This document shows, in pieces, positions 1 through 64,000 of a stretch of 64,000 nt of DNA (position 1 is its first letter; every line of letters starts with the position of its first letter). The stretch is from positions 1 to 64,000 of the forward strand of contig NZ_QJOW01000007.1 of the NCBI RefSeq assembly GCF_009184545.1, written 5' to 3'. Under the pieces are notes generated by a model. The model made no database searches. It was given only the letters and a program-made list of their open reading frames with translations, and was not told the origin of the DNA. Origin of the DNA: Halosegnis rubeus (GTDB lineage: Archaea > Halobacteriota > Halobacteria > Halobacteriales > Haloarculaceae). Both the position numbers and the translations under genes were made by a program.

Positions 1-166
1 TGCGGGTACTTATATGAACGGGTTTGTAACCCATGCGAACGCGCTCCTCCCCTCCCTACTCGCTCCCTTTGGTCGCTCCTTGAGGAAGGGGACTCCGCGC
101 TACCGCTTCAGTTGAACGTCGCCGTGGATAGTAACTGCTCGGGAGGGTCCGAGCGCGCGTTTTTGA
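1..166. other. Gene-free left edge of the window
   Basis: I see no convincing coding frame or structural RNA here. A short hairpin-like sequence, GGGTT-tgt-AACCC, lies near position 20. The rest is C/T-rich and low in complexity. It may be the downstream flank of a gene outside the window. Confidence 0.4.
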
Positions 167-310
167 TTACTCCGTGAGCGCGGCCTCCGCCTTCTCGCGG
201 AGCCGCCTCGCTTCGGTTCGAGCCGACGGGTACCTCGTTTCGTCGTTTTCTATCTCGCTCATCTCGTCAAGCAGAAAGGCCGCTTCTCTCGGCGTGAGTT
301 CCATACCCAT
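167..310 (-). CDS. Small acidic/basic helical protein, 47 aa, unrecognised
   Basis: The frame runs from ATG (308-310) to TAA (167-169). A second in-frame ATG at 302-304 is an equally possible start. The product is very charged, begins MGMELTPREAAFLL, and ends in an Arg/Glu-rich stretch (ARRLREKAEAAL), so it is probably mostly alpha-helical. It has no cysteines or membrane segment. Codon choice favours G/C in third positions, as in neighbouring genes, which argues that it is real. I do not recognise a family. It is isolated from its neighbours, with 340 bp of non-coding sequence on its upstream side. Confidence 0.5.
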   Translation of the reverse strand: MGMELTPREAAFLLDEMSEIENDETRYPSARTEARRLREKAEAALTE

Positions 311-650
311 CCTACGCTCCGAGGGGGATTAACCGTGAATTTCAATTCTTTGAATAAAACTTCTAAAAGCGACGTTTTCGGGACTCTCGTGTTCTAATAG
401 AGAGCGTAAACTCACCCTTCAACCAACGTGTTCTAAGAGAGCGTACTGTACTCCGGGGGGTCATCGAGTTTAAACACGAGTTCTAAGAGCGAGTTGCCAC
501 AGAGAGTAGATACCTAAGAGTAGTAACCTTAGAGAGAGCGACCCCCTCGAAGGATGAACTTCGGGGCGAAGACTCTCCCAATTTCCCCCAAAATTCAGCC
601 GGTCGAGGGGACACCCCCACCGTTTTGGCCGCGACCCGCGGCCGTTCGAT
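311..650. other. AT-richer intergenic stretch with repeated TTCTAA-type motif
   Basis: About 340 bp without a credible gene. It contains several copies of a short motif resembling TTCTAAgAGnG: near 361, 392, 431 and 481, with degenerate forms near 512 and 528 (CCTAAGAG, CTTAGAGAGAG). Spacings are roughly 31, 39 and 50 bp. The start of the cysteine-synthase-like gene follows at 651. Function is unknown. The motif could be a binding site array or the decayed remains of a repeat. Confidence 0.4.
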
Positions 651-1640
651 ATGGCAATCGACGAATCGACTGTCGGCGAGACGCCGCTCGTGGAACTCGA
701 CGCCGGCGTCGCCCCGACGGTGTTCGGAAAGGTGGAGTGGCTGAATCTGCCGGGGGTCGGTCACGGGGGCGGCTCGATCAAGGCGCGTATCGCCGTCGCG
801 ATGCTCGACGTCGCCGAGGAAGCGGACCACCTCCCGGGAAAAACGATACTGGAGGCGTCGTCGGGAAACACGGCTCGCGCGCTTGCCCGTATCGGTGCGG
901 CCCGCGGCTACGAGACGGCGTTCGTCGTCCCCGACGACCTCGGGAGCGGGAAACGCGCCGCACTGGAGGCCGCTGGTGCGACCCTCCACGAAGTTCCGGC
1001 CGCGGAGGGGTACGATGCTCTGCTCGACCGCGTGACGGAATTAGCGAGCGAGCCGGGCTACTGGCATGCCGGCCAGTATGAGAACGCGACGAATCCCAGC
1101 GCTCACGAGCAGACGGGCCGCGAGATCTGGCACCAGACCGACGGCGCGGTGACGGCCTTCGTCGCCGGCGCAGGGACGGGCGGAACGGTCACCGGTGTCG
1201 GTCGTACGCTCCACGAGCGCAACCCAGACGTACGCGTCGTCGGCTTCGAACCCGCGACCGAACCCCACGGACTCCACGGGCTGAAATATATGCGCGAGGG
1301 CGGCTACCACCCCGACACCTACGACGAGTCCGTCCTGGACGAGAAGCGGTATCTCGCGACGGAGCCGGCCCGCGTCGCCGCGCGCGAGCTCGCGGTCCGA
1401 CACGCCGACACCGACCCGACCATCGTCGATGCGGGCCAACACGATGGGGAGACGATTCGGGCGACCCTTCGTGTCGACGGGGACTTTCTCGTCGGGCCGA
1501 CGAGCGGCGGCGCGGTCGCGTGCGTGCGAGAACTCGCCCGCGAGGGCGTACTCGACGGCGCTGACACCGTCGTCGTACCGCTGTGTGACCGCGGCGACAC
1601 CTACGCCGAGGGTGAGCTGTGGGGCAATCGGCTCTCCTGA
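651..1640 (+). CDS. Cysteine synthase-like PLP-dependent enzyme
   Basis: A 329-residue member of the cysteine synthase / fold-type II PLP family, cytosolic. The expected PLP lysine lies in GGGSIKARIA (about residues 40-49), where typical O-acetylserine sulfhydrylases read SxKDR. The substrate loop is SSGNTARALA (about 69-78), and a phosphate-binding glycine loop GAGTGGTVTG follows (about 173-182). VGPTSGGAVA near the C-terminus is the last family signature. Length fits the family (300-330 aa). The likely reaction is beta-replacement on O-acetylserine or O-phosphoserine to make cysteine, or a related beta-elimination; the exact substrate cannot be read from sequence. The ATG at 651 gives the full N-terminal ETPLVEL motif. 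The gene stands alone, with a short gap to the DUF1508 gene. Confidence 0.82.
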   Translation: MAIDESTVGETPLVELDAGVAPTVFGKVEWLNLPGVGHGGGSIKARIAVAMLDVAEEADHLPGKTILEASSGNTARALARIGAARGYETAFVVPDDLGSGKRAALEAAGATLHEVPAAEGYDALLDRVTELASEPGYWHAGQYENATNPSAHEQTGREIWHQTDGAVTAFVAGAGTGGTVTGVGRTLHERNPDVRVVGFEPATEPHGLHGLKYMREGGYHPDTYDESVLDEKRYLATEPARVAARELAVRHADTDPTIVDAGQHDGETIRATLRVDGDFLVGPTSGGAVACVRELAREGVLDGADTVVVPLCDRGDTYAEGELWGNRLS

Positions 1641-1691
1641 GCGTGTGAATTGTCACTAACTGTTATGAATCCGGGCCGACCAGAGTCGATG

Positions 1692-1871
1692 ATGTCAGCC
1701 ACCTTTGAGCTGTACGAGGACAAGGAAGGGAAGTATCGCTGGCGGCTCCGCCACAGTAACGGCAACATCATCGCCGACTCCGGCGAGGGGTACGCCTCGA
1801 AACAGAAGGCCAAACAGGGTATCGAATCGGTGCGGAACAACGCCGTCGACGCCAGCATCGAAGAGCAGTGA
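1692..1871 (+). CDS. DUF1508/UPF0339 family small protein (HVO_2922-like)
   Basis: About 59 residues when started at the second of two adjacent ATGs (1689, 1692). An upstream in-frame ATG at 1650 would add a non-conserved leader. The core reads FELYEDKEGKYRWRLRHSNG followed by IIADSGEGYASKQKAKQGIESV, the single DUF1508 (YegP-like) repeat found in many haloarchaea, often encoded by very short genes. The biochemical role of the family is unsettled; a dimeric small beta fold is known for homologues. It lies 40 bp before the GNAT gene on the same strand and may be co-transcribed with it. Confidence 0.85.
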   Translation: MSATFELYEDKEGKYRWRLRHSNGNIIADSGEGYASKQKAKQGIESVRNNAVDASIEEQ

Positions 1872-1911
1872 GAACCGACACACAGTAACCGCCGAGCCTG
1901 CATCCGTCGGT

Positions 1912-2337
1912 ATGGAGACTGCCGTCTTCGCACACGACGACCCCGCCTTCGACGACGCGCTCGACATCCGGACACGGGTGTTCGTGGACGAACAGGACGT
2001 GCCGATGGACCGCGAGGTGGACGGAAGGGACCCCGCCGCGACCCACTTTCTCGTCTCCGACCCCGACCCCGTCGCCGTCGCGCGCACCCGCGAGTACGAG
2101 GACGGTCTCAAGGTTGAGCGCGTTGCCGTTCTCGCCGATGCACGCGGTGAGGGGTACGGTCACGCCGTGATGGACGCCGTCGAGTCGTACGCGAACGAAG
2201 AAGGGTACGACCGGCTCGTCCTCGACGCGCAGGTCCCCGTCGTCGGCTTCTACGAGGCACGCGACTACGAGATACAGGACGACGAGCCGTTCGAGGACGC
2301 CGGCATCCCGCACCGCCGGATGGCGAAGTCCGTCTAA
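1912..2337 (+). CDS. GNAT family N-acetyltransferase
   Basis: A 141-residue single-domain GCN5-related acetyltransferase. The start at ATG 1912 gives METAVF and removes a long low-quality N-terminal extension. The N-terminal IRTRVFVDEQDVP is typical of the ElaA/YjcF-like subgroup. The acetyl-CoA pyrophosphate-binding segment is RVAVLADARGEGYGHAVMDA (motif A, RxxGxG/A). LDAQVPVVGFYEARDYE is motif B, with the tyrosine often used as general acid. It transfers acetyl from acetyl-CoA to an unidentified amine. It is probably part of a short unit with the DUF1508 gene 40 bp upstream. Confidence 0.85.
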   Translation: METAVFAHDDPAFDDALDIRTRVFVDEQDVPMDREVDGRDPAATHFLVSDPDPVAVARTREYEDGLKVERVAVLADARGEGYGHAVMDAVESYANEEGYDRLVLDAQVPVVGFYEARDYEIQDDEPFEDAGIPHRRMAKSV

Positions 2338-2419
2338 GCCCCCCGGGTCGCCGTCGCAAGCGCGTGACCACCTGGTCCCGTCGAAAGCTCTATTCTTCGA
2401 CCGACGAGCACTGAGTGCA

Positions 2420-3088
2420 GTGAAGGAGACCAGTGACCGAGGCGGGGGTCGGTGGATACGGGCGGGACTGGTCGGTCTCGGCGGTGGGCTGCTCCTCGTG
2501 ACGGCCGCGGAAATCGTGTTTTGGGTCGGTATCGCTCGGCTCATCGAACCGACGTTCGTCCTCGGGCTGGCAATGAGCGTCCCCGCGTGTCTGGCACTGC
2601 TCGTCGGCGGCTACCGACTACCGTCGACCGTCGTCACACCCGACTACTACGCGCAGATCGCGCTGTTGACCGGCGGATTCGGGGCCCTGTTCGGTGTGTT
2701 TTCGTTCCTCACTGGCGTTACCTTCCTTCCGGACGTCATCTGGGCGCTGGTCGGGTCGGTCCGGTGGGGGATTTCGCTGGGGGCAGGCGGCGGCTTCGTC
2801 GTCGGCTTCCTGAACGCCCGCAGCGTCGAGCGGGCACTCGACAGCGAACGGGCGTCGATTCGGGCCGAGGCGACCGAACAACAGCGGGAGTATCTCACCT
2901 ACGTCAACGGACTGCTCCGCCACGAGGTCCTCAACACCGCGAACGTCATCAGTGGCAACGTCGACCTCGCGCGGGAGGCGACCGGCGACGAGGTCGAACA
3001 GCGACTCGACACCGACGCCGTGCTCGATGCCGTCGATGACGACGCGATTGCGGCGTATCTCGCCGAGGGCGCGACAAGCGATGACTGA
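2420..3088 (+). CDS. Membrane protein with histidine-kinase H-box but no ATPase domain
   Basis: 222 residues from GTG 2420. The first 135 residues form about four transmembrane segments (for example LVGLGGGLLLVTAAEIVFWV). A short linker follows, then YVNGLLRHEVLNTANVISG, which matches the phospho-acceptor H-box of haloarchaeal histidine kinases. After this the protein continues for only about 50 acidic residues and stops. There is no N-box, no DxGxG and no G2 box, so it cannot bind ATP as a HATPase. It is either a kinase gene shortened by an internal deletion or a DHp-only partner that is phosphorylated by another kinase. No response regulator lies next to it. Confidence 0.65.
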   Translation: MKETSDRGGGRWIRAGLVGLGGGLLLVTAAEIVFWVGIARLIEPTFVLGLAMSVPACLALLVGGYRLPSTVVTPDYYAQIALLTGGFGALFGVFSFLTGVTFLPDVIWALVGSVRWGISLGAGGGFVVGFLNARSVERALDSERASIRAEATEQQREYLTYVNGLLRHEVLNTANVISGNVDLAREATGDEVEQRLDTDAVLDAVDDDAIAAYLAEGATSDD

Positions 3089-3142
3089 GTGTGCGGTAAC
3101 GACCCACGCTACGCTTTTTGACTCGACGCGCGTTGTACGCGT

Positions 3143-3730
3143 ATGACCGAAGTAGTTGTCATCGGCGGCGGTCCCGCCGGTCTGAGCGCGGCACTGTTTA
3201 CAGCGAAGAACGGCCTGGAGACGACGGTCTTCGACACCGACGGCACGTGGATGCACAAGGCGCACCTGTTCAACTATCCGGGGATCGGCTCCGTCGACGG
3301 CTCGAACCTACTCGACACGATGCGCGAGCAGGTTGACGACTTCGGCGTCGACCGAAACCAGGGCGTCGAGGTAACCGACGTGGCCGCGACCGACGACGGG
3401 TTCGAGGTCACGACCGAGGAGGACAGCCACGACGCTAGCTACGTCGTGCTCGCGACGGGCGCGAACCGCGACCTCGCCGAGGGGCTCGAGTGTGCCTTCA
3501 CCGACGAGGAGATCGTCGACGTGGACGTGACGATGGAGACCTCAGTCGAGGATGTCTACGCCACGGGCGGAATGGTCCGCGCCGAGGAGTGGCAGGCGGT
3601 CATCTCGGCCGGCGACGGCGCTGCGGCCGCGCTCAACATCCTCACGAAGGAGAAGGGCGAACACTACCACGACTTCGACGTGCCGTCGGACGCCGAGGCG
3701 GTGTTCGGCTCGATGATCGACGAGGAGTAG
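3143..3730 (+). CDS. Small single-domain FAD/NAD(P) oxidoreductase, thioredoxin-reductase-like
   Basis: 195 residues, cytosolic. The N-terminal Rossmann fingerprint is VVVIGGGPAGLSAALFTAKNG (FAD binding), and a second FAD motif reads VEDVYATGGMVRAEEWQAVISAGDGAAAA, typical of TrxB relatives (GD/A near the flavin). YVVLATGA sits between them. The protein lacks the NADPH-binding insert and the redox CxxC of true thioredoxin reductases, and is about 120 residues shorter. Similar short proteins are common in haloarchaea and their electron donor is not established. A TATA-like run (CTTTTTGA, about 3113) sits about 27 bp before the ATG, consistent with a leaderless transcript. Confidence 0.75.
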   Translation: MTEVVVIGGGPAGLSAALFTAKNGLETTVFDTDGTWMHKAHLFNYPGIGSVDGSNLLDTMREQVDDFGVDRNQGVEVTDVAATDDGFEVTTEEDSHDASYVVLATGANRDLAEGLECAFTDEEIVDVDVTMETSVEDVYATGGMVRAEEWQAVISAGDGAAAALNILTKEKGEHYHDFDVPSDAEAVFGSMIDEE

Positions 3731-3752
3731 ACAGACGCGTTCTCTCGTATTT

Positions 3753-4532
3753 TCACACGTCGAGTGGCGACGCCGTCTCCCAGTAGCGCTCGAAGGTGTC
3801 GTGTGCCCATCTCAGGACGCGCTCGTCGTCGCTCTCGACCAGCGCGCGCAACACCTCGCCGTCGTCGCGCAACAGGAAGTAGACGGTGTCGTCGGCGACG
3901 CCCATCGCGAAGGAGACGGGCTGGTCGGCCACCCTGATAGTCACGGTGTCGCTGTCGGCGACGGCGCGAAACTGCGTCCACAGCGCGGGGGCGTCTCGCA
4001 AAGGCTCGATTGTCGCGTCGGTCACGACGGCCTCGAACTGCTGGGTTCCCTTGACGGTCGCCGCGTGGAGCCGTTCGACCATGTCGCGGTTGAGCGCGTA
4101 CGAGAGGATGCGGTGGTCGCGGGCGTCGTCGGTGAGTTCGAGGGCGCGCTTCAGCGGGCCGCTCGGGTCGGTCGTCGTCGGGCGCGTAATCATCGCGTCG
4201 TGGAGCGCGGTCAGGCCGATATCGAGCTCGTCGGTCGGGAGCCACGGCGCGACGTCTCGGAGGTGTTGTTCCGTCTCCACGACGGTGAGGAGGTCGGCGA
4301 AGCCGTCGGCGAGCAGTCCACCGAGCGGCGTCGCGGTGTACCCTTCGTCGGTCCGGCGAATCCAGTCGTTCTCCTCGAAGTCCCGGAGAATCCGGGTGAG
4401 CGTCGGCTGTGAGGCCGCCGTCTCCTCCCGGAGGGCGCGCCGCGAGTGTGGCTCGTCGGCGACGGCGCGCAACACCGCCACGCGATTTGGCGAGCGCGCG
4501 AGGAACTCGATTGCTTCGAGCGGCTCCGTCAT
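3753..4532 (-). CDS. Winged-helix transcriptional regulator (haloarchaeal FilR1-type)
   Basis: 259 residues when started at ATG 4532 (MTEPLEAIEFLARSPNRV); an in-frame upstream ATG at 4559 would add nine residues. The N-terminal 80 residues are a winged helix with recognition region REETAASQPTLTRILRDFEENDWI. The remaining 180 residues are a haloarchaeal sensor-type C-terminal domain without cysteine clusters. It is divergently placed from the universal stress protein gene at 4690. The gap holds nested inverted repeats of TTTCAC/GTGAAA, so autoregulation and control of the stress gene is a reasonable inference. The ligand is unknown. Confidence 0.72.
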   Translation of the reverse strand: MTEPLEAIEFLARSPNRVAVLRAVADEPHSRRALREETAASQPTLTRILRDFEENDWIRRTDEGYTATPLGGLLADGFADLLTVVETEQHLRDVAPWLPTDELDIGLTALHDAMITRPTTTDPSGPLKRALELTDDARDHRILSYALNRDMVERLHAATVKGTQQFEAVVTDATIEPLRDAPALWTQFRAVADSDTVTIRVADQPVSFAMGVADDTVYFLLRDDGEVLRALVESDDERVLRWAHDTFERYWETASPLDV

Positions 4533-4546
4533 ACCCCGGTATGCGC

Positions 4547-4626
4547 TTTCACCCGACATAGATGATGCGGTCGACTTTCACGGCGTGAAACACCGCCGCG
4601 CCGTGTGCGCTACGGCGGGGGTGAAA
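4547..4626. promoter_or_regulatory. Nested inverted repeats between regulator and usp
   Basis: The outer arms are TTTCACCC (4547-4554) and GGGTGAAA (4619-4626). Inside lies a second palindrome, TTTCAC-GGC-GTGAAA (4576-4590). All four half-sites share TTTCAC. They lie just upstream of the regulator start (4532, minus strand) and 64-143 bp upstream of the stress-protein start (4690). The arrangement fits operator sites of a dimeric regulator; the cognate protein is inferred only from adjacency. Confidence 0.45.
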
Positions 4627-4689
4627 CCACGACTCCGCGTGAATCGGTTTCTGGCCATCCCTATACCGTATCCGGCCTTTCCACGTAGT

Positions 4690-5175
4690 ATGAGCGTCTT
4701 TCAGCAGTCGTCCGGTGATTCGCCACAGGAGTCGGTGCCGGGACCGTCCGCCCCTGGTGTGTTCGACCGTATCGTCCTCGCCGTCGACGAAGAGACGGAC
4801 GAAACCGTCGCCGAGACGGCAGTCGCACTCGCTGCGGCCCACGACGCGACCCTCGACGTGCTCTCGGTCGTCCGGATGTGGTCGTCGGTGGACAACTGGG
4901 ACGCGGCCGTCGAGCGCCGCGAGGCGAGCGCGGAGCGCGCACTCGATACCGCCGGCGAAATCGCCGCCGAGTCGGGCGTCGAGGCCGAAAAGCGACTCCG
5001 CTACGGGTCGCCCGCCGAGGAGATCGGGCTGTACGCCGAGGGGAACGAGGCCGACATCGTCGTCGCCGGCGAGCCGTCCCGCGGTCGACTCGGTCGGATC
5101 TTCTCGGGTCGCGCGACGATGGGCGACGTGCGCCGCGCCGTCTCGATGCCCGTGATGACCGTCCCGAGCGTCTGA
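4690..5175 (+). CDS. Universal stress protein (UspA family)
   Basis: 161 residues with one UspA domain after a 25-residue Ser/Pro-rich leader. The first strand reads FDRIVLAVDEETDE. The C-terminal portion has ADIVVAGEPSRGRLGRIFSG followed by RRAVSMPVMTVPS, the usual end of Usp domains; the G-x2-G-x9-G type nucleotide loop is only partly kept. The start at ATG 4690 is chosen because the frame further upstream overlaps the divergent regulator gene. A CTATACC box lies about 20 bp upstream. A general stress role is presumed. Confidence 0.85.
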   Translation: MSVFQQSSGDSPQESVPGPSAPGVFDRIVLAVDEETDETVAETAVALAAAHDATLDVLSVVRMWSSVDNWDAAVERREASAERALDTAGEIAAESGVEAEKRLRYGSPAEEIGLYAEGNEADIVVAGEPSRGRLGRIFSGRATMGDVRRAVSMPVMTVPSV

Positions 5176-5176
5176 G

Positions 5177-6553
5177 CTACCCGACGACCGGCCGGGAGAT
5201 TATCCACAGCGACAACACGGTGTAGCCGACCATCAACACGACCAACGGGAAGTGACCGCGCTGGGCGGCTTTCGGCGTCGGGTACCGACCCATCGCGACT
5301 CGGTGTGCGGCGACGACCGCGACGACGTGACCGACGGTGACGAGTATCACCTGCGACCCCCAGAACACCGGGAGCGACAGCCAGCTAAGTGGCGAAACCG
5401 CAACCCCGGTGGTGAGTTCAAGCAGCCGTGTGAGGTTCTCGATGACGTACGGGTAGTTGTGCGCCACGTCGTACGCCGCAGCGATGGGAAGGACGGTCGG
5501 TGCAAGCGCCAACGTCGGTCCCCGCGACGTACCAACACCGTCACCGAGACCGAGAGCGTCACCGAGACGAGCGACGGCAAAAAAGAGTCCGACGAAGCCG
5601 ACGAGGCCAATCACGTACAGCAGGATGCCGGTTGAGGGGCCGAGTCCGAGCAGTTCGCGGGCGTCGAACAGGAGCGTCTGGTACGAGCGGGTGTTCGTGA
5701 AGCCGTCGAAGCTGACGGTGAAGACGGTTGCGACGACGAAGACGACGAGCGACGGGTGTTCAAACGGTCGCGTGGTCCCCTGCCACGGTGGACGAAGTGA
5801 GACGACGAGCGACCCCGAGTCGGTGCGTACAGTCGAGACCGGAGCCACCCGACCAAGCAGCTGGTAGAACACGCCGAGTGGGTCGGCACGGTCGAACCAC
5901 GTCGGACCGAACAGGACACCACCAGCGACCATCGCGAGCGCGTACAGCGCGATAATAACGCTCGTGAGCGCCGGCGAGCGCGGAATAATCGTTGCGTTCT
6001 CCACGAGTCCGACAAGCAGGAGAAAACCGACGACCGCGGGCCACGAGCCGAGCCGTTCGGGATAGGTTTGTGCGGCAAGTTCCCTCCCCTCCAGCCGACA
6101 CAGTCCATCATAGACCGCACGCCACGGCGAGAGCACTCGCCACGGCGACCCGACGAGGACGGCAAACAAGCCGACACCGCGGAACCACACCGGCCACGTG
6201 AACACGGTGGCGAGATTCTCGGCAGCGACCTGTCGACCGGTGTAGCCGGCGACGAGCGCTCCCGTGACAGCGAGTCCGAAGCCGACCCGCACAACGGTAG
6301 CGATGCGTCGGGACGTGCGCGAATCGATCGTGGTGACGGTCCAGCCGTTACCTTCACTCGGCGTATCGTCGGTAATCGCGAGCCACAGCGCCGTCAGCCC
6401 GACCGTGCCAGCCGCGCCGACGAACAAGAGCGACAGAGGTATCGGTGCGTCGAACCGCGAACTGCCGATATCGTGTGCGCTGGCGACACCGACGAAGAAG
6501 GGAGTGGCCACGAGAGCCGTGGCGAGCATCGATAGCTCCCGACGGCGAGACAT
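5177..6553 (-). CDS. Polytopic membrane protein, unrecognised
   Basis: 458 residues when started at ATG 6553 (MSRRRELSMLATALVA). The N-terminus looks like a cleavable or anchoring signal ending VASAHDIGSSRFDAPIPLSLLF. The phrase AHD-G-S-R-x-D-x-P-x-PL resembles the opening of a family of multi-spanning membrane proteins in Gram-positive bacteria, but I would not assign a function. About ten to twelve hydrophobic segments follow, with tryptophan-rich loops (WPVWFRG, SPWRVLSPWRAVYDG) and scattered histidines late in the protein. It is divergent from the beta-propeller gene at 6648 and nearly touches the usp gene end (5175). Confidence 0.7.
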   Translation of the reverse strand: MSRRRELSMLATALVATPFFVGVASAHDIGSSRFDAPIPLSLLFVGAAGTVGLTALWLAITDDTPSEGNGWTVTTIDSRTSRRIATVVRVGFGLAVTGALVAGYTGRQVAAENLATVFTWPVWFRGVGLFAVLVGSPWRVLSPWRAVYDGLCRLEGRELAAQTYPERLGSWPAVVGFLLLVGLVENATIIPRSPALTSVIIALYALAMVAGGVLFGPTWFDRADPLGVFYQLLGRVAPVSTVRTDSGSLVVSLRPPWQGTTRPFEHPSLVVFVVATVFTVSFDGFTNTRSYQTLLFDARELLGLGPSTGILLYVIGLVGFVGLFFAVARLGDALGLGDGVGTSRGPTLALAPTVLPIAAAYDVAHNYPYVIENLTRLLELTTGVAVSPLSWLSLPVFWGSQVILVTVGHVVAVVAAHRVAMGRYPTPKAAQRGHFPLVVLMVGYTVLSLWIISRPVVG

Positions 6554-6647
6554 ACCTCGGGTAGGAGATGGTGGTGAAAAACGCTCGTGGTTCGACCGTC
6601 GAAGCACAGAGCAGAGAGGTCTTTATCCACGGTCACCTACCCGAGCT

Positions 6648-7916
6648 ATGCGACGCCGAACGACGGTGGCGGTGCTTGCCATCTGTGCTGTGCTTGGGGC
6701 ACTCGTGCTGTTCGGGCTGGTCGCCGGACCGAGCGGGCAGCTCACGAGCGAGTGGGTGAGCGATACGCCGCGGGAGAACTCCGTGAACCACCACGCCGTC
6801 GGGGTCGGTCCGGATATCGACGTGGTGCTCGCGCCTGTCGCCGAGGTGCCACGCGACGAGGTGGCGATGACGCGCACCTCCTGTTCGCTGGTTCGGCTCG
6901 CACCGGATGACGGCACCACGTTGTGGCAAACAGAGATGCCCCCCGACGACTGCGTGACGCACGCGTTGACGGAGCCGGCTATCGGCGATATCGACCGCGA
7001 CGGGGAGATGGAGGCACTCATCGCAACGACGGAGAACGCGCTCATCGCCTACGAAACAGACGAGGGGAACGAACAGTGGCGCGTCCCGCTGGACACCTTC
7101 GGCTACGGGCGACCGACGATTGCCGACCTGCCGCTCGGTCCCGGACCGGAGGTTGTCACCAGCGATATCGGCGGGGAGGTCGTCGCAGTCCACGGGAACG
7201 GCACGGTAGCGTGGCGGCAGTCGCTGAACGAGACGGGATGGGAGCGAACGACCGTCTGGCAGTCGCCGACCGTCGCAGATTACGACGCCGACGGCAATAG
7301 CGAGATACTGCTCGGCAGCAACAGCGGACCGGTGCTGTTGTCGGCAACCGGTGCTATCGAGTGGCAGCGCGAGGGTGGGGCGACCTACACCGTGACTGCA
7401 CAGACCGACGACGACCCCGCGATGGAGCTGTTTACCGCCGACACCGACGGCGTCCGCGCGTACGACGGGCGGACGGGAGCACTCGACTGGGAGCGCGAGT
7501 TCACCGACGCGCGCATCCGGACGGCGACGGATAGTGACGGCGACGGGCGCGTCGAGCTGTACGTGGGCCGGCTCGGCGGCGAGGTGGTCGCGCTCGACGC
7601 CCAAACCGGTGAGACAGAGTGGACGACCGCACTGACCGACGACGACGACACGATTGTTCCGCCACCGGTGCTCGGTGACGTGGACGGTGACGGCGACCAC
7701 GAAGTGGTCACAGCGCTGAACGATGGCACTGTCGCAGTGCTCGGAACCGAGACGGGCACACAGTTGGCGCTGTATGAACGACCGGTCCCGCTGTGGACCT
7801 TCCCAACAGTGGCTGATCTCGATGACGACGGCGCGGCGGAGGTTCTCGCCCGGTACGGCGACGGACGCGTGGTCGCGCTGTCGTATGAGTCACGCGAGGG
7901 GCTGTTTGGGCTGTAG
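6648..7916 (+). CDS. Membrane-anchored beta-propeller protein (FG-GAP / PQQ-like repeats)
   Basis: 422 residues. An N-terminal hydrophobic segment (VAVLAICAVLGALVLFGLVAG) suggests an uncleaved anchor, with the rest outside the cell. The body repeats blade-like units of the form PTVADxDxDGxxEV and GEVVALDAQTGETEW, mixing FG-GAP calcium-binding loops (DxDGDG-H/E) with PQQ-enzyme-like AW motifs. I see about six blades. Such proteins usually act as binding scaffolds rather than enzymes. A TTTATCC box about 26 bp upstream of the ATG fits a leaderless promoter. Start 6648 removes a long artefactual extension that overlaps the divergent gene. Confidence 0.75.
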   Translation: MRRRTTVAVLAICAVLGALVLFGLVAGPSGQLTSEWVSDTPRENSVNHHAVGVGPDIDVVLAPVAEVPRDEVAMTRTSCSLVRLAPDDGTTLWQTEMPPDDCVTHALTEPAIGDIDRDGEMEALIATTENALIAYETDEGNEQWRVPLDTFGYGRPTIADLPLGPGPEVVTSDIGGEVVAVHGNGTVAWRQSLNETGWERTTVWQSPTVADYDADGNSEILLGSNSGPVLLSATGAIEWQREGGATYTVTAQTDDDPAMELFTADTDGVRAYDGRTGALDWEREFTDARIRTATDSDGDGRVELYVGRLGGEVVALDAQTGETEWTTALTDDDDTIVPPPVLGDVDGDGDHEVVTALNDGTVAVLGTETGTQLALYERPVPLWTFPTVADLDDDGAAEVLARYGDGRVVALSYESREGLFGL

Positions 7917-7960
7917 CAAGGGCAAGCTCATTAGTTGCTCCCGGGAGAATCGCCGGCAGA

Positions 7961-9028
7961 ATGAATGCGACAGAGATCGGGATACGACTGGCCGCGGGTG
8001 TCGGACTAATCCTGCTGAACGGGTTTTTTGTCGCCATCGAGTTCGCGCTGACGCGTGCACGACAGTTCAGCGAAGAGGAGTTCGTCGACGGGAGCGCCGC
8101 CCTCGAACGGGCGTGGGAGATGACACAGGAGCTGGAGCTGTATCTCACCACCTGCCAGGTCGGGATTACGGCCTCCTCGATCGCGGTCGGTATCGTCGCC
8201 GAGCCGGCACTCGCCGCCCTCTTCGAGCCGCTGTTCGCCGGGAGCAGACTGGCGACCATCGGCGCGGGCGCGCTCATCGGCTACTTCATCATCAACCTCG
8301 TCCACCTGACCCACGGCGAGCAGACCCCGACGTATCTCGGGGTCGAGCGGTCGCGGTTCGTCTGCCGGTGGGGCGCACGGCCGCTGCACTGGTTTTACGT
8401 GCTCATTTCGCCGATTATCACGCTCGGCGACGCCGTCGCGAAATGGACGCTGAAGCTGTTCGGCGTGGAGATGACCGGCGCGTGGCTCGAAACCGAAGAA
8501 GACGCACTGGAGTCGCGTGCCCAGCTGCGAACCCGACTCAGCGACCTGCTGGAGGAGGGTGAACTCACGCGCGAGCGCCGCGAGGAGGTTATTGGCGCAC
8601 TCGACGCCGACGAGCGACCGATTTCCGATATCCTCGTCGATCGGGCCGACATCGTGTCGCTCTCGACGACGGCCTCACCCGCGGAGAACTTCGAGCGCAT
8701 CCGAGATACGCCACACACCCGTTTCCCACTCGTGAACGGTGGCCTCGACTCCTTCGAGGGCGTCGTCTACGCGCCCTCCATTATCGACAACTACGAGGCG
8801 CTGAGAGACGGGAGCGTCCCCTTCGCCGACATCGCGGCCCCGTCGATGACCCTGCCCGCGAGCACGGCCATCAGCGACGCGTTCGACCGGTTCCAGGCCG
8901 AACAGCAGGAACTCGCGCTCGTCGTCGACGGCGACGAAGTCGTCGGCCTGCTCACCGCGACGGACGCGCTGGAGGCAATCATGGGCGATATCGAGGACCC
9001 ACTCGATTCGGAGTCGGAGGGTCAGTAG
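7961..9028 (+). CDS. CNNM/CorC-type membrane protein with CBS pair
   Basis: 355 residues. A CNNM (DUF21) transmembrane domain occupies about residues 1-190, beginning LAAGVGLILLNGFFVAIEFALTRAR, the family's hallmark first helix. A pair of CBS domains spans about 205-335 (DIVSLSTTASP ... TAISDAFDRFQAEQQELALVVDGDEVVGLLTATDAL). The CorC/HlyC C-terminal domain found in many bacterial homologues is absent. Relatives are implicated in Mg2+/Co2+ efflux, with CBS domains sensing nucleotides. The last 7 bp overlap the convergent SDR gene. Confidence 0.85.
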   Translation: MNATEIGIRLAAGVGLILLNGFFVAIEFALTRARQFSEEEFVDGSAALERAWEMTQELELYLTTCQVGITASSIAVGIVAEPALAALFEPLFAGSRLATIGAGALIGYFIINLVHLTHGEQTPTYLGVERSRFVCRWGARPLHWFYVLISPIITLGDAVAKWTLKLFGVEMTGAWLETEEDALESRAQLRTRLSDLLEEGELTRERREEVIGALDADERPISDILVDRADIVSLSTTASPAENFERIRDTPHTRFPLVNGGLDSFEGVVYAPSIIDNYEALRDGSVPFADIAAPSMTLPASTAISDAFDRFQAEQQELALVVDGDEVVGLLTATDALEAIMGDIEDPLDSESEGQ

Positions 9029-9921
9029 CCGGGGTCCATCCGCATCGTCTCGAACCCGTCGGTGAGTTCATCCCACCGGGTTTCGATTTCTTCTGGCGTC
9101 CAGCGACCCTCCGTGGCGACGTCCTTCGAGATGGTTCGCTCGCGTTCGGGGTCCGAGACGATAGAAAGGTTCCCGCCCGCGATGGCGAGAGTGACGCCGT
9201 TCACGTCCGTCGCGGCCTCGCTGGCGAGAAACACCGGGACGGCGGGCACCAACTGCGGCCCCATGGAGTCCTCGTCGACCCCCTCCATGTCAGGGAGGTC
9301 CTCGGTCATCCGGGTGAGTGCGGTCGGCCACATCGCATTGACGCGCACGTCGTACTGGTGGAGCTCTCGCGCCGCGGTGCGCATCAGTCCGAGGATGCCG
9401 GCCTTCGCCGCCGAGTAGTTCGACTGGCCCGCGTTGCCGGCGGCGACCCCGCTGGAGACGCAAGTGAGCGAGCGCTGGCGGTCGAAACCGCCCTCGGCCT
9501 TCGAGCGCTCGCGCCAGTGGCGCGACACGGCCCGGACCAGCGAGAAGTGGCCCTTCAGGTGGACGTTGACGACGGCGTCCCACTCGGCTTCGTCCATGTT
9601 GAACACCATCGAGTCCCGGAGGATACCGGCGAAGTTGATGTCGCCGTGGACGGCTCCGTACGCATCGACGGTGTCGGCGACGAGCTGTTCGGTGTATTCG
9701 AGGTCGCTCACGTCACCGAAGTGGGCCATCGCCTCGCCGCCTCGCTCCTCGATTCGTTCGACCGTCGATGCGGCCGGCTCGGGGTCCGTTCCCTCGCCGT
9801 CGACGGCCACGCCGAGGTCGTTCACCACGACCGTCGCGCCGTGGTCGGCCATCGCGACCGCCGTCTCCTCGCCTAATCCACCGCCCGCCCCGCAGACAAT
9901 CTGTACCGTGTTCTCAAGCAT
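9022..9921 (-). CDS. SDR family oxidoreductase (hydroxyacyl-CoA dehydrogenase-like)
   Basis: 299 residues from ATG 9921; a GTG one codon earlier is possible. The NAD(P) loop is CGAGGGLGEETAVAMADHG (TGxxxGxG variant). The catalytic set reads SSGVAAGNAGQSNYSAAKAG, giving Ser-Tyr-xxx-Lys. The extended NDLGVAVDGEGTDPEPA loop after the second strand is typical of SDRs related to peroxisomal multifunctional enzyme 2 and acyl-CoA-type 3-hydroxy dehydrogenases. It probably oxidises or reduces a 3-hydroxyacyl thioester. It is convergent with the CNNM gene, overlapping by 7 bp, and no other lipid gene adjoins it. Confidence 0.8.
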   Translation of the reverse strand: MLENTVQIVCGAGGGLGEETAVAMADHGATVVVNDLGVAVDGEGTDPEPAASTVERIEERGGEAMAHFGDVSDLEYTEQLVADTVDAYGAVHGDINFAGILRDSMVFNMDEAEWDAVVNVHLKGHFSLVRAVSRHWRERSKAEGGFDRQRSLTCVSSGVAAGNAGQSNYSAAKAGILGLMRTAARELHQYDVRVNAMWPTALTRMTEDLPDMEGVDEDSMGPQLVPAVPVFLASEAATDVNGVTLAIAGGNLSIVSDPERERTISKDVATEGRWTPEEIETRWDELTDGFETMRMDPGY

Positions 9922-10013
9922 CACGCACGGCTACAGAGACGGAGTATATCAGTCCCCCCGCCAGAGCCGCTCACGGCGAACAACCAGATTGGCCCTGTCG
10001 CCGGTTCGGTCAC

Positions 10014-10463
10014 CTATTCACCGGCCAGGTAGCAGACGCCGAGGAGACACAGCGCTGGGTGCGCGACGGCCACCCGTCTGCGGGCCGCAACCAATCCGAA
10101 CGCCTCGTGGAACGTCCGGTCCTCGCGGGCGGCGAGCACCGTCGCCGCGACGGCTGCACTCCGCGAGACGCCGGCGCGACAGTGGACGAGCACGCTGTCG
10201 CGTTCACGCACGAGTCGGTCGGTGGTCGCGACCGCGCGGGGGAAGTCGGCGTAGTCGGCTCCCGGACCGTCCACGAGCGGGCGATGGTGCGTCGTCGCCT
10301 CGGTCGGCTCGGGTGTCTGGGAGACGACGGCGTCGAAACCCACTGTGGCGGCAGCGCGGTTTCCAAGAAACAGTGTCTCGGTTAGTCGCCGACACTCGGG
10401 AGTCTCACTCACAGCGCCGAGCGGGCGAACAGCCAGATTGTGCGACGCGTGGCTAGTCACCAC
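10014..10463 (-). CDS. Dual-specificity protein phosphatase-like protein
   Basis: 149 residues from GTG 10463 (start uncertain; the first 15 residues are not conserved-looking). The catalytic P-loop VHCRAGVSRSAAVAA fits HCxxGxxRS of cysteine phosphatases, about residues 94-108. A likely general-acid aspartate lies in LVDGPGADYADFP. The predicted reaction is phospho-tyrosine/serine hydrolysis, in the cytosol. Substrates are unknown. It stands between two SDR genes on the same strand, 24 bp after the end of the upstream SDR, so it may be co-transcribed with it. Confidence 0.8.
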   Translation of the reverse strand: MVTSHASHNLAVRPLGAVSETPECRRLTETLFLGNRAAATVGFDAVVSQTPEPTEATTHHRPLVDGPGADYADFPRAVATTDRLVRERDSVLVHCRAGVSRSAAVAATVLAAREDRTFHEAFGLVAARRRVAVAHPALCLLGVCYLAGE

Positions 10464-10487
10464 GGGCGAACCGCGCCTGTTCGAGCG

Positions 10488-11291
10488 TTACCGATCCAGC
10501 CCGAGGTCGTTGCTCATCGAGTTGCCCGGTCGGGGAATCCCCTTCGCGGTGTAGGTCTCGCCGGCGATGAACGAGGCGGCGGGCGAGGAGAGGAAGACGG
10601 CGAGGTCTGCAATCTCCTCGGGGTAGCCGATGCGGCGGTGGGTCTGCTCGCGGTCGGGCATGTCGGACTCGTCGATACCGAGCGTCTGGGCGACGCCGGG
10701 GGTCTGGATGAGCCCGGGCGCGATGCAGTTGACGCGGACGCCGTCGTCGGACCACTCGGTCGCGAGCGTCTCGGTCAGCCGGATGATACCGGCCTTGGCC
10801 GCGCCGTAGTGGCTCTCGCCCGGAGCGGCGTGTTGGCCGTTCACCGAGGCCATGTTGATGATGACGCCCTCGCCGTCGCCGTTGCGGAGGTACTTTCCGG
10901 CGACGTTACAACAGCGGTAGGTGCCACCGAGGTTCAGGTCGGTGACGGAGTCCCAGCCGTTCTCGGAGATGTCCTCGAAGTTGGCGACGAACTCGCCGCC
11001 GGCGTTGTTGATGACCACGTCCAGTCCGCCGAGTTCGTCGGCGGCGTTCTCGAAGAAGGCCTCCACGTCGTCGCGGTCGCGCACGTCACACTCGAAGGCG
11101 ACGGCCTCGCCGGGCACGTCGGCGTCGTTGATGTCGTCGGCGACGGGACCGACGCGGTCCATCGACCGCGAGCAGATCGCCACGTCCGCGCCCGCGGCGG
11201 CGAACGTCTCTGCGATGGACTGGCCGATACCCTGTGATGCGCCCGTGATGAGGACGCGCTTGCCGTCGACGCTGAAGTCGGGTTGCTGCAT
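10488..11291 (-). CDS. SDR family oxidoreductase
   Basis: 267 residues from ATG 11291 (MQQPDFSVDGKRVLITGASQGIG), preferred over an upstream in-frame start at 11315. The features are classical: TGASQGIG cofactor loop, INNAGG after strand 4, ASVNGQ serine, and SHYGAAKAG for the Tyr-Lys pair, then VNCIAPGLIQTPG. The Arg/Ser-rich CSRSMDR after strand 2 suggests NADP(H) preference. It resembles 3-oxoacyl-ACP-reductase/gluconate-dehydrogenase-like SDRs; the substrate is undefined. The phosphatase gene follows after 24 bp. Confidence 0.82.
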   Translation of the reverse strand: MQQPDFSVDGKRVLITGASQGIGQSIAETFAAAGADVAICSRSMDRVGPVADDINDADVPGEAVAFECDVRDRDDVEAFFENAADELGGLDVVINNAGGEFVANFEDISENGWDSVTDLNLGGTYRCCNVAGKYLRNGDGEGVIINMASVNGQHAAPGESHYGAAKAGIIRLTETLATEWSDDGVRVNCIAPGLIQTPGVAQTLGIDESDMPDREQTHRRIGYPEEIADLAVFLSSPAASFIAGETYTAKGIPRPGNSMSNDLGLDR

Positions 11292-11321
11292 ACCGGAGTG
11301 GCTCGCGCGACCCACTTCGCT

Positions 11322-11528
11322 CTATCGTTCGCGTCGCTCGAGCAGGAGCACGCCCCCGAGGATTGCAAGCCCCGCTGCGAGAAAGAGCACGACGAGGACG
11401 AGGGGACCGCGGCTCCCGAGCAGGAAGGTTCGGACGGCGGCGACCGCGAGCGCGAGCGCGCCGACGAGTGCGCCGACGAGCCACCCCGACGGCGAGAACT
11501 CCTCCTCGGAGCGTCGTGGTTCGACCAT
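11322..11528 (-). CDS. Small two-helix membrane protein, 68 aa
   Basis: A charged N-terminus (MVEPRRSEEEFSPSG) is followed by two hydrophobic helices, WLVGALVGALALAVAAV and LVLVVLFLAAGLAILGGVLLL, and a positive tail (ERRER). The ATG is at 11528. The orientation predicted by charge is ambiguous. It lies 30 bp upstream of the SDR gene and may share its transcript, and is divergent from the FAH gene at 11599. No named family is recognised. Confidence 0.65.
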   Translation of the reverse strand: MVEPRRSEEEFSPSGWLVGALVGALALAVAAVRTFLLGSRGPLVLVVLFLAAGLAILGGVLLLERRER

Positions 11529-11598
11529 ACGCGAGGAAGTGGCGACAACCGTATGCCTCTGTCGGAACGCCTACCTTCCCGCTCTCGCATACGCCGGT

Positions 11599-12357
11599 AT
11601 GCGACAGCTTCGATTCCACGACCCCGACGGCGACGTTCGACTCGGTGAACTCGACGGCGACGAGGTCACTGCGTTCCCGAAACAGGCCAGTCGGCTCGAC
11701 TCGACGGCGACCTTCTCCCGCGAGGAGGTAGAGACGCTCCCCCCGTGTGAACCGTCGAAAATCGTCTGTGTCGGCCGCAACTACGCCGACCACGCCGAGG
11801 AGATGGGCAGCGACGTGCCCGACCGTCCGCTCTTCTTCCTGAAGCCGCCGAACGCGGTCGCGAGCGACGGCGACGACCTGACGCTTCCGAGCGGGAAACA
11901 GCGGCTCGACTACGAGGCCGAAATCGCGGTCGTCATCGGCGAGCGCGCGACTAACCTCGACGAGAGCGAGGCGATGGCCCACATCGCCGGCTTCACCTGC
12001 ATGAACGACGTGTCCAACCGAGACGACCAGCAGAAGGAGCAAAACTGGGTTCGCGGCAAGGCGTTCGACGACAGCGCACCCCTCGGGCCGGTGCTCGCGA
12101 CGCCCGACGAGGTGCCCGCAGATGCACGCATCCAGTGTCGCGTCAACGGCGAGACTCGACAGGACGCCACGCGTGAACACTTCATCTTCTCCGTCCCCGA
12201 ACTGCTCGCTGACATCACGAGCTACGTCACCCTCGAACCCGGCGACGTGCTCTCGACCGGGACGCCGGAGGGCGTCGGCCCGCTCGCCGACGGCGACACC
12301 GTCGAGATAAGACTGGAAGGCGTCGGCACGCTCACGAACACGGTGACGATTCCGTAG
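11599..12357 (+). CDS. Fumarylacetoacetate hydrolase family protein
   Basis: 252 residues from ATG 11599. Motifs of the FAH C-terminal hydrolase fold appear in order: CVGRNYADHAEEMG, FFLKPPNAV, LDYEAEIAVVIGERA (metal-binding Glu), TCMNDVSNRDDQ, and GDVLSTGTPEGVGPLADGD. These members act on 2-hydroxyhepta-2,4-diene-1,7-dioate-type or acylpyruvate substrates with Mg2+. The exact substrate cannot be assigned from context, as no aromatic degradation genes lie alongside. The start fits the beginning of a beta-rich N-terminal segment (RQLRFHDPDGDVRLGEL). Confidence 0.85.
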   Translation: MRQLRFHDPDGDVRLGELDGDEVTAFPKQASRLDSTATFSREEVETLPPCEPSKIVCVGRNYADHAEEMGSDVPDRPLFFLKPPNAVASDGDDLTLPSGKQRLDYEAEIAVVIGERATNLDESEAMAHIAGFTCMNDVSNRDDQQKEQNWVRGKAFDDSAPLGPVLATPDEVPADARIQCRVNGETRQDATREHFIFSVPELLADITSYVTLEPGDVLSTGTPEGVGPLADGDTVEIRLEGVGTLTNTVTIP

Positions 12358-12370
12358 CCGGCGACGAGGG

Positions 12371-12380
12371 CACTTTTATC
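12371..12380 (+). promoter_or_regulatory. TATA-like box for the DUF1648/SdpI pair
   Basis: CACTTTTATC lies about 30 bp upstream of ATG 12405. The spacing and TTTTAT core fit a haloarchaeal promoter for a leaderless transcript covering the next two membrane genes. Confidence 0.45.
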
Positions 12381-12404
12381 GCGGTCGGGAGGCGAGAGAC
12401 GGCT

Positions 12405-12815
12405 ATGGTTCGACGCTACGAGTGGGTCGTGTACGGACTGCTCACGGCGACGGCACTGCTGGGTGTCGCGTTGTGGGGCCGGCTCCCCGATTCGATGGCG
12501 ATTCACTTCTCCGGGGGCGGAGACCCCAACACCTTCGTCTCGAAGCCGGTTGGGGTGGTGCTCGCCCCGGCAATCGGTATCGGAGCCGTCATCCTGATGC
12601 AACACGGTCCCGCGGGACTGTCGAGAAGCTACGAGTCGCCGGCGATGAAGCGCGCGAGCGCGCTGTTTGCCGGCAGCGTGGTCGCGCTCGCACAACTGTA
12701 CGTGTACGCGTGGAACCTCGGCTACCGGTATCCGACGTGGATGCTCCTCACGCCGGTGTTTGCCGGTGCTGTCGTACTCATCGCCTACCGGTGGCGGACG
12801 GAGGGGATGACGTGA
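12405..12815 (+). CDS. DUF1648-type membrane protein
   Basis: 136 residues with about four transmembrane helices. The segment RLPDSMAIHFSGGGDPNTFVSKPVGV is the DUF1648 signature (P..hWn..G.pd...sk). The C-terminal helices are shortened relative to full SdpI-like proteins. DUF1648 proteins are often neighbours or N-terminal domains of SdpI immunity-like proteins. Its TGA overlaps the GTG start of the next gene (GTGA), so the two are translationally coupled. Confidence 0.72.
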   Translation: MVRRYEWVVYGLLTATALLGVALWGRLPDSMAIHFSGGGDPNTFVSKPVGVVLAPAIGIGAVILMQHGPAGLSRSYESPAMKRASALFAGSVVALAQLYVYAWNLGYRYPTWMLLTPVFAGAVVLIAYRWRTEGMT

Positions 12816-13426
12816 CCCTCCGTCGCGTCGACGGTGTCGGCGTCGGCGCGACCCTGCTGACCGCGCTCGGACTGGCAGCCGTGTATCCCCAACTGCCGGC
12901 TCGACTCGCCACCCACTGGAACCTCGCGAACGAGGTGGACAGGACGATGAGCAAACCCGTCTTCGTTGGGTTCAGCCTCGCGCTCGTCGCCGGAACGTAC
13001 GGCTTCATGCGTGTCGTGCCGCGGCTCGACCCCGACGCCGACGTGACGGACGCGCTGTACGAGACGGTGGTCGCGGTGACGGTCGTGTTCATCGTCGCCG
13101 TGAACGCCTACGTCGTCGCCGTGAATCTCGGCTCCCCGATTCCCGTCGACGTGGCGCTCCCCGTCGGGCTGGCCGGCTTGTACGCCGTCCTCGGGACGGC
13201 GATGGTACGGTTCGACGGCACGGCACACGGGACGTGGCCGACGACGCCCGAGGGTCGAACGTACGTGAACGACGTGCTCGGCAGGAGTTTCCAGCTCGCG
13301 GCGGTGCTCACGCTGGCCGCGCTCGCGTTCCCCGCCTACACGACGCCCCTCGTTGTCGGTATCACCGTGGTCGCGCCGCTGCTCGCGCTCGCGTACGCCG
13401 CGGCGACGCTGGACGAGTCGGGCTGA
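12812..13426 (+). CDS. SdpI/DUF1648 family membrane protein
   Basis: 204 residues from GTG 12812, which overlaps the stop of the preceding gene by 4 bp. The N-terminal DUF1648 portion reads YPQLPARLATHWNLANEVDRTMSKP. It is followed by about five helices and a soluble loop TWPTTPEGRTYVNDV. In Bacillus, SdpI gives immunity to a toxic peptide and senses it. No toxin gene is visible here, so only a membrane role is inferred. The paralogous pair probably arose by duplication and acts together. Confidence 0.72.
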   Translation: MTLRRVDGVGVGATLLTALGLAAVYPQLPARLATHWNLANEVDRTMSKPVFVGFSLALVAGTYGFMRVVPRLDPDADVTDALYETVVAVTVVFIVAVNAYVVAVNLGSPIPVDVALPVGLAGLYAVLGTAMVRFDGTAHGTWPTTPEGRTYVNDVLGRSFQLAAVLTLAALAFPAYTTPLVVGITVVAPLLALAYAAATLDESG

Positions 13427-13463
13427 CGGGTACCCTGAAATCCCCCGGACGAGAAGCCGACAC

Positions 13464-14815
13464 ATGAGCACCGAACGGTTCCTGTTCGTCTCCGCGGACG
13501 CCACACTGATTACCGACCTCGCGTGGCAAGTCCACGAAGAGGGCCACGACGTGAAGTACTACATCGAGGCCGACAGCGACAGAGAGATCGGCGACGGCTT
13601 CGTCCCGAAGACGGACGACTGGCGCGGCGAAGTGGAGTGGGCCGACGTGATTATCTTCGACGACATCTGGGTCGGCTCAGACATCGGAACGGGTGAACTC
13701 GCTCAGGAACTGCGCGGGCAGGGGAAGGCCGTCGTCGGTGGAACACAGAACACGGACCGGCTGGAGGAAGACCGCGGCTACGCGATGGACGTGCTCGAAT
13801 CCGAGGGCGTCAACACCGTCGAACACCACGTCTTCGAGTCGTTCGAGGCGGGGATTCACCACGTCGAGGAACACCCCGCCGCGTACGTCATCAAGCCGCT
13901 CGGCAAGGTGCAGAACGTGAAGCGACTGCTCTACGTCGGCAACGAGGACGACGGCAGCGATGTGGTCGATGTGTTGCGCGCCTACGAGAGGGCGTGGGGC
14001 CACCGGATGAAGGGGTTCCAGCTCCAGCGCAAGGTCGAGGGCGTCGAGATCGCTGTCTGTGGCTTCTTCGACGGCGAGCGGTTCATCGACCGCGTCAACT
14101 TCAACTTGAGCACAAGAAGCTGTTCCCCGGAAACATCGGTCCCTCGACCGGGGAGATGGGCACCTCGATGTTCTGGGCCGGCAAGAACGAACTGTTCGAG
14201 GAGACGCTCGGCAAACTGGAAGAGTGGCTCGCCGCAGAGGGCTACGTCGGCAGCATCGACCTCAACTGCATCGTGAACGAGACGGGTATCTACCCGCTCG
14301 AGTTCACCCCGCGGTTCGGCTACCCGACCATCGCGCTCCAAGAGGAATCACTCGAATCCGGCACCGGCGCGTTCTTTGCTGCACTCGCCCGCGGCGAGAA
14401 CCCGTCGCCCGAAGTGCACACGGGGTATCAGGTCGGCGTCCGGGTCGTCCTGCCGCCGTTCCCGTTCGACGACGAGGAGACCTACGACGAGAACTCCCGC
14501 AACGCGGCGGTGGTGTTTCAGTCGGAGTCGCGTGCGGGCATCCACCTCGAGGACACAAAACGCGTCGACGGCCAGTGGCGCGCGGCCGGCGAGAGCGGGA
14601 TGCCGCTCGTCGTCACGGGGAAAAGCGAGACGATGCAGGCCGCCCGCGAGCAGGCGTACGGGCGCGTTGAGGACGTGCTCATCCCGAACCTCTACTACCG
14701 CGACGACATCGGCGAGCGCTGGGTGGACGGCGACGGCGACAGATTGCAGGCGTGGGGGGTATCTCGGCCCGAGCGCGTGACCGCGGGAGAAACGCCTAAC
14801 TTTAGGTTCGCCTAA
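13464..14815 (+). pseudogene. ATP-grasp (PurD-like) protein, interrupted by a -1 frameshift
   Basis: Two overlapping frames together encode one ATP-grasp protein of about 450 residues. The first part, from ATG 13464, ends correctly with ERFIDRVNFN. The second frame resumes EHKKLFPGNIGPSTGEMGT. The DNA reads aacttgagcac near 14,105-14,112, where aacttcgagcac would keep one frame, so a single base is missing just after 14,107. YVIKPLGK is a plausible ATP-contacting lysine segment, and LEFTPRFGYPT matches the metal-binding region of phosphoribosylamine-glycine ligases (N/T-P/x-RFGxPE-like). It is not the canonical PurD. It is either a recent pseudogene or a sequencing error; both halves look otherwise intact. 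Confidence 0.75.
14795..14815. promoter_or_regulatory. Triple CCTAA/TTAGG half-site cluster
   Basis: CCTAA-ct-TTAGG-ttcg-CCTAA: two overlapping inverted repeats share the central TTAGG. TTAGG-N4-CCTAA resembles DtxR/IdeR-type operators (TTAGGTTAGSCTAACCTAA in bacteria). It overlaps the end of the ATP-grasp gene and ends 21 bp before the GMC oxidoreductase start (14836), where a promoter would lie. Metal-dependent control of that gene is an inference. Confidence 0.4.
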
Positions 14816-14835
14816 TCAGTAGATGTGAACGGACG

Positions 14836-16437
14836 GTGAGTGACACCGAAGTGTGTGTCGTCGGCGCGGGACCGGCCGGCGCGCTCGTGGCGAACAGGCT
14901 CGCGAGCGACGGCCACGAGGTGACGATACTGGAGGCCGGTCCACGGTTCGAGGAACGCGACACCGAGCGGATGGAACAGGCGCTGCGCCCCGGCCTGTCG
15001 GACCTCGGCGTCTGGGGGATGGGCGGCCCGCGGGACGCCTTCTCCACGACCGGGCGCTTCTACCCGCTGAACAGCACCCGCGTGAAGGGGGTCGGCGGCT
15101 CGACGAACCACTGGCAGGGGATGGTGTACCGGCTCCACGAGGCCGACTTCGCCGGCGACAACAACGGTCCGGCGTGGCCCATCTCGTACGCGGACCTCCG
15201 GCCGTACTATCTCGCCGCCGAGCGCGCTATCGGCGTCGCCGGCGATTCAGAGAACCCGTACGCGCCGCCCCGAGACGAACCGCACCCGATGGGCGCGTTT
15301 CCGCCGTCGTACTCGGATTCGCTGTTCGCCGACGCCTGCCGACAGGTCGGCGTCACGACCCACTCGGTCGGGAACGCGCGCAACTCAGAGGCGTACGACA
15401 ACCGGGCCGCGTGTGTCGGCTACGGCACCTGCAAGCCGGTGTGTCCCTCCGGCGCGCGCTACGACGCAACCCACACGATTGCGGCCGCCGAGGAACGCGG
15501 CGTCGAGGTCATCGCCGACGCGCCGGTCCAGCGACTCGACACCGACGCGTCCGGCGAGCAGGTGACCCGCGCGGTCTACGTCCGCGAGGGCAGCCAGCAG
15601 GAACTGACGGCCGACCGGTTCGTACTTGCGGCCGGCGGCATCGAGATTCCGCGACTCCTCCTGCTGTCGGCCAACGAGAGCCACCCCGACGGGCTGGCGA
15701 ACGGCTCCGGTGCCGTCGGGCGCTACTTCCACGAGCACGTCTTCGCCGGCACGGGCGGCCGCATCGACGAGCCGACCCGCCAGAACCACGTCGGCTTTAC
15801 TACCTCCGAGAGCCACCAGTTCTACGACGACCCCGGTGCTGGCACGGAGACGATACCGGCCAGCGACGAGTCGCTTGCACCGTTCAAGTTGGAGTTTCTC
15901 AACTACGGCGGCCCGTCGGGAACGGGACAGGCCATTGTCCGGCGCGCGCTTGCGGGGGACAGTTGGGGCGACGACCTGCTCGCGGAGTTACGCGAGAGCT
16001 ACGGGAATCAGTTAGCGATGGGTGGTCTCGTCGGCCAGCCACCCCGCGCCGAAAACCGCATCCGACTGGACGAGGAGACGACGGACGACCACGGGAATCC
16101 GGTTCCCGAGATCCAGTGGACGCTCGATGAACGGACGAAGCGAACGATTCGCCGCGCGACCGAAATCCAACGACACATCTTCGAGGCGTTGGGGGCGCGC
16201 ATCGAGTGGCAGACCACGCCCGAGACGACCGGCCCGGCCGCTCATCACATGGGTACCACCCGGATGAGCAGCGACCCCAAATCGGGGGTCGTCCGCCCCG
16301 ACTGCCGGACCCACGAGGTGTCGAATCTGTGGGTCGCCTCCTCGTCGGTGTTCCCCAACGGCGGGGCGTTGAATCCGACGCTCACCATCGCCGCGCTCGC
16401 GCTGTCGTGTGCAGATTCCGTCGCCGAGAGCTTGTGA
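14836..16437 (+). CDS. GMC family oxidoreductase
   Basis: 533 residues from GTG 14836. The N-terminal FAD fold begins VCVVGAGPAGALVANRLASDGHEVTILEAG. The GMC motif VGGSTNHWQGMVYRL follows, where the flavin contacts are made, then LRPYYLAAERAIGV. Four cysteines, in ACVGYGTCKPVCPSGARYD, resemble a gluconate/pyranose dehydrogenase-type cluster. The C-terminus has AHHMGTTRMSSDPKSGVV and SNLWVASSSVFPNGGALNPTLTIAALA, with the His and Asn expected at the active site. It probably oxidises a sugar or alcohol, passing electrons to an unknown acceptor. No Tat signal is seen. Confidence 0.85.
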   Translation: MSDTEVCVVGAGPAGALVANRLASDGHEVTILEAGPRFEERDTERMEQALRPGLSDLGVWGMGGPRDAFSTTGRFYPLNSTRVKGVGGSTNHWQGMVYRLHEADFAGDNNGPAWPISYADLRPYYLAAERAIGVAGDSENPYAPPRDEPHPMGAFPPSYSDSLFADACRQVGVTTHSVGNARNSEAYDNRAACVGYGTCKPVCPSGARYDATHTIAAAEERGVEVIADAPVQRLDTDASGEQVTRAVYVREGSQQELTADRFVLAAGGIEIPRLLLLSANESHPDGLANGSGAVGRYFHEHVFAGTGGRIDEPTRQNHVGFTTSESHQFYDDPGAGTETIPASDESLAPFKLEFLNYGGPSGTGQAIVRRALAGDSWGDDLLAELRESYGNQLAMGGLVGQPPRAENRIRLDEETTDDHGNPVPEIQWTLDERTKRTIRRATEIQRHIFEALGARIEWQTTPETTGPAAHHMGTTRMSSDPKSGVVRPDCRTHEVSNLWVASSSVFPNGGALNPTLTIAALALSCADSVAESL

Positions 16438-16461
16438 GAACAAAGTGAAGGCGTCAGCGGC

Positions 16462-17934
16462 TCAGTAGTCCCACCGCTCGATGGCGATTTTCTTGTCGGT
16501 GTAGAAGTGAATCATGTCTTCACCCTGGGCGTGGAGGTCTCCGAAGAACGAGTCCTTCTGCCCGCCGAAGTGGAAGAACGCCATCGGCGCGGCGGTGCCG
16601 GCGTTGATGGCGAGGTTGCCGGCCTCGGCATCCTCCTTGAACTTCCGGGCGTCGCGCCCGCTGTCGGTGAACAGACTCGCCGCGTTGCCGAACCGACTCT
16701 GATTCATCGTCTCGATTGCCTCGTCGATATCGGAGACGGTCGCCAGCGAGAGCACCGGCCCGAAGATCTCCTCGTCGACGATGGTCATGCCGGGTTCGAC
16801 GTTCTCGAACAGACACGGCCCGAGGAAGTTGCCGTCGTCGTCGGCCTCCCAATCGCGGCCGTCGTGGATGAGGTCGGCTCCCTCGTCCATGCCCGTCTGT
16901 ATCATCTCGCGGACCGACGCCTCGTGTTCGGGCGTGATGAGCGGGCCGATGGTGGTCTCGTCGTCGAGACCGTTGCCGAGCACCTGCGATTCGACCTCTT
17001 CGAGGGCCGCCGCCCGGAACTCGTCGTACACCGATTCGTCGACCAGTACAACGTCGTTCGCGAGACACCGCTCGCCCGAGCAGGCGAGCGCGGAGTTGAC
17101 GGACTGCTCGGCGGCGAACTCCACGTCGGCGGATTCGGCGACGATGACGTGGTTTTTTGCACCGCCCTGCGCCTGCACGCGCTTACCGTTGGCGGCGGCC
17201 GTCTCGTAGACGTGCCGGGCGATTGGCGTGCTGCCAACGAAGGAGACGCCTTCCACGTCGTCGTGTTCGAGGAGGGCGTTGACGGTGTCCGGGCCACCGT
17301 TGAGTAAGCTGACGACCCCCGGCGGGAAGCCGGCCTCGTCGATGAGTTCGAACAGGTACTGTGAGGTGAGCGGGTCGCGCTCGCTCGGCTTGAGGATGAA
17401 GGCGTTGCCGGTCGCGACGGCGTACGGCAGGAACCACAGCGGAATCATCCCCGGGAAGTTGAACGGCGTAATCGCCGTGTAGACGCCCTGTGGCTGTCTA
17501 ACGGCGCTCTCGTCGATATCCGGCGCGGCGTGCTGGAGCGTCCCCGACTGCATCATCGACGGAATCCCGCAGGCGACCTCGACGTTCTCGATACCGCGGC
17601 GGAGTTCGCCCCGCGCCTCGCCTAGCGTCTTCCCGTGTTCCTCGACCAGCGTGCGCGCCATGTCGTCCTGGTGTTCTTCGAGGAGCTGTTTCAGCTTGAA
17701 CAGCGGCTGGATGCGCTCCTCGACGGGTTGTTTGCTCCACGTCTCGAAGGCGGCGAGCGCCTCGCTCACCGTGTCGTCCACGTCGGACTCGGAGCTGAAT
17801 CGCGTCGTCGCGAGCGTCTCGCCCGTCGCCGGATTGACTACCGGGTGTGACTCCTCGCCGGTCGGGTCGGCCCACTCGCCACCCGCGTAGTTGCGTACGG
17901 TCTCCGTTTCCGTGACTGCGCCAAATGGTGCCAT
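16462..17934 (-). CDS. mmsA: CoA-acylating methylmalonate-semialdehyde dehydrogenase
   Basis: 490 residues, cytosolic ALDH superfamily. TPFNFPGMIPLWFLPYAVATGN and KPSERDP are highly characteristic of the MMSDH branch. The catalytic cysteine lies in SALACSGERCLAND, and EEIFGPVLS and GTAAPMAFFHFGGQKDSFFGD are further MMSDH signatures. The usual general-base Glu is absent, as in CoA-acylating members. It converts methylmalonate semialdehyde to propanoyl-CoA (valine or myo-inositol catabolism), or malonate semialdehyde to acetyl-CoA. It is followed upstream on the same strand by the Fe-alcohol dehydrogenase (43 bp gap), suggesting an alcohol/aldehyde oxidation pair. Confidence 0.85.
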   Translation of the reverse strand: MAPFGAVTETETVRNYAGGEWADPTGEESHPVVNPATGETLATTRFSSESDVDDTVSEALAAFETWSKQPVEERIQPLFKLKQLLEEHQDDMARTLVEEHGKTLGEARGELRRGIENVEVACGIPSMMQSGTLQHAAPDIDESAVRQPQGVYTAITPFNFPGMIPLWFLPYAVATGNAFILKPSERDPLTSQYLFELIDEAGFPPGVVSLLNGGPDTVNALLEHDDVEGVSFVGSTPIARHVYETAAANGKRVQAQGGAKNHVIVAESADVEFAAEQSVNSALACSGERCLANDVVLVDESVYDEFRAAALEEVESQVLGNGLDDETTIGPLITPEHEASVREMIQTGMDEGADLIHDGRDWEADDDGNFLGPCLFENVEPGMTIVDEEIFGPVLSLATVSDIDEAIETMNQSRFGNAASLFTDSGRDARKFKEDAEAGNLAINAGTAAPMAFFHFGGQKDSFFGDLHAQGEDMIHFYTDKKIAIERWDY

Positions 17935-17976
17935 GGGATAGAGGCGTGACAGAGCGGTATAAATCTTGATTCGCCG

Positions 17977-19209
17977 TTAGCTTCGCCGCGGGCTGTCAGG
18001 AGCGAGCGCGTCGTCGTACAGCCGGACGAACAGCTCCTCGATTTCGGTCTGTGTCGGCTTGCGCGGATTGTTGTCGGGCGACCCCGAGTCGATTGCGTCC
18101 TGTGCCATCTTCCCGACCACGTCGAGATACTCCTCGCGGGGCGGGACGGTCCCGTACTCGTCGAGGTAGTCGGCGAGGTCGATGTCCGAACAGAGGTCGT
18201 GGACACCCTCCACGGCGGCCTCAGCCGCGGCGCGGTCGCTCATCTCGTCGTCGTCGACTCCCATCGTCCGGGCGATGTCGGCGTAGTCTTCGGGCGCGGC
18301 GATGAGTGAAAACTCCATCACGTACGGGAGCAGGAGTCCGTTCGCCAGCCCGTGTGGGATGTGCAGTTGTGCCCCGAGCGGGCGCGCCATGCCGTGGACG
18401 AGTGCGACCGATGAGTTCGTGAACGCCTGTCCGGCCTGTAGCTGGCCGATAAGCGTCTCCGTGCGGGCCTCGATGTTCTCGCCGTTGGCCCACGCCTTCG
18501 GGAGCGCGTCGGCCATCCGGCGGATGGCGTTAGTCGCGAAGTCATCGGAGACGCTGTAGGACTTCACCGAAACGTACGCCTCGATGGCGTGGGTGAGCGC
18601 GTCGATACCCGTGAAGGCGGTGTGGCTCTGTGGGAGTGACACCGTGAGTTCGGGGTCCTCGATGGCGACGGTCGGGACGACGTTCTTCGAAACAATGAGG
18701 AACTTCGTCGACGTGGACTCGTCGCTGACGACGACAGACCGGGTCGCCTCGCTCCCGGTTCCAGTCGTCGTGTTGACCGCGATAATCGGCGGCGTCGGGT
18801 TCGGGACGCCTTCGTAGCCGGCCTTGTCGACCCCGAAGTCGCGGATGTCGCCATCGTTTGCCGCGAGGATTCCTACCCCTTTTCCCGTGTCAATCGAGGA
18901 GCCACCCCCGAGCGTGACGATAAGGTCACAGCCGCCCTCGACGTAGCGCTCGTGGGCGGCCTCGATGTTCTCGACGGTCGGGTCTGGCCGTACCTCGTCG
19001 TAGACCACCACCTCGACGCCCGCGTCGGTGAGCAACTGCTCGATGCGCTCGCCGTGGATGTCGTAGATTTCGGCGGAGGCGACCAGTAAGGCGGTGTCGC
19101 CGTAGGTGTCGGCGTACTCGCCGACCGTCTCGACTGCTCCACGGCCCAGTTCGATTTTTCCCGGCGAGACGACGAGCCGGGATTCGTGTGCCGGTGTACC
19201 AGATGGCAT
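17977..19209 (-). CDS. Iron-containing alcohol dehydrogenase
   Basis: 410 residues of the group III, metal-dependent ADH family. The N-terminal NAD(P) domain has LIVTLGGGSSIDTGKGVGI, and NTTTGTGSEATRSVV is the second signature. Metal ligands are visible in FTGIDALTHAIEAYVS, ALVHGMARPLGAQLHIPHGLANG (Asp and three His). The substrate could be a primary alcohol, 1,3-propanediol-like diol or hydroxy acid. The stop is 43 bp from the mmsA start on the same strand, so both probably share a transcript and oxidise an alcohol through the semialdehyde to an acyl-CoA. Confidence 0.88.
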   Translation of the reverse strand: MPSGTPAHESRLVVSPGKIELGRGAVETVGEYADTYGDTALLVASAEIYDIHGERIEQLLTDAGVEVVVYDEVRPDPTVENIEAAHERYVEGGCDLIVTLGGGSSIDTGKGVGILAANDGDIRDFGVDKAGYEGVPNPTPPIIAVNTTTGTGSEATRSVVVSDESTSTKFLIVSKNVVPTVAIEDPELTVSLPQSHTAFTGIDALTHAIEAYVSVKSYSVSDDFATNAIRRMADALPKAWANGENIEARTETLIGQLQAGQAFTNSSVALVHGMARPLGAQLHIPHGLANGLLLPYVMEFSLIAAPEDYADIARTMGVDDDEMSDRAAAEAAVEGVHDLCSDIDLADYLDEYGTVPPREEYLDVVGKMAQDAIDSGSPDNNPRKPTQTEIEELFVRLYDDALAPDSPRRS

Positions 19210-19257
19210 GGTCGTATGTCACAACCACACGACATAGATGTTACGAGAGAGCCACTC

Positions 19258-19716
19258 TCAATACGGAGCGACCGGCGAGGCGAGCAGTCCGGCGTCGACG
19301 AGCAGGAGCACGGCGACGACGGCCCCGGCACGGAAGAACGGCCGTGCCTCGCGGGCGGGCTCCCGGAGTTTGTCGGCGTCGAGTCCCTCCCGGAGTCGCG
19401 CGCTCCCGATTTCGACGAGCGCGGTGAGCACGAGCCAGAGGACGAGCATCGCGAGCACGAGGTGACCGCGGAACGTCCCGGTGAGCATCTCGATACTGTA
19501 GAAGTTCCCCGCTTGGTGACCGCCCGTCAGGAACAGGACGACGGCCGAGCTGCGGGAGACCGTCGTGAGCCGGCCAGTGACCTGTTTGAGCGCGTCGGGC
19601 TGGATGTCGCCTGCGACGGCGGTCGGATTCACGGCGAGCGCGACGTAGAGCACGCTCCCGGTGAGCAGTGTACCGAAGACCATGTGAAGCACGTAGGAGA
19701 TTGCATCGACGATCAT
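19258..19716 (-). CDS. Four-helix membrane protein, CopD-like
   Basis: 152 residues when started at ATG 19716 (MIVDAISYVLHMVFGTLLTGS); the frame is open further upstream but crosses the palindromic intergenic repeats. Four hydrophobic helices are clear: residues about 5-27, 55-70, 80-104 and 125-145. Histidines sit in or near helices (LHMVFG, GGHQAGN, FRGHLVLA), which resembles CopD/heme-exposed membrane proteins common in haloarchaea. Metal or haem binding is conceivable but unproven. It is divergent from hisC, with two palindromes in the gap. Confidence 0.6.
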   Translation of the reverse strand: MIVDAISYVLHMVFGTLLTGSVLYVALAVNPTAVAGDIQPDALKQVTGRLTTVSRSSAVVLFLTGGHQAGNFYSIEMLTGTFRGHLVLAMLVLWLVLTALVEIGSARLREGLDADKLREPAREARPFFRAGAVVAVLLLVDAGLLASPVAPY

Positions 19717-19776
19717 ACGCCGAGATAGAGGGCGGGCATCCTGAATCCACCGCTCGTGGCCTGGAGGTTGCTGTCG

Positions 19777-19837
19777 TTCGTGTACCACACACGCGGTGTG
19801 GGTGTCCACCGTTCGTGTATCACACACGCGGTGTGAG
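19777..19837. promoter_or_regulatory. Two direct copies of a palindromic site between copD-like and hisC
   Basis: CACAC-ACGCG-GTGTG occurs at 19786-19800 and again at 19821-19835, embedded in a longer direct repeat (TTCGTGTAyCACAC...). The centres are 35 bp apart. They lie just upstream of a TTAAG box near 19843, itself about 29 bp before the hisC start. The layout fits a dimeric regulator acting on one or both divergent genes; the regulator is unknown. Confidence 0.5.
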
Positions 19838-19871
19838 CACTCTTAAGAATGCCCCGCTGTTTTCACCGGGT

Positions 19872-20939
19872 ATGGAACCACGAGACCTCTCGACGCACGT
19901 GCCCTACGAGGCGGGCCGTGGCATCGAGGAGACGGCTCGCGAACTCGGGATGGACCCCGACGAGCTGGTGAAGCTCTCCTCGAACGAGAACGCGTGGGGA
20001 CCGTCGCCGAAGGCGGTCGTCGCGCTCCGGGAGTCGGCCGCGACGGTCCACGCCTACCCGAAGGCCTCACACACCGACCTGACCGCGGCCCTCGCCGACC
20101 GGTTTTCGGTCGAAGACGACCAGGTGTGGCTCGCCAACGGCGGCGACGGTGCCCTCGATTATCTGGCCCGCGCGCTCCTCGCACCCGGCGATGAAGTGCT
20201 CGTCTCGGACCCCGGCTTCGCCTACTACGCCATGTCGGCCCGCTTTCACCACGGACAGGTGAACAAGTACCCGATTCGGAAGGCAGACGACTTCGAGCAG
20301 ACCGCCGAGGGCGTGCTCGACTACTACGACGGCGAGCGCGTTGTCTACGTCACCTCGCCGCACAACCCCGCAGGCACGGAGATGCCACTCGGGGAGGTGA
20401 GGAAGCTCGCCGACGCCACCGACGAGGAGACGCTCGTCGTCGTGGACGAGGCGTACGGCGAGTTCTCCGAGACGCCATCGGCAGTCGAACTCACCCGCGA
20501 GCGCGACGACGTGGCCGTGCTTCGGACCTTCTCGAAGGCGTTCGGGCTGGCGGGCTGTCGGCTCGGCTACGCCATCGTCCCCCGCGACTGGAGCGAGGCG
20601 TACGCCCGCGTCAACACTCCCTTCGCGGCGAGTGAGCTCGCCTGTCGCGCCGGACTCGCGGCCCTCGACGACACCGATCACGTCGAGCAGACCGTTGAGG
20701 GCGTCCGCGACGCGAGAGAGTACATGTACGATAACCTCGACTGCCCGACGTGGGAGTCACAGGGGAACTTCGTGCTCGCCGAAGTGGGCGACGGCACCCG
20801 CGTCTTCGAGGCCGCCAAGCAGGAGGGTGTCATCATCCGCGACACCTCCTCGTTCGGCCTGCCGGAGTGTGTTCGCATCACCGCCGGCACGCCTGCCATG
20901 ACCGAACGCGCCGTCGAGGTCATCAACGGGGCACTATGA
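19872..20939 (+). CDS. hisC: Histidinol-phosphate aminotransferase
   Basis: 355 residues from ATG 19872; the open frame upstream crosses regulatory repeats and is rejected. A PLP fold-type I enzyme. Signatures: KLSSNENAWGPSP (substrate arm), YVTSPHNPAGTEM, VVVDEAYGEFSE, and RTFSKAFGLAGCRLGY with the Schiff-base lysine. It catalyses the transamination of imidazole acetol phosphate to histidinol phosphate in histidine synthesis. Its stop overlaps the adenylate kinase start as ATGA, so these two are translationally coupled. Family length (about 350) is normal. Confidence 0.92.
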   Translation: MEPRDLSTHVPYEAGRGIEETARELGMDPDELVKLSSNENAWGPSPKAVVALRESAATVHAYPKASHTDLTAALADRFSVEDDQVWLANGGDGALDYLARALLAPGDEVLVSDPGFAYYAMSARFHHGQVNKYPIRKADDFEQTAEGVLDYYDGERVVYVTSPHNPAGTEMPLGEVRKLADATDEETLVVVDEAYGEFSETPSAVELTRERDDVAVLRTFSKAFGLAGCRLGYAIVPRDWSEAYARVNTPFAASELACRAGLAALDDTDHVEQTVEGVRDAREYMYDNLDCPTWESQGNFVLAEVGDGTRVFEAAKQEGVIIRDTSSFGLPECVRITAGTPAMTERAVEVINGAL

Positions 20940-21439
20940 GGGTCGCCGTCACCGGCACGCCGGGGACGGGCAAGACCACCGCCGTCGACGCTGTGGAGAC
21001 GGACCTCGACGTTGTGCACCTGAACGAGGTTATCAAGTCCGAAGGGTTCGACACCGGACGCGACGACCAGCGCGGTTCGCGCGTCGCCGACATGGACGCG
21101 CTTGGCGAGTGGCTCGGCGACCGCGACTGCCTCGTCGAGTCGCATCTCGCCCACCACTTCCCGGCAGATCGGGTCGTCGTGCTCCGGTGTCACCCGGACG
21201 ACCTCGAAACGCGGCTCACCGAGCGCGGCGAGAGCGTCGAGAAGGCTCGCGAGAATGCAGAGGCAGAAGCACTCGACGTAGTGCTCTCGGAGGCCGTTGC
21301 GAACCACGGGCGGGAGTCGGTGTACGAGATCGACACGACCCACCGGACGCCCGAGGAAGTGGCGAGAGAGATAGAGACCGTCGTCGCCGACGAGCGCGAG
21401 CCGTCGGCCGGCACGGTCGATTTCATCGGGTGGCTATGA
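20936..21439 (+). CDS. Adenylate kinase family protein (Fap7/AK6-like)
   Basis: 167 residues beginning MRVAVTGTPGTGKTTAVDAV, a P-loop kinase with the GxPGTGKTT form of AK6/Fap7. The lid-like segment RLTERGESVEKARENAEAEALDVVL and the LVESHLAHHFPADRVVVLRCHPDDL region are typical of archaeal AK6, which phosphorylates AMP and takes part in small-subunit ribosome maturation. ATGA overlaps join it both to hisC upstream and to the phosphatidyltransferase downstream, forming a three-gene translationally coupled unit. Confidence 0.85.
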   Translation: MRVAVTGTPGTGKTTAVDAVETDLDVVHLNEVIKSEGFDTGRDDQRGSRVADMDALGEWLGDRDCLVESHLAHHFPADRVVVLRCHPDDLETRLTERGESVEKARENAEAEALDVVLSEAVANHGRESVYEIDTTHRTPEEVAREIETVVADEREPSAGTVDFIGWL

Positions 21440-22044
21440 CGCTCGACCAGTATCGCAGCGTCTCCGACCGCCTGCTCACCCCCGTGGTTCGGGTCGCGAT
21501 ACGGCTCGGCCTGACGCCGAACGCGATTTCCGTCGTCGCCATCGCGACGGCGGGCGCGGCGGGCGCGGCCTACTGGCTCGCCGACCCCGGCTCCATGCTG
21601 TATCTGCTCGGCGCGTTCCTCGTGTTAGCGAACGGCCTGCTCGACGTGCTCGACGGGATGGTCGCCCGCCAGACCGAGACCGACTCGCCGGGCGGTGACC
21701 TCATCGACCACGTGCTCGACCGCTACGCCGACATCCTCCTGCTTGTCGGACTGGCGGGCGGGACCGGCGAGTTCGCCATCGGTATCGCGGCCGTCACGGG
21801 CGTGTTGATGACCTCCTATCTCGGGACGCAGGCGCAGGCCGTCGGCTTGGACCGCGTCTACGGCGGCTTGGTCGGGCGCGCCGACCGACTCGCCATCATC
21901 GGTATCACCACCGGTATCGCGGCGTTCACGACCGTCTCGTATCGGGGGCTGTCGCTCGTCGGACTCCTGCTCGTCTTCTTTGCCGTCGTCAGCCACGTCA
22001 CCGCACTCCAGCGGTTCTACTACGCGCTGCGCGCGCTGGAGTGA
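21436..22044 (+). CDS. CDP-alcohol phosphatidyltransferase
   Basis: 202 residues with about six transmembrane helices. The catalytic signature D-x2-DG-x2-AR-x8-G-x3-D-x3-D is present as DVLDGMVARQ followed by GGDLIDHVLDRYAD (about residues 72-101). It transfers a phosphatidyl (archaetidyl) group from a CDP-lipid to an alcohol acceptor such as inositol phosphate, glycerol phosphate or serine; the acceptor is not defined by sequence. It acts at the cytoplasmic membrane in polar ether-lipid synthesis. Its start overlaps the previous stop (ATGA). Confidence 0.87.
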   Translation: MTLDQYRSVSDRLLTPVVRVAIRLGLTPNAISVVAIATAGAAGAAYWLADPGSMLYLLGAFLVLANGLLDVLDGMVARQTETDSPGGDLIDHVLDRYADILLLVGLAGGTGEFAIGIAAVTGVLMTSYLGTQAQAVGLDRVYGGLVGRADRLAIIGITTGIAAFTTVSYRGLSLVGLLLVFFAVVSHVTALQRFYYALRALE

Positions 22045-22054
22045 GCGAGCGGTC

Positions 22055-22062
22055 CTTTTAAG
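22055..22062 (+). promoter_or_regulatory. TATA-like box of the decarboxylase gene
   Basis: CTTTTAAG centred about 29 bp upstream of ATG 22087, typical of haloarchaeal promoters with leaderless transcripts. It separates this gene from the upstream overlapping operon. Confidence 0.5.
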
Positions 22063-22086
22063 CCCGCTACGCTACCCCCTGCAGGT

Positions 22087-23055
22087 ATGAAAGCCACCGC
22101 GAAGGCCCACCCGATTCAGGGGCTCATCAAGTACCACGGGATGCGCGACGCCGAGCGTCGCTTCCCGTATCACGACTCCATCAGCGTCTGTACGGCTCCG
22201 TCACACTCGAAGACGACCGCCGAGTTCGACGAGGCGCTCGACGGCGACGAGATCGTCATCGACGGCGAATCCGTCGACGGGCGCGGGCGCGAGCGCGTCG
22301 AGATGGTCGTCGACCACGTGCGCGAGCTGGCAGATATCGACGCCCCCGTGCGCTTCTACTCCGAGAACAACTTCCCGACGAACATCGGCTTCGGCTCCTC
22401 CTCGTCCGGATTCGCGGCCGCGGCGATGGCACTCGTCGAGGCGGCTGGACTGGATATGACCCGACCCGAGATTTCGACGGTCGCCCGGCGCGGCTCTTCC
22501 TCGGCGGCGCGGGCGGTGACGGGCGCGTTCTCCCAACTCGACGCCGGGATGAACGACGAGGACTGTCGTGCCCACCGCATCGAGACGGACCTCGAAGACG
22601 ATCTCCGCATCGTCGCGGCGGAGGTCCCGGCGTTCAAACACACCGAAGCCGCCCACGACGAGGCTGAAGCCTCCCACATGTTCGAGGCGCGACTCGCCCA
22701 CATCCACCAGCAGATGTCGGATATGCGCGACGCGCTCCGTCGTGGCGACTTCGACGAGACGTTCGAACTCGCGGAACACGACTCGCTGTCGCTCGCCGCG
22801 ACGACGATGACAGGGCCTGCGGCGTGGGTGTACTGGCAGCCCGAGACGCTGGAGATCTTCGAAACCGTCCGTAAACTTCGCGGTGAAGGGGTTCCCGTCT
22901 ACTACTCGACGGATACCGGTGCGTCCGTCTACGTGAACACGACCGCCGAGCACGTCGACCGCGTCGAGAGCGCCATCGCCGAGCTCGTCCCGACGCGCGT
23001 CTGGGAGGTCGGCGGTCCCGCCCGGATTCTCGACGACTCCGAAGCCCTGTTCTGA
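22087..23055 (+). CDS. mvaD: Phosphomevalonate decarboxylase
   Basis: 322 residues of the GHMP superfamily. It begins MKATAKAHPIQGLIKYHGMRD. The ATP/phosphate loop is NFPTNIGFGSSSSGFAAAAMA, and ARRGSSSAARAVTGAF is the second signature of the mevalonate-diphosphate-decarboxylase branch. In Haloferax the close homologue was shown to decarboxylate phosphomevalonate to isopentenyl phosphate rather than act on the diphosphate, which is then finished by isopentenyl phosphate kinase. This supplies C5 units for archaeal lipids and carotenoids. Context next to a polar-lipid synthesis gene is coherent. Confidence 0.88.
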   Translation: MKATAKAHPIQGLIKYHGMRDAERRFPYHDSISVCTAPSHSKTTAEFDEALDGDEIVIDGESVDGRGRERVEMVVDHVRELADIDAPVRFYSENNFPTNIGFGSSSSGFAAAAMALVEAAGLDMTRPEISTVARRGSSSAARAVTGAFSQLDAGMNDEDCRAHRIETDLEDDLRIVAAEVPAFKHTEAAHDEAEASHMFEARLAHIHQQMSDMRDALRRGDFDETFELAEHDSLSLAATTMTGPAAWVYWQPETLEIFETVRKLRGEGVPVYYSTDTGASVYVNTTAEHVDRVESAIAELVPTRVWEVGGPARILDDSEALF

Positions 23056-23112
23056 CGACGCGGCGAGGACACACGCGGGGGGTTCAAGCGGCCGGCCCAC
23101 TAATTATCGCGT

Positions 23113-24231
23113 ATGCATGTTGCCGTCTTCGGCGCTGGGTACGCCGGGCTGACCGCGGTCCGCCGGCTCGAACGCACACTCCCCGACAGCGTCGGCCTGA
23201 CGCTCGTCACCGACGAACCCTATCATCTGGTCCAACACGAACTCCACCGGGCGATTCGCCGCCCGGACGTGACCGACACCATCTGTCTCCCGCTCGAACA
23301 CGTGACCGGCCGTGCGACCCTCCGCATCGAGCGCGTCGAGTCCATCGACCCCGCGGCCGGCACCGCGACGCTCGCCGACGGCGACATCGAGTACGACTAC
23401 GCCGCCGTCTGTCTCGGAGCCGAAACCGCCTTCCACGGTCTCGAGGGCGTCGAGGAGCACGCGCTTCCGCTCAAGCGACTCGAACATGCAGAGCGCATCC
23501 GGGCGGCCGTCCACGCCGCCGAAGGGGGCGATATCGTCGTGGGCGGTGGCGGTCTCTCCGGAATTCAGGTCGCCGGCGAACTCGCCGCGCTCGCCGAGGA
23601 GGAGGAGTACGACGCGGACATCACGCTTGTCGAGCGGAACGAGTCGGTCGCCTCGGGCTTCGAATCGGCGTTTCAGCGCGCGGTCCTCGAGGAACTGACC
23701 GAGCGGGACGTAACGGTACGGACCGGCGTCGGCGTCACCGGCGCGGACGACGACCGCGTCCACCTCGACACCGACGAGTCACTTGCCTACGAGACGCTCG
23801 TCTGGACCGGAGGTATCCGTGGTCCGGACGCGCTGGCCGGCGACCGCGCCGCGACGCGGGAGACGCTGCGCGGCGAAAACGGGACCTTCTACGTCGGCGA
23901 TAGCGCGCGCGTGACGGACGCGAACGGCGCGGCCGTCCCGGCGAGTGCCCAGACGGCGCTACGCGAGGCGAAGGTGGCCGCCGACAACATCGCCGCGCTC
24001 GTGGATCACGACCTGTCAGGGTCGGGGGGCTTTGCTCCGTCGCTGGACCGCTACAGCTTCGACTCGCCGGGCTGGGTCGTGACGGTCGGCGACGGCGCGG
24101 TCGCACAGGTCGGTCCGACCGTCCTCCGCGGGCAGGCGGCCCGCACCGCGAAGGCGAGTATCGGTGCGGCACACCTCTCCTCGGTGGGGGCGATTACGAA
24201 CGCCTCGACGCTGGTGCGCGACGAGCTGTAA
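23113..24231 (+). CDS. NAD(P)/FAD-dependent oxidoreductase, NDH-2-like
   Basis: 372 residues. Two Rossmann fingerprints: VAVFGAGYAGLTAVRRLE (FAD) and IVVGGGGLSGIQVAGELAALAEE (NAD(P)H). Late motifs FYVGDSARV and VPASAQTALREAKVAADNI are those of type II NADH dehydrogenases and sulfide:quinone oxidoreductase relatives. I see no redox-active cysteine pair, so NADH:quinone oxidoreductase is the better guess. The C-terminus is short and only weakly amphipathic. It probably acts at the inner face of the membrane. Confidence 0.8.
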   Translation: MHVAVFGAGYAGLTAVRRLERTLPDSVGLTLVTDEPYHLVQHELHRAIRRPDVTDTICLPLEHVTGRATLRIERVESIDPAAGTATLADGDIEYDYAAVCLGAETAFHGLEGVEEHALPLKRLEHAERIRAAVHAAEGGDIVVGGGGLSGIQVAGELAALAEEEEYDADITLVERNESVASGFESAFQRAVLEELTERDVTVRTGVGVTGADDDRVHLDTDESLAYETLVWTGGIRGPDALAGDRAATRETLRGENGTFYVGDSARVTDANGAAVPASAQTALREAKVAADNIAALVDHDLSGSGGFAPSLDRYSFDSPGWVVTVGDGAVAQVGPTVLRGQAARTAKASIGAAHLSSVGAITNASTLVRDEL

Positions 24232-24591
24232 TCAGACGAATGGGACGCCGACGGCCGACGGAGAGGTGACGTTCGCGGCCGCGAGCACGGAGAGCACGAC
24301 GACGGAGGCGACCCACGCGACGAGCGAGATACCCGCGGCGGTCGTCCAGCCGACGCGGTAGCGGCTGCGCACGACGAGTAGATACGACAACAGCGTCGCG
24401 ACCGGGCCGACGACTGGGATACCGCCGACGAGCCAGCCGACGACACCCCACACGAGCGCACCGAGCGCGGCCGTCACGACGGCGTGGCTGTAATCACGGC
24501 TCGACGCGAGCAGACTCGCCCCGACGTGGATGCCGATACCACCGACGAGCAGGCTGACGACGAAGACGACGACGTTGTCGGAGAGTGCCAT
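24232..24591 (-). CDS. Small integral membrane protein, unrecognised
   Basis: 119 residues from ATG 24591 with about four transmembrane helices and very few charged residues (NVVVFVVSLLVGGIGIHVGAS ... ISLVAWVASVVVLSVLAA). A TTG at 24618 would give a TTGA overlap with the stop of the upstream gene, so coupling is possible. It is convergent with the NDH-2-like gene with no gap. Similar haloarchaeal proteins are known only as hypothetical. Confidence 0.6.
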   Translation of the reverse strand: MALSDNVVVFVVSLLVGGIGIHVGASLLASSRDYSHAVVTAALGALVWGVVGWLVGGIPVVGPVATLLSYLLVVRSRYRVGWTTAAGISLVAWVASVVVLSVLAAANVTSPSAVGVPFV

Positions 24592-24614
24592 CACCCGCCC
24601 GAGGCGGGCCACCC

Positions 24615-25400
24615 TCAAAGCGATTGTGTCGGCGACAGCCCGTCGGGAAGCGCGGTCGCGTCGACCAGCGGCGTCATAATAGCGTCCGACTCGGGGAGGT
24701 CAGCGTCGAGTCCGGCCGCGGTCGCGACGGTGGCGAGGAAGGTCGCCTCGCGACACGGTAGCTCGGTCGCCGCGCCCGGGTCACGACCGTCGTGGTGGGC
24801 AAGCGCGCCCTCGATACCGCGCGCGACGACGGTCGGGTCCCCGTCGAGAAGTCCTTCGAGGAACGCGACGCGGCCGCCGTAGAGCCGCTGTTCCTCGCGA
24901 GCGGTCGTCTCGAAGAAGCCGGCCGTCGCGAGTCGCGTCGTCTCGGCCGCGAGGCGGTCGGTGGCTTCGGCCACGGTTTCGTCGTCACCTGCGGCCCCGG
25001 CGGCGAGCGCGCGGTAGTAGTCGATGTCGAGCGAACCCCGCTCGTCGAGTTCGGCGAGCGTCGCCTGCTCTGTCGCCCGCGAGAGCCGCCGAGCCAGTCC
25101 CGGGACGGCCTGCTTTGCACCGGCGAGCGTCGCCGCGCGCAGCGCGAAGTACCGCTCGGCGGCGACGTTCGTCCCGGCGTCGGCCGCACCGGCGTGGAGA
25201 TTGCTCGCCGCGTCGAACCGCCGGCGCGCGCCGTGGGGGTCATCCTCGATTCCGAGTTGTCCGGCGGCGACCTTCTCGCCGAGCGTGGCTGTCGTCGCCC
25301 GGTACGGACCGACCGCCTCGGGGACGCCACGCGCCAGTTTATTTGTGCGCTCGGTGAACGTCTCGCGTTCCTCGGCCAGCCAGCCGTCGAGTCGCTGCAT
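24615..25400 (-). CDS. Hypothetical all-helical protein, possibly Imm49-like
   Basis: 261 residues, alanine-rich and probably all alpha-helical, cytosolic. Features include a repeated pattern of RYFALRAATLAGAKQAV, DYYRALAAGAAGDDETVAEA and EEQRLYGGRVAFLEGLLDGDPTVVARGIEGALAHHDGRD. The layout recalls the Imm49 immunity-protein fold, though I cannot confirm this. No toxin gene lies next to it. It may be co-transcribed with the small membrane protein downstream. Confidence 0.55.
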   Translation of the reverse strand: MQRLDGWLAEERETFTERTNKLARGVPEAVGPYRATTATLGEKVAAGQLGIEDDPHGARRRFDAASNLHAGAADAGTNVAAERYFALRAATLAGAKQAVPGLARRLSRATEQATLAELDERGSLDIDYYRALAAGAAGDDETVAEATDRLAAETTRLATAGFFETTAREEQRLYGGRVAFLEGLLDGDPTVVARGIEGALAHHDGRDPGAATELPCREATFLATVATAAGLDADLPESDAIMTPLVDATALPDGLSPTQSL

Positions 25401-25451
25401 ACGAACGGTAGGCGTGGAAGAGAGATAGCGTGTAGCCCGAACCAGTTCGGC

Positions 25452-26174
25452 TCAAAACCGCTCGTAGATGTCCTCACGAAAGAGGTCGAGTTCGGTGACC
25501 GCGGCGGGCGAGGCGTTCGAGAGGACGTACGCCACCGCGTCGGCCACGTCCTCGACGGAAAGTTCGGCGTCGGGGTCGAGTCGGTCGTCGTTCGATTGCT
25601 CGCGAAACTCTCCACCGAATGCCGTCGGCACGCCTGAGGGGTTGACGACACCGACCTGTACCCCCTCGGGACCCACGCGGCCGGCGAGACTTGCGGCGAA
25701 TCCCCGAAGCCACCACTTCGAGGCCGCGTAAATCGGGGTGGCGGTGCTCGGGTACTTGCCCTTGTAGCTCCCGAGGAAGACGACCGCGCCCGACCGTTCG
25801 CGAATGGCCGGCAGCGCGGCCCGAACTGTGTAGAAGGCTCCCTTCACGTTCACGTCGGTCACCTGTTCGAACTGGTCGAGGGAGAGTTCCGACAGCGGTA
25901 CGTCCGGCTGTTCGCCCGTGCCGGCGTTGACGACGACGCCGTCGAGGCGGCCGAACCGGTCGAGCGTCGCGTCGACGAGACCCGCGACAGCGTCGAGGTC
26001 GGTCACGTCCGTCGGAACGGCGAGTGCATCCGTCGGCAGGTCCTCGCGCACGCGGTCGAGTCGGCCCTCGCTCCGGGCGGCGAGGACGACCCGGTAGCCG
26101 TCGGCTGCCAGCCGACGGGCCGTGGCGGCCCCGATACCCGAACTCGCTCCCGTGACGAGAACGACCTCGGACAT
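25452..26174 (-). CDS. SDR family oxidoreductase
   Basis: 240 residues. TGASSGIGAATARRLAADG, VVVNAGTGEQP, FLGSYKGKYPSTATPIYAASKWWLRG show the cofactor loop, NAG motif and Ser/Tyr/Lys set. The AARSEGRL segment after strand 2 suggests NADP(H). Its first base overlaps the last base of the thiM gene, so it is the third member of a thiE-thiM-SDR unit. A role in thiamine metabolism is not known for this family, and the link is positional only. Confidence 0.82.
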   Translation of the reverse strand: MSEVVLVTGASSGIGAATARRLAADGYRVVLAARSEGRLDRVREDLPTDALAVPTDVTDLDAVAGLVDATLDRFGRLDGVVVNAGTGEQPDVPLSELSLDQFEQVTDVNVKGAFYTVRAALPAIRERSGAVVFLGSYKGKYPSTATPIYAASKWWLRGFAASLAGRVGPEGVQVGVVNPSGVPTAFGGEFREQSNDDRLDPDAELSVEDVADAVAYVLSNASPAAVTELDLFREDIYERF

Positions 26175-26989
26175 TAGTCCAGTTCCGTGATACGCTCCTC
26201 GTCGGGTGCGGCTTCGGCGGCAGCGAGACCGGCGATGGCATCGAGGAACGCCGTCCGGTAGCTGGCCGACCCCTCGAAGTCGCCGTACGCGCCGGCCGCC
26301 GCGCGCTCGCCGGCGCGTCCGTACGCAAGCGTCCCGGCGAGCACGGCATCGAGCGTCTCCGCGACTGCGCCCGCGAACACGGCCTGTGTCACCCCCTGCA
26401 TACAGCCGGTGCCGACGAACCGGCCCATCAGTTCGTGGCCAGCCTCGATTTCGAAGGCGCGGTCGGCGGTCGCGACCACGTCGGTCGCGCCGGAGGCGAC
26501 GACGACCGCGCCGGTGTCGGCGGCCACGGCGGTCGCGTCACGGGCGATCTCCGAGTAGTCGCCCACCGATTCGACCCCACGAACGTCTGCCGTCTCGCCG
26601 GCGAGAGCCGTGATTTCGCCGTAGTTGCCGTTGATGACGGCGATGTCGAGGTCGGTTGTGAGCCGCCGTGCGGTCTCGTCGCGCGCCGGCGTCGCGCCCA
26701 CGCCGACCGGGTCGAGGACGATGGGCACGTCGTGGTCCATCGCCGAGCGGCCGGCCGCGAGCATCGTCTCGACGCCTGCCTCGTCGGTCGTCCCCATGTT
26801 GAGCAGGAGTCCGTCAGCGCCGGCGACCATGTCGACCACGTCGTTCTCGTCGTCGGACATCACCGGCAGCCCGCCCCAGAAGAGAGCGGCATTCGCCACA
26901 TCGTTCACGGTGACGGCGTTGGTGATGCAGTTGACGAGCGGGCTCGTCTCCTCGATAGCGTCGAACGCTCCATCGAGGTCGGGGTTCAT
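26174..26989 (-). CDS. thiM: Hydroxyethylthiazole kinase
   Basis: 271 residues of the ribokinase-like ThiM family. NCITNAVTVNDVANAALFWGGLPVMSDD is the N-terminal substrate region. DPVGVGATPARDETARRL binds ATP/Mg2+, and GRFVGTGCMQG carries the family's catalytic GTGC. It phosphorylates 4-methyl-5-(2-hydroxyethyl)thiazole in thiamine salvage. The start overlaps the thiE stop (4 bp), and its stop touches the SDR start. Confidence 0.92.
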   Translation of the reverse strand: MNPDLDGAFDAIEETSPLVNCITNAVTVNDVANAALFWGGLPVMSDDENDVVDMVAGADGLLLNMGTTDEAGVETMLAAGRSAMDHDVPIVLDPVGVGATPARDETARRLTTDLDIAVINGNYGEITALAGETADVRGVESVGDYSEIARDATAVAADTGAVVVASGATDVVATADRAFEIEAGHELMGRFVGTGCMQGVTQAVFAGAVAETLDAVLAGTLAYGRAGERAAAGAYGDFEGSASYRTAFLDAIAGLAAAEAAPDEERITELD

Positions 26990-27621
26990 GATTCCACCTC
27001 CGTGCCGGCGACGGTTGCATGGAGCGCCCGCGTCGCGGCCTCGGGGTCGTCGGTGTCGGTGATCGCTGAGATGACGGCGACGCCGTCCGCGCCGGCCTCG
27101 ATTACGTCCCGTGCGTTCGTCGCGTCGATACCCCCGATGCCGACGAACGGAATATCGACGGCCGCGTCGATTTTACGGACGGTGTCGAGTCCGATTTCGG
27201 ACTCCTCGGGGTCGGTCTCCTTCGACCCGGTGGCGAACACCGCGCCGACGCCGAGATAATCCGCACCCCCCGCAGCCGCTTCCTCGGCAGCCTCGGCTGT
27301 CGACACCGACCGGCCGATGATGGCGTCGCCACCCAACTGCTCGCGGGCGACCCCGATTGGGAGGTCGTCGTCGCCGAGGTGGACGCCGTCAGCGTCGATT
27401 GCCGCCGCGAGGTCGACCCTGTCGTTGACGATGAGGGGCACGTCGGCCGCGCGCGTCACCTCGCGGAGCTGTCGACCGAGATCGTACCGCTCGCGGACGC
27501 TCGTCGCCTTCTCGCGCAACTGCACGACGTCGACGCCGCCGGCGATTGCAGCCTCGACTGTTTCGAGCGTCGAGTGTGTCGAAAAGCGGGCTTCGGTTAC
27601 CAGATACGTCTGCAGATTCAT
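26986..27621 (-). CDS. thiE: Thiamine-phosphate synthase
   Basis: 211 residues, TIM-barrel. VDVVQLREK, PLIVNDRVDLAAAIDADGVHLGDDDLP, IGRSVSTAEAAEEAAAGGADYLGVGAVF and VGIGGIDATNA are the expected substrate and pyrophosphate-binding segments. It condenses HMP-pyrophosphate with thiazole phosphate to give thiamine phosphate, the step directly after ThiM. It leads the thiE-thiM-SDR unit. No TPP riboswitch consensus is visible in the 195 bp upstream. Confidence 0.92.
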   Translation of the reverse strand: MNLQTYLVTEARFSTHSTLETVEAAIAGGVDVVQLREKATSVRERYDLGRQLREVTRAADVPLIVNDRVDLAAAIDADGVHLGDDDLPIGVAREQLGGDAIIGRSVSTAEAAEEAAAGGADYLGVGAVFATGSKETDPEESEIGLDTVRKIDAAVDIPFVGIGGIDATNARDVIEAGADGVAVISAITDTDDPEAATRALHATVAGTEVES

Positions 27622-27785
27622 CGGTGGTAGTTACTGGTGGTCGAGGTAAGGGCGTTTCGCCCGACCGCCGCCGTCTGTCCTGTCACAGCGGTATCCCCAC
27701 GGAACTGCCAGCGGCGCGCGGAATCGAGCAGCGCCGACGGTCGACGTGCCGACAGCCGGGCGTAATCGCACCACCCCATCCGGGA

Positions 27786-27797
27786 GATATTTATACA
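27786..27797 (+). promoter_or_regulatory. TATA box of the ThDP enzyme gene
   Basis: GATATTTATACA centred about 26 bp before ATG 27817. This is an almost ideal haloarchaeal promoter for a leaderless mRNA. The rest of the 195-bp divergent gap with thiE shows no riboswitch-like conserved sequence. Confidence 0.55.
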
Positions 27798-27816
27798 AAA
27801 GTGGCGACTCCACCGC

Positions 27817-29472
27817 ATGGACGATTCGAGCGACGCGACCACGACCGTGGGCGAGGCGGTGGTCGCGGCGATGGCCGAGACCGGTATCGACGCGGCGTTC
27901 GGCATCCCGGGCAAACAGACGCTCCCGCTGAACGAGGCGATGGCGGGCAACGACATCCGGTACGTCGTCGCCCGCCACGAGACCGCGGTCAGCCACCAGG
28001 CGTGGGGGTACGCCGAGACGACGGGCCGACCTGCGGCGACCGTCGTCATTCCCGGACCAGGAGACCTGAACGCGGCCAACGGGCTGAAGAACGCGTATAA
28101 CGACTGCACGCCGCTGTTGCACGTCGCCGTAGAGACGGCTCCGGAGGTGCGTGGCGGCGACGGCATTCACGAAACGCCGCCGGAGGTGTACGACGAACTG
28201 GTGAAGGCGAACTACACGGTCGAGTCACCAGCGAGTGCGGCAGCAGTCGTCACCGAGGCGGTCGAGGAAGCGACCACCCACCCCAAGGGTCCCGTCCGCG
28301 TCGGCATCCCGAAGACGTTTCTCGGGCAGGCGGTGGCGTCGGTCGACGCGGGCGAGGCGAGGACGACCGGGCCGAAGCGACCGGCTCCTGACGCCCTCGC
28401 GCGGGCGAGGGACCTGCTCTCAGACGCGACGCGACCGGCTATCCTCGCGGGGGGCGGCGTGCGCGCGAGCGACGCCGCGGCGAGCCTCGAAACGCTCGCC
28501 GCCCATCTGAACGCGCCCGTCGTGACGACGTACAAGGGGAAGGGGACCCTCGCCGAGGACCATCCGCTGTCGGCCGGGGTGTTGTGCGGCGGAACCAGTC
28601 CCGAGGTGGCGGCCGTCCTCGAAGACGCCGACGCGCTGCTCGCGGTCGGGACGGACTTCGACGCCGTCGCGACCGGCGAGTGGGGGTATGACCTCCCGGA
28701 CCGACTCGTGCACGTCACCTACCACGCGAGTGATATCGGGACCGGCTACGACCCCGCCGTCGGCGTCCTCGCGGACGCCGACGCGACACTCCGAGCGCTC
28801 CACGACTCACTACCGGCGGGCGACGGGGACGGCAAGACGCGAGCGCGGGAGGCGCGGACTGCCGACCGAGCGCGGCTCGATGCGCTGCTCGGTGAACACG
28901 ACGGGCAACTGACCTCCGTCGAGGCGCTCCGAGCCGTCCGCGAGGTGATCCCGCGCGAGGCGACGGTGGCGGTCGACGCCGGCGGCTTCCGCATCTGGGC
29001 GCTCGTCTCCTTCCCGGCGTACGGCCCGCGCCGATACGTCAATCCGGGGTCGTGGGCGACGATGGGAACCGGACTTCCGTCGGCAATCGGGGCGAAGGTC
29101 GCGGACCCCGACCGTGAGGTCGTCGCGCTCACCGGCGACGGCGGACTGATGATGTGTCTCCACGAACTCCACACGCTGGCCGCCGAGGAGCTGGACGTGA
29201 CGGTCGTCGTCTTCCGCAACGACGACTACGCCATTATCAGCGAGGAAGCGACCCGGAGCTACGGGCTCGAAGCGGTAGCCTACGGTTGGGGCGAGACGCC
29301 GGTCGAGTTCACCGCGCTCGCGGAGTCGATGGGCGTGGCCGGCTACAGGGCCGGCTCGCCCGAAGAGATCGCCGACACCGTGGCCAAGGCGCGGGCGAGC
29401 GACGGGCCGTCACTGGTCGAAGTTCGGACCGACCCGACCGAGCCACAGGCGAGCGAGTGGATGCGGCGGTGA
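27817..29472 (+). CDS. Thiamine-diphosphate-dependent enzyme, acetolactate-synthase-like
   Basis: 551 residues with the three-domain ThDP fold. The catalytic glutamate is in VARHETAVSHQAWGYAE (about 46-62). The central domain has AILAGGGVRASDA and VVTTYKGKGTLAEDHP. The C-terminal ThDP-Mg motif is ALTGDGGLMMCLHELHTLAAEELDVTVVVFRNDDYAI (GDG...N). PGSWATMGTGLPSAIGAKVA is also typical. It could be a benzoylformate/indolepyruvate-type decarboxylase or a lyase rather than the anabolic acetolactate synthase, because no regulatory subunit follows. It is divergent from the thiamine cofactor salvage genes, a suggestive pairing. Confidence 0.82.
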   Translation: MDDSSDATTTVGEAVVAAMAETGIDAAFGIPGKQTLPLNEAMAGNDIRYVVARHETAVSHQAWGYAETTGRPAATVVIPGPGDLNAANGLKNAYNDCTPLLHVAVETAPEVRGGDGIHETPPEVYDELVKANYTVESPASAAAVVTEAVEEATTHPKGPVRVGIPKTFLGQAVASVDAGEARTTGPKRPAPDALARARDLLSDATRPAILAGGGVRASDAAASLETLAAHLNAPVVTTYKGKGTLAEDHPLSAGVLCGGTSPEVAAVLEDADALLAVGTDFDAVATGEWGYDLPDRLVHVTYHASDIGTGYDPAVGVLADADATLRALHDSLPAGDGDGKTRAREARTADRARLDALLGEHDGQLTSVEALRAVREVIPREATVAVDAGGFRIWALVSFPAYGPRRYVNPGSWATMGTGLPSAIGAKVADPDREVVALTGDGGLMMCLHELHTLAAEELDVTVVVFRNDDYAIISEEATRSYGLEAVAYGWGETPVEFTALAESMGVAGYRAGSPEEIADTVAKARASDGPSLVEVRTDPTEPQASEWMRR

Positions 29473-29473
29473 G

Positions 29474-29662
29474 CTACCCCTCGGCCGCGTACTCCAGGAT
29501 GCGCGGCGTGACGAGGAACTCTGCGGCGGCGAGCAACACGAGGAACCACCGCGTCGGTCCCTCGGCTGCCGTAAACGCGAGAAACAGGAGCGCGGCCGCG
29601 CTCGCGGCACCGATACCATACCGGACGAGAGGACTGGCGAGGGCACTACTCATCTGGTTCAC
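29474..29662 (-). CDS. Small two-helix membrane protein, 62 aa
   Basis: 62 residues. Two hydrophobic helices, YGIGAASAAALLFLAFTAA and WFLVLLAAAEFLVTP. Its ATG overlaps the TGA of the Lrp regulator (ATGA), so the two are translationally coupled. It is convergent with the ThDP enzyme gene, with one base between them. No family is recognised. Confidence 0.62.
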   Translation of the reverse strand: MNQMSSALASPLVRYGIGAASAAALLFLAFTAAEGPTRWFLVLLAAAEFLVTPRILEYAAEG

Positions 29663-30150
29663 CCGTCCTCCGCCGTGGGTTCGTCGGCGTCGTCGAGGAA
29701 GCCGTGGTACGGACAGACGTACTCGTCGCGGATGAGCTGTTCGTCGACGACACGGAGCCCGACCGCGTCGAGTTCCTCGCTGATGCGGTTGAGGTCATCG
29801 TGGTCTCGGCCGATGGCGTTCACGTAGACGTTCCGCTCGCCGGTCATAATCTCACGGACGGCAGTCACCCCCCGAATCGTGCGCGCCTCGTTGGCGAGTT
29901 CATCGCGCTGTGGAATCGGTGCCGTGCAGATAATCTTAGTGTACAGCGGATAGCCGGCGAGGTCGTAGTCGATGTCGATATGGTAGCCGCGGATGACGCC
30001 GCTGTCCTCCAGCTTGTTGAGTCGGGTTCGGACCGTGCTCGAAGACAGCCCAAGCTCGTCTGCGATGTCCGTCGACGACGTCGAGCGCGCGTCCTGCTGG
30101 AGATGATAGAGGATGTGCCTGTCGACAGAGTCTAGGTCGCCGTCTTTCAT
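29659..30150 (-). CDS. Lrp/AsnC family transcriptional regulator
   Basis: 163 residues. N-terminal HTH DRHILYHLQQDARSTSSTDIADELGLSSSTVRTRLNKLEDSGVI, then the RAM/AsnC ligand domain (YPLYTKIICTAPIPQRDELANEARTIRGVTAVREIMTGERNVYVNAIG). A C-terminal extension YVCPYHGFLDD has one cysteine. It likely responds to an amino acid. The amino-acid permease gene lies divergently 313 bp away, a natural target. Autoregulation is usual for this family. Confidence 0.88.
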   Translation of the reverse strand: MKDGDLDSVDRHILYHLQQDARSTSSTDIADELGLSSSTVRTRLNKLEDSGVIRGYHIDIDYDLAGYPLYTKIICTAPIPQRDELANEARTIRGVTAVREIMTGERNVYVNAIGRDHDDLNRISEELDAVGLRVVDEQLIRDEYVCPYHGFLDDADEPTAEDG

Positions 30151-30463
30151 CGGTGGTATCCGTTGGACCGCGGGCGCAATATAAGCTTGTCACGTCACTG
30201 CTCCCGCGGTCTCCCCCGCGAACCGTGTGCCCCCGGCCACCACCGTGTGCAACAATAACGAACTATAATACCCCATTTGATGACGAACCGTCAATGAGGG
30301 CAGTCGATTTATCTGTTTCCGTCACGAGTTTACAAATACACACCAATGCGACGCATCTATCTCTCCACGAGCACGCCATCATGATTCCACGGCGAGACAC
30401 CACGCGCTGCGTCTCGGGTGACGGACAGGGCGACTCCACCGTCGGGCGGGTCGGTGAGGCGAG
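30151..30463. other. Divergent regulatory region between lrp and the permease
   Basis: 313 bp. An AT-rich core lies at about 30,245-30,350 (CAATAACGAACTATAATACC, GTTTACAAATACAC) and could hold promoters or Lrp sites. An open frame running to 30,467 ends in an ATGA overlap with the permease start, but its composition does not look like a haloarchaeal protein. It could at most be a short leader ORF (from ATG 30,381). I see no RNA gene. Confidence 0.4.
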
Positions 30464-32635
30464 ATGAAGGAGCTCGAACGCGACCTCGGACTGCCGTCGG
30501 TGCTCGCGATTAGTATCGGCGCGATGATCGGGAGCGGTATCTTCATCCTGCCGGCCCTCGCGCTCGACATCGCGGGCCCGTCCGTCATCTTCGCCTACGC
30601 GCTGGCCGGGCTGCTCGTCGTCCCGGCGGCGCTCTCGAAGTCCGAGATGGCGACCGCGATGCCCGAGGCGGGCGGCACCTACATCTACATCGAGCGCGGG
30701 ATGGGACCACTGCTCGGGACGATTGCCGGCGTCGGGACCTGGTTTTCGCTGTCGTTCAAGGGCGCACTCGCGCTCGTCGGTGGCGTCCCGTATCTGCTCA
30801 TCCTGTTTGACCTCCCGGCCGAACCGGTCGCGTTGGGACTGGCCGTGGTGTTGATTCTCATCAACATCGTGGGGGCAAAACAGACCGGCCGACTCCAGGT
30901 GGTCATCGTGGTCGTGATGCTCGCTGCGCTCGGCTGGTTCGCCGCCGGGAGCGCGCCGCTCGTCGAGTCGGCGAACTATGCCGACTTCTTCGACGACGGT
31001 ATCGGTGGGCTGCTCGCCGCGACCGGGCTGGTCTTCGTCTCTTATGCCGGCGTCACGAAGGTCGCGAGCGTCGCCGAGGAGGTAGAGGATCCGGGTCGGA
31101 ACATTCCGCTCGGCATTCTCGGTTCGCTCGGCTTCACCACGGTACTGTACGTCGCAATCGTGTTCGTCCTGGTCGGCGTGACCGACCCGGGGACCATCGC
31201 CGGCTCCGACACGCCGGTGGCAATCGCTGCCGAGGCGACGCTCGGCCGACTCGGCGAGATAGTTATCATCATCGCGGCGATGCTCGCGCTCATCTCGACG
31301 GCGAACGCGGGAATCCTCTCGTCGTCGCGGTACCCGTTGGCGATGAGCCGCGACCAGCTCGCACCGCCGTCGCTTGCGGACGTGAGCGACCGGTTCGGCA
31401 CGCCGGTGAACGCCATCACGCTCACGGGGGCGGTGTTGCTTGTCCTCATTGCGTTCGTCCCGATTCTCGACATCGCGAAGCTCGCGAGCGCGTTCCAGAT
31501 CATGGTGTTCGCGCTCATCAACCTCGCAGTCATCGCCTTCCGCGAGGGCAACGCGGAGTACGAACCCGAGTTCACCTCGCCGCTGTACCCGTGGATGCAG
31601 GTGTTCGGCGCGATTACCGGGGCCCTGCTGTTGACACAGATGGGGTCGGTCGCACTCATCGGCGCGGCGGTCATCACCGTCGGGAGCGTCCTCTGGTATC
31701 TGGTCTACGTCCGGTCGCGCGTCGACCGCGAGGGCGCGGCGACGGACGCCGTCCGTCGTCGGGTCGGTCGCGACGTGCTCACGGAGACGGAGGCCGCAGT
31801 CGACACCGCCAGCCGGGAGGTGCTCGTCGCGCTCACGAAGAACCTCGACGAGAGCCGCGAGCGTGCCCTCGTCGCCATCGCGGCCGATATGGTGCGGGCG
31901 GACGACGGCCGCGTCGTCGTCGCTCGGTTCGAGGAGGTGCCCGACCAAGCGCCGCTCACCGAGAACGTGACGACACAGTCGTCTACGGACCTCTCGTACG
32001 AGACTCGAATCGAGGGGCTGGCCGAGGAGTTCGACGTCGACATCGAGGCGGACGAAATCGTGAGCCACGACACCAAACACGCAATCGTCAACTTCGCGCG
32101 CGAGCGGGGCGTCGACTCCGTCGTCGCGGAACACGAGCCGCTGCGGCTCCGGTCGCGGCTGTTCGGCGACCCCATCGACTGGGTCGTCCGACACGCACCG
32201 TGTGACGTGTTGCTCGTCGACAACCTCGGCTACGACCGCCCGCAACAGATTGCGCTGTCGGGCGACGGTGACCCGTATCCACCGCTCGCGGTCGATGTGG
32301 CCGGGGCCTTCGCCGCCGCGAACGACGGCGAGATCTCGCTGTGGTACCCCGCCGACTGGCAGGGGACCGAGACGTACAGAGAGACCATCGCCGAGTACCA
32401 GACAGAGCTTTCGGAGCTGCTGTCGGTGCCGGTGCGGACGGAGTCCGTCGGCAGCGATCAACAGACGGACGCCGACGTGGTGGTGCGGCGCGGAACCGAC
32501 CAACGGCTCCGTGGTGCACTGTTCGACGACGGACCGGCGCTGCCGAGTCCGGGCTGTACGACGGTGACGGTGTACCCACACGAGTCACAGCGACCGGGAC
32601 TCGTGCGCCGACTCCTCGAACGGCTCACGTTCTGA
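30464..32635 (+). CDS. APC-family amino-acid permease fused to C-terminal Usp domains
   Basis: 723 residues. The N-terminal 430 residues are a 12-helix APC transporter opening LAISIGAMIGSGIFILPALA, the family's substrate-binding unwound helix. ISTANAGILSSSRYPLAMSRDQL is a second signature. From about residue 450 the protein is cytosolic, with one clear Usp-like domain (VLVALTKNLDES ... VVRHAPCDVLLVDNLGYDR) and a degenerate second one to the end. Such APC-Usp fusions are widespread in haloarchaea and are thought to regulate transport by nucleotide. The divergent Lrp gene suggests amino-acid control. Confidence 0.85.
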   Translation: MKELERDLGLPSVLAISIGAMIGSGIFILPALALDIAGPSVIFAYALAGLLVVPAALSKSEMATAMPEAGGTYIYIERGMGPLLGTIAGVGTWFSLSFKGALALVGGVPYLLILFDLPAEPVALGLAVVLILINIVGAKQTGRLQVVIVVVMLAALGWFAAGSAPLVESANYADFFDDGIGGLLAATGLVFVSYAGVTKVASVAEEVEDPGRNIPLGILGSLGFTTVLYVAIVFVLVGVTDPGTIAGSDTPVAIAAEATLGRLGEIVIIIAAMLALISTANAGILSSSRYPLAMSRDQLAPPSLADVSDRFGTPVNAITLTGAVLLVLIAFVPILDIAKLASAFQIMVFALINLAVIAFREGNAEYEPEFTSPLYPWMQVFGAITGALLLTQMGSVALIGAAVITVGSVLWYLVYVRSRVDREGAATDAVRRRVGRDVLTETEAAVDTASREVLVALTKNLDESRERALVAIAADMVRADDGRVVVARFEEVPDQAPLTENVTTQSSTDLSYETRIEGLAEEFDVDIEADEIVSHDTKHAIVNFARERGVDSVVAEHEPLRLRSRLFGDPIDWVVRHAPCDVLLVDNLGYDRPQQIALSGDGDPYPPLAVDVAGAFAAANDGEISLWYPADWQGTETYRETIAEYQTELSELLSVPVRTESVGSDQQTDADVVVRRGTDQRLRGALFDDGPALPSPGCTTVTVYPHESQRPGLVRRLLERLTF

Positions 32636-32644
32636 GCCGCCGAT

Positions 32645-34030
32645 TCAGGCCTGTGGAATCGTCACCGAGAACACTGCGCCGCGCTCCTCGTCGGGGACGA
32701 GCACGTCGTCGGGAGCCTCGCTCGCGTCCGTGATATCGAGCGTCCCTTCGTAGCTTCGGACCATCTCCTTGACCAGATATAGCCCGAAGCCGTTGCCCGG
32801 CTCGTCGAGTTCGGACACCCCTTTCTCGAGGATGGCGTCGCGCTCCTCCGGTGGGACACCGGGACCGTTGTCCGCGACGTGGACCGTGACGCCGGCGGTA
32901 GTCGCACCCGACGCCTCCGTTTCGCCATTCCCGCTTCCGGACAGCAAGGTGGGCGATTCGCCCGCAGCAGAACGCGGCGTCTCACGCGCCGTCACCGTGA
33001 CCCGCGGCCGGTCCGTGTCGTTGTGGACGACCGCGTTCGTCAGGATGTTCTCGAACACCCGGCCGAGGAGACCGTCAGCGAGCACGGCACTCGGGACCTC
33101 GTCGAGACCACGACTGGTGACTTCTACCCCCGAGTAGCTGTGTTCGAGTAGGTCTAGCTGCTCTCGGAGCGTCTCGGTGAGCGATATCGGCTCTAGTTCC
33201 TTCGACCCGTCGGTTTCGAGGGCGGACATGAGCTCTCGCATCGTCTCGATCAGCTCCGTGAGGTCGTCGACGCGGTCGCGAATCACGTCGATATGCTCGG
33301 TGACGGGGTGGTCCTCGTCGAGGTGGGCCCGGGCGGTCTGCGTCTCGACGGTGACGACGTTGAGTCCGTTGAGGATGTCGTGGCGGAGCGTCCGGTTCAA
33401 CAGCTCCAGCCGCTCGCGTTCCCGCTCGATGGTTCGCTCGTACTCGTGGCGCTCGGTCAGGTCGCGCGTCACCTTGGTGAACCCGCGGAGCGTCCCGTCG
33501 TCGTCGTGAATTGCCGTGATGGTCACGCGCGCCCAAAACCCGCTGCCGTCCTTGTGGACGCGCCACCCCTCGTCCTCAACGCGACCGTCTCGGGCCGCCG
33601 TAGCGAGGTTCCGGCTCGGTCGCCGGTTTTCGCGGTCTTCGGGGGTGTAGAAGGTCGAAAAGTGGTCGCCGATGATTTCGCCCGCGTCGTACCCCTTGAG
33701 CTGTCTCGCGCCCTCGTTCCACGTCTGGACGGTGCCGTCAGGCGTGATGAAGAAGATCGCGTGATCTGAGACGGTCTGGACTAGCTCCTCGAACTGGACC
33801 TGGTCGCGGGCGGCTGCGGGTTCCGTCTCCTGCCACCAGACCGTCGTTCCTTCGGGACCAGTCTTTTCTCTCAACGTCCCCTCCGTCGACAGTCGGCACA
33901 ACACATCCTCGATAGTGGCCGGGTCACCGTCGATGCGGGAACGGAGTTCGGCCGTCGTGTGCGGCTCGCTCTCGACGGAATCGAGGACGGCCACCCTGAT
34001 GTCCGCCCGTGCTGTCGGTGAGCCAGCCAT
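32645..34030 (-). CDS. PAS-domain sensor histidine kinase
   Basis: 461 residues, no membrane helices. An N-terminal winged-helix-like segment (TTAELRSRIDGDPATIEDVLCRL) is followed by a PAS domain (about 80-200: DHAIFFITPDGTVQTWNEGARQLKGY) and a coiled linker. The H-box is LLNRTLRHDILNGLNVVTVE. The HATPase has NILTNAVVHND (N-box), VADNGPGVP (G1), and GNGFGLYLVKEMV (G2). Full set of catalytic motifs; likely active. No response regulator adjoins it, so it is an orphan kinase. It is convergent with the permease gene. Confidence 0.85.
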   Translation of the reverse strand: MAGSPTARADIRVAVLDSVESEPHTTAELRSRIDGDPATIEDVLCRLSTEGTLREKTGPEGTTVWWQETEPAAARDQVQFEELVQTVSDHAIFFITPDGTVQTWNEGARQLKGYDAGEIIGDHFSTFYTPEDRENRRPSRNLATAARDGRVEDEGWRVHKDGSGFWARVTITAIHDDDGTLRGFTKVTRDLTERHEYERTIERERERLELLNRTLRHDILNGLNVVTVETQTARAHLDEDHPVTEHIDVIRDRVDDLTELIETMRELMSALETDGSKELEPISLTETLREQLDLLEHSYSGVEVTSRGLDEVPSAVLADGLLGRVFENILTNAVVHNDTDRPRVTVTARETPRSAAGESPTLLSGSGNGETEASGATTAGVTVHVADNGPGVPPEERDAILEKGVSELDEPGNGFGLYLVKEMVRSYEGTLDITDASEAPDDVLVPDEERGAVFSVTIPQA

Positions 34031-34228
34031 CTATACGTTCCGTGCGAGTCGGCCGTCGACGGAGCTACTCTGCGAGCAGACACGGCCGTGACTGGCTCGT
34101 CTCCGCTGTATCGACCACGCTTCCCGAACTGGTTCCCCCACGAACATGCCTCCGTCTACGAGCGAGGGCCAAATTAATCGGTTGTTTCCAGAAGCGCGGC
34201 TGTCGCTCGCCGCGCCGGTCTCCCCCTC
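34031..34228. other. Gene-free gap between kinase and broken lipoprotein gene
   Basis: 198 bp. I see no conserved element. It should hold the kinase promoter on the minus strand. Confidence 0.35.
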
Positions 34229-35414
34229 TCAGCGGGTCCCGCCGAGAATCTCCGTGACGCGGCCGTGGTCGAACAGCTGGTCGTCGCTACCGAACTCCGG
34301 GTAGGTGTCGCCGTTCTCGTACCCCGGCCACTCGCCGAACTGGTCGGGGTAGAGCTGCTTTGCCATCATCTCGAGCTGGAACAGGTTCATCAGCGGCCCT
34401 TGCCACCGGGTCCCTTGTGCGTACACGCGGTCGTTTTGAACCGCCGAGAGGTCGCTGGCCACGGGATCGTCCCGTAGATTCTGCCGGAGTCGGTCGAAGT
34501 CTACGGAGTCTGTCACCGTCCAGAGCGCGAGAATCGCGTCCGGGTCGGTCTCGACGACCGCCTCCATGTCGACCTGATTGAACGCAGCGCCGTCGAACTC
34601 CGCGTCCGCGAACGCGTCGACAGCCCCCAGCGGGCGCGTGTGCGTGTTCCAGTACCCCTCGGCGTTCAGCCGGAGCACGTAGATGCTCGACAAGTCGGTC
34701 GAGACGGAGAGATACGCGACGGTCGGGCGGTCGGACTCCGCGGGCAGGGTGGCGTCGACGGTTGCGAGCAGGTCATCGCGGACGGACGCCAGCGCCTCGT
34801 AGCGGGCGCGCTCGCCGTACAGCGACGCCACCTGTTCGAACAGCTGCCACAAGCTATTGTACTCGTATCCGTCTGCCCACTCCTCCGATGGTGCCGCATG
34901 ATAACGGCTGTAGTAGTTTCCGAACCACGGGCCGACGTTGTCGGCAATCTCTTCGATGTCGTTACGGTTCCAGTTTTCCTGTGTCGTCGCCCACGCGGGG
35001 TCGACGAGATGGAGGTCGCTGTCGAGGGCGTACAGCTCCTCCTCGCCGAAGCCGTACCCGCCCGTCTCGTCTGCCCACTCGATTTCGACACCGTCCATCC
35101 CGGCGGTGAAATACTCCATCGCGGCCGCGGTGCCGTCCCACCAGAGAGAGTTCACCGTCTCACCCTGTCCTAGCGCCGTCGCCATGTCGGGAAACTACGG
35201 GAAATGTGTGAAGACGCTCGTCGGCGGCTCATCGAGGGCCACCTCACCGACCGGCGAGATGGTGCCCGTATGCTCCTGTCGTGGTGGCTCGGTCGACGTC
35301 CGTCGTAGCGTCCGTCGCCGTCGGCTCCGACGCGCTCTGGCTCGAACAGCCCGCGAGCAGCCCCCCGCCCACGACCGCGCCGTCGTACTTCACGTACTCT
35401 CTCCGTGATGACAA
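34229..35414 (-). pseudogene. Degraded Fe3+-siderophore-type substrate-binding lipoprotein
   Basis: Reading from TTG 35414 gives SSRREYVKYDGAVVGGGLLAGCSSQSASEP, a Tat twin-arginine signal merged with a lipobox (LLAGC), normal for haloarchaeal ABC binding proteins. The frame then fails: after TTTGAY an extra base (near 35,250) moves the protein out of frame, and an in-frame TAG at about 35,197-35,199 interrupts it again before PDMATALGQGE. The longest intact piece is 318 residues from ATG 35185 and keeps the FecB-like body (TVAYLSVSTDLSSIYVLR, YPDQFGEWPGYENGDTYPE). No permease or ATPase gene is adjacent. The protein lacks any export signal as it stands. Confidence 0.72.
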
Positions 35415-35955
35415 TAAACGGATCGCGCTCGCGATTGTAGTCGGCGACGTCTCCGGCGACCGCTTCGATGAGTCGGCGATGAACTTCTCTGGCTGCTCGT
35501 CCCTCGTCTGGGCTCAAGTAGTGGAGCCCGCCCAGCTCCGTCCAGAAATCACCGTCAAGGCAAAAGAGTGTCTCATCGTTCGACTGGTGGATGATGTCGC
35601 CGTTATCGGTCAGTCCCCCGGTGTCGAGTTGACCATCCGAGAGCTGGGCGCGTGCCAGCACCGCCACAAGCTGCCGGCGTGAAATGGATGCATGAACAGC
35701 AACATCGTCGATCAAACTCCCAAAGTAGACTCCGACAATATCAATGGTTTGGGAGAACTCATCAAGCGTAACGGAATCTAACGGTATCGTATCTATTGGT
35801 ACTTCTCGAGTTTGCAAAAATCGAGAGCCGCTAAGTAATACGTCAGATGCAAGCTTGACTTCAATACTATCCGCCGTTCGACAGTACTGTGTTTTATTTC
35901 TGCTCTCGTCCGCAGTGGCCTCTTCTAAATACATATTCTCAGAGAGTTCCTTCAC
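35170..35955 (-). CDS. Unrecognised ORF whose 3' part runs out of frame into the lipoprotein gene
   Basis: 261 codons. The first roughly 180 residues look like a genuine protein (VGVYFGSLIDDVAVHASISR, DFWTELGGLHYLSPDEGRAAREV, ERDPFIVI). From about 35,415 to the stop, the frame is a shifted reading of the lipoprotein's signal region and is Arg-rich (RRRGRGRGAARG), unlike a natural C-terminus. The original stop was probably lost when the two genes were joined. GC content falls toward its 5' end. No family is recognised. Confidence 0.45.
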   Translation of the reverse strand: MKELSENMYLEEATADESRNKTQYCRTADSIEVKLASDVLLSGSRFLQTREVPIDTIPLDSVTLDEFSQTIDIVGVYFGSLIDDVAVHASISRRQLVAVLARAQLSDGQLDTGGLTDNGDIIHQSNDETLFCLDGDFWTELGGLHYLSPDEGRAAREVHRRLIEAVAGDVADYNRERDPFIVITERVREVRRRGRGRGAARGLFEPERVGADGDGRYDGRRPSHHDRSIRAPSRRSVRWPSMSRRRASSHISRSFPTWRRR

Positions 35956-36217
35956 ACGTCTGTAACAAGTGGCAATCGGAGTATCTAGCTCTTAACTCAG
36001 CCAGCTAACTGATCGCGGTTCCCCTGCCGCCCGCAGTATATCAACGCTTTATTTCGGCCCGAGTACCTCAACTGCTTCCGTCAACATCTTGTTATCACAA
36101 TTGATTTTCAAGGGTGAATAGCTGTACCCTATATTTATCGAGCCAATTCTATTGGGGCCGATATGAGATGGTTCTGTTAGTGAAAGCATAATATAGCGGA
36201 ACAACAATATACGATGT
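35956..36217. promoter_or_regulatory. AT-rich divergent region with kinase promoter
   Basis: The gap is clearly AT-richer than the chromosome to its left. CATAATATA at 36188-36196 lies about 26 bp before ATG 36218 and is a good TATA box for a leaderless kinase transcript. A second AT-rich box, CCTATATTTAT, lies near 36,128. I see no repeats or RNA gene. Confidence 0.5.
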
Positions 36218-39200
36218 ATGAGCGATGGAGACGCGTACACGGAACACACACCTGCGGGACTTCTTGGGTTGTCTTCGGAACTGAACCAAGCCGGTTCGAT
36301 TGAGGACGTCTCTGCCGTTGCGGTCCGAATGTTGGATCTCAATTTTGATGCGCCTCTTTCGGCGATCTGGGAGTACGATGAGCAGGAAAACGAACTCCGC
36401 CCAATCGCCGAATCAACTGAGGCACAAGAGGTGATCGGCGATGCACCTATCCTTCCACTTGATTCTCTCGCCGGGCGTGTGTACAGACAGAACCGTCCGG
36501 AAGTGTTCGACGATGTCCGCGAGGCCGATGGCACGTATAATTCAGACACCCCGATTCGGAGCGAAATTCTTGTGCCAATTTCAGATTTCGGCGTCTTGAG
36601 TGTCGGAGCTACTGAAGTCGATGCCTTTACTCAGAACGACGCAGAACTGGCGAAACTCGTCGTCTCGAATCTCGAACCTGTAATTTCACGAATCCGACAC
36701 CTCGAGGAGTTACAGGCTGAACGTGATTGGACACACACGTTGTTTGAAGACTCCAACGATGCCATTTTCGTCAGTGATTCAGATGCGAATTTCGTCCAAG
36801 TGAATCAGGCTGCCTGCGAGTTAACTGGCTATGAGCGAGAGGAACTCCTCTCGATGTGTATTCCCGATCTTCACGAAGAGGTCGACTTACATGCCTATCA
36901 GGATTACCACGATCAGATTTTAGCCGGCGAACAAGCAACCACTGAAGCGAAACTACTTCGGAGCGACGAGAATAAAATCAATGTCGAGTTCTCGAGCCGT
37001 CGGATCGAGCGCGATGGGGAGGCCTATATGCATACCGTTGCGAGAGATGTGACGGAACAGCGGGAACGCCGGCGTCGCCTGGAGTCATTTAAATCGGCTA
37101 TCGAGAATGCGAGTGATGGGATTGCTATTTTGGAGAACGAGGAGTACACGTACGTTGACCAAACGCATACCGAAATGTACGGGTTCAAGCACCAAGATGA
37201 GTTACTCGGGCAGACTTGGCGTGATTTGTATGCTGATGCCGTTGAAATCGAGCGCATAGAGGATGAGGCGTTTTCAGCCCTCCGGTCTGATGGTGAGTGG
37301 AGAGGTACTGTAACTGCATCTCCGGACGGTACAGAAGAGTTCCCGACCGAACTATCTCTGACACGTTTGGAAGACGGTCGAATCGTCTGTGTTGTCCGTG
37401 ACGTGTCTGAAAAGCATCAACGCCAAGAGGAAATTCAAAAAAACGAGCGGCGTTTCGAGTCCGTGCTCGAAGACCCCGAGATGCTGGTGGGGTTATTAGA
37501 AACTGATGGTGAGACGATTGAGGTCAATGAAGCAGCGCTAGACTACGTTTCGAACGACAAATCCGATATCTTGGGGGAACCGTTCTGGGAAGGAGAGTGG
37601 TGGTCGCATTCCTCAGACCTACAAGAAGAGCTAAAAGACTGGATCGAACGAGCGGCTGCTGGCGAGTATGTTAGTTTCCAAGCTGAACATCCGTATCAGG
37701 ACGGTGACAATCGGTTCATCACGGGTACGATCCGTCCCGTGGCAGGGGAATCAGGAGTCGAATCGCTCGTCGTTTCTAGCCGTGATATTACTCCCCGTGA
37801 GCGACGACGTCGCGAGTTAGAGACGTTCCAGCAGGCCGTCGAAGATGCGAAAGACGGATTCGCCATTCTCGAAGATGGAGAATACACCTATATCGACGAG
37901 ACACATATCGATATGTATGGGTTCGATGAGACGGACGAATTCCTCGGGAACTCTTGGCGGATGCTCTATAACGAAGAGGAAGTGGAGCGTCTTGAGTCGG
38001 AAGCCTTCCCGGTTCTTGAGTCGGAGGGGCACTGGCGGGGCGAAGTAACCGGATCCCGACCGGACGGGACGACGTTTCCGGCCAAGCTTTCCCTGACCAT
38101 CGTTGATGATGGCGCCCTCGTCTGTACTGTGCGCGATGAAACTGCAAAACAGGAACGGCAACGTGAACTCGAACTCAAGGAGCAAGCGATCGATTCCTCG
38201 AACGTTGGAGTCATGATTACCGACCCACAGCAGGAGGACAATCCGATCGAGTACGTCAATAAAGGGTTCACTGACATTACCGGCTATGAGGAGGACGACG
38301 CCTTAGGTCGTAATCCACGTTTCCTTCAGGGACCCGAGACAGACCCAGAGGAAATATCAAAGCTTCGGGAGGCGATTGCAGCCGGTGAGCCGGTGACAGT
38401 AGAGGTGAAAAACTACCGAAAGGACGGGAGTGAATACTGGAATCGGTTGTCTGTCACGCCAGTCACTGACGCGGATGGAACGCTTTCGGAGTTTATTGGT
38501 ATACAGCAGGAAGTTACAGATCGAAGGGAACGGACTCGGAACCTAGCAGAACAGAATCAAAAACTCCAGTTGGTTCTTTCTGGAACGGACACCGGTATCG
38601 CAGAGTGGAATTTCGAGACGGGCACGATGTCATTCAACCAAACGCTTATCGATTTATTTGGCCACGACCCGGACAACAAAGAAGAGTTCTTGCAGATCGT
38701 CGCGCCAGAAGATCGGGACCGTGTTCGTGATTTATTGAGCCAACTTGGTGACACTAATACCTTATCTGTGGATTTCAGGGTCATTGATACAGACGGACAA
38801 ACACGATGGGTGCACACAGATGCTATTCTGAGACACGATGACGAACGTGAAGAGAAGCTTATCGCGATTGCAACAGACATAACAGAGGAAAAACAACGGG
38901 TTCGGCAGATTCAACAGGAACGGGAGCGGTTTGAGATTCTCTCAGAAAGTCTCGAAGAATACGCCTTCGTACTTCTCGATGACGATGGACAGATCGACGG
39001 CTGGAACGAGGGAGCAGCCGACATTTTTGGATATGACGAGGAAGCTGCGATCGGTATGCCAGTAGCGGAGTTACACCCTGAACAGGAGCAAAAGCGTGTT
39101 GCTGATCGGCTATTAACACAGGCATCTCTCGCAGGAGAAAGTACTCACGAAGGACAACGTGTCCGTCAGAATGGATCGTCGTTTCCTGCTGAAGTCTCAT

Positions 39201-40690
39201 ACGTCTCGCTTCAAACTGAAGAAGCGTTTCTGGGGTATGGGATGGTCATCAGAGATCTCACTAACCGGCGTCAACAGCGCCGGAGAACGGAGCGGTTCGT
39301 TGAGGAATCAGTCGATGTCGTGTCCATCTTAGATCGTGATGGGTGTTTCACCTATCTTAGTGGCTCTACTGAACGAGTTCTCGGATATGATCCAACTCAG
39401 CTAGAACAAGAGAGCATCTTTGATTATATCCATCCTGAGGACCGGGACCGTGTAATGGAGGACTTTTTCAATACCGTTAACGACGCCGACTCAAGCGTTC
39501 AGCTAGAGTTCCGATTAAAAACTGAAGCCAACGAGTGGATCACGGTAGAGGCACGTGGACGGAATCTATCCCACGACAAAGCAATTGGTGGGTTCTTGTT
39601 ATATATTCGCAATATCACCGAGATCAAAAGTCAGATCAAAAAGTTCGAATCCGTATTCAATCAAACGTTCCAATTAACCGGACTACTGAACCAGAGTGGT
39701 GACATTCTCGAATTAAATGAACCCATCACGGAGTTCGGTGGGATAGAGGTAGACGAAAGCAGAGGCACGCCACTCTGGGAGAGCGAAATATTTTCGCATT
39801 CATCTGAAGTACGAGATAAAATCAGACAGGCAATTAATCAAGCAACTTCGGGTTCGTTCGTTCGGTTCAAGGTGGAAGCAGAAGGTGTTGATGGACTCGC
39901 TACTTTTGACGTCTCGATTAAGCCGATTTCGAACCAACATGGAGAGCTTAGCTTCCTCGTATTCGAGGCACGGGATATCACGGCTCAAGAACAGCGTCGA
40001 CAGCACGTCCAAGTCTTACACCGGATTATGCGGCACAATATCCGAAATGATCTGACGAAGCTTAGAGGGTACGTCGAGCTACTTGAATCGAGTACAGATA
40101 CGGACACTCGTGAACAGCGGGCAGCGACGGTTCTAGAAATACTTGAAAATTGGGAACGAATGGTCAGCAAGATTAAATATCTGCGAGAGATTCTCACAAG
40201 CGAGAGTGATTTGTTTACCCACCGATCCGTTGAACAAATAATTACGGATATTCGAACAAAAGCAGAAGAAGAATATACTACTGCAAGTGTCACGGTCACA
40301 ACTGAACACGATACCGAATTACACGTACCGGATGATCTCGACAAAGCCATCTCTGAGCTCGTCGATAATGCCATCACGGCGGATAAAACTGGCCAGCCAT
40401 CTGTACAGATCAGTGTCTCGAAACCTGATAAACGGTGGGTGGAAATCTGTGTTTCCGATACCGGGCCTGGACTCCCAGAGATGGAGAAAAGTCTGCTTGA
40501 AACCGGCGAAGAAACGCCGCTCAGTCACGGTCAGGGACTCGGACTGTGGATGGTGCGGGCGCTGGTGACTCGTGTCGGTGGGTCGGTTTCGGTCGAAACC
40601 TCGGAAGATGGGACCGATATTACGCTGGAAGTCCCCACCCAACCGTCTCGAGAGGACTCACAAAAACCGGTACCGCGTCGTAAACTATGA
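36218..40690 (+). CDS. Large multi-PAS cytosolic sensor histidine kinase
   Basis: 1,490 residues without membrane helices. An N-terminal GAF domain (about 10-165) is followed by nine PAS domains: about 172-285, 288-405, 410-530, 535-650, 655-775, 780-900, 905-1022, 1027-1145, 1148-1265. The H-box is RIMRHNIRNDLTKLRGY (His about 1273). The HATPase has AISELVDNAITAD, VSDTGPGLPE and GQGLGLWMVRALV, so it should be active. PAS5 reads GRNPRFLQGPETD, the LOV signature with Pro where the flavin-linking Cys belongs. PAS2/PAS4 and PAS3/PAS9 are close copies. It overlaps the next gene by 4 bp (ATGA). Composition is AT-richer than the chromosome to the left. Confidence 0.88.
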   Translation: MSDGDAYTEHTPAGLLGLSSELNQAGSIEDVSAVAVRMLDLNFDAPLSAIWEYDEQENELRPIAESTEAQEVIGDAPILPLDSLAGRVYRQNRPEVFDDVREADGTYNSDTPIRSEILVPISDFGVLSVGATEVDAFTQNDAELAKLVVSNLEPVISRIRHLEELQAERDWTHTLFEDSNDAIFVSDSDANFVQVNQAACELTGYEREELLSMCIPDLHEEVDLHAYQDYHDQILAGEQATTEAKLLRSDENKINVEFSSRRIERDGEAYMHTVARDVTEQRERRRRLESFKSAIENASDGIAILENEEYTYVDQTHTEMYGFKHQDELLGQTWRDLYADAVEIERIEDEAFSALRSDGEWRGTVTASPDGTEEFPTELSLTRLEDGRIVCVVRDVSEKHQRQEEIQKNERRFESVLEDPEMLVGLLETDGETIEVNEAALDYVSNDKSDILGEPFWEGEWWSHSSDLQEELKDWIERAAAGEYVSFQAEHPYQDGDNRFITGTIRPVAGESGVESLVVSSRDITPRERRRRELETFQQAVEDAKDGFAILEDGEYTYIDETHIDMYGFDETDEFLGNSWRMLYNEEEVERLESEAFPVLESEGHWRGEVTGSRPDGTTFPAKLSLTIVDDGALVCTVRDETAKQERQRELELKEQAIDSSNVGVMITDPQQEDNPIEYVNKGFTDITGYEEDDALGRNPRFLQGPETDPEEISKLREAIAAGEPVTVEVKNYRKDGSEYWNRLSVTPVTDADGTLSEFIGIQQEVTDRRERTRNLAEQNQKLQLVLSGTDTGIAEWNFETGTMSFNQTLIDLFGHDPDNKEEFLQIVAPEDRDRVRDLLSQLGDTNTLSVDFRVIDTDGQTRWVHTDAILRHDDEREEKLIAIATDITEEKQRVRQIQQERERFEILSESLEEYAFVLLDDDGQIDGWNEGAADIFGYDEEAAIGMPVAELHPEQEQKRVADRLLTQASLAGESTHEGQRVRQNGSSFPAEVSYVSLQTEEAFLGYGMVIRDLTNRRQQRRRTERFVEESVDVVSILDRDGCFTYLSGSTERVLGYDPTQLEQESIFDYIHPEDRDRVMEDFFNTVNDADSSVQLEFRLKTEANEWITVEARGRNLSHDKAIGGFLLYIRNITEIKSQIKKFESVFNQTFQLTGLLNQSGDILELNEPITEFGGIEVDESRGTPLWESEIFSHSSEVRDKIRQAINQATSGSFVRFKVEAEGVDGLATFDVSIKPISNQHGELSFLVFEARDITAQEQRRQHVQVLHRIMRHNIRNDLTKLRGYVELLESSTDTDTREQRAATVLEILENWERMVSKIKYLREILTSESDLFTHRSVEQIITDIRTKAEEEYTTASVTVTTEHDTELHVPDDLDKAISELVDNAITADKTGQPSVQISVSKPDKRWVEICVSDTGPGLPEMEKSLLETGEETPLSHGQGLGLWMVRALVTRVGGSVSVETSEDGTDITLEVPTQPSREDSQKPVPRRKL

Positions 40691-43395
40691 TGCAAAAGGG
40701 AAAGATAAAGATCTTGGTCGTCGAGGATGACCAGAGTTTGGCTGAGCTGTATGCAGAGTGGCTCGCAGACCGCTATGTTGTCGAAACCGCATACTCTGGC
40801 GAAGAAGCCCTGGAAGCGTTCGATTCGACTGTCGATATCGTTCTTCTGGATCGGATGATGCCCGGGTTATCGGGCGGAGAGGTTCTCACGCGACTCAGAC
40901 AATATGAGTCGAACTGCCAGGTGGTTATCGTCTCTGCGGTGACACCGGACTTCGATATCGTCAAAATGGGATTCGATGCGTATCTCGAAAAGCCCGTTGA
41001 AGCAGACGGTCTTGAAGACGTTATTTCCCAGATGCTCACTCGTGCCGAGTACAACGAGGATCTACAAGGGCTGTTCTCGCTGATAGAACGCCAATCGACC
41101 TTGGAAGCCGTCATGGACGCAGATACCCTCGAAACGAGTCCGAAATACCAGACACTCACGGACCAACTCACAGAACTCGAGGATAAAGTCGAACGGTACC
41201 TCCAGAACCTGCCAGACAGGGATTTTCGAGTGGCTATTGAGCGCCTGCAACGAACAGCAGCAGAGCGCAGGGAACAACAGCAGTACCAGTCCCTCACTGA
41301 AGACGTCCTGGACACATCAGAGGAAGGGATCGTTGTCGTTGATCGCGACGGACAGGTGGTGTGGGCAAACGAAACTACAGAAGAATTACTCGGAGTTGAT
41401 AGAGACGATATCCAAGGGTCTGACTACAGTCGCATTGCTTCTGAATCGTACAACGAATATCCCTCAGGTGAGCAAACACTGTCGGACCTCGTAACTCATT
41501 CTCTAGAGAATATGAATTCCGAAGTCGAAGCCGTCGTCCGAATCCCTGAGACGGCTTCGAAAGAGCAGCAGTGGTTGGAGTACTGGAGCGGGCCGATTCA
41601 AACTGGTCTTTATGCCGGTGGGCGGATTGAACATTACCATAACATTACAGAGAGGTACGCGTATGAACAGCAGCTTGAGGATCTGCATGCGGTTTCTCGC
41701 GATTTAATGACAGCGGACTCGGAACGTAGCATCGGTGAGACCGTGACAACTGCCGCAGTCGGTGAACTCGGATTCGAGTTTGCCACGATATATACACGAG
41801 ACGAGCACACGGGACGCTTGGTCCCACTAGCACACGCATCCACTGAAGATGGTACTGAAATCGAGCTTCCATCCATCTCTGAAGGAGACACACCAGTCTG
41901 GACAGCCTACGTGACTCGAACAGAACAGTTGAGCCCCGAAGACGAAGACGTTGCAGATACTCGGTCAAGCCAGTGGTTGACAGAGGAGTTCTCGTCGTGG
42001 TGTCTCTACTCACTAGAATCAGAAGGGGTCCTGTTGGTGGGGATGACCACGACGCCAGAGATCCCCTCGGGAAAGAATAAATTGGCAAAGACGTTAGCAG
42101 CGAACGCAGCAAGCGCATTCGAACGAACAGCCCAAGAGGCGGCTCTTCGGGAACGGGACCAGCGGTTAAACGAGCAAAACGAACGGCTGACACGACTGGA
42201 TCGCATCAACACACTGATACGGTCGATAAGTGCCACGGTTATCAGTGCAAATACACGAGAAGAACTATACCAGGAGGTCTGTAATGCTTTAGTTCATCTG
42301 GATCTGGTTAGTGGGGCCTGGATCGGTAAAAAAGATATTAATACGAATACGATTGAGGTCAGAGCCAAAACTGAGTCGCTCCAATATCAAAAAGTGGGAA
42401 CGAACGACACTCCAGCAGATGACAATACCCAACGGAATCACTCTAAATTGCCACCTGCTGAACGAGCATACAGGATTGAAGACTCGGTCGTGGAGGGCGA
42501 CTTAATGACCGCTCGCTCCGAAACGGAGTGGGAACAAGACGCACTGAAAAATGGCACCAACTCGATTGTGGCCGTACCACTACAGAGCGAGGCTTCGATC
42601 CTCGGAATATTAGAAGTCCATTCCAAACTGCCAAACGCCTTCGCTGAAGAAGAGGTGACAGCCCTCACAGAGCTCGGTCAGATAATAGGTCACGGGATAT
42701 CAGCACTCCGGCAAAAGGCGGCGCTTCTATCCGGTGGGGGCACAATTCTCAAAGTCCAGTTCGAGGACGATACTGGCCTTGCAGCTCTTGTTTCGGATAT
42801 GGAGACGGATCTCGAAGTGTTGAATGTAGTGACTGAGAGTCCAGATCACCTCCTGTTCGCACGAGTGACCGGTGAAAACGTGACCCCCGAGGCGTTCGAA
42901 GCCGCTGGTTTTGATCCAGAGACGGTCATTTTGAGCGACTCTCGAAATGGTATCTACTGTAAAATCCCGGTGCGGAACAGCAGCTTTTGCGAGAAACTGA
43001 CCGACCAAGGAGTTGCAGTAAATCAAATCACAAACGCTTCCGAGTCCAACGAAATCGTGGTTTCAGTAACCGTGCCATTCACAGTCGACGTCGGAGAATA
43101 TCTGAGTTCACTCCGGCAAGACTACAGCGATCTCACCCTGTTATCCAAACTGGATAGTGAGCGGGGAGAAACCAATACCTCTCTCTCGGCACGTCTTGAT
43201 GGAGCTCTTACCGCCCGGCAAGAAGAAGTCTTGCAGACGGCGCTCTACGCAGGATATTTTAATTGGCCGCGGGATGCAGATTCGACGTCGATTGCCAAGA
43301 CTCTCGATATCGCACAGTCAACGTTCAACCAGCATCTTCGAGCTGCTGAGTCTAATCTGCTGACGACTCTCTATCAGGACTCAACGGAACTATAG
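40687..43395 (+). CDS. Bat-type response regulator: receiver-HalX-PAS-GAF-GAF-BAT-HTH_10
   Basis: 902 residues. The receiver (about 7-120) has DD 14-15, phospho-acceptor Asp55 (VLLDRMMPG) and YLEKPVE lysine. A HalX-like helical segment follows (about 120-195), then PAS (about 205-325), GAF (about 335-490), a second GAF-like domain (about 520-685, ILEVHSKLPNAFAEEEVTAL), a BAT domain (about 690-830), and C-terminal HTH_10 (LTARQEEVLQTALYAGYF ... STSIAKTLDIAQSTFNQHLRAAE). This is the architecture of bacterio-opsin-activator relatives with an added receiver. Translation is coupled to the kinase through ATGA, so they are almost certainly cognate partners. The giant surface protein gene follows 267 bp downstream. 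Confidence 0.88.
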   Translation: MMQKGKIKILVVEDDQSLAELYAEWLADRYVVETAYSGEEALEAFDSTVDIVLLDRMMPGLSGGEVLTRLRQYESNCQVVIVSAVTPDFDIVKMGFDAYLEKPVEADGLEDVISQMLTRAEYNEDLQGLFSLIERQSTLEAVMDADTLETSPKYQTLTDQLTELEDKVERYLQNLPDRDFRVAIERLQRTAAERREQQQYQSLTEDVLDTSEEGIVVVDRDGQVVWANETTEELLGVDRDDIQGSDYSRIASESYNEYPSGEQTLSDLVTHSLENMNSEVEAVVRIPETASKEQQWLEYWSGPIQTGLYAGGRIEHYHNITERYAYEQQLEDLHAVSRDLMTADSERSIGETVTTAAVGELGFEFATIYTRDEHTGRLVPLAHASTEDGTEIELPSISEGDTPVWTAYVTRTEQLSPEDEDVADTRSSQWLTEEFSSWCLYSLESEGVLLVGMTTTPEIPSGKNKLAKTLAANAASAFERTAQEAALRERDQRLNEQNERLTRLDRINTLIRSISATVISANTREELYQEVCNALVHLDLVSGAWIGKKDINTNTIEVRAKTESLQYQKVGTNDTPADDNTQRNHSKLPPAERAYRIEDSVVEGDLMTARSETEWEQDALKNGTNSIVAVPLQSEASILGILEVHSKLPNAFAEEEVTALTELGQIIGHGISALRQKAALLSGGGTILKVQFEDDTGLAALVSDMETDLEVLNVVTESPDHLLFARVTGENVTPEAFEAAGFDPETVILSDSRNGIYCKIPVRNSSFCEKLTDQGVAVNQITNASESNEIVVSVTVPFTVDVGEYLSSLRQDYSDLTLLSKLDSERGETNTSLSARLDGALTARQEEVLQTALYAGYFNWPRDADSTSIAKTLDIAQSTFNQHLRAAESNLLTTLYQDSTEL

Positions 43396-43662
43396 ACGCT
43401 GTTGAGGGCCTCTGGATATTGGTGTACCTTTCAGTATAGGCTCAAATTCCCCCACCCCATTACATATGCCAATAATGATTAATACTCACAACTGCCCTAT
43501 GTAGGACACATACGTGTACCTCGAAATTGGCCATAGGGCTAAAGTTAATACAGGCTCCAGCCGATATCTAATGATATTTACTTTTGGAATCTCCGGATGA
43601 TATCTACTATAGCACTGCTGATCCCGCGTGAGCTGGTACGTTTTAACCTATTTTACTTATAA
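43396..43662. other. AT-rich gap before the giant gene, with long-range hairpin
   Basis: 267 bp. Arms GCCCTATG (43494-43501) and CATAGGGC (43532-43539) can form a stem enclosing ACACATACGTGT, itself partly palindromic. TTTTAACCTATTTTACTTATAA directly before ATG 43663 supplies TATA-like sequence, but the spacing to the start is shorter than usual. An in-frame TAA sits immediately before the ATG, fixing the N-terminal limit of the next gene. Confidence 0.4.
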
Positions 43663-46600
43663 ATGAAGGCCTACGCTGCGCTATTTAGTGCTCTCATTCT
43701 CATTTCAGTCACGATTATACCCGCTGTTGGTTTTGGAGCCGCTTCTAACCAGCCGGCTCTGGATAGTAATGTCCAGATAACAATCGAAGAGGATTCAAAA
43801 ATAAATCAAATTACTAATACCTCGTTAGATTCGAGTGATCCAGACGGCGATTCAATCACGTACAACGTTTCTGTTGGCGTCTTGAACGGCACACTGTTTG
43901 TCGATGGGAGTGGGAGCGGATCTGTAAACGAACTCCTTGACGGCGGCGAAGCCGTCGAGACGGGATTGTTCACGCAGGCAGACATCGACGATGGGAGTCT
44001 GTACTACAGCCACGACGGCTCCGAGTCGGCGAACGACAGCTTCGAGTTTGATGTTACAGACGGAAACGGCAGTTCGTCTGGCCCCCACACGTTCAGTATC
44101 AACGTGACGGCGGTTGATGACCCGCCAACACTGACGACGAGTTCGGCCGGGACCAACTATACGGCGTCGGCCGGCGGCTTTGTTGTCGACGAAAACCTGA
44201 CTGTGACCGATCCGGACGGTGGGACGATCGACGGAGCGACCGTCGCTATCGGGTCAGGATTTGATGCGGATGTGGATACACTCGTGGTGAACAGCACCGC
44301 GGTGTCGGATGCCGGTCTCACCAGCAATTATGATACTTCCAGAGGTGTGCTGACGCTCGAGGGGACCGTGTCGGCTGCCGAGATGCAGACGGTTCTGCGA
44401 ACGGTCACCTACACCTACTCGGGCGAGACCACGGCGTCGGCGCGCGACCTCGACGTGTCGTTCGCGCTGGGAACCGATACTGGTGGGAATGTGGAGTACC
44501 TCCCGGAAACCGGCCACTTCTACGAGTACGTCTCGACGGATGAGACGTTTCGGGGTGCCGAGCAGGCAGCTGCCAACCGCTCGTATCTCGGATTGTCTGG
44601 GTACCTGACGACGGTAACCAGCGCACAAGAGGATACCACGGTCACAGACCTCTCCGGACCAGCATGGATCGGGGCCTCCGATAGGGTTGAAGAGGGTAAC
44701 TGGACATGGATTACAGGTCCGGAAAAGGGGACGCAATTCTGGCAGGGAGCAGACGATGGGTCGGTAAAAAACGGGCTGTACGCCGGTTGGGATAGCAGTC
44801 AGCCGCAGGCCGACCGGGGAGATGAAGACGGTGTTGTGATAAACGCGTACGCTACCCCGTGGCACGACGAATTCATCGATCAAGGGACGTCCTATGGATA
44901 CGTCGTTGAGTACGGCGGTCTGAGTGGCGACCCGTCGGTGACAGCCGAGCGAACCGTCACGGTCGATACCGACGCGCCGACGGTGACGACGAGTTCGAGC
45001 GGGACCGATTACACGTTTACTGATGGCGGGTTCGTGGTCGACGACCAGCTGACCGTGACCGACCCGGACGGTGAGGCAATCAACGGGGCGACCGTCGCCA
45101 TCGGGTCGGGCTTCGACGCGAGCGTGGACAGACTTGCGGTGAACAGCACCGCGGTGTCGGATGCCGGCCTCACCAGCAGTTATGATACTTCCAGAGGTGT
45201 GCTGACGCTCGATGGGACTGCGTCGGCCGGTGAGATGCAAGCAGTTCTGCGAACAGTCACCTACACTTATTCGGGCAAGGCCACAGCATCAGCGCGCGGC
45301 CTCGATGTGTCGTTCGCGCTGGGAACCGGCGGTAACATCGTGTTCGACCCGACGACTGACCACTACTATGAGCACGTTTCGCAGGGGAAGAACTTCGACA
45401 ATGCGAAAACAGCAGCCGCAAGTAACACACACCTCGGGCAAGCGGGCTATCTGGCTACAATCACCAGTGAGCGAGAGGACGAGACTATCTTCAATCTGAC
45501 ACCGAATAGGGTCTGGATCGGGGCATCCGACGAGGCCACAGAGGGCAACTGGACCTGGGTCACCGGATCAGAGAACGGGACGCAGTTCTGGAGTGGTGAT
45601 GGATCTGGAACCGTGGTGAATGGTGGGTACGACGGATGGGGTGAGTATGGGAACGGTCCTGAACCACAAGGCGGCACCTACGCCGTGGCCCACAATCAGA
45701 ATCAGATAGGGTGGTTTGACTCGGGGGACGGCACCAATGAATACATCGTTGAGTACGGCGGGCTGAACGGTAGTTCTTCGACGACCGCCCAGCGAACCCT
45801 CACAGTCGATACCGAGGCACCGACACTGACGACGAGTTCGGGATCGGTATCGAACACCACCGCGAGTGGCAGCCACCTCGTCGACGACAAGCTGACCGTG
45901 ACTGACCCGGACGGCGGGACGATCGACACTGCGACGGTGAGTATCGACCAAGGATTCGATCCGAACAGTGACAAACTCTCATTAAATACGACCGTCGCCG
46001 CCAATCGTGGGATAACGAGCACGTACGACGACACGACGGGCGTGCTGAACGTCTCAGCGAACAGTTCGGCCACGGTGACGGCCGACGACTTCCAAGCGGT
46101 CCTTCGTACTGTTACGTACAATTTCACCGGAACGTCGGCCACCAACGAGTCGGAGCGGACCGTGCCGATCAGGTTCGCACTGGATGCGAATCAAAAACAG
46201 GTCACCGCGTACGACGGACATTACTACGAATTCGTTTCAGACAGTGTGAGTTGGAAAACCGCCAAGCGCGACGCCGAGAACCGGTCTCACCTCGGGTTAC
46301 AAGGTTATCTCGCGACGCTGACGAGTCAGGAAGAGGACGACGAAATCCAGAGCAAGTTTACCGATAGGGCGTGGATCGGTGCGTCCGACGAGGACACGGA
46401 GGGTGACTGGACCTGGGTCACCGGCCCGGAGAACGGAACGTTGTTTTGGAAGGGAGCCAGCTCTGGCTCCGAGCAAAACGGGGAGTACGCTGGATGGACA
46501 GACAACAACCCGAGTAATCATAACGGAAATGAGCACTATGCAGAGATCAATTGGAAAGGTGGTTGGAACGATCACAAGCTAGAGAGTGATAATGCACAAG

Positions 46601-49600
46601 GCTACCTCGTCGAATACGGCGGCCTGACGACCGACTCGGCGATCACCGCCCAGCGAAACGTCACGGTCGACACCGGCGCACCGAACGTCACCAACGTCAC
46701 GATCAGACGAACCAGCGGCGGCGGTGTCGTCACGACGAACGACACGATCGAAGTGAGCGCCACCGTGACCGACGCGTCTCCGATCCGGTCGGTCACTGCC
46801 TCCGCGAGCGCGTTCGATGCGGGGACGGTACATCTCAGCGACGACGGCCCGAACTCCAGCGCTGCCGACGACGTGTACAGCGCGACGTTCACCGTCGGCC
46901 CGGACCCGATCGAGCGGACCCAGTCGGTGACCGTTCGCGCGACCGACGACGCCGGAAACGGCGGCACTCCACCGGGAGACCTCGTGTACGACTCGATCAC
47001 GGTCAACCCAGAGGGGACGACCGACTTTCGTACCGTCACGCTCCCGCGCTCGTTCGAGAATCCCGTCGTCATCGCGAAGCCGCTGGAGTCGACCTCTCCC
47101 GGAAAAGCCGGGAGCAACGTCCCGAACGATCTGCGCGGGACCCCACGAGTTCGGAACGTCCAGTCGACGTCCTTCGAGATTCGCGTCGAGGAGTGGTCGG
47201 TCCAGGACGACGAGACACACCCCCCGGCGAACGTCTCGTACATCGTGGCCGAGGCCGGCACGACGACACTGGACGGCGGCACGAAAGTCTCCGCTGGGAC
47301 GATCGAGTTGAACGAAAACGATGGATTCCAGCCGATCACGTTCGAGGAGTCACTCAACAATCCCGTCGCGTTCGCCAACGTACAGACGGCTAACGACATG
47401 GATTCGGTCAGCACACGCGACAAAAGTGTCGATTCGAACGGGTTCAGTTCAAAGATCGAAGGCGACCAAGGCGATCAGGACAGTGGGACAGAACCGAATC
47501 CACACGGAACCGAGACGCTGGGGTACATCGCCATCGAACAGGGGGACTCGGCGCTGGGCGAGACCGGGTTCACTGCTGGTACGCGAGGCAACGTCGACGA
47601 GAATTTGGCCAGCATCAACTTCGGCGGCTCGTACCCGGCTGGCTTCGTTGCCGCTATGCAGACGAACAGTGGAGGTGAAGAATCGTACCTTCGATACGAC
47701 GGTCGAACCGACACCGGTGTCGAGGTTCGAATCGAAGAGGATCCAGTCGACAACAGCGATGGTCACATCAGCAACACTGTCGGCTATCTCGCCTGGAACG
47801 AAAGCACCCAAGTGACCGGCACCCGGTCGAACGGGCTTTCGGTCGACACGTCCGCGCCGCGGATCGACGACCTGTCCGCATCGCGCACCACCGGCAACCC
47901 GCCGGTCTCGACCGGAGACAAGTTCCGGGTGACGGCGACCGTGACCGACGCCGGGGCCGTCTCGACGGTCGAGGCCGACGTCGCTGCGCTGGACGCAGAT
48001 CCCGGAACGATCACGCTCGACGCCGTCGGTACCGACACGTACGAAGGGACGTTTGAGGTCGGAGGGAACCCCGACCCGACGCGAGCGGTCGCCGTGACCG
48101 TGACAGACTCGCTGGGGAACAATGCCAGCGCAACGACGATTGCCGGGAGTCAGGCGTCGTGGGACCACACGGTCAACGGCACCGTCCAGACCGGCACGTT
48201 TGCCGGTAACGGCTCGACGGTGGACCCGTACATCATCGACTCGCTCGTCGATCTACAGGCGATCAACAAGAACGCCACCACGCGCGGGTACAACTATCAG
48301 CTGGGCTCCGACCTCGACGCCTCGGCCACGCGGTCGTGGAACGTGCCCAGCGAACACGGGGAAGGGTTCGCGCCGATCGGTGGGCTGTTTGGCATCGACA
48401 GCGGTGCCGCATTTAGTGGCTCGCTCGACGGCGGCGGCCACACGATATCGAACCTGTCGATCGATCAGAGTGCGACTACAAAAAACGAGCTCGGGTTCGT
48501 CGGGACACTGGAATCGGGTGGTGTGGTTCGGAACCTCGCTCTCACGAACGTCTCGGTCGTCGGTGACAGACACATCGGTGCGGTGGTCGGAGAAAGCGCT
48601 GGGACTGTCCAGAACGTCACCGTATCAGGGACGGTCGAGGGCCGCCAGGAAATCGGTGGCGTCGTTGGGACTGTCACGTCTGGAGGGACTGTGAACAACG
48701 TCAGCGCGAGCGTGACTGTCACCGCGAGCGGGCAGTACGTCGGTGGGCTCATCGGTGATCACCAGAGTTCGACGCCGGTGACCGACGTGAACGCCTCGGG
48801 GGCTGTCACCGGAACCAGCTACACTGGCGGCCTCGTCGGGCGGGCGCGGACCGGCGTCATCAACGCCTCCGCCAGCGGCGACGTGACGAGCACGTCCGGC
48901 GGGTACGCTGGCGGGCTTGTGGGATATTTGAACGCGTACGATGATGAGGTGGTCAGAGCCGTCAAAGCGACAGGCAACGTCTCTGCAGGCAGTGCCCACG
49001 TGGGTGGGCTCGTCGGGTACGTGGACCAGAACTCGGGCAGTGATGAGGTCACGATGTCCGACGCTCACGCCACCGGCGATGTCAATACGACGAATAGCGG
49101 TAGTAACGCGTACGTCGGCGGGCTCGTTGGTCGCTTCCACGAAAGCAGGGATCTTACCGACGTCTCTGCCACCGGCGACGTTACCAGCGCAACTGGCAGC
49201 TATGTCGGCGGCTTGGTCGGTCGACTGCGAATGGAAAACGGTAATCAGGTCGTCAGTAACGTCTCCGCGACCGGCAACGTCACCACCACGGGAGACAGGA
49301 TTGGGGGATTGATCGGGAGCCACGAGGACGGTCAGACAATCAGCAACGCCACGGCGACCGGTGACGTGTCGACTGCGGGAGATTATGTCGGCGGGCTTGT
49401 CGGTAACACACGAGCGTCGATCACGAACGCCAGCGCAAGCGGTGAGGTCACCACGGACGGACAGGAAGTCGGCGGGCTCGTGGGATACTTAGAGGCGCAC
49501 TCCGACGAGGTGGTCAAGGCCGTCAAAGCGACAGGCAACGTCTCTGCTGGTAGTTCCAACGTGGGTGGGCTCATCGGGTACGTAGACCAGAGTTCGGACA

Positions 49601-52600
49601 GTGACGAAGTCACGATGTCTGACGCCCACGCCACCGGCGATGTCAGTACGACGTACGATGCTGGAGGTAACGCACAGGTGGGCGGGCTCGTTGGTCGCTT
49701 CCACGAAAGCAGAGACCTCACGAACGTCTCTGCCACCGGCGACGTTACCAGTGCAACTGGCAACTATGTCGGTGGCCTGATTGGCCGGCTCCAAATGGAA
49801 AACGGCAATCAGATTGTCAGCAACGCCTTCGCGACCGGGGCTGTCACCTCCACGGGAGACAGGGTCGGTGGGCTCATGGGCGATTCTAACGGGATCATCA
49901 CCGACTCGTACGCTCACGGTGCTGTCAGCACCACAGGGCAGCGGGTCGGTGGACTGGTCGGGAGCCACCAGGATGGGCCGATCAGGAATGTCACGGCGAC
50001 CGGCGACGTGTCGACTACGGGACGCAAAGTCGGCGGGCTCGTCGGCTACACACAAACGTCCGTCACGAACGCCAGCGCGAGTGGTGAGGTCACCACTGAT
50101 GGGCAGGAAGTTGGCGGGCTTGTTGGAGAGCTGGACGCGCACTCCGACGAGGAGGTCAGGACTGTCACGGCGACAGGCAACGTCTCTACAGGTAGCTACT
50201 ACGTAGGTGGGCTCATCGGGTTCATAGACCAGAGCGGTACCAACGCTCAGTATCACGAAGTCACGATGTCTGACGCCCACGCCACCGGCGATGTCAGTAC
50301 GACGTACGATGCTGGAGGTAACGCGTTCGTCGGCGGGCTTGTTGGTGACTTCCGAGATAGCAGGGATCTCACAACCGTCTCTGCCACCGGCGACGTTACC
50401 AGTACAACCGGCAGCTATGTCGGTGGCCTGGTTGGCCGGCTCCGATTGGATAACGTCAATCAGATTGTTAATAATGCCTCCGCGACTGGCAACGTCACCA
50501 CCTCCGGGACCTACGTCGGCGGATTGATCGGGAGCCACGAGGGCGGTCAGACAATCAGCAACGTCAGGGCGACCGGTGACGTGTCGACTGCGGGAGATTA
50601 TGTCGGCGGGCTTGTCGGCCGGACACGGGCCTCTATCACGAACGCTACCGCGAGTGGTGAGGTCACCACCAATGGACAGCGAGTCGGCGGGCTTGTGGGG
50701 TATCTGGACGCATACTCCGACGAGGAAGTGAGGACTGTCACGGCGACGGGCAACGTCTCCGCTGGCGGGCAATACGTAGGTGGGCTCATCGGGTACGTGG
50801 ACCGGAGTGGCACCAACGCTCAGTATCATGAAGTCGCGATGTCTGACGCCCACGCCACCGGCAACGTTACCACGACGTACGCCGGGGCTAGCAACGCCTA
50901 CGTGGGCGGACTCGTCGGCCGCTTCCGCGATAGCAAACACGTCTCCGACGTCTCCGCCACCGGCGACGTCACAAGTGAAAGTGGGAACGAAGTCGGTGGC
51001 TTGATCGGCCGACTCCGACAGGACAGCACGGCGTATGACCTCAGGAACGCCTCTGCGACCGGCGATGTCACTACCACGGGTCAAAAAGTCGGCGGACTGA
51101 TTGGGTATCATACTGGTGGTAGCGTCGAAACCTCATACGCACGAGGGAACGTCTCCACCGATGGTGACCACGTGGGTGGACTCATCGGCCAGTCTACCAA
51201 CCTTGTTGCCGACTCGTACGCGCGCGGTGACGTCACCAGCTCGGGGGACGAAGTCGGTGGACTCGTCGGTCGTCACGGCGATGAAGCGACTCGCGTGTAC
51301 GCCAGCGGACGCGTCGAGGGCGGGAGCACCGTCGGCGGACTCGTCGGGAACAACAACGGAGCACTCTCGGACGCCTACTGGGATAGAGGCGCGACCAACC
51401 AGACGACCGCGACCGGAAGCGGCCCGTCGGAGGGCGCGACCGGCTACGGGACAGTCGGTGACTCCCGCGCGCTGAAGATGCAGGGCCGAGCGCCGACGAC
51501 ATTCATGAAGTCGTTGAACTACACGTCGCCGTGGAAGCTCACGAGTACGTATCCGGTCTTCCAGCGGGAGTCGAATACGACCGGGCCCTCGATTTCGCCT
51601 ATTGGCTCGATGGAGGCCTCCGACACGACAGCACTGCAGACCGAGCAGACGACGATCGACGTCACCGCGACGGTCGACGGTAACCCTGCTGACGCAGGCT
51701 ATGTGATCCGTGTCGACAACGCGGACGGCCTCACCGAACTCGCGGACGCCGGGGCCGTGACCGACGCGAACGGCACTGCAACGTTCACCTTCGCCGAATC
51801 AGCAATCGGGACGTTCACGCCGGGGTTCAGCGCGGCTGGTGAATCGACCGTCTCGACGACCGCGACGGTCGAGGTGGAGCCGGGCACAGTGCGGACGTAC
51901 ACTCGTGATGACGGCACCGAGCTGACGGCGACGTATCCCGGTAACGGGACGGACACGGGCCCGTACCTCCTTGACTCGCTCGCGGATCTCCAAGCGATCA
52001 ACATCAACGCGACCACGCGTGGTGAACAGTACCGACTCGCCGAGGATATCGACACGTCGGCGACGAACAACGCCTCCTGGAACAGCGGCAGCGGCTTCGA
52101 GCCGATTGCGGGTGAGAGCGGAACATTCGACGGTACGCTCGACGGAGACGGGCACACAATCTCGAATCTATCTGTCAATCGGAGCGACACGAGTACGGCT
52201 GGGCTCATCGGCACGCTCGATTCGAACGGGGTGATCCGGAATCTGACGCTTCAGGACGCCTCGATCACTGGGAACGACGACCTCGGTGTGATAGCCGGGA
52301 CCAGCGACGGAACGATCCAGAACCTGACCATCGAGAACGCCTCTGTCACCGGGAACAACGACCTCGGTGTGGCAGTCGGAATCAACAACGGCAGAGTCGA
52401 GAACGTCACCGCTTCAGGGACCATCAGCGGAAACGATCGGATTGGTGGTCTCGTCGGGACGATTGAGGCCAGCGGGACTGTCACCGGTGCAACCACCACC
52501 GCGACTGCAAGCGGCAGCCAGTCTATCGGCGGACTGGTCGGGGAGAGTAGCGGCGCGGTGAACAACGCCAGTGCGAGCGGGACTGTCACCGCGACCGGGC

Positions 52601-55600
52601 AGTACGCTGGTGGTCTCATCGGCGATCACCAGAGTTCGACGCCGGTGACTGACGTGAACGCCTCGGGGGCTGTCACCGGAACCAGCTACACTGGCGGGCT
52701 GATCGGGCGGGGGCAGGCTGACGTTATCAACGCCTCCGCCAACGGCGACGTGACGAGCACGTCCGGCGACCGGGTTGGTGGATTGATCGGCAATCACAAT
52801 CCCAATCAGGCGGCGACGATCAGGAACGTCTCGGCATCGGGTAACGTGTCGGGCAGCGGCAACCGGGTCGGTGGACTGGTCGGTACTTCGGAGTCTGGCA
52901 ACCAGATTACTGTCTCTAACGTTCACGCCACAGGGGATGTCGCCACAACAAACACTGGCACGTACGCGTACGCCGGGGGACTCTTCGGTCGACTTCGACA
53001 CGCGACCGACGTGACAGACGTCTCTGCTACCGGTGATGTCAACGCTTCCAGTACGCCCGGAAACGGTCGCCGAGTTGGCGGACTAGCCGGCGAACTCCAC
53101 CACGATTCAGCTAATTACATCCTGACGAATGCCTCGGCCAACGGTGACGTTGACGCGACGGGAGAGAAAGTCGGCGGGCTGATCGGGTATCATGATAAAG
53201 GGAGGACGATTAATAACGTTACTGCAACGGGCGACGTGTCAACTGTGGGAAAGAAGGTCGGCGGATTACTCGGAGAGACGGACGCTAGCGTCATCCGAGA
53301 GTCGTCCGCCAGCGGTGACGTGACGAGCACGTCCGGCGACCGGGTTGGTGGATTGATCGGCAATCACAATCCCAATCAGGCGGCGACAATCAGGAACGTC
53401 TCGGCATCGGGTAACGTATCGACCAGTGGCCAGAAGGTCGGTGGGCTGGTCGGCAGCTCAGATACTAACGACCAGATTACCGTCTCTAACGCCCACGCTA
53501 CGGGTGACGTCAACGCGACAGAGACCGGCACGAACTCGTACGTCGGGGGACTCTTCGGTCGACTTCGACACGCTGTCGACGTGACAAACGTCTCCGCCAC
53601 CGGTGACGTTTCGGCTCAAGACAACTCCTATGGTCGCCAAGTCGGCGGACTGTTTGGCGAACTCCACCACGATTCAGCTAATTACATCCTGACGAATGCC
53701 TCGGCCAACGGTGACGTTGACGCGACGGGACAGCGAGTCGGCGGGCTCATCGGCTACCACCAGAACGGTGAGGTGGTGAGAGACGCCACCGCGACTGGCG
53801 ATGTGTCGGGTGGCGCTGGTTACGCGGGTGGACTGATTGGCGATCATACGAACGGTGAGACAATTGAAAACGTCTCTGCGATTGGTGACGTCGCCAGTGA
53901 CGGCGACTACACAGGCGGACTGTTCGGACGTGTAAGTGCGAGCGTGAGCAACTCCTCAGCTAGTGGGACCGTGACGAGCACCTCCGGTGGGTACGTGGGC
54001 GGATTGGTCGGCCAATACAACCCTAGTCAGGCGGCAACAATCGCGAACGTCTCGGCGTCGGGTGACGTGTCAACCAGCGGCAATCGGGTCGGCGGATTGG
54101 TCGGCCAAGCGTTTTCGGGTTCTAACAAGCCGATCACCGTCTCTGATGCTCATGCTTCGGGCGCAGTCAACGCGACGGACGCTGGAAACACTGCTTACGC
54201 TGGCGGGCTTGTCGGGGAGTTCCAGAACGCAGGAAACCTAACAGATGTATCCGCGACCGGCGACGTTTCTGCTCAAGCCAGCGCCGACGGCAGAGATGTT
54301 GGCGGATTGGTCGGCTCGCTCCAGCACAATTCGGGAAGCTATGTCGTGGCGAACGCCTCGGCGACCGGTAACGTCAACGCGACGGGACAGCGAGTCGGCG
54401 GACTGATTGGGAATCTCAAGGGTGGAAGGAGCGTTGAAGCCTCGTACGCCAAGGGAGACGTTTCCACAAGCGGTGACACTGCCGGCGGACTCATCGGACA
54501 ATCTGTTGAGGTGCCCATCACCGATTCGTACGCGCGCGGTGATGTCAACAGTTCGGGAAACAATGTGGGCGGCCTCGTTGGTTACACAACAGCAGATATC
54601 ACGAACGCCAGTGCGAGCGGCGATGTGACGAGCACGTCTGGCAGACACGTGGGTGGACTGATCGGGCAATGGAAATTGAACGCTGATGATGGCCGCTTTG
54701 GTTCATCCTCATCAGCACTGGCAGGTCATCAGATGGTGAACGCAACCGCATCGGGCAATGTCAGTGCAGATAATAAATATATTGGTGGGCTAGTTGGACA
54801 GGTGTCTTCAGGGTCTGACTGCGCACGCGAGTTTGTTGACTTCGGAATTGCTTGTCGTAGCGGCACACAGGTACGTGGATATGCGCCGATATCTGACGCG
54901 CATGCTACCGGTGATGTCAACACGACATACGATGGTGATGGTAATGGAGATGCGCACGTGGGCGGGCTTATTGGCGGCATGGAAGGAGCCAGACAGCTCA
55001 CCAATCTCTCCGCCAGCGGTGAGGTCACGAGTGCCAGCGGGGACCGCGTTGGTGGCTTGATTGGAAATGTAAATCACGCGGACGGAAACTATGGCATCAC
55101 AAACGCTTCTGCGACCGGGAACGTGAGTACTACGGGGCAGAATGTCGGCGGGTTGATTGGGCGATATTTCGGTGGCGGTAGCGTCGAAACCTCGTACGCA
55201 CGCGGCAACGTTTCCACCTCCGGGAACTACGTTGGCGGGCTCATCGGATCTACTTCTGAGCCCATCACCGATTCGTACGCGCGTGGTGACGTCAACAGTT
55301 CGGGAGACGCTGTCGGGGGGCTCGTCGGGTCCACGACCGGGGATGTAACTCGAACGTACGCCAGCGGACGCGTCAAGGGCGGTGGCAGCAGTGTCGGCGG
55401 CATAGTCGGGAGCAACGGTGGCACACTCTCGGACGCCTACTGGGACAAGGGCGCGACCAACCAGACGACCGCGACCGGAAGCGGCCCGTCGGAGGGCGCG
55501 ACCGGCTACGGGACAGTCGGTGACACCCGTGCCCTGGAGATGCAGGGTCGGGCGCCGACGACATTCATGAAGTCGTTGAACTACACGTCGCCGTGGAAGC

Positions 55601-58600
55601 CCACGAGTACGTATCCGATCTTCCAACGGGAGTCGGAGACGGCCGGAAGTCTGCTCGCAACTGTCGACACCGTTGAAGCCACCGGCACAACCGGAGTTCA
55701 GACACAGCAGTTGACAGTCGAGGTCAACGCGACAATCAATGGCAGCCGTGTCGGCCCTGGATACTTCATCAACGTCTCGGATCCGAACGGCCTCGCCGAA
55801 CTCGAAGGCCAAACAGCTCTGACCGATCGGAATGGCACCGCGACGTTCATGTTCGCCGAACCGACGACTGGCACCTTCGAGCCGACGTTCGTTGCGGTGA
55901 GCGATTCGAGTGTCACGGCGACCACGACGGTGGTAGTGAACGAGGGAACCGCACGAACCTACATCCGTGAGGACGGCACAGAACTGACCGCGGTGTACAC
56001 TGGAAACGGTACCGCTGACAATCCGTACCTGATCGACTCACTTGCGGATCTCCAGGCGATCGACAACAGCAGTGCTGCGCGTACCGACGCCTACCGGCTA
56101 GCCGCCGATATCGACGCGTCGGCGACGAACGATGCCTCTTGGAACGGTGGCGACGGGTTCGAATCGATCGGCAGTGTCTCCGGGGAGACGTTCGACGGCA
56201 CGCTGGACGGCGACGGGCACACCATTTCGAATCTGTCGGTTAACCAGAGAGACACGAGCACAGCTGGGCTCGTTGGCAAGCTGAGCTCGGGCGGAACGAT
56301 TCAGAATCTGACAATCCAGAACGCCTCGGTCACTGGGAGTGACGAACTTGGTGTGATAGCCGGGACCAGCGACGGAACGATCCAGAACCTAACCGTCGCG
56401 AACGCCTCGGTGAACGGGAATAACGACCTCGGCGTGGCAGTCGGAACCAACGACGGCACGGTCCAGAACGTGTCCGGTTCGGGGACCGTCAGCGGGAACG
56501 ATCGGATTGGTGGTCTCGTTGGAACCGTCAATAGTGGCGGTGTCGTCACCGAAGCGACTGCAACGGCGGCCGCAAACGGGAGCCAGTCCGTCGGCGGACT
56601 GGTGGGACAGAGTAGCGGGACGGTGAACAACGCCAGTGCGAGCGGGACTGTCACCGCGACCGGGCAGTACGCTGGTGGACTCATCGGCTATCATCAGAGT
56701 TTGACGTCGGTGACCGACGTGAACGCATCCGGATCTGTCACCGGGACAAGCAACACTGGCGGGCTAATCGGTTGGGGAGAGGCGAACGTAATTAACGCCT
56801 CCGCCGGCGGCGACGTGAACGGCACGTCTGGCGATGATGTCGGCGGCCTCGTCGGGTATTGGAATGTGCGTGAAAGCGGTCAGCGCATAACGAACGTCAC
56901 CGCCTCGGGGAACGTTTCTGCGGATGGACAGCAGGTCGGTGGACTCGTCGGATTCGTCGACAAGGATGAGTCTGGTACTGCGTATTCCAGCAAGATTTCC
57001 AACGCACACGCTACCGGCGATGTTAGCGCAACAGGCCGGCGAGTTGGCGGGCTTGTCGGACTGTTTGAGGAGAGCCAAGATCTCAGTAATGTCTCGGCTG
57101 CCGGCGATGTCACAGGAGGTAGCTTGCAAGTTGGTGGCCTAGTCGGGGTACTGAATCACGCAGACGGGGCGTATGTCGTCAGAAACGCCTCGGCGACCGG
57201 CAATGTCACAGCTACGGGACGACGAGTTGGTGGACTGATCGGTGATATAGTTCGTGGCGGTGTCAAGAACTCGTACGCACGAGGGGACGTCTCCACCACT
57301 GGTGACAATGTAGGTGGGCTCATCGGGCGCTCTAATGACGGCGGGCCTATTGAGGATTCGTACGCGCGCGGTGATGTCACCAGTTCGGGGGATACTGTGG
57401 GCGGGCTTGTCGGAAGCACAAATACTGATGTAACCCAGGTGTACGCCAGCGGACGCGTCAAGGGCGGGAGCAGTGTCGGCGGACTCGTTGGCTCCGGTGG
57501 CACACTCGCGGACGCCTACTGGGACAAGGGTGCGACTAACCAGACGGATGCCACCGGAAGCGGCACACCGGCTGGAGCCACCGGCTTCGGCATAGTGGGT
57601 GACAACACCCGCGCTCTGAAGATGCAGGGTCGCGCCCCGACGCAATTCATGGCAGCGTTGGACTACACGTCACCGTGGAAGCTCACGAGCACGTATCCGA
57701 TCTTCCAGCGGGAGTCGAACACGAGTGGAAGCCTGGTTGCACCCGTCGACACGATTGAAGCTACCGGCACAACGGCGGTTCAGACACAGCGGATAACAGT
57801 TGGGGTCAACGCGACGATCAACGGCAGTCGCGTCGGTCCAGGATACCTCATCAACGTCTCAGATCCGAGTGATATCGCCGAACTCGAAGGCCAAACGGCT
57901 CTGACAGATCAGAATGGCACTGCGACGTTCACGTTCGCCGAACCGAACGTCGGGACATTCAAACCAGAGTTCGAAGCGGTGAGCGAGCCGAGTGTTACGG
58001 TGACCGCGACGGTGGAGGTAAAAGACGGAGCAGCACGGACCTATACCCGCGAAGACGGCACCGAGTTGACCGCGGTGTATCGCGGAAACGGGACGACCGA
58101 CAGTCCCTACGAGGTTGACTCGCTGGCTGATCTCCAGGCGATTGACAACAGCACCGCGGCACACGGTGATCACTACGCGTTGATCACGAATATCGACGCG
58201 TCTAGCACCAGTGAGTCGTCGTGGAATGGTGGCAGCGGGTTTGAGTCGATTGCGGCTGACACTAACGAGGCATTCACTGGCACACTCGACGGCAACGGGC
58301 ACACGATATCGAATCTCTCGGTTGACCGAAGCGGAGCGAACAGAGCAGGCCTCGTCGGCAATCTCGGTTCGGACGGATCGATTCAGAACCTGACGATTCA
58401 GAACGCCTCGATCACCGGGAACAACGGCGCCGGAGCCGCAGTCGGGACCAGCGCCGGTACTGTCGAGAACGTCACCACCTCGGGAACGGTCAACGGAAAC
58501 GATCGGGTTGGTGGCCTCATCGGCGAAACTATTGCTGATGGTGTTATTACTGGCTCGACTGCATCCGTGAATACATCCGGAAACCAGGCTATCGGCGGAC

Positions 58601-61600
58601 TGGTCGGACAGAGTAGCGGCGCGGTGAACAACGCCAGCGCGAGCGGGGAAGTCACTGCGACCAGCAAGTATGCTGGCGGACTCATCGGTGATCACCAGAG
58701 TACGACGCCGGTGACCGACGTGAACGCGTCCGGAACCGTTAGTGGCACTGGAAGTGTAGGTGGTCTAATTGGTCGGACAAACATATCTCTCAGGAACGCC
58801 ACTGCCAGCGGCGACGTCAACGGTACTACCGCTGAAAATAAAGGTCAGATTGGTGGGCTAATAGGAGAGCTCCGTGTAGACCAGCCGACGACGATATCAG
58901 ACACGACTGCCACCGGAGCGGTCTCTGCGGATAATAAGTATGTGGGCGGTCTGATTGGGAACGCAGTAGGCGGGGATACCGCCCCCATCAACATCTCGGG
59001 TGCCCGGGCGCGTGGGACAGTAACACAGACGGATTCGACGATTGGGAGTGTACGAGCTGGAGGCCTCGTTGGACGGCTCAGGTACGGTGGGAATGTCACC
59101 AATGTCTCTGCAACCGGCGATGTCACAAGCGAGGGCGGAAACCGTGTCGGTGGGCTGTTCGGTGAACTCAATCACAAATCTGCCTCGAGCACCGTAGCGA
59201 ACGCCTCCGCAACCGGCGATGTCGACGCCACTACCGGGTCAAATGTCGGTGGACTGATTGGTGCATATATCGATGGAGGTACAATAAAAACCTCGTACGC
59301 ACGAGGCAACGTCTCCACCTCCGGAGACAATGTCGGTGGCCTCGTCGGCGAAGCGAACGGAAATATAAAGCGCGTGTACGCCACCGGACGCGTCGAGGGC
59401 GATGGTACTGATATCGGCGGACTCGTCGGGATCAGTACCGGACAGCTCTCCGAGGCCTACTGGGACAAAGGCGCGACCGCCCAGACGGACGCGACCGGAA
59501 GCGGCACACCGGCTACAGTGACCGGCTACGGATTGGTCGGCGACACCACGCCGGCACCGCGGATGCAAGGCAGAGCAGCGACTGAGTTTATGTCCGGGCT
59601 GGACTACACGACCACTTGGAACACCACGCGAGGCTATCCAGTCTTGCAGGCACAAACGACCGGAACCAAACAGCTACCTCGCACGGTTGACAGGGTCGAG
59701 GCCACAAACGCGAGTGGGGTTCAGTCAGAGCAGTTCTCGATCGCTGTCACGGTAACGACGACTGGCACCAGCACGGCTGAGGGGCTCATCGTGGGCGTTC
59801 GGGACGCCGCCGGTCTCACCAGCCTCGATAACGCCACGGCCGTGACGAACGAGACGGGGACCGCGACGTTCACCATCACCGAATCGTCGCCGGACACGTA
59901 CAGTCCGACATTTAGCGTAGTCGGCAATTCGACTGCAACGACAAACGCGACGATCACCGTGGACAATGGAGCGGTGCGAACCTACACCCGCGAAGACAAC
60001 ACGGAGTTGACGGCGGTGTACCGCGGGAACGGGACGCCCGACAGTCCGTACCTGATCGACACACTCGCCGATCTCCAGTCGATCAACATCGACTCCACAA
60101 CGCGGGGCGAGCACTACCAACTGGCGGCCGACATTAACGCGTCCGCCACCAACGAGTCGTCGTGGAACGGTGGTCGTGGGTTCGAGCCGATTACAGACTT
60201 CACGGGCTCACTCGCCGGTGACAGGCACGTAATCTCAAACCTGTCGATCGATCGCGGAGATGAACCGAACGTCGGCCTGTTCGGCGACACCGACCCGGCC
60301 AGTAGCATTACCAACGTAACCCTTGCTAATCCTGCTGTCACAGGTCAAATGGGAACCGGACCGCTCGTCGGCACACATGGAGGGTCGATCAGCCGGACTG
60401 TGGTGATCGGTGGAATGGCGACAACGGGAGCGAGCGGTGAGGCACACCTCGGCGGACTGGCTGGCGTGCTCGTCGCCGGTTCGGAGATCACCCAGTCACA
60501 GACGTCTGCGATTGTCGATGCGAACGGACAAAACGAAGCGGGTGGCCTCGTTGGGGATATGGATTCTGACGCTCGTGTCGAGCAAGTGTCCGCGACTGGT
60601 GGCGTCAAGAATGGGGGGAGCGAGATCGGTGGGCTGGCTGGTGATGCAAACGACGGCTCCGAAATCGTTGGAGCGTTTGCCGCCGGAAACGTCTCGGGAA
60701 CGAGTAATGTTGGTGGCCTCCTCGGTCGGCAAGACGGTGGTGCCGTAACCGTCGAACTGGCATACTGGGACGAACAGTCGACCGGCCAGAGCAGCAGTGC
60801 AGGTGACACCGAAACTGCCCTGTCGACCGCCAAGATGCAGGGTCGGGCGGCGACCGAGTTCATGACCGGGCTGGACTACGCGACCACGTGGAACACTACG
60901 CGGGGCTATCCCGTCTTGCAGGCCCAGCCAGTCGGAACCGAACAGCCACCTCGCACGGTCGACACGGTCACAGCTGTCAACGTGAGCGCGGTTCAGTCCG
61001 AGCAGGTCTCGATCCCGGTCACCGTGACGACGGCCGGCACCGAAACCGGCGAGGGATTCGTCATCGGTGTCCGAGACCACGACAAGCTCGGCGAGCTTGA
61101 CGGCGCTACGGCCGTGACCGCCGAGAACGGGACCGCGACGTTCAGCTTTGCCGAATCGGTGAACGACAGTTACAATCTGACATTCGTCGTGTCCGGCGAT
61201 CCGTCGGCCACGGCAAACGCGACGATACTCATCAAACAGGGAACGGTACGCACGTACACCCGCGAAGACGACACAGACTTGACCGCAGTGTATGCGGGGG
61301 CTGGGACACCCGAGAGCCCATATCTTATTGACTCGCTCGCAGACCTCCAGGCGATCGATAACAGCAGCGCGGCCCGTAACGACCACTATCGGCTGGACGC
61401 AAATATCGACGCATCGGCGACGAACGATTCCTCATGGAACGGTGGCAGCGGGTTCGAGCCGATCGCGAGCGCTTCCGGGGAGACGTTCGACGGCTCCATC
61501 GACGGCGACGGGCACACGGTCTCGGGCCTGTCGGTCGACCGGACGGATGCGAACGCGGTCGGACTGGTCGGCGAACTCGGCACGACCGGTGTGATGTCGA

Positions 61601-64000
61601 ACCTGACCGTCGCGAACGCCTCGGTCGCCGGAAACGACGACGTCGGCGTGGCAGTCGGAACAAGCGCCGGCACGGTCCGGAACGTCATCGCTTCGGGAAC
61701 GGTCAGCGGGAACGATCGGATCGGTGGCCTCGTTGGTAACGTCGACACCGACGGTGTCGTCACCGACGCGACCGCGGCGGCGACTGCGAACGGAAGCCAA
61801 GCCATCGGCGGACTGGTCGGGAAGAGCAGCGGATCAGTGAACAACGCCAGTGCGAGTGGGACCGTCACCGCGAGCGCGGCGTACGCTGGCGGGCTCATCG
61901 GGCGTCACGCGACTACGACTCCGGTGGCTGACGTAAGCGCGTCCGGATCTGTTAACGGGACGAACTACGCTGGCGGGCTCGTCGGGTTCACGACCGGCGA
62001 TGTGGCTCGGGCGTACGCCAGCGGTCTGGTCGAAGGCGGCAACAATGTCGGCGGACTCGTTGGCTCCGGTGGCACACTCGCGGACGCCTACTGGGACAAG
62101 GGTGCGACTAACCAGACGGATGCCACCGGAAGCGGCACACCGGCTGGAGCCACCGGCTATGGGTCTGTTGGAGACACCACGCCGGCACCGAGAATGCGGG
62201 GGCAAGCGGCGACCGAGTTCATGTCCGGGCTGGACTACGCGACCACGTGGAACACTACGCGGGGCTATCCCGTCTTGCAGGCCCAGCCAGTCGGAACCGA
62301 ACAACCGCCTCGAACGATTCAGACGGTTGCGGCGGCCAACGTGAGCGCGGTTCAATCCGAGCAAGTCCCGATCTCGGTCACCGTGACGACGGCCAGCGCC
62401 GAGACCGCCGAGGGACTCATCGTAGGCGTTCGAGACACAGACGGCCTCGGCGAACTCGATACCGCAACAGCCGTGACCGGCGCGAACGGCATCGCGACGT
62501 TCACCGTCACCAAATCGAACGCTGGAACATTCACACCGACGTTTGACGTGGCTGGGTACCCCTCGGTCGTGGCAAACACGACGCTCACCGTAGAAACCGG
62601 CGTAGTGCGAACCTTCACCCGCGAGGACGGTGAAAAACTGACGGCGGCCGCCCCCGGCAACGGCACCGCCGACAGTCCGTACTTGATCGACTCACTCGCG
62701 GATCTTCAGGCAATCGACAACAGCACCAAAGCGCGTGAAGACCACTACCGGCTGGTAGCCGACATCGACGCATCTGTGACGAACAACACCTCGTGGAACG
62801 GTGGTAGCGGCTTCGAGCCGATTGGCGGTGCCACCGGGACGTTCACCGGCACGCTTGACGGCAATGGCTACGCGATCTCAGGCCTGTCGGTCAACCGGAG
62901 TGACGCGAGCACGGCCGGGCTCGTCGGCGAACTCGGCACGGACGGTGTGGTGACGAATCTGACCCTGCAAAACAGCTCGGTCACCGGGAGCGACAACGTC
63001 GGATCGGTGGTCGGGACGAGTGCCGGCAGCGTTCAAAACACGACCGCCTCCGGAACAGTCAACGGAAACGGCCGAGTCGGCGGACTCGTCGGAAATGTCA
63101 CGCCGGCTGGCGCTATCACCGATTCTTCGGCGGCGGTGACTACCTCCGGGACACAACGCGTTGGCGGGCTGGCGGGAGAGAGCAGCGGCAGGGTTACCAA
63201 CGCTACCGCCAGCGGGGCGGTCACCGCAGCCGACGGATACGCTGGTGGCCTCGTCGGAGCCCTCAACGCTCAGTCGAACGAATCCATCACGAACGTCTCC
63301 GCGATAGGGACCGTCTCCGCGGGCGGGCAGTACGTGGGTGGTCTGATCGGAGCGGCCAACGCAAGCACTGATAATCATCTCACGATGTCTAACGCACGAG
63401 CCACCGGGGACGTCGACACCACGTTCAGTGGCGCCGAGGCGTACGTGGGTGGGCTCGTCGGCTCGCTCGTCGACGGCCGAGCCCTCACCGACGTGTCTGC
63501 GGCCGGCAACGTCACGAGTGCGAGCGGCAACAATGTCGGCGGACTAGCCGGCCGGGTGCGCCTCCAGAACGCTGCCAGTGTCGTGACCAACGCCTCGGCG
63601 ACCGGCGATGTCACCACCACCGGGTCGAGGGTCGGCGGGCTGATCGGCTCCCAAGAGAATGGGAGGACGGTCACCGCTTCCGCACGAGGAAACGTTTCAA
63701 CGGACGGTGACTCCGTGGGAGGGCTCGTTGGCAACGCGGCCATCAGTCAAATCAGCGACTCGTACGCCCGCGGAGACGTGACTACCTCGGGAACGGATGT
63801 CGGTGGCGTCGTTGGCACGCTAACTGGTAACGTCACACGCGCGTACGCCACCGGGAAGATTGAGGCAAGCGGTACCGCTGGTGGACTCGTTGGCTCCGGC
63901 GGACAGCTCTCTGAGGCCTACTGGGACAAAGGAGCGACCACACAGACCTCGGCAATCGGGAGCGGGGTCGACACCTCCGAGACGGTGCGCGGCTACGGGT
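43663..64000 (+). CDS. Giant exported surface protein (lectin-like and GLUG repeats), 3' end outside window
   Basis: One frame stays open from ATG 43663 to the window edge: at least 6,779 codons with no stop (I read each codon row). TAA directly precedes the ATG. Residues 1-28 are a signal peptide (AALFSALILISVTIIPAVGFGA). Residues about 40-155 are a CSPG/cadherin-like domain (FTQADIDDGSLYYSHDGSE). Three beta-sandwich plus C-type-lectin-like units end at about 424, 701 and 987 (WIGASD, EGxWTWxTG). About 1007-1111 is Ig-like; about 1113-1383 resembles H-type lectin, twice; about 1395-1493 is Ig-like. Seven GLUG blocks follow from about residue 1500. N-x-S/T sequons are dense, and the only cysteines I noticed are two near residue 3720. 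Halomucin-class adhesin or capsule-like protein by analogy; the C-terminal anchor is not visible. Confidence 0.9.
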   Translation, partial: MKAYAALFSALILISVTIIPAVGFGAASNQPALDSNVQITIEEDSKINQITNTSLDSSDPDGDSITYNVSVGVLNGTLFVDGSGSGSVNELLDGGEAVETGLFTQADIDDGSLYYSHDGSESANDSFEFDVTDGNGSSSGPHTFSINVTAVDDPPTLTTSSAGTNYTASAGGFVVDENLTVTDPDGGTIDGATVAIGSGFDADVDTLVVNSTAVSDAGLTSNYDTSRGVLTLEGTVSAAEMQTVLRTVTYTYSGETTASARDLDVSFALGTDTGGNVEYLPETGHFYEYVSTDETFRGAEQAAANRSYLGLSGYLTTVTSAQEDTTVTDLSGPAWIGASDRVEEGNWTWITGPEKGTQFWQGADDGSVKNGLYAGWDSSQPQADRGDEDGVVINAYATPWHDEFIDQGTSYGYVVEYGGLSGDPSVTAERTVTVDTDAPTVTTSSSGTDYTFTDGGFVVDDQLTVTDPDGEAINGATVAIGSGFDASVDRLAVNSTAVSDAGLTSSYDTSRGVLTLDGTASAGEMQAVLRTVTYTYSGKATASARGLDVSFALGTGGNIVFDPTTDHYYEHVSQGKNFDNAKTAAASNTHLGQAGYLATITSEREDETIFNLTPNRVWIGASDEATEGNWTWVTGSENGTQFWSGDGSGTVVNGGYDGWGEYGNGPEPQGGTYAVAHNQNQIGWFDSGDGTNEYIVEYGGLNGSSSTTAQRTLTVDTEAPTLTTSSGSVSNTTASGSHLVDDKLTVTDPDGGTIDTATVSIDQGFDPNSDKLSLNTTVAANRGITSTYDDTTGVLNVSANSSATVTADDFQAVLRTVTYNFTGTSATNESERTVPIRFALDANQKQVTAYDGHYYEFVSDSVSWKTAKRDAENRSHLGLQGYLATLTSQEEDDEIQSKFTDRAWIGASDEDTEGDWTWVTGPENGTLFWKGASSGSEQNGEYAGWTDNNPSNHNGNEHYAEINWKGGWNDHKLESDNAQGYLVEYGGLTTDSAITAQRNVTVDTGAPNVTNVTIRRTSGGGVVTTNDTIEVSATVTDASPIRSVTASASAFDAGTVHLSDDGPNSSAADDVYSATFTVGPDPIERTQSVTVRATDDAGNGGTPPGDLVYDSITVNPEGTTDFRTVTLPRSFENPVVIAKPLESTSPGKAGSNVPNDLRGTPRVRNVQSTSFEIRVEEWSVQDDETHPPANVSYIVAEAGTTTLDGGTKVSAGTIELNENDGFQPITFEESLNNPVAFANVQTANDMDSVSTRDKSVDSNGFSSKIEGDQGDQDSGTEPNPHGTETLGYIAIEQGDSALGETGFTAGTRGNVDENLASINFGGSYPAGFVAAMQTNSGGEESYLRYDGRTDTGVEVRIEEDPVDNSDGHISNTVGYLAWNESTQVTGTRSNGLSVDTSAPRIDDLSASRTTGNPPVSTGDKFRVTATVTDAGAVSTVEADVAALDADPGTITLDAVGTDTYEGTFEVGGNPDPTRAVAVTVTDSLGNNASATTIAGSQASWDHTVNGTVQTGTFAGNGSTVDPYIIDSLVDLQAINKNATTRGYNYQLGSDLDASATRSWNVPSEHGEGFAPIGGLFGIDSGAAFSGSLDGGGHTISNLSIDQSATTKNELGFVGTLESGGVVRNLALTNVSVVGDRHIGAVVGESAGTVQNVTVSGTVEGRQEIGGVVGTVTSGGTVNNVSASVTVTASGQYVGGLIGDHQSSTPVTDVNASGAVTGTSYTGGLVGRARTGVINASASGDVTSTSGGYAGGLVGYLNAYDDEVVRAVKATGNVSAGSAHVGGLVGYVDQNSGSDEVTMSDAHATGDVNTTNSGSNAYVGGLVGRFHESRDLTDVSATGDVTSATGSYVGGLVGRLRMENGNQVVSNVSATGNVTTTGDRIGGLIGSHEDGQTISNATATGDVSTAGDYVGGLVGNTRASITNASASGEVTTDGQEVGGLVGYLEAHSDEVVKAVKATGNVSAGSSNVGGLIGYVDQSSDSDEVTMSDAHATGDVSTTYDAGGNAQVGGLVGRFHESRDLTNVSATGDVTSATGNYVGGLIGRLQMENGNQIVSNAFATGAVTSTGDRVGGLMGDSNGIITDSYAHGAVSTTGQRVGGLVGSHQDGPIRNVTATGDVSTTGRKVGGLVGYTQTSVTNASASGEVTTDGQEVGGLVGELDAHSDEEVRTVTATGNVSTGSYYVGGLIGFIDQSGTNAQYHEVTMSDAHATGDVSTTYDAGGNAFVGGLVGDFRDSRDLTTVSATGDVTSTTGSYVGGLVGRLRLDNVNQIVNNASATGNVTTSGTYVGGLIGSHEGGQTISNVRATGDVSTAGDYVGGLVGRTRASITNATASGEVTTNGQRVGGLVGYLDAYSDEEVRTVTATGNVSAGGQYVGGLIGYVDRSGTNAQYHEVAMSDAHATGNVTTTYAGASNAYVGGLVGRFRDSKHVSDVSATGDVTSESGNEVGGLIGRLRQDSTAYDLRNASATGDVTTTGQKVGGLIGYHTGGSVETSYARGNVSTDGDHVGGLIGQSTNLVADSYARGDVTSSGDEVGGLVGRHGDEATRVYASGRVEGGSTVGGLVGNNNGALSDAYWDRGATNQTTATGSGPSEGATGYGTVGDSRALKMQGRAPTTFMKSLNYTSPWKLTSTYPVFQRESNTTGPSISPIGSMEASDTTALQTEQTTIDVTATVDGNPADAGYVIRVDNADGLTELADAGAVTDANGTATFTFAESAIGTFTPGFSAAGESTVSTTATVEVEPGTVRTYTRDDGTELTATYPGNGTDTGPYLLDSLADLQAININATTRGEQYRLAEDIDTSATNNASWNSGSGFEPIAGESGTFDGTLDGDGHTISNLSVNRSDTSTAGLIGTLDSNGVIRNLTLQDASITGNDDLGVIAGTSDGTIQNLTIENASVTGNNDLGVAVGINNGRVENVTASGTISGNDRIGGLVGTIEASGTVTGATTTATASGSQSIGGLVGESSGAVNNASASGTVTATGQYAGGLIGDHQSSTPVTDVNASGAVTGTSYTGGLIGRGQADVINASANGDVTSTSGDRVGGLIGNHNPNQAATIRNVSASGNVSGSGNRVGGLVGTSESGNQITVSNVHATGDVATTNTGTYAYAGGLFGRLRHATDVTDVSATGDVNASSTPGNGRRVGGLAGELHHDSANYILTNASANGDVDATGEKVGGLIGYHDKGRTINNVTATGDVSTVGKKVGGLLGETDASVIRESSASGDVTSTSGDRVGGLIGNHNPNQAATIRNVSASGNVSTSGQKVGGLVGSSDTNDQITVSNAHATGDVNATETGTNSYVGGLFGRLRHAVDVTNVSATGDVSAQDNSYGRQVGGLFGELHHDSANYILTNASANGDVDATGQRVGGLIGYHQNGEVVRDATATGDVSGGAGYAGGLIGDHTNGETIENVSAIGDVASDGDYTGGLFGRVSASVSNSSASGTVTSTSGGYVGGLVGQYNPSQAATIANVSASGDVSTSGNRVGGLVGQAFSGSNKPITVSDAHASGAVNATDAGNTAYAGGLVGEFQNAGNLTDVSATGDVSAQASADGRDVGGLVGSLQHNSGSYVVANASATGNVNATGQRVGGLIGNLKGGRSVEASYAKGDVSTSGDTAGGLIGQSVEVPITDSYARGDVNSSGNNVGGLVGYTTADITNASASGDVTSTSGRHVGGLIGQWKLNADDGRFGSSSSALAGHQMVNATASGNVSADNKYIGGLVGQVSSGSDCAREFVDFGIACRSGTQVRGYAPISDAHATGDVNTTYDGDGNGDAHVGGLIGGMEGARQLTNLSASGEVTSASGDRVGGLIGNVNHADGNYGITNASATGNVSTTGQNVGGLIGRYFGGGSVETSYARGNVSTSGNYVGGLIGSTSEPITDSYARGDVNSSGDAVGGLVGSTTGDVTRTYASGRVKGGGSSVGGIVGSNGGTLSDAYWDKGATNQTTATGSGPSEGATGYGTVGDTRALEMQGRAPTTFMKSLNYTSPWKPTSTYPIFQRESETAGSLLATVDTVEATGTTGVQTQQLTVEVNATINGSRVGPGYFINVSDPNGLAELEGQTALTDRNGTATFMFAEPTTGTFEPTFVAVSDSSVTATTTVVVNEGTARTYIREDGTELTAVYTGNGTADNPYLIDSLADLQAIDNSSAARTDAYRLAADIDASATNDASWNGGDGFESIGSVSGETFDGTLDGDGHTISNLSVNQRDTSTAGLVGKLSSGGTIQNLTIQNASVTGSDELGVIAGTSDGTIQNLTVANASVNGNNDLGVAVGTNDGTVQNVSGSGTVSGNDRIGGLVGTVNSGGVVTEATATAAANGSQSVGGLVGQSSGTVNNASASGTVTATGQYAGGLIGYHQSLTSVTDVNASGSVTGTSNTGGLIGWGEANVINASAGGDVNGTSGDDVGGLVGYWNVRESGQRITNVTASGNVSADGQQVGGLVGFVDKDESGTAYSSKISNAHATGDVSATGRRVGGLVGLFEESQDLSNVSAAGDVTGGSLQVGGLVGVLNHADGAYVVRNASATGNVTATGRRVGGLIGDIVRGGVKNSYARGDVSTTGDNVGGLIGRSNDGGPIEDSYARGDVTSSGDTVGGLVGSTNTDVTQVYASGRVKGGSSVGGLVGSGGTLADAYWDKGATNQTDATGSGTPAGATGFGIVGDNTRALKMQGRAPTQFMAALDYTSPWKLTSTYPIFQRESNTSGSLVAPVDTIEATGTTAVQTQRITVGVNATINGSRVGPGYLINVSDPSDIAELEGQTALTDQNGTATFTFAEPNVGTFKPEFEAVSEPSVTVTATVEVKDGAARTYTREDGTELTAVYRGNGTTDSPYEVDSLADLQAIDNSTAAHGDHYALITNIDASSTSESSWNGGSGFESIAADTNEAFTGTLDGNGHTISNLSVDRSGANRAGLVGNLGSDGSIQNLTIQNASITGNNGAGAAVGTSAGTVENVTTSGTVNGNDRVGGLIGETIADGVITGSTASVNTSGNQAIGGLVGQSSGAVNNASASGEVTATSKYAGGLIGDHQSTTPVTDVNASGTVSGTGSVGGLIGRTNISLRNATASGDVNGTTAENKGQIGGLIGELRVDQPTTISDTTATGAVSADNKYVGGLIGNAVGGDTAPINISGARARGTVTQTDSTIGSVRAGGLVGRLRYGGNVTNVSATGDVTSEGGNRVGGLFGELNHKSASSTVANASATGDVDATTGSNVGGLIGAYIDGGTIKTSYARGNVSTSGDNVGGLVGEANGNIKRVYATGRVEGDGTDIGGLVGISTGQLSEAYWDKGATAQTDATGSGTPATVTGYGLVGDTTPAPRMQGRAATEFMSGLDYTTTWNTTRGYPVLQAQTTGTKQLPRTVDRVEATNASGVQSEQFSIAVTVTTTGTSTAEGLIVGVRDAAGLTSLDNATAVTNETGTATFTITESSPDTYSPTFSVVGNSTATTNATITVDNGAVRTYTREDNTELTAVYRGNGTPDSPYLIDTLADLQSINIDSTTRGEHYQLAADINASATNESSWNGGRGFEPITDFTGSLAGDRHVISNLSIDRGDEPNVGLFGDTDPASSITNVTLANPAVTGQMGTGPLVGTHGGSISRTVVIGGMATTGASGEAHLGGLAGVLVAGSEITQSQTSAIVDANGQNEAGGLVGDMDSDARVEQVSATGGVKNGGSEIGGLAGDANDGSEIVGAFAAGNVSGTSNVGGLLGRQDGGAVTVELAYWDEQSTGQSSSAGDTETALSTAKMQGRAATEFMTGLDYATTWNTTRGYPVLQAQPVGTEQPPRTVDTVTAVNVSAVQSEQVSIPVTVTTAGTETGEGFVIGVRDHDKLGELDGATAVTAENGTATFSFAESVNDSYNLTFVVSGDPSATANATILIKQGTVRTYTREDDTDLTAVYAGAGTPESPYLIDSLADLQAIDNSSAARNDHYRLDANIDASATNDSSWNGGSGFEPIASASGETFDGSIDGDGHTVSGLSVDRTDANAVGLVGELGTTGVMSNLTVANASVAGNDDVGVAVGTSAGTVRNVIASGTVSGNDRIGGLVGNVDTDGVVTDATAAATANGSQAIGGLVGKSSGSVNNASASGTVTASAAYAGGLIGRHATTTPVADVSASGSVNGTNYAGGLVGFTTGDVARAYASGLVEGGNNVGGLVGSGGTLADAYWDKGATNQTDATGSGTPAGATGYGSVGDTTPAPRMRGQAATEFMSGLDYATTWNTTRGYPVLQAQPVGTEQPPRTIQTVAAANVSAVQSEQVPISVTVTTASAETAEGLIVGVRDTDGLGELDTATAVTGANGIATFTVTKSNAGTFTPTFDVAGYPSVVANTTLTVETGVVRTFTREDGEKLTAAAPGNGTADSPYLIDSLADLQAIDNSTKAREDHYRLVADIDASVTNNTSWNGGSGFEPIGGATGTFTGTLDGNGYAISGLSVNRSDASTAGLVGELGTDGVVTNLTLQNSSVTGSDNVGSVVGTSAGSVQNTTASGTVNGNGRVGGLVGNVTPAGAITDSSAAVTTSGTQRVGGLAGESSGRVTNATASGAVTAADGYAGGLVGALNAQSNESITNVSAIGTVSAGGQYVGGLIGAANASTDNHLTMSNARATGDVDTTFSGAEAYVGGLVGSLVDGRALTDVSAAGNVTSASGNNVGGLAGRVRLQNAASVVTNASATGDVTTTGSRVGGLIGSQENGRTVTASARGNVSTDGDSVGGLVGNAAISQISDSYARGDVTTSGTDVGGVVGTLTGNVTRAYATGKIEASGTAGGLVGSGGQLSEAYWDKGATTQTSAIGSGVDTSETVRGYG
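44128..46623 (+). repeat. Triplicated beta-sandwich + C-type-lectin-like unit
   Basis: Three units of about 830-860 bp within the giant gene (44128-44934, 44980-45765, 45826-46623). Each starts with LTVTDPDGG-type sequence and a VLRTVTYTYSG strand, then the lectin-like part: HxYEYVS, LGxxGYLxTxTSxxED, WIGASDxxxEGxWTWxTG, FW, and VEYGG. Only unit 3 keeps NNPSNHNGNEHYAEI and WND, the pattern used for Ca2+/sugar contact in classic C-type lectins; units 1 and 2 have WHD and WFD. None has the disulfide cysteines. Units 1 and 2 are most alike. Confidence 0.75.
47002..47810 (+). repeat. Tandem H-lectin-like modules in the giant gene
   Basis: Two related segments (about 47002-47300 and 47320-47810). 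The first reads FENPVVIAKPLE ... RVRNVQSTSFEIRVEEW ... VSYIVAEAGT; the second has LNNPVAFANVQT ... YLRYDGRTDTGVEVRIEED ... VGYLAW. The order F-NPVV, arginine strand, xxxFEIRVEEW and a final YIV strand recalls H-type lectin/sugar-binding sandwiches seen in other giant adhesins. The assignment is by pattern only. Confidence 0.45.
48178..51579 (+). repeat. GLUG block A (about 30 motifs)
   Basis: It opens with a SLVDLQAIN / FSGSLDGGGHTISNLSID module and closes with DAYWDRGATNQT ... MQGRAPTTFMKSLNYTSPWK. Between are about 31 GLUG units of 25-40 residues, mostly of the form NxSATGDVTxxxxYVGGLVG. A higher-order unit of about 560-650 bp recurs with starts near 48,940, 49,498, 50,143 and 50,716 (SDEEVRTVTATGNVS-like). 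The fold is probably a right-handed beta-helix, one rung or so per unit. Confidence 0.85.
51589..55635 (+). repeat. Ig-like domain plus GLUG block B (about 32 motifs)
   Basis: The Ig-like leader (about 51589-51909) resembles those of blocks C-G. The opening is TRDDGTELTATYPGNGTDTGPY, DSLADLQAIN, then FDGTLDGDGHTISNLSVN. The closing cap is almost identical at DNA level to that of block A (51,370-51,600 against 55,430-55,650). It contains a tandem duplication of about 570 bp (52,744 and 53,314 starts) and the pair of cysteines near 54,823 and 54,853. Confidence 0.85.
55651..57720 (+). repeat. Ig-like domain plus GLUG block C (about 12 motifs)
   Basis: Same plan as block B but much shorter. The cap region 57474-57586 is identical over 113 bp to 62046-62158 in block F. 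Confidence 0.85.
57733..59660 (+). repeat. Ig-like domain plus GLUG block D (about 11 motifs)
   Basis: The Ig-like leader is very close to that of block C (both read GYxINVSDPxxIAELEGQTALTD-like sequence). The closing cap changes type here to TPAPRMQGRAATEFMSGLDYTTTWNTTRGYPVLQ, shared with blocks E and F. Confidence 0.85.
59689..60930 (+). repeat. Ig-like domain plus GLUG block E (about 4 motifs, divergent)
   Basis: The shortest and most diverged block. GLUG units include LGGLAG, AGGLVG, IGGLAG and VGGLLG. The cap is YWDEQSTGQSSS instead of YWDKGAT, then the common MQGRAATEFM element. DNA 60866-60944 is identical to 62225-62303 in block F. Confidence 0.82.
60955..62290 (+). repeat. Ig-like domain plus GLUG block F (about 5 motifs)
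   Basis: The leader is TVTAVNVSAVQSEQVSIPVTVTTAG, close to blocks E and G. The 3' half is a mosaic: one segment is identical to block C (62046-62158) and the next to block E (62225-62303). Confidence 0.82.
62317..64000 (+). repeat. Ig-like domain plus GLUG block G (about 10 motifs, runs off the window)
   Basis: Same plan. The window ends inside its closing cap (AYWDKGATTQTSAIGSG ... GYG), so the gene carries on with at least the rest of this cap and an unseen C-terminus. Confidence 0.82.

Follow-up and report, generated by a model that had tools for sequence, protein, structure and literature searches.

A giant halomucin-family gene and an adjoining potassium channel gene in a mobile sensor cassette of Halosegnis rubeus

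Results

The window, that is the whole stretch of 64,000 nucleotides which we analyzed, comprises positions 1-64000 of the 112,349-bp contig C10 of the Halosegnis rubeus genome (G000; 2.66-Mb, 12 contigs). On the plus strand it carries a gene for a multi-PAS/GAF sensor histidine kinase of 1,490 aa (36218..40690), assigned with Pfam and about 90% identical to DNA found on plasmids, and a gene for a regulator of 902 aa with the order response regulator-HalX-PAS-GAF-BAT-HTH_10 (40687..43395), assigned with Pfam and by cassette comparisons. Both genes belong to a mobile cassette; its left end (35402..36217) was placed where the homology with plasmids, with the congener G083 and with G123, a genome from another genus of the family, stops (35402-35408). 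Downstream of the regulator gene there is an AT-rich intergenic region (43396..43662, plus strand) with the TATA-like sequence TTTTAA about 25 nt before an ATG codon, and judged from this sequence the start is likely to be leaderless.

A frame on the plus strand begins with the ATG at 43663, which is preceded by an in-frame stop codon, TAA, at 43660. The frame is free of stops up to 63999, confirming the preliminary description, which had reported a single open frame of at least 6,779 codons cut at the right edge. It is incomplete only because of the window edge: on the flanking sequence of C10 it runs on and ends with a TGA at 71431-71433. The complete gene measures 27,771 bp, contains no Ns and encodes 9,256 aa (937 kDa, pI 4.26) with 228 N-glycosylation sequons and six cysteines. 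The window holds its 5′ 6,779 codons (43663..64000), annotated as the halomucin gene hmu1 from the reading of the frame, the ortholog and the halomucin identity. By our own estimate stops make up about 3% of random codons at the base composition of the gene, so that an open run of 9,256 codons cannot be due to chance. The gene is indeed among the largest archaeal genes, as had been stated, but it holds no record. The largest published protein of cultivated archaea, from a nanohaloarchaeon, is with 9,409 aa slightly longer (PMC10266531), and other databases may hold still longer archaeal proteins.

The domain anatomy supports the earlier reading as one coherent giant secreted protein and bears out the proposed order of signal peptide, sugar-binding-like domains and repeats. 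The protein starts with the signal peptide MKAYAALFSALILISVTIIPAVGFGA (43663..43740, end approximate), in which the N-terminal MK is followed by hydrophobic residues 6-24 of the Sec type (hydropathy peak 2.34 at residue 6); the ortholog described below is alike. Next comes a cadherin-like domain at aa 32-148 (43756..44106; Cadherin_3, PF16184, E 5.7e-15) and then three C-type lectin domains at 44449..44929, 45256..45777 and 46132..46632, the first of them free of cysteine. All three are supported by Pfam (Lectin_C, PF00059), by alignment and by PDB profiles, which match solved C-type lectins with a best E of 2.5e-7; with the cadherin-like domain they make up the adhesive N-terminal region. An AlphaFold model of one lectin domain made with three sequences reached a pLDDT of 41 and was set aside. 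The conserved post-lectin region (46627..47949), 76% identical to Haloquadratum J07HQX50, includes the site of antibody peptide 1.

The remainder of the window is filled by GLUG repeats in seven solenoid modules, with 105 GGLxG-type motifs before residue 6800. Module 1 (48160..51891; GLUG E 2.7e-124) is built from GGLxG rungs of 26-32 aa each. Modules 2 (51892..55953), 3 (55954..58035), 4 (58036..59976), 5 (59977..61248) and 6 (61249..62607) each carry an Ig-like linker, Big_1-like in module 2, and module 7 (62608..64000) is cut by the window edge and continues on C10. Module 2 is supported by Pfam and the module alignment, modules 3 to 5 by the module alignment, and module 6 by AlphaFold and a PDB fold match. 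Six of the seven modules were aligned and have a cap in common, besides rungs 26-32 residues long, an end marked by AYWD and a spacer of the Ig-like type. Module 6, modelled with AlphaFold from window sequences only, forms a beta-helix with a pLDDT of 75 overall and above 90 across most of residues 101-250. The best solved match is the beta-helix of IgA1 protease, both by fold (7uvl) and by sequence (E 1.8e-6). The solenoid thus has a fold like the N-terminal beta-helix region of IgA1 protease M26, but differs from that protein in that the Pfam scans brought up no peptidase catalytic domain.

Past the window halomucin continues as a stalk of beta domains, with cupredoxin-like, cadherin, PKD and carboxypeptidase-regulatory-like domains, an acidic linker, poly-Gly and a basic domain with three HHH_5 motifs; the Pfam matches to Big_1 and cadherin further along the protein are weak. 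The motifs HPFH and CGIHGGM in the cupredoxin-like stretch (C10:65140-65460, about aa 7160-7265) may be a site for binding copper, and G123 also has a cysteine at the matching place.

The linker at about aa 8570-8697 is rich in Asp, Glu and Ser and includes the poly-Gly. The C-terminal domain of 565 residues has a pI of 11.3, with 76 Arg and 12 Lys, which is odd for a haloarchaeal protein. In the last 1,310 aa Pfam detected HHH_5 and no ATPase domain. The preliminary description had suggested looking for a PGF-CTERM anchor at the C-terminus; no PGF motif occurs there (the sole PGF is at aa 2720), and the protein ends instead with the acidic linker, the poly-Gly and the helix-hairpin-helix domain. 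Hydrophobic stretches in this part are weak (Kyte-Doolittle 1.40 and 1.64 vs 2.2-2.3 in four segments of the channel described below). Owing to this weak hydrophobicity, and to one of the two published antibody peptides, which lies inside the C-terminal domain although the stain is seen outside the cells, membrane anchoring is uncertain and insertion of the C-terminus into the membrane is a guess; the basic domain could tether the protein to the membrane or to polyanions outside the cell. The helix-hairpin-helix tail (C10:70450-71430) resembles a stretch of plasmid-borne haloarchaeal PhaC proteins (48-51% over about 55 aa) and also DNA-repair proteins, and COG assignments may have placed halomucins under replication/repair because of this likeness (PMC11573180).

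With the C-terminal core of 238 aa as query we searched 392 genomes of the order. Matches were obtained in H. rubeus, in G123 and, as one strong distant match with 58% identity, in Haloquadratum walsbyi C23 (G200). The matching gene of C23 contains the published halomucin antibody peptide RGAAPAWLGVVSGPAATA and the halomucin RT-PCR primers pcr5f/6f/6r/7f/7r (PMC4378361, PMC1544339) and is therefore the halomucin gene. The H. rubeus protein is 73.6% identical to C23 halomucin over aa 7255-8593 (1,343 columns), 51-62% identical in solenoid stretches and 58% in the C-terminal core. The C23 sequence is masked with N over much of hmu1 and upstream, including the N-terminal part of the protein; for that part the homology is with J07HQX50, at about 50-78%, and with the antibody peptide site. 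Antibody peptide 1 of strain HBSQ001 is conserved at 15 of its 17 positions (NGLSVDTSAPRIDDLSA in H. rubeus, NELSVDTSAPQIDDLSA in HBSQ001). A frame of 15,179 aa in the C23 genome was rejected as a larger protein, since it reads through 32 kb masked as N (C3:120000-152000); the published length of C23 halomucin is 7,836-7,837 aa. Taken together, it is near certain from these comparisons that the 9,256-aa protein is a complete halomucin of the Hmu1 family. The comparison with halomucin in the preliminary description holds, though it had been drawn on size alone, whereas the sequence comparison reveals an ortholog.

Further relatives are those of Haloquadratum sp. J07HQX50, already described (PMC4330952), and of the archaeon A07HB70. 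For J07HQX50 one locus has been described (PMC4330952); at about 201.4-203.2 kb of its contig C1, some 12 kb from the published broken halomucin, we noticed a second halomucin C-terminal end with a channel gene of its own. The C-terminal domain was not found on the viral contigs and plasmids searched, nor in two further families (0/28 and 0/125 genomes). As far as the literature was covered, which is incompletely, intact halomucin is reported only from Haloquadratum and from environmental contigs of Lake Tyrrell, and an intact halomucin outside Haloquadratum looks new.

Within the family the gene is present in two of 146 genomes, H. rubeus and G123. The ortholog in G123 is an intact frame of 9,006 aa which can be aligned over most of its extent; between the two proteins whole repeat blocks have been gained or lost, and so has one lectin domain (three in H. 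rubeus, two in G123). In six aligned segments dN/dS is 0.19-0.27, and a value of about 0.2 means that the protein is under purifying selection and rules out a frame open by chance or made by the assembly. We had to consider an assembly artefact or a decaying pseudogene read through repeats, as the gene is highly repetitive and broken or gapped relatives occur in J07HQX50 and A07HB70. Given a single frame throughout without Ns, and an independent intact ortholog under selection in all six segments, we regard this as extremely improbable. Beside the halomucin cassette of G123 there is another GLUG-repeat protein of 1,608 aa, encoded on the minus strand of contig C7 (reverse-complement positions 14022-18845).

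H. rubeus and G123 share a collinear 38-kb block with sharp ends, from C10:35402 to about 73473. Its DNA identity is 81-86% in collinear stretches and 86% at both ends; the adjoining core genes are 69-78% identical. The cassette itself consists of the multi-PAS kinase, the response regulator with HTH_10, a HalOD1 protein and a second regulator, and into it halomucin and the channel gene are inserted as a segment of 28.97 kb (about C10:43392-72360). The cassette without this insert is found on at least three plasmids, from Haloplanus rallus, Halorubrum trapanicum and Halorientalis marina, and also in the congener G083. At 12 cassette loci the downstream part could be read; two have halomucin and ten lead straight to HalOD1. 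Among the ten empty cassettes are the most diverged of the readable ones as well as some from relatives within the two host genera, which makes insertion likelier than repeated loss. Target-site duplications or terminal inverted repeats were not detected at the insert ends beyond chance 8-mers. The G+C content is about 0.50 in the cassette vs 0.60-0.65 in halomucin. In the right part of the cassette (C10:72361-73766) H. rubeus is 94-95% identical to the plasmid copies and G123 only about 85%, which suggests that this flank recombined later.

Six nucleotides after the halomucin stop codon starts a gene for a Kv-type channel of 266 aa (C10:71440-72240) with the selectivity sequence TVGYGD, and the two genes are probably co-transcribed. 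A channel gene adjoins the 3′ end of halomucin at all six loci, namely in H. rubeus, G123, C23, A07HB70 and twice in J07HQX50, whose copies like that of H. rubeus have it beside the C-terminal domain. The halomucin-linked channels are 86-93% identical to the H. rubeus channel, whereas no other channel in 195 genomes of the order exceeds 58%; of 22 other channel homologs inspected, not one lies beside a halomucin end. This constant linkage together with the distinct channel group makes a specific partnership likely, and we consider the channel a likely dedicated partner of halomucin on these genomic grounds. One could argue that the channel is a passive neighbour, functionally unlinked and kept by chance or shared transfer, as in H. 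rubeus and G123 the two genes travel together on a single DNA segment and the linkage there counts as one event. However, the adjacency is also seen in Haloquadratum C23, in both copies of J07HQX50 and in A07HB70, and with 86% identity to C23 the channel is better conserved than the adjoining halomucin domain (58%), so that we judge a passive neighbour rather unlikely. A full-text literature search for halomucin and channel together found no paper. The constant channel neighbour and halomucin as cargo of a cassette look new and would be unexpected to a specialist.

Discussion

With 9,256 aa the H. rubeus protein is longer than Hmu1 of H. walsbyi, which has 9,159 aa in HBSQ001 and 7,836-7,837 aa in C23. 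Both share the signal peptide, the repeats, an acidic, Ser- and Gly-rich segment near the C-terminus, the conserved C-terminal domain, the antibody-peptide sites, the giant length and the downstream channel gene, and with HBSQ001 also the lectin region. They differ in the number of lectin domains (three in H. rubeus, two in HBSQ001, none in C23), and the H. rubeus gene is found in another family of the order, inside a PAS-kinase/response-regulator cassette and in a genome without NeuB. eHmu1 of Lake Tyrrell (7,243 aa) and the broken J07HQX50 copies (PMC4330952) are of the same family as well, but are shorter or broken and occur within Haloquadratum. The SPEARE giants of nanohaloarchaea (SVXNc_0300, 9,409 aa) are alike in size, acidity, Sec signal, a long beta-rich extracellular part and a distinct C-terminal part. 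They are, however, described with Ig-like tandem arrays and a VirB4/TraG-like ATPase that follows a membrane segment. In the H. rubeus protein there are beta-helices of GLUG repeats, lectins and a helix-hairpin-helix tail of basic character instead, and Pfam scans detected no ATPase domain.

We propose that halomucin would be exported via Sec and, once outside the cell, fold into an acidic, N-glycosylated fibre of great length. The lectin end may bind glycans of the own coat or of neighbours, the acidic GLUG rods would hold water and cations, and the basic end could hold the protein at the membrane, as a membrane-spanning part or attached to the surface. Together such fibres may form a hydrated coat of loose build that protects from desiccation and viruses, in line with the proposal for Haloquadratum halomucin. 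The halomucin-channel pair would have become inserted in a mobile cassette of two-component sensor genes and been carried along with it from genus to genus, and this location may put the pair under the environmental sensing of the cassette. For the whole of this explanation, that is halomucin identity, a hydrated lectin-bearing coat, a channel partner and transfer with the cassette, we estimate a probability of about 0.78.

The protective coat function is carried over to H. rubeus by homology and is so far a presumed one. In HBSQ001 halomucin was located outside the cells and loosely attached by immunofluorescence (PMC4378361); transcription of hmu in culture is low (PMC5496347). J07HQW1 and J07HQW2 have no halomucin gene and the copy of J07HQX50 is broken (PMC4330952), and therefore the function is not essential in Haloquadratum. 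A pairing of sialic-acid synthesis genes with lectin domains has been put forward as a hypothesis (PMC4378361). NeuB (PF03102) is absent from H. rubeus and G123 despite their three and two lectin domains, and thus a link between lectins and sialic acid is not supported in these organisms.

Instead of a coat the protein could primarily be a long adhesin with a lectin tip on a beta-helix stalk, serving in cell-cell or host-symbiont binding. The three C-type lectin domains and the cadherin-like domain at the N-terminus and the long solenoid stalk would fit such a role; attachment was suggested by Dyall-Smith et al. (PMC3119063), and host attachment has been proposed for the giant nanohaloarchaeal proteins (PMC10266531). 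But the lectin domains are dispensable, as they are missing from C23 halomucin (PMC3119063) and the G123 protein lacks one of the three, and the published stain shows loose clusters around the cells and no tight contacts. We therefore see attachment as a serious but lesser possibility and favour the coat. The coat might also serve chiefly as a barrier to halovirus adsorption which spread on the mobile cassette as a defence trait. This was suggested by Zenke et al. and is in keeping with the location on a mobile cassette and the patchy distribution (two of 146 family genomes), but mobility by itself is no proof of defence, and we hold a dedicated anti-virus shield to be unlikely.

Going further, halomucin and the Kv-type channel might form one physical device which moves between genera as cargo of the sensor cassette. 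The charged external fibre, tethered by the basic C-terminal domain, would then act on the channel or sense for it, so that the external water and ion state or the mechanical load on the coat gates the potassium flux. This is speculative and we give it only a slim chance.

Up to now halomucin has been a Haloquadratum curiosity, studied in hosts whose growth is very slow and which are said to be difficult to maintain in culture. With intact orthologs in two other genera, and with matched relatives whose cassettes are free of the gene, its role becomes testable by comparison and by gene removal, and the constant potassium-channel neighbour provides a concrete clue to the function of halomucin.
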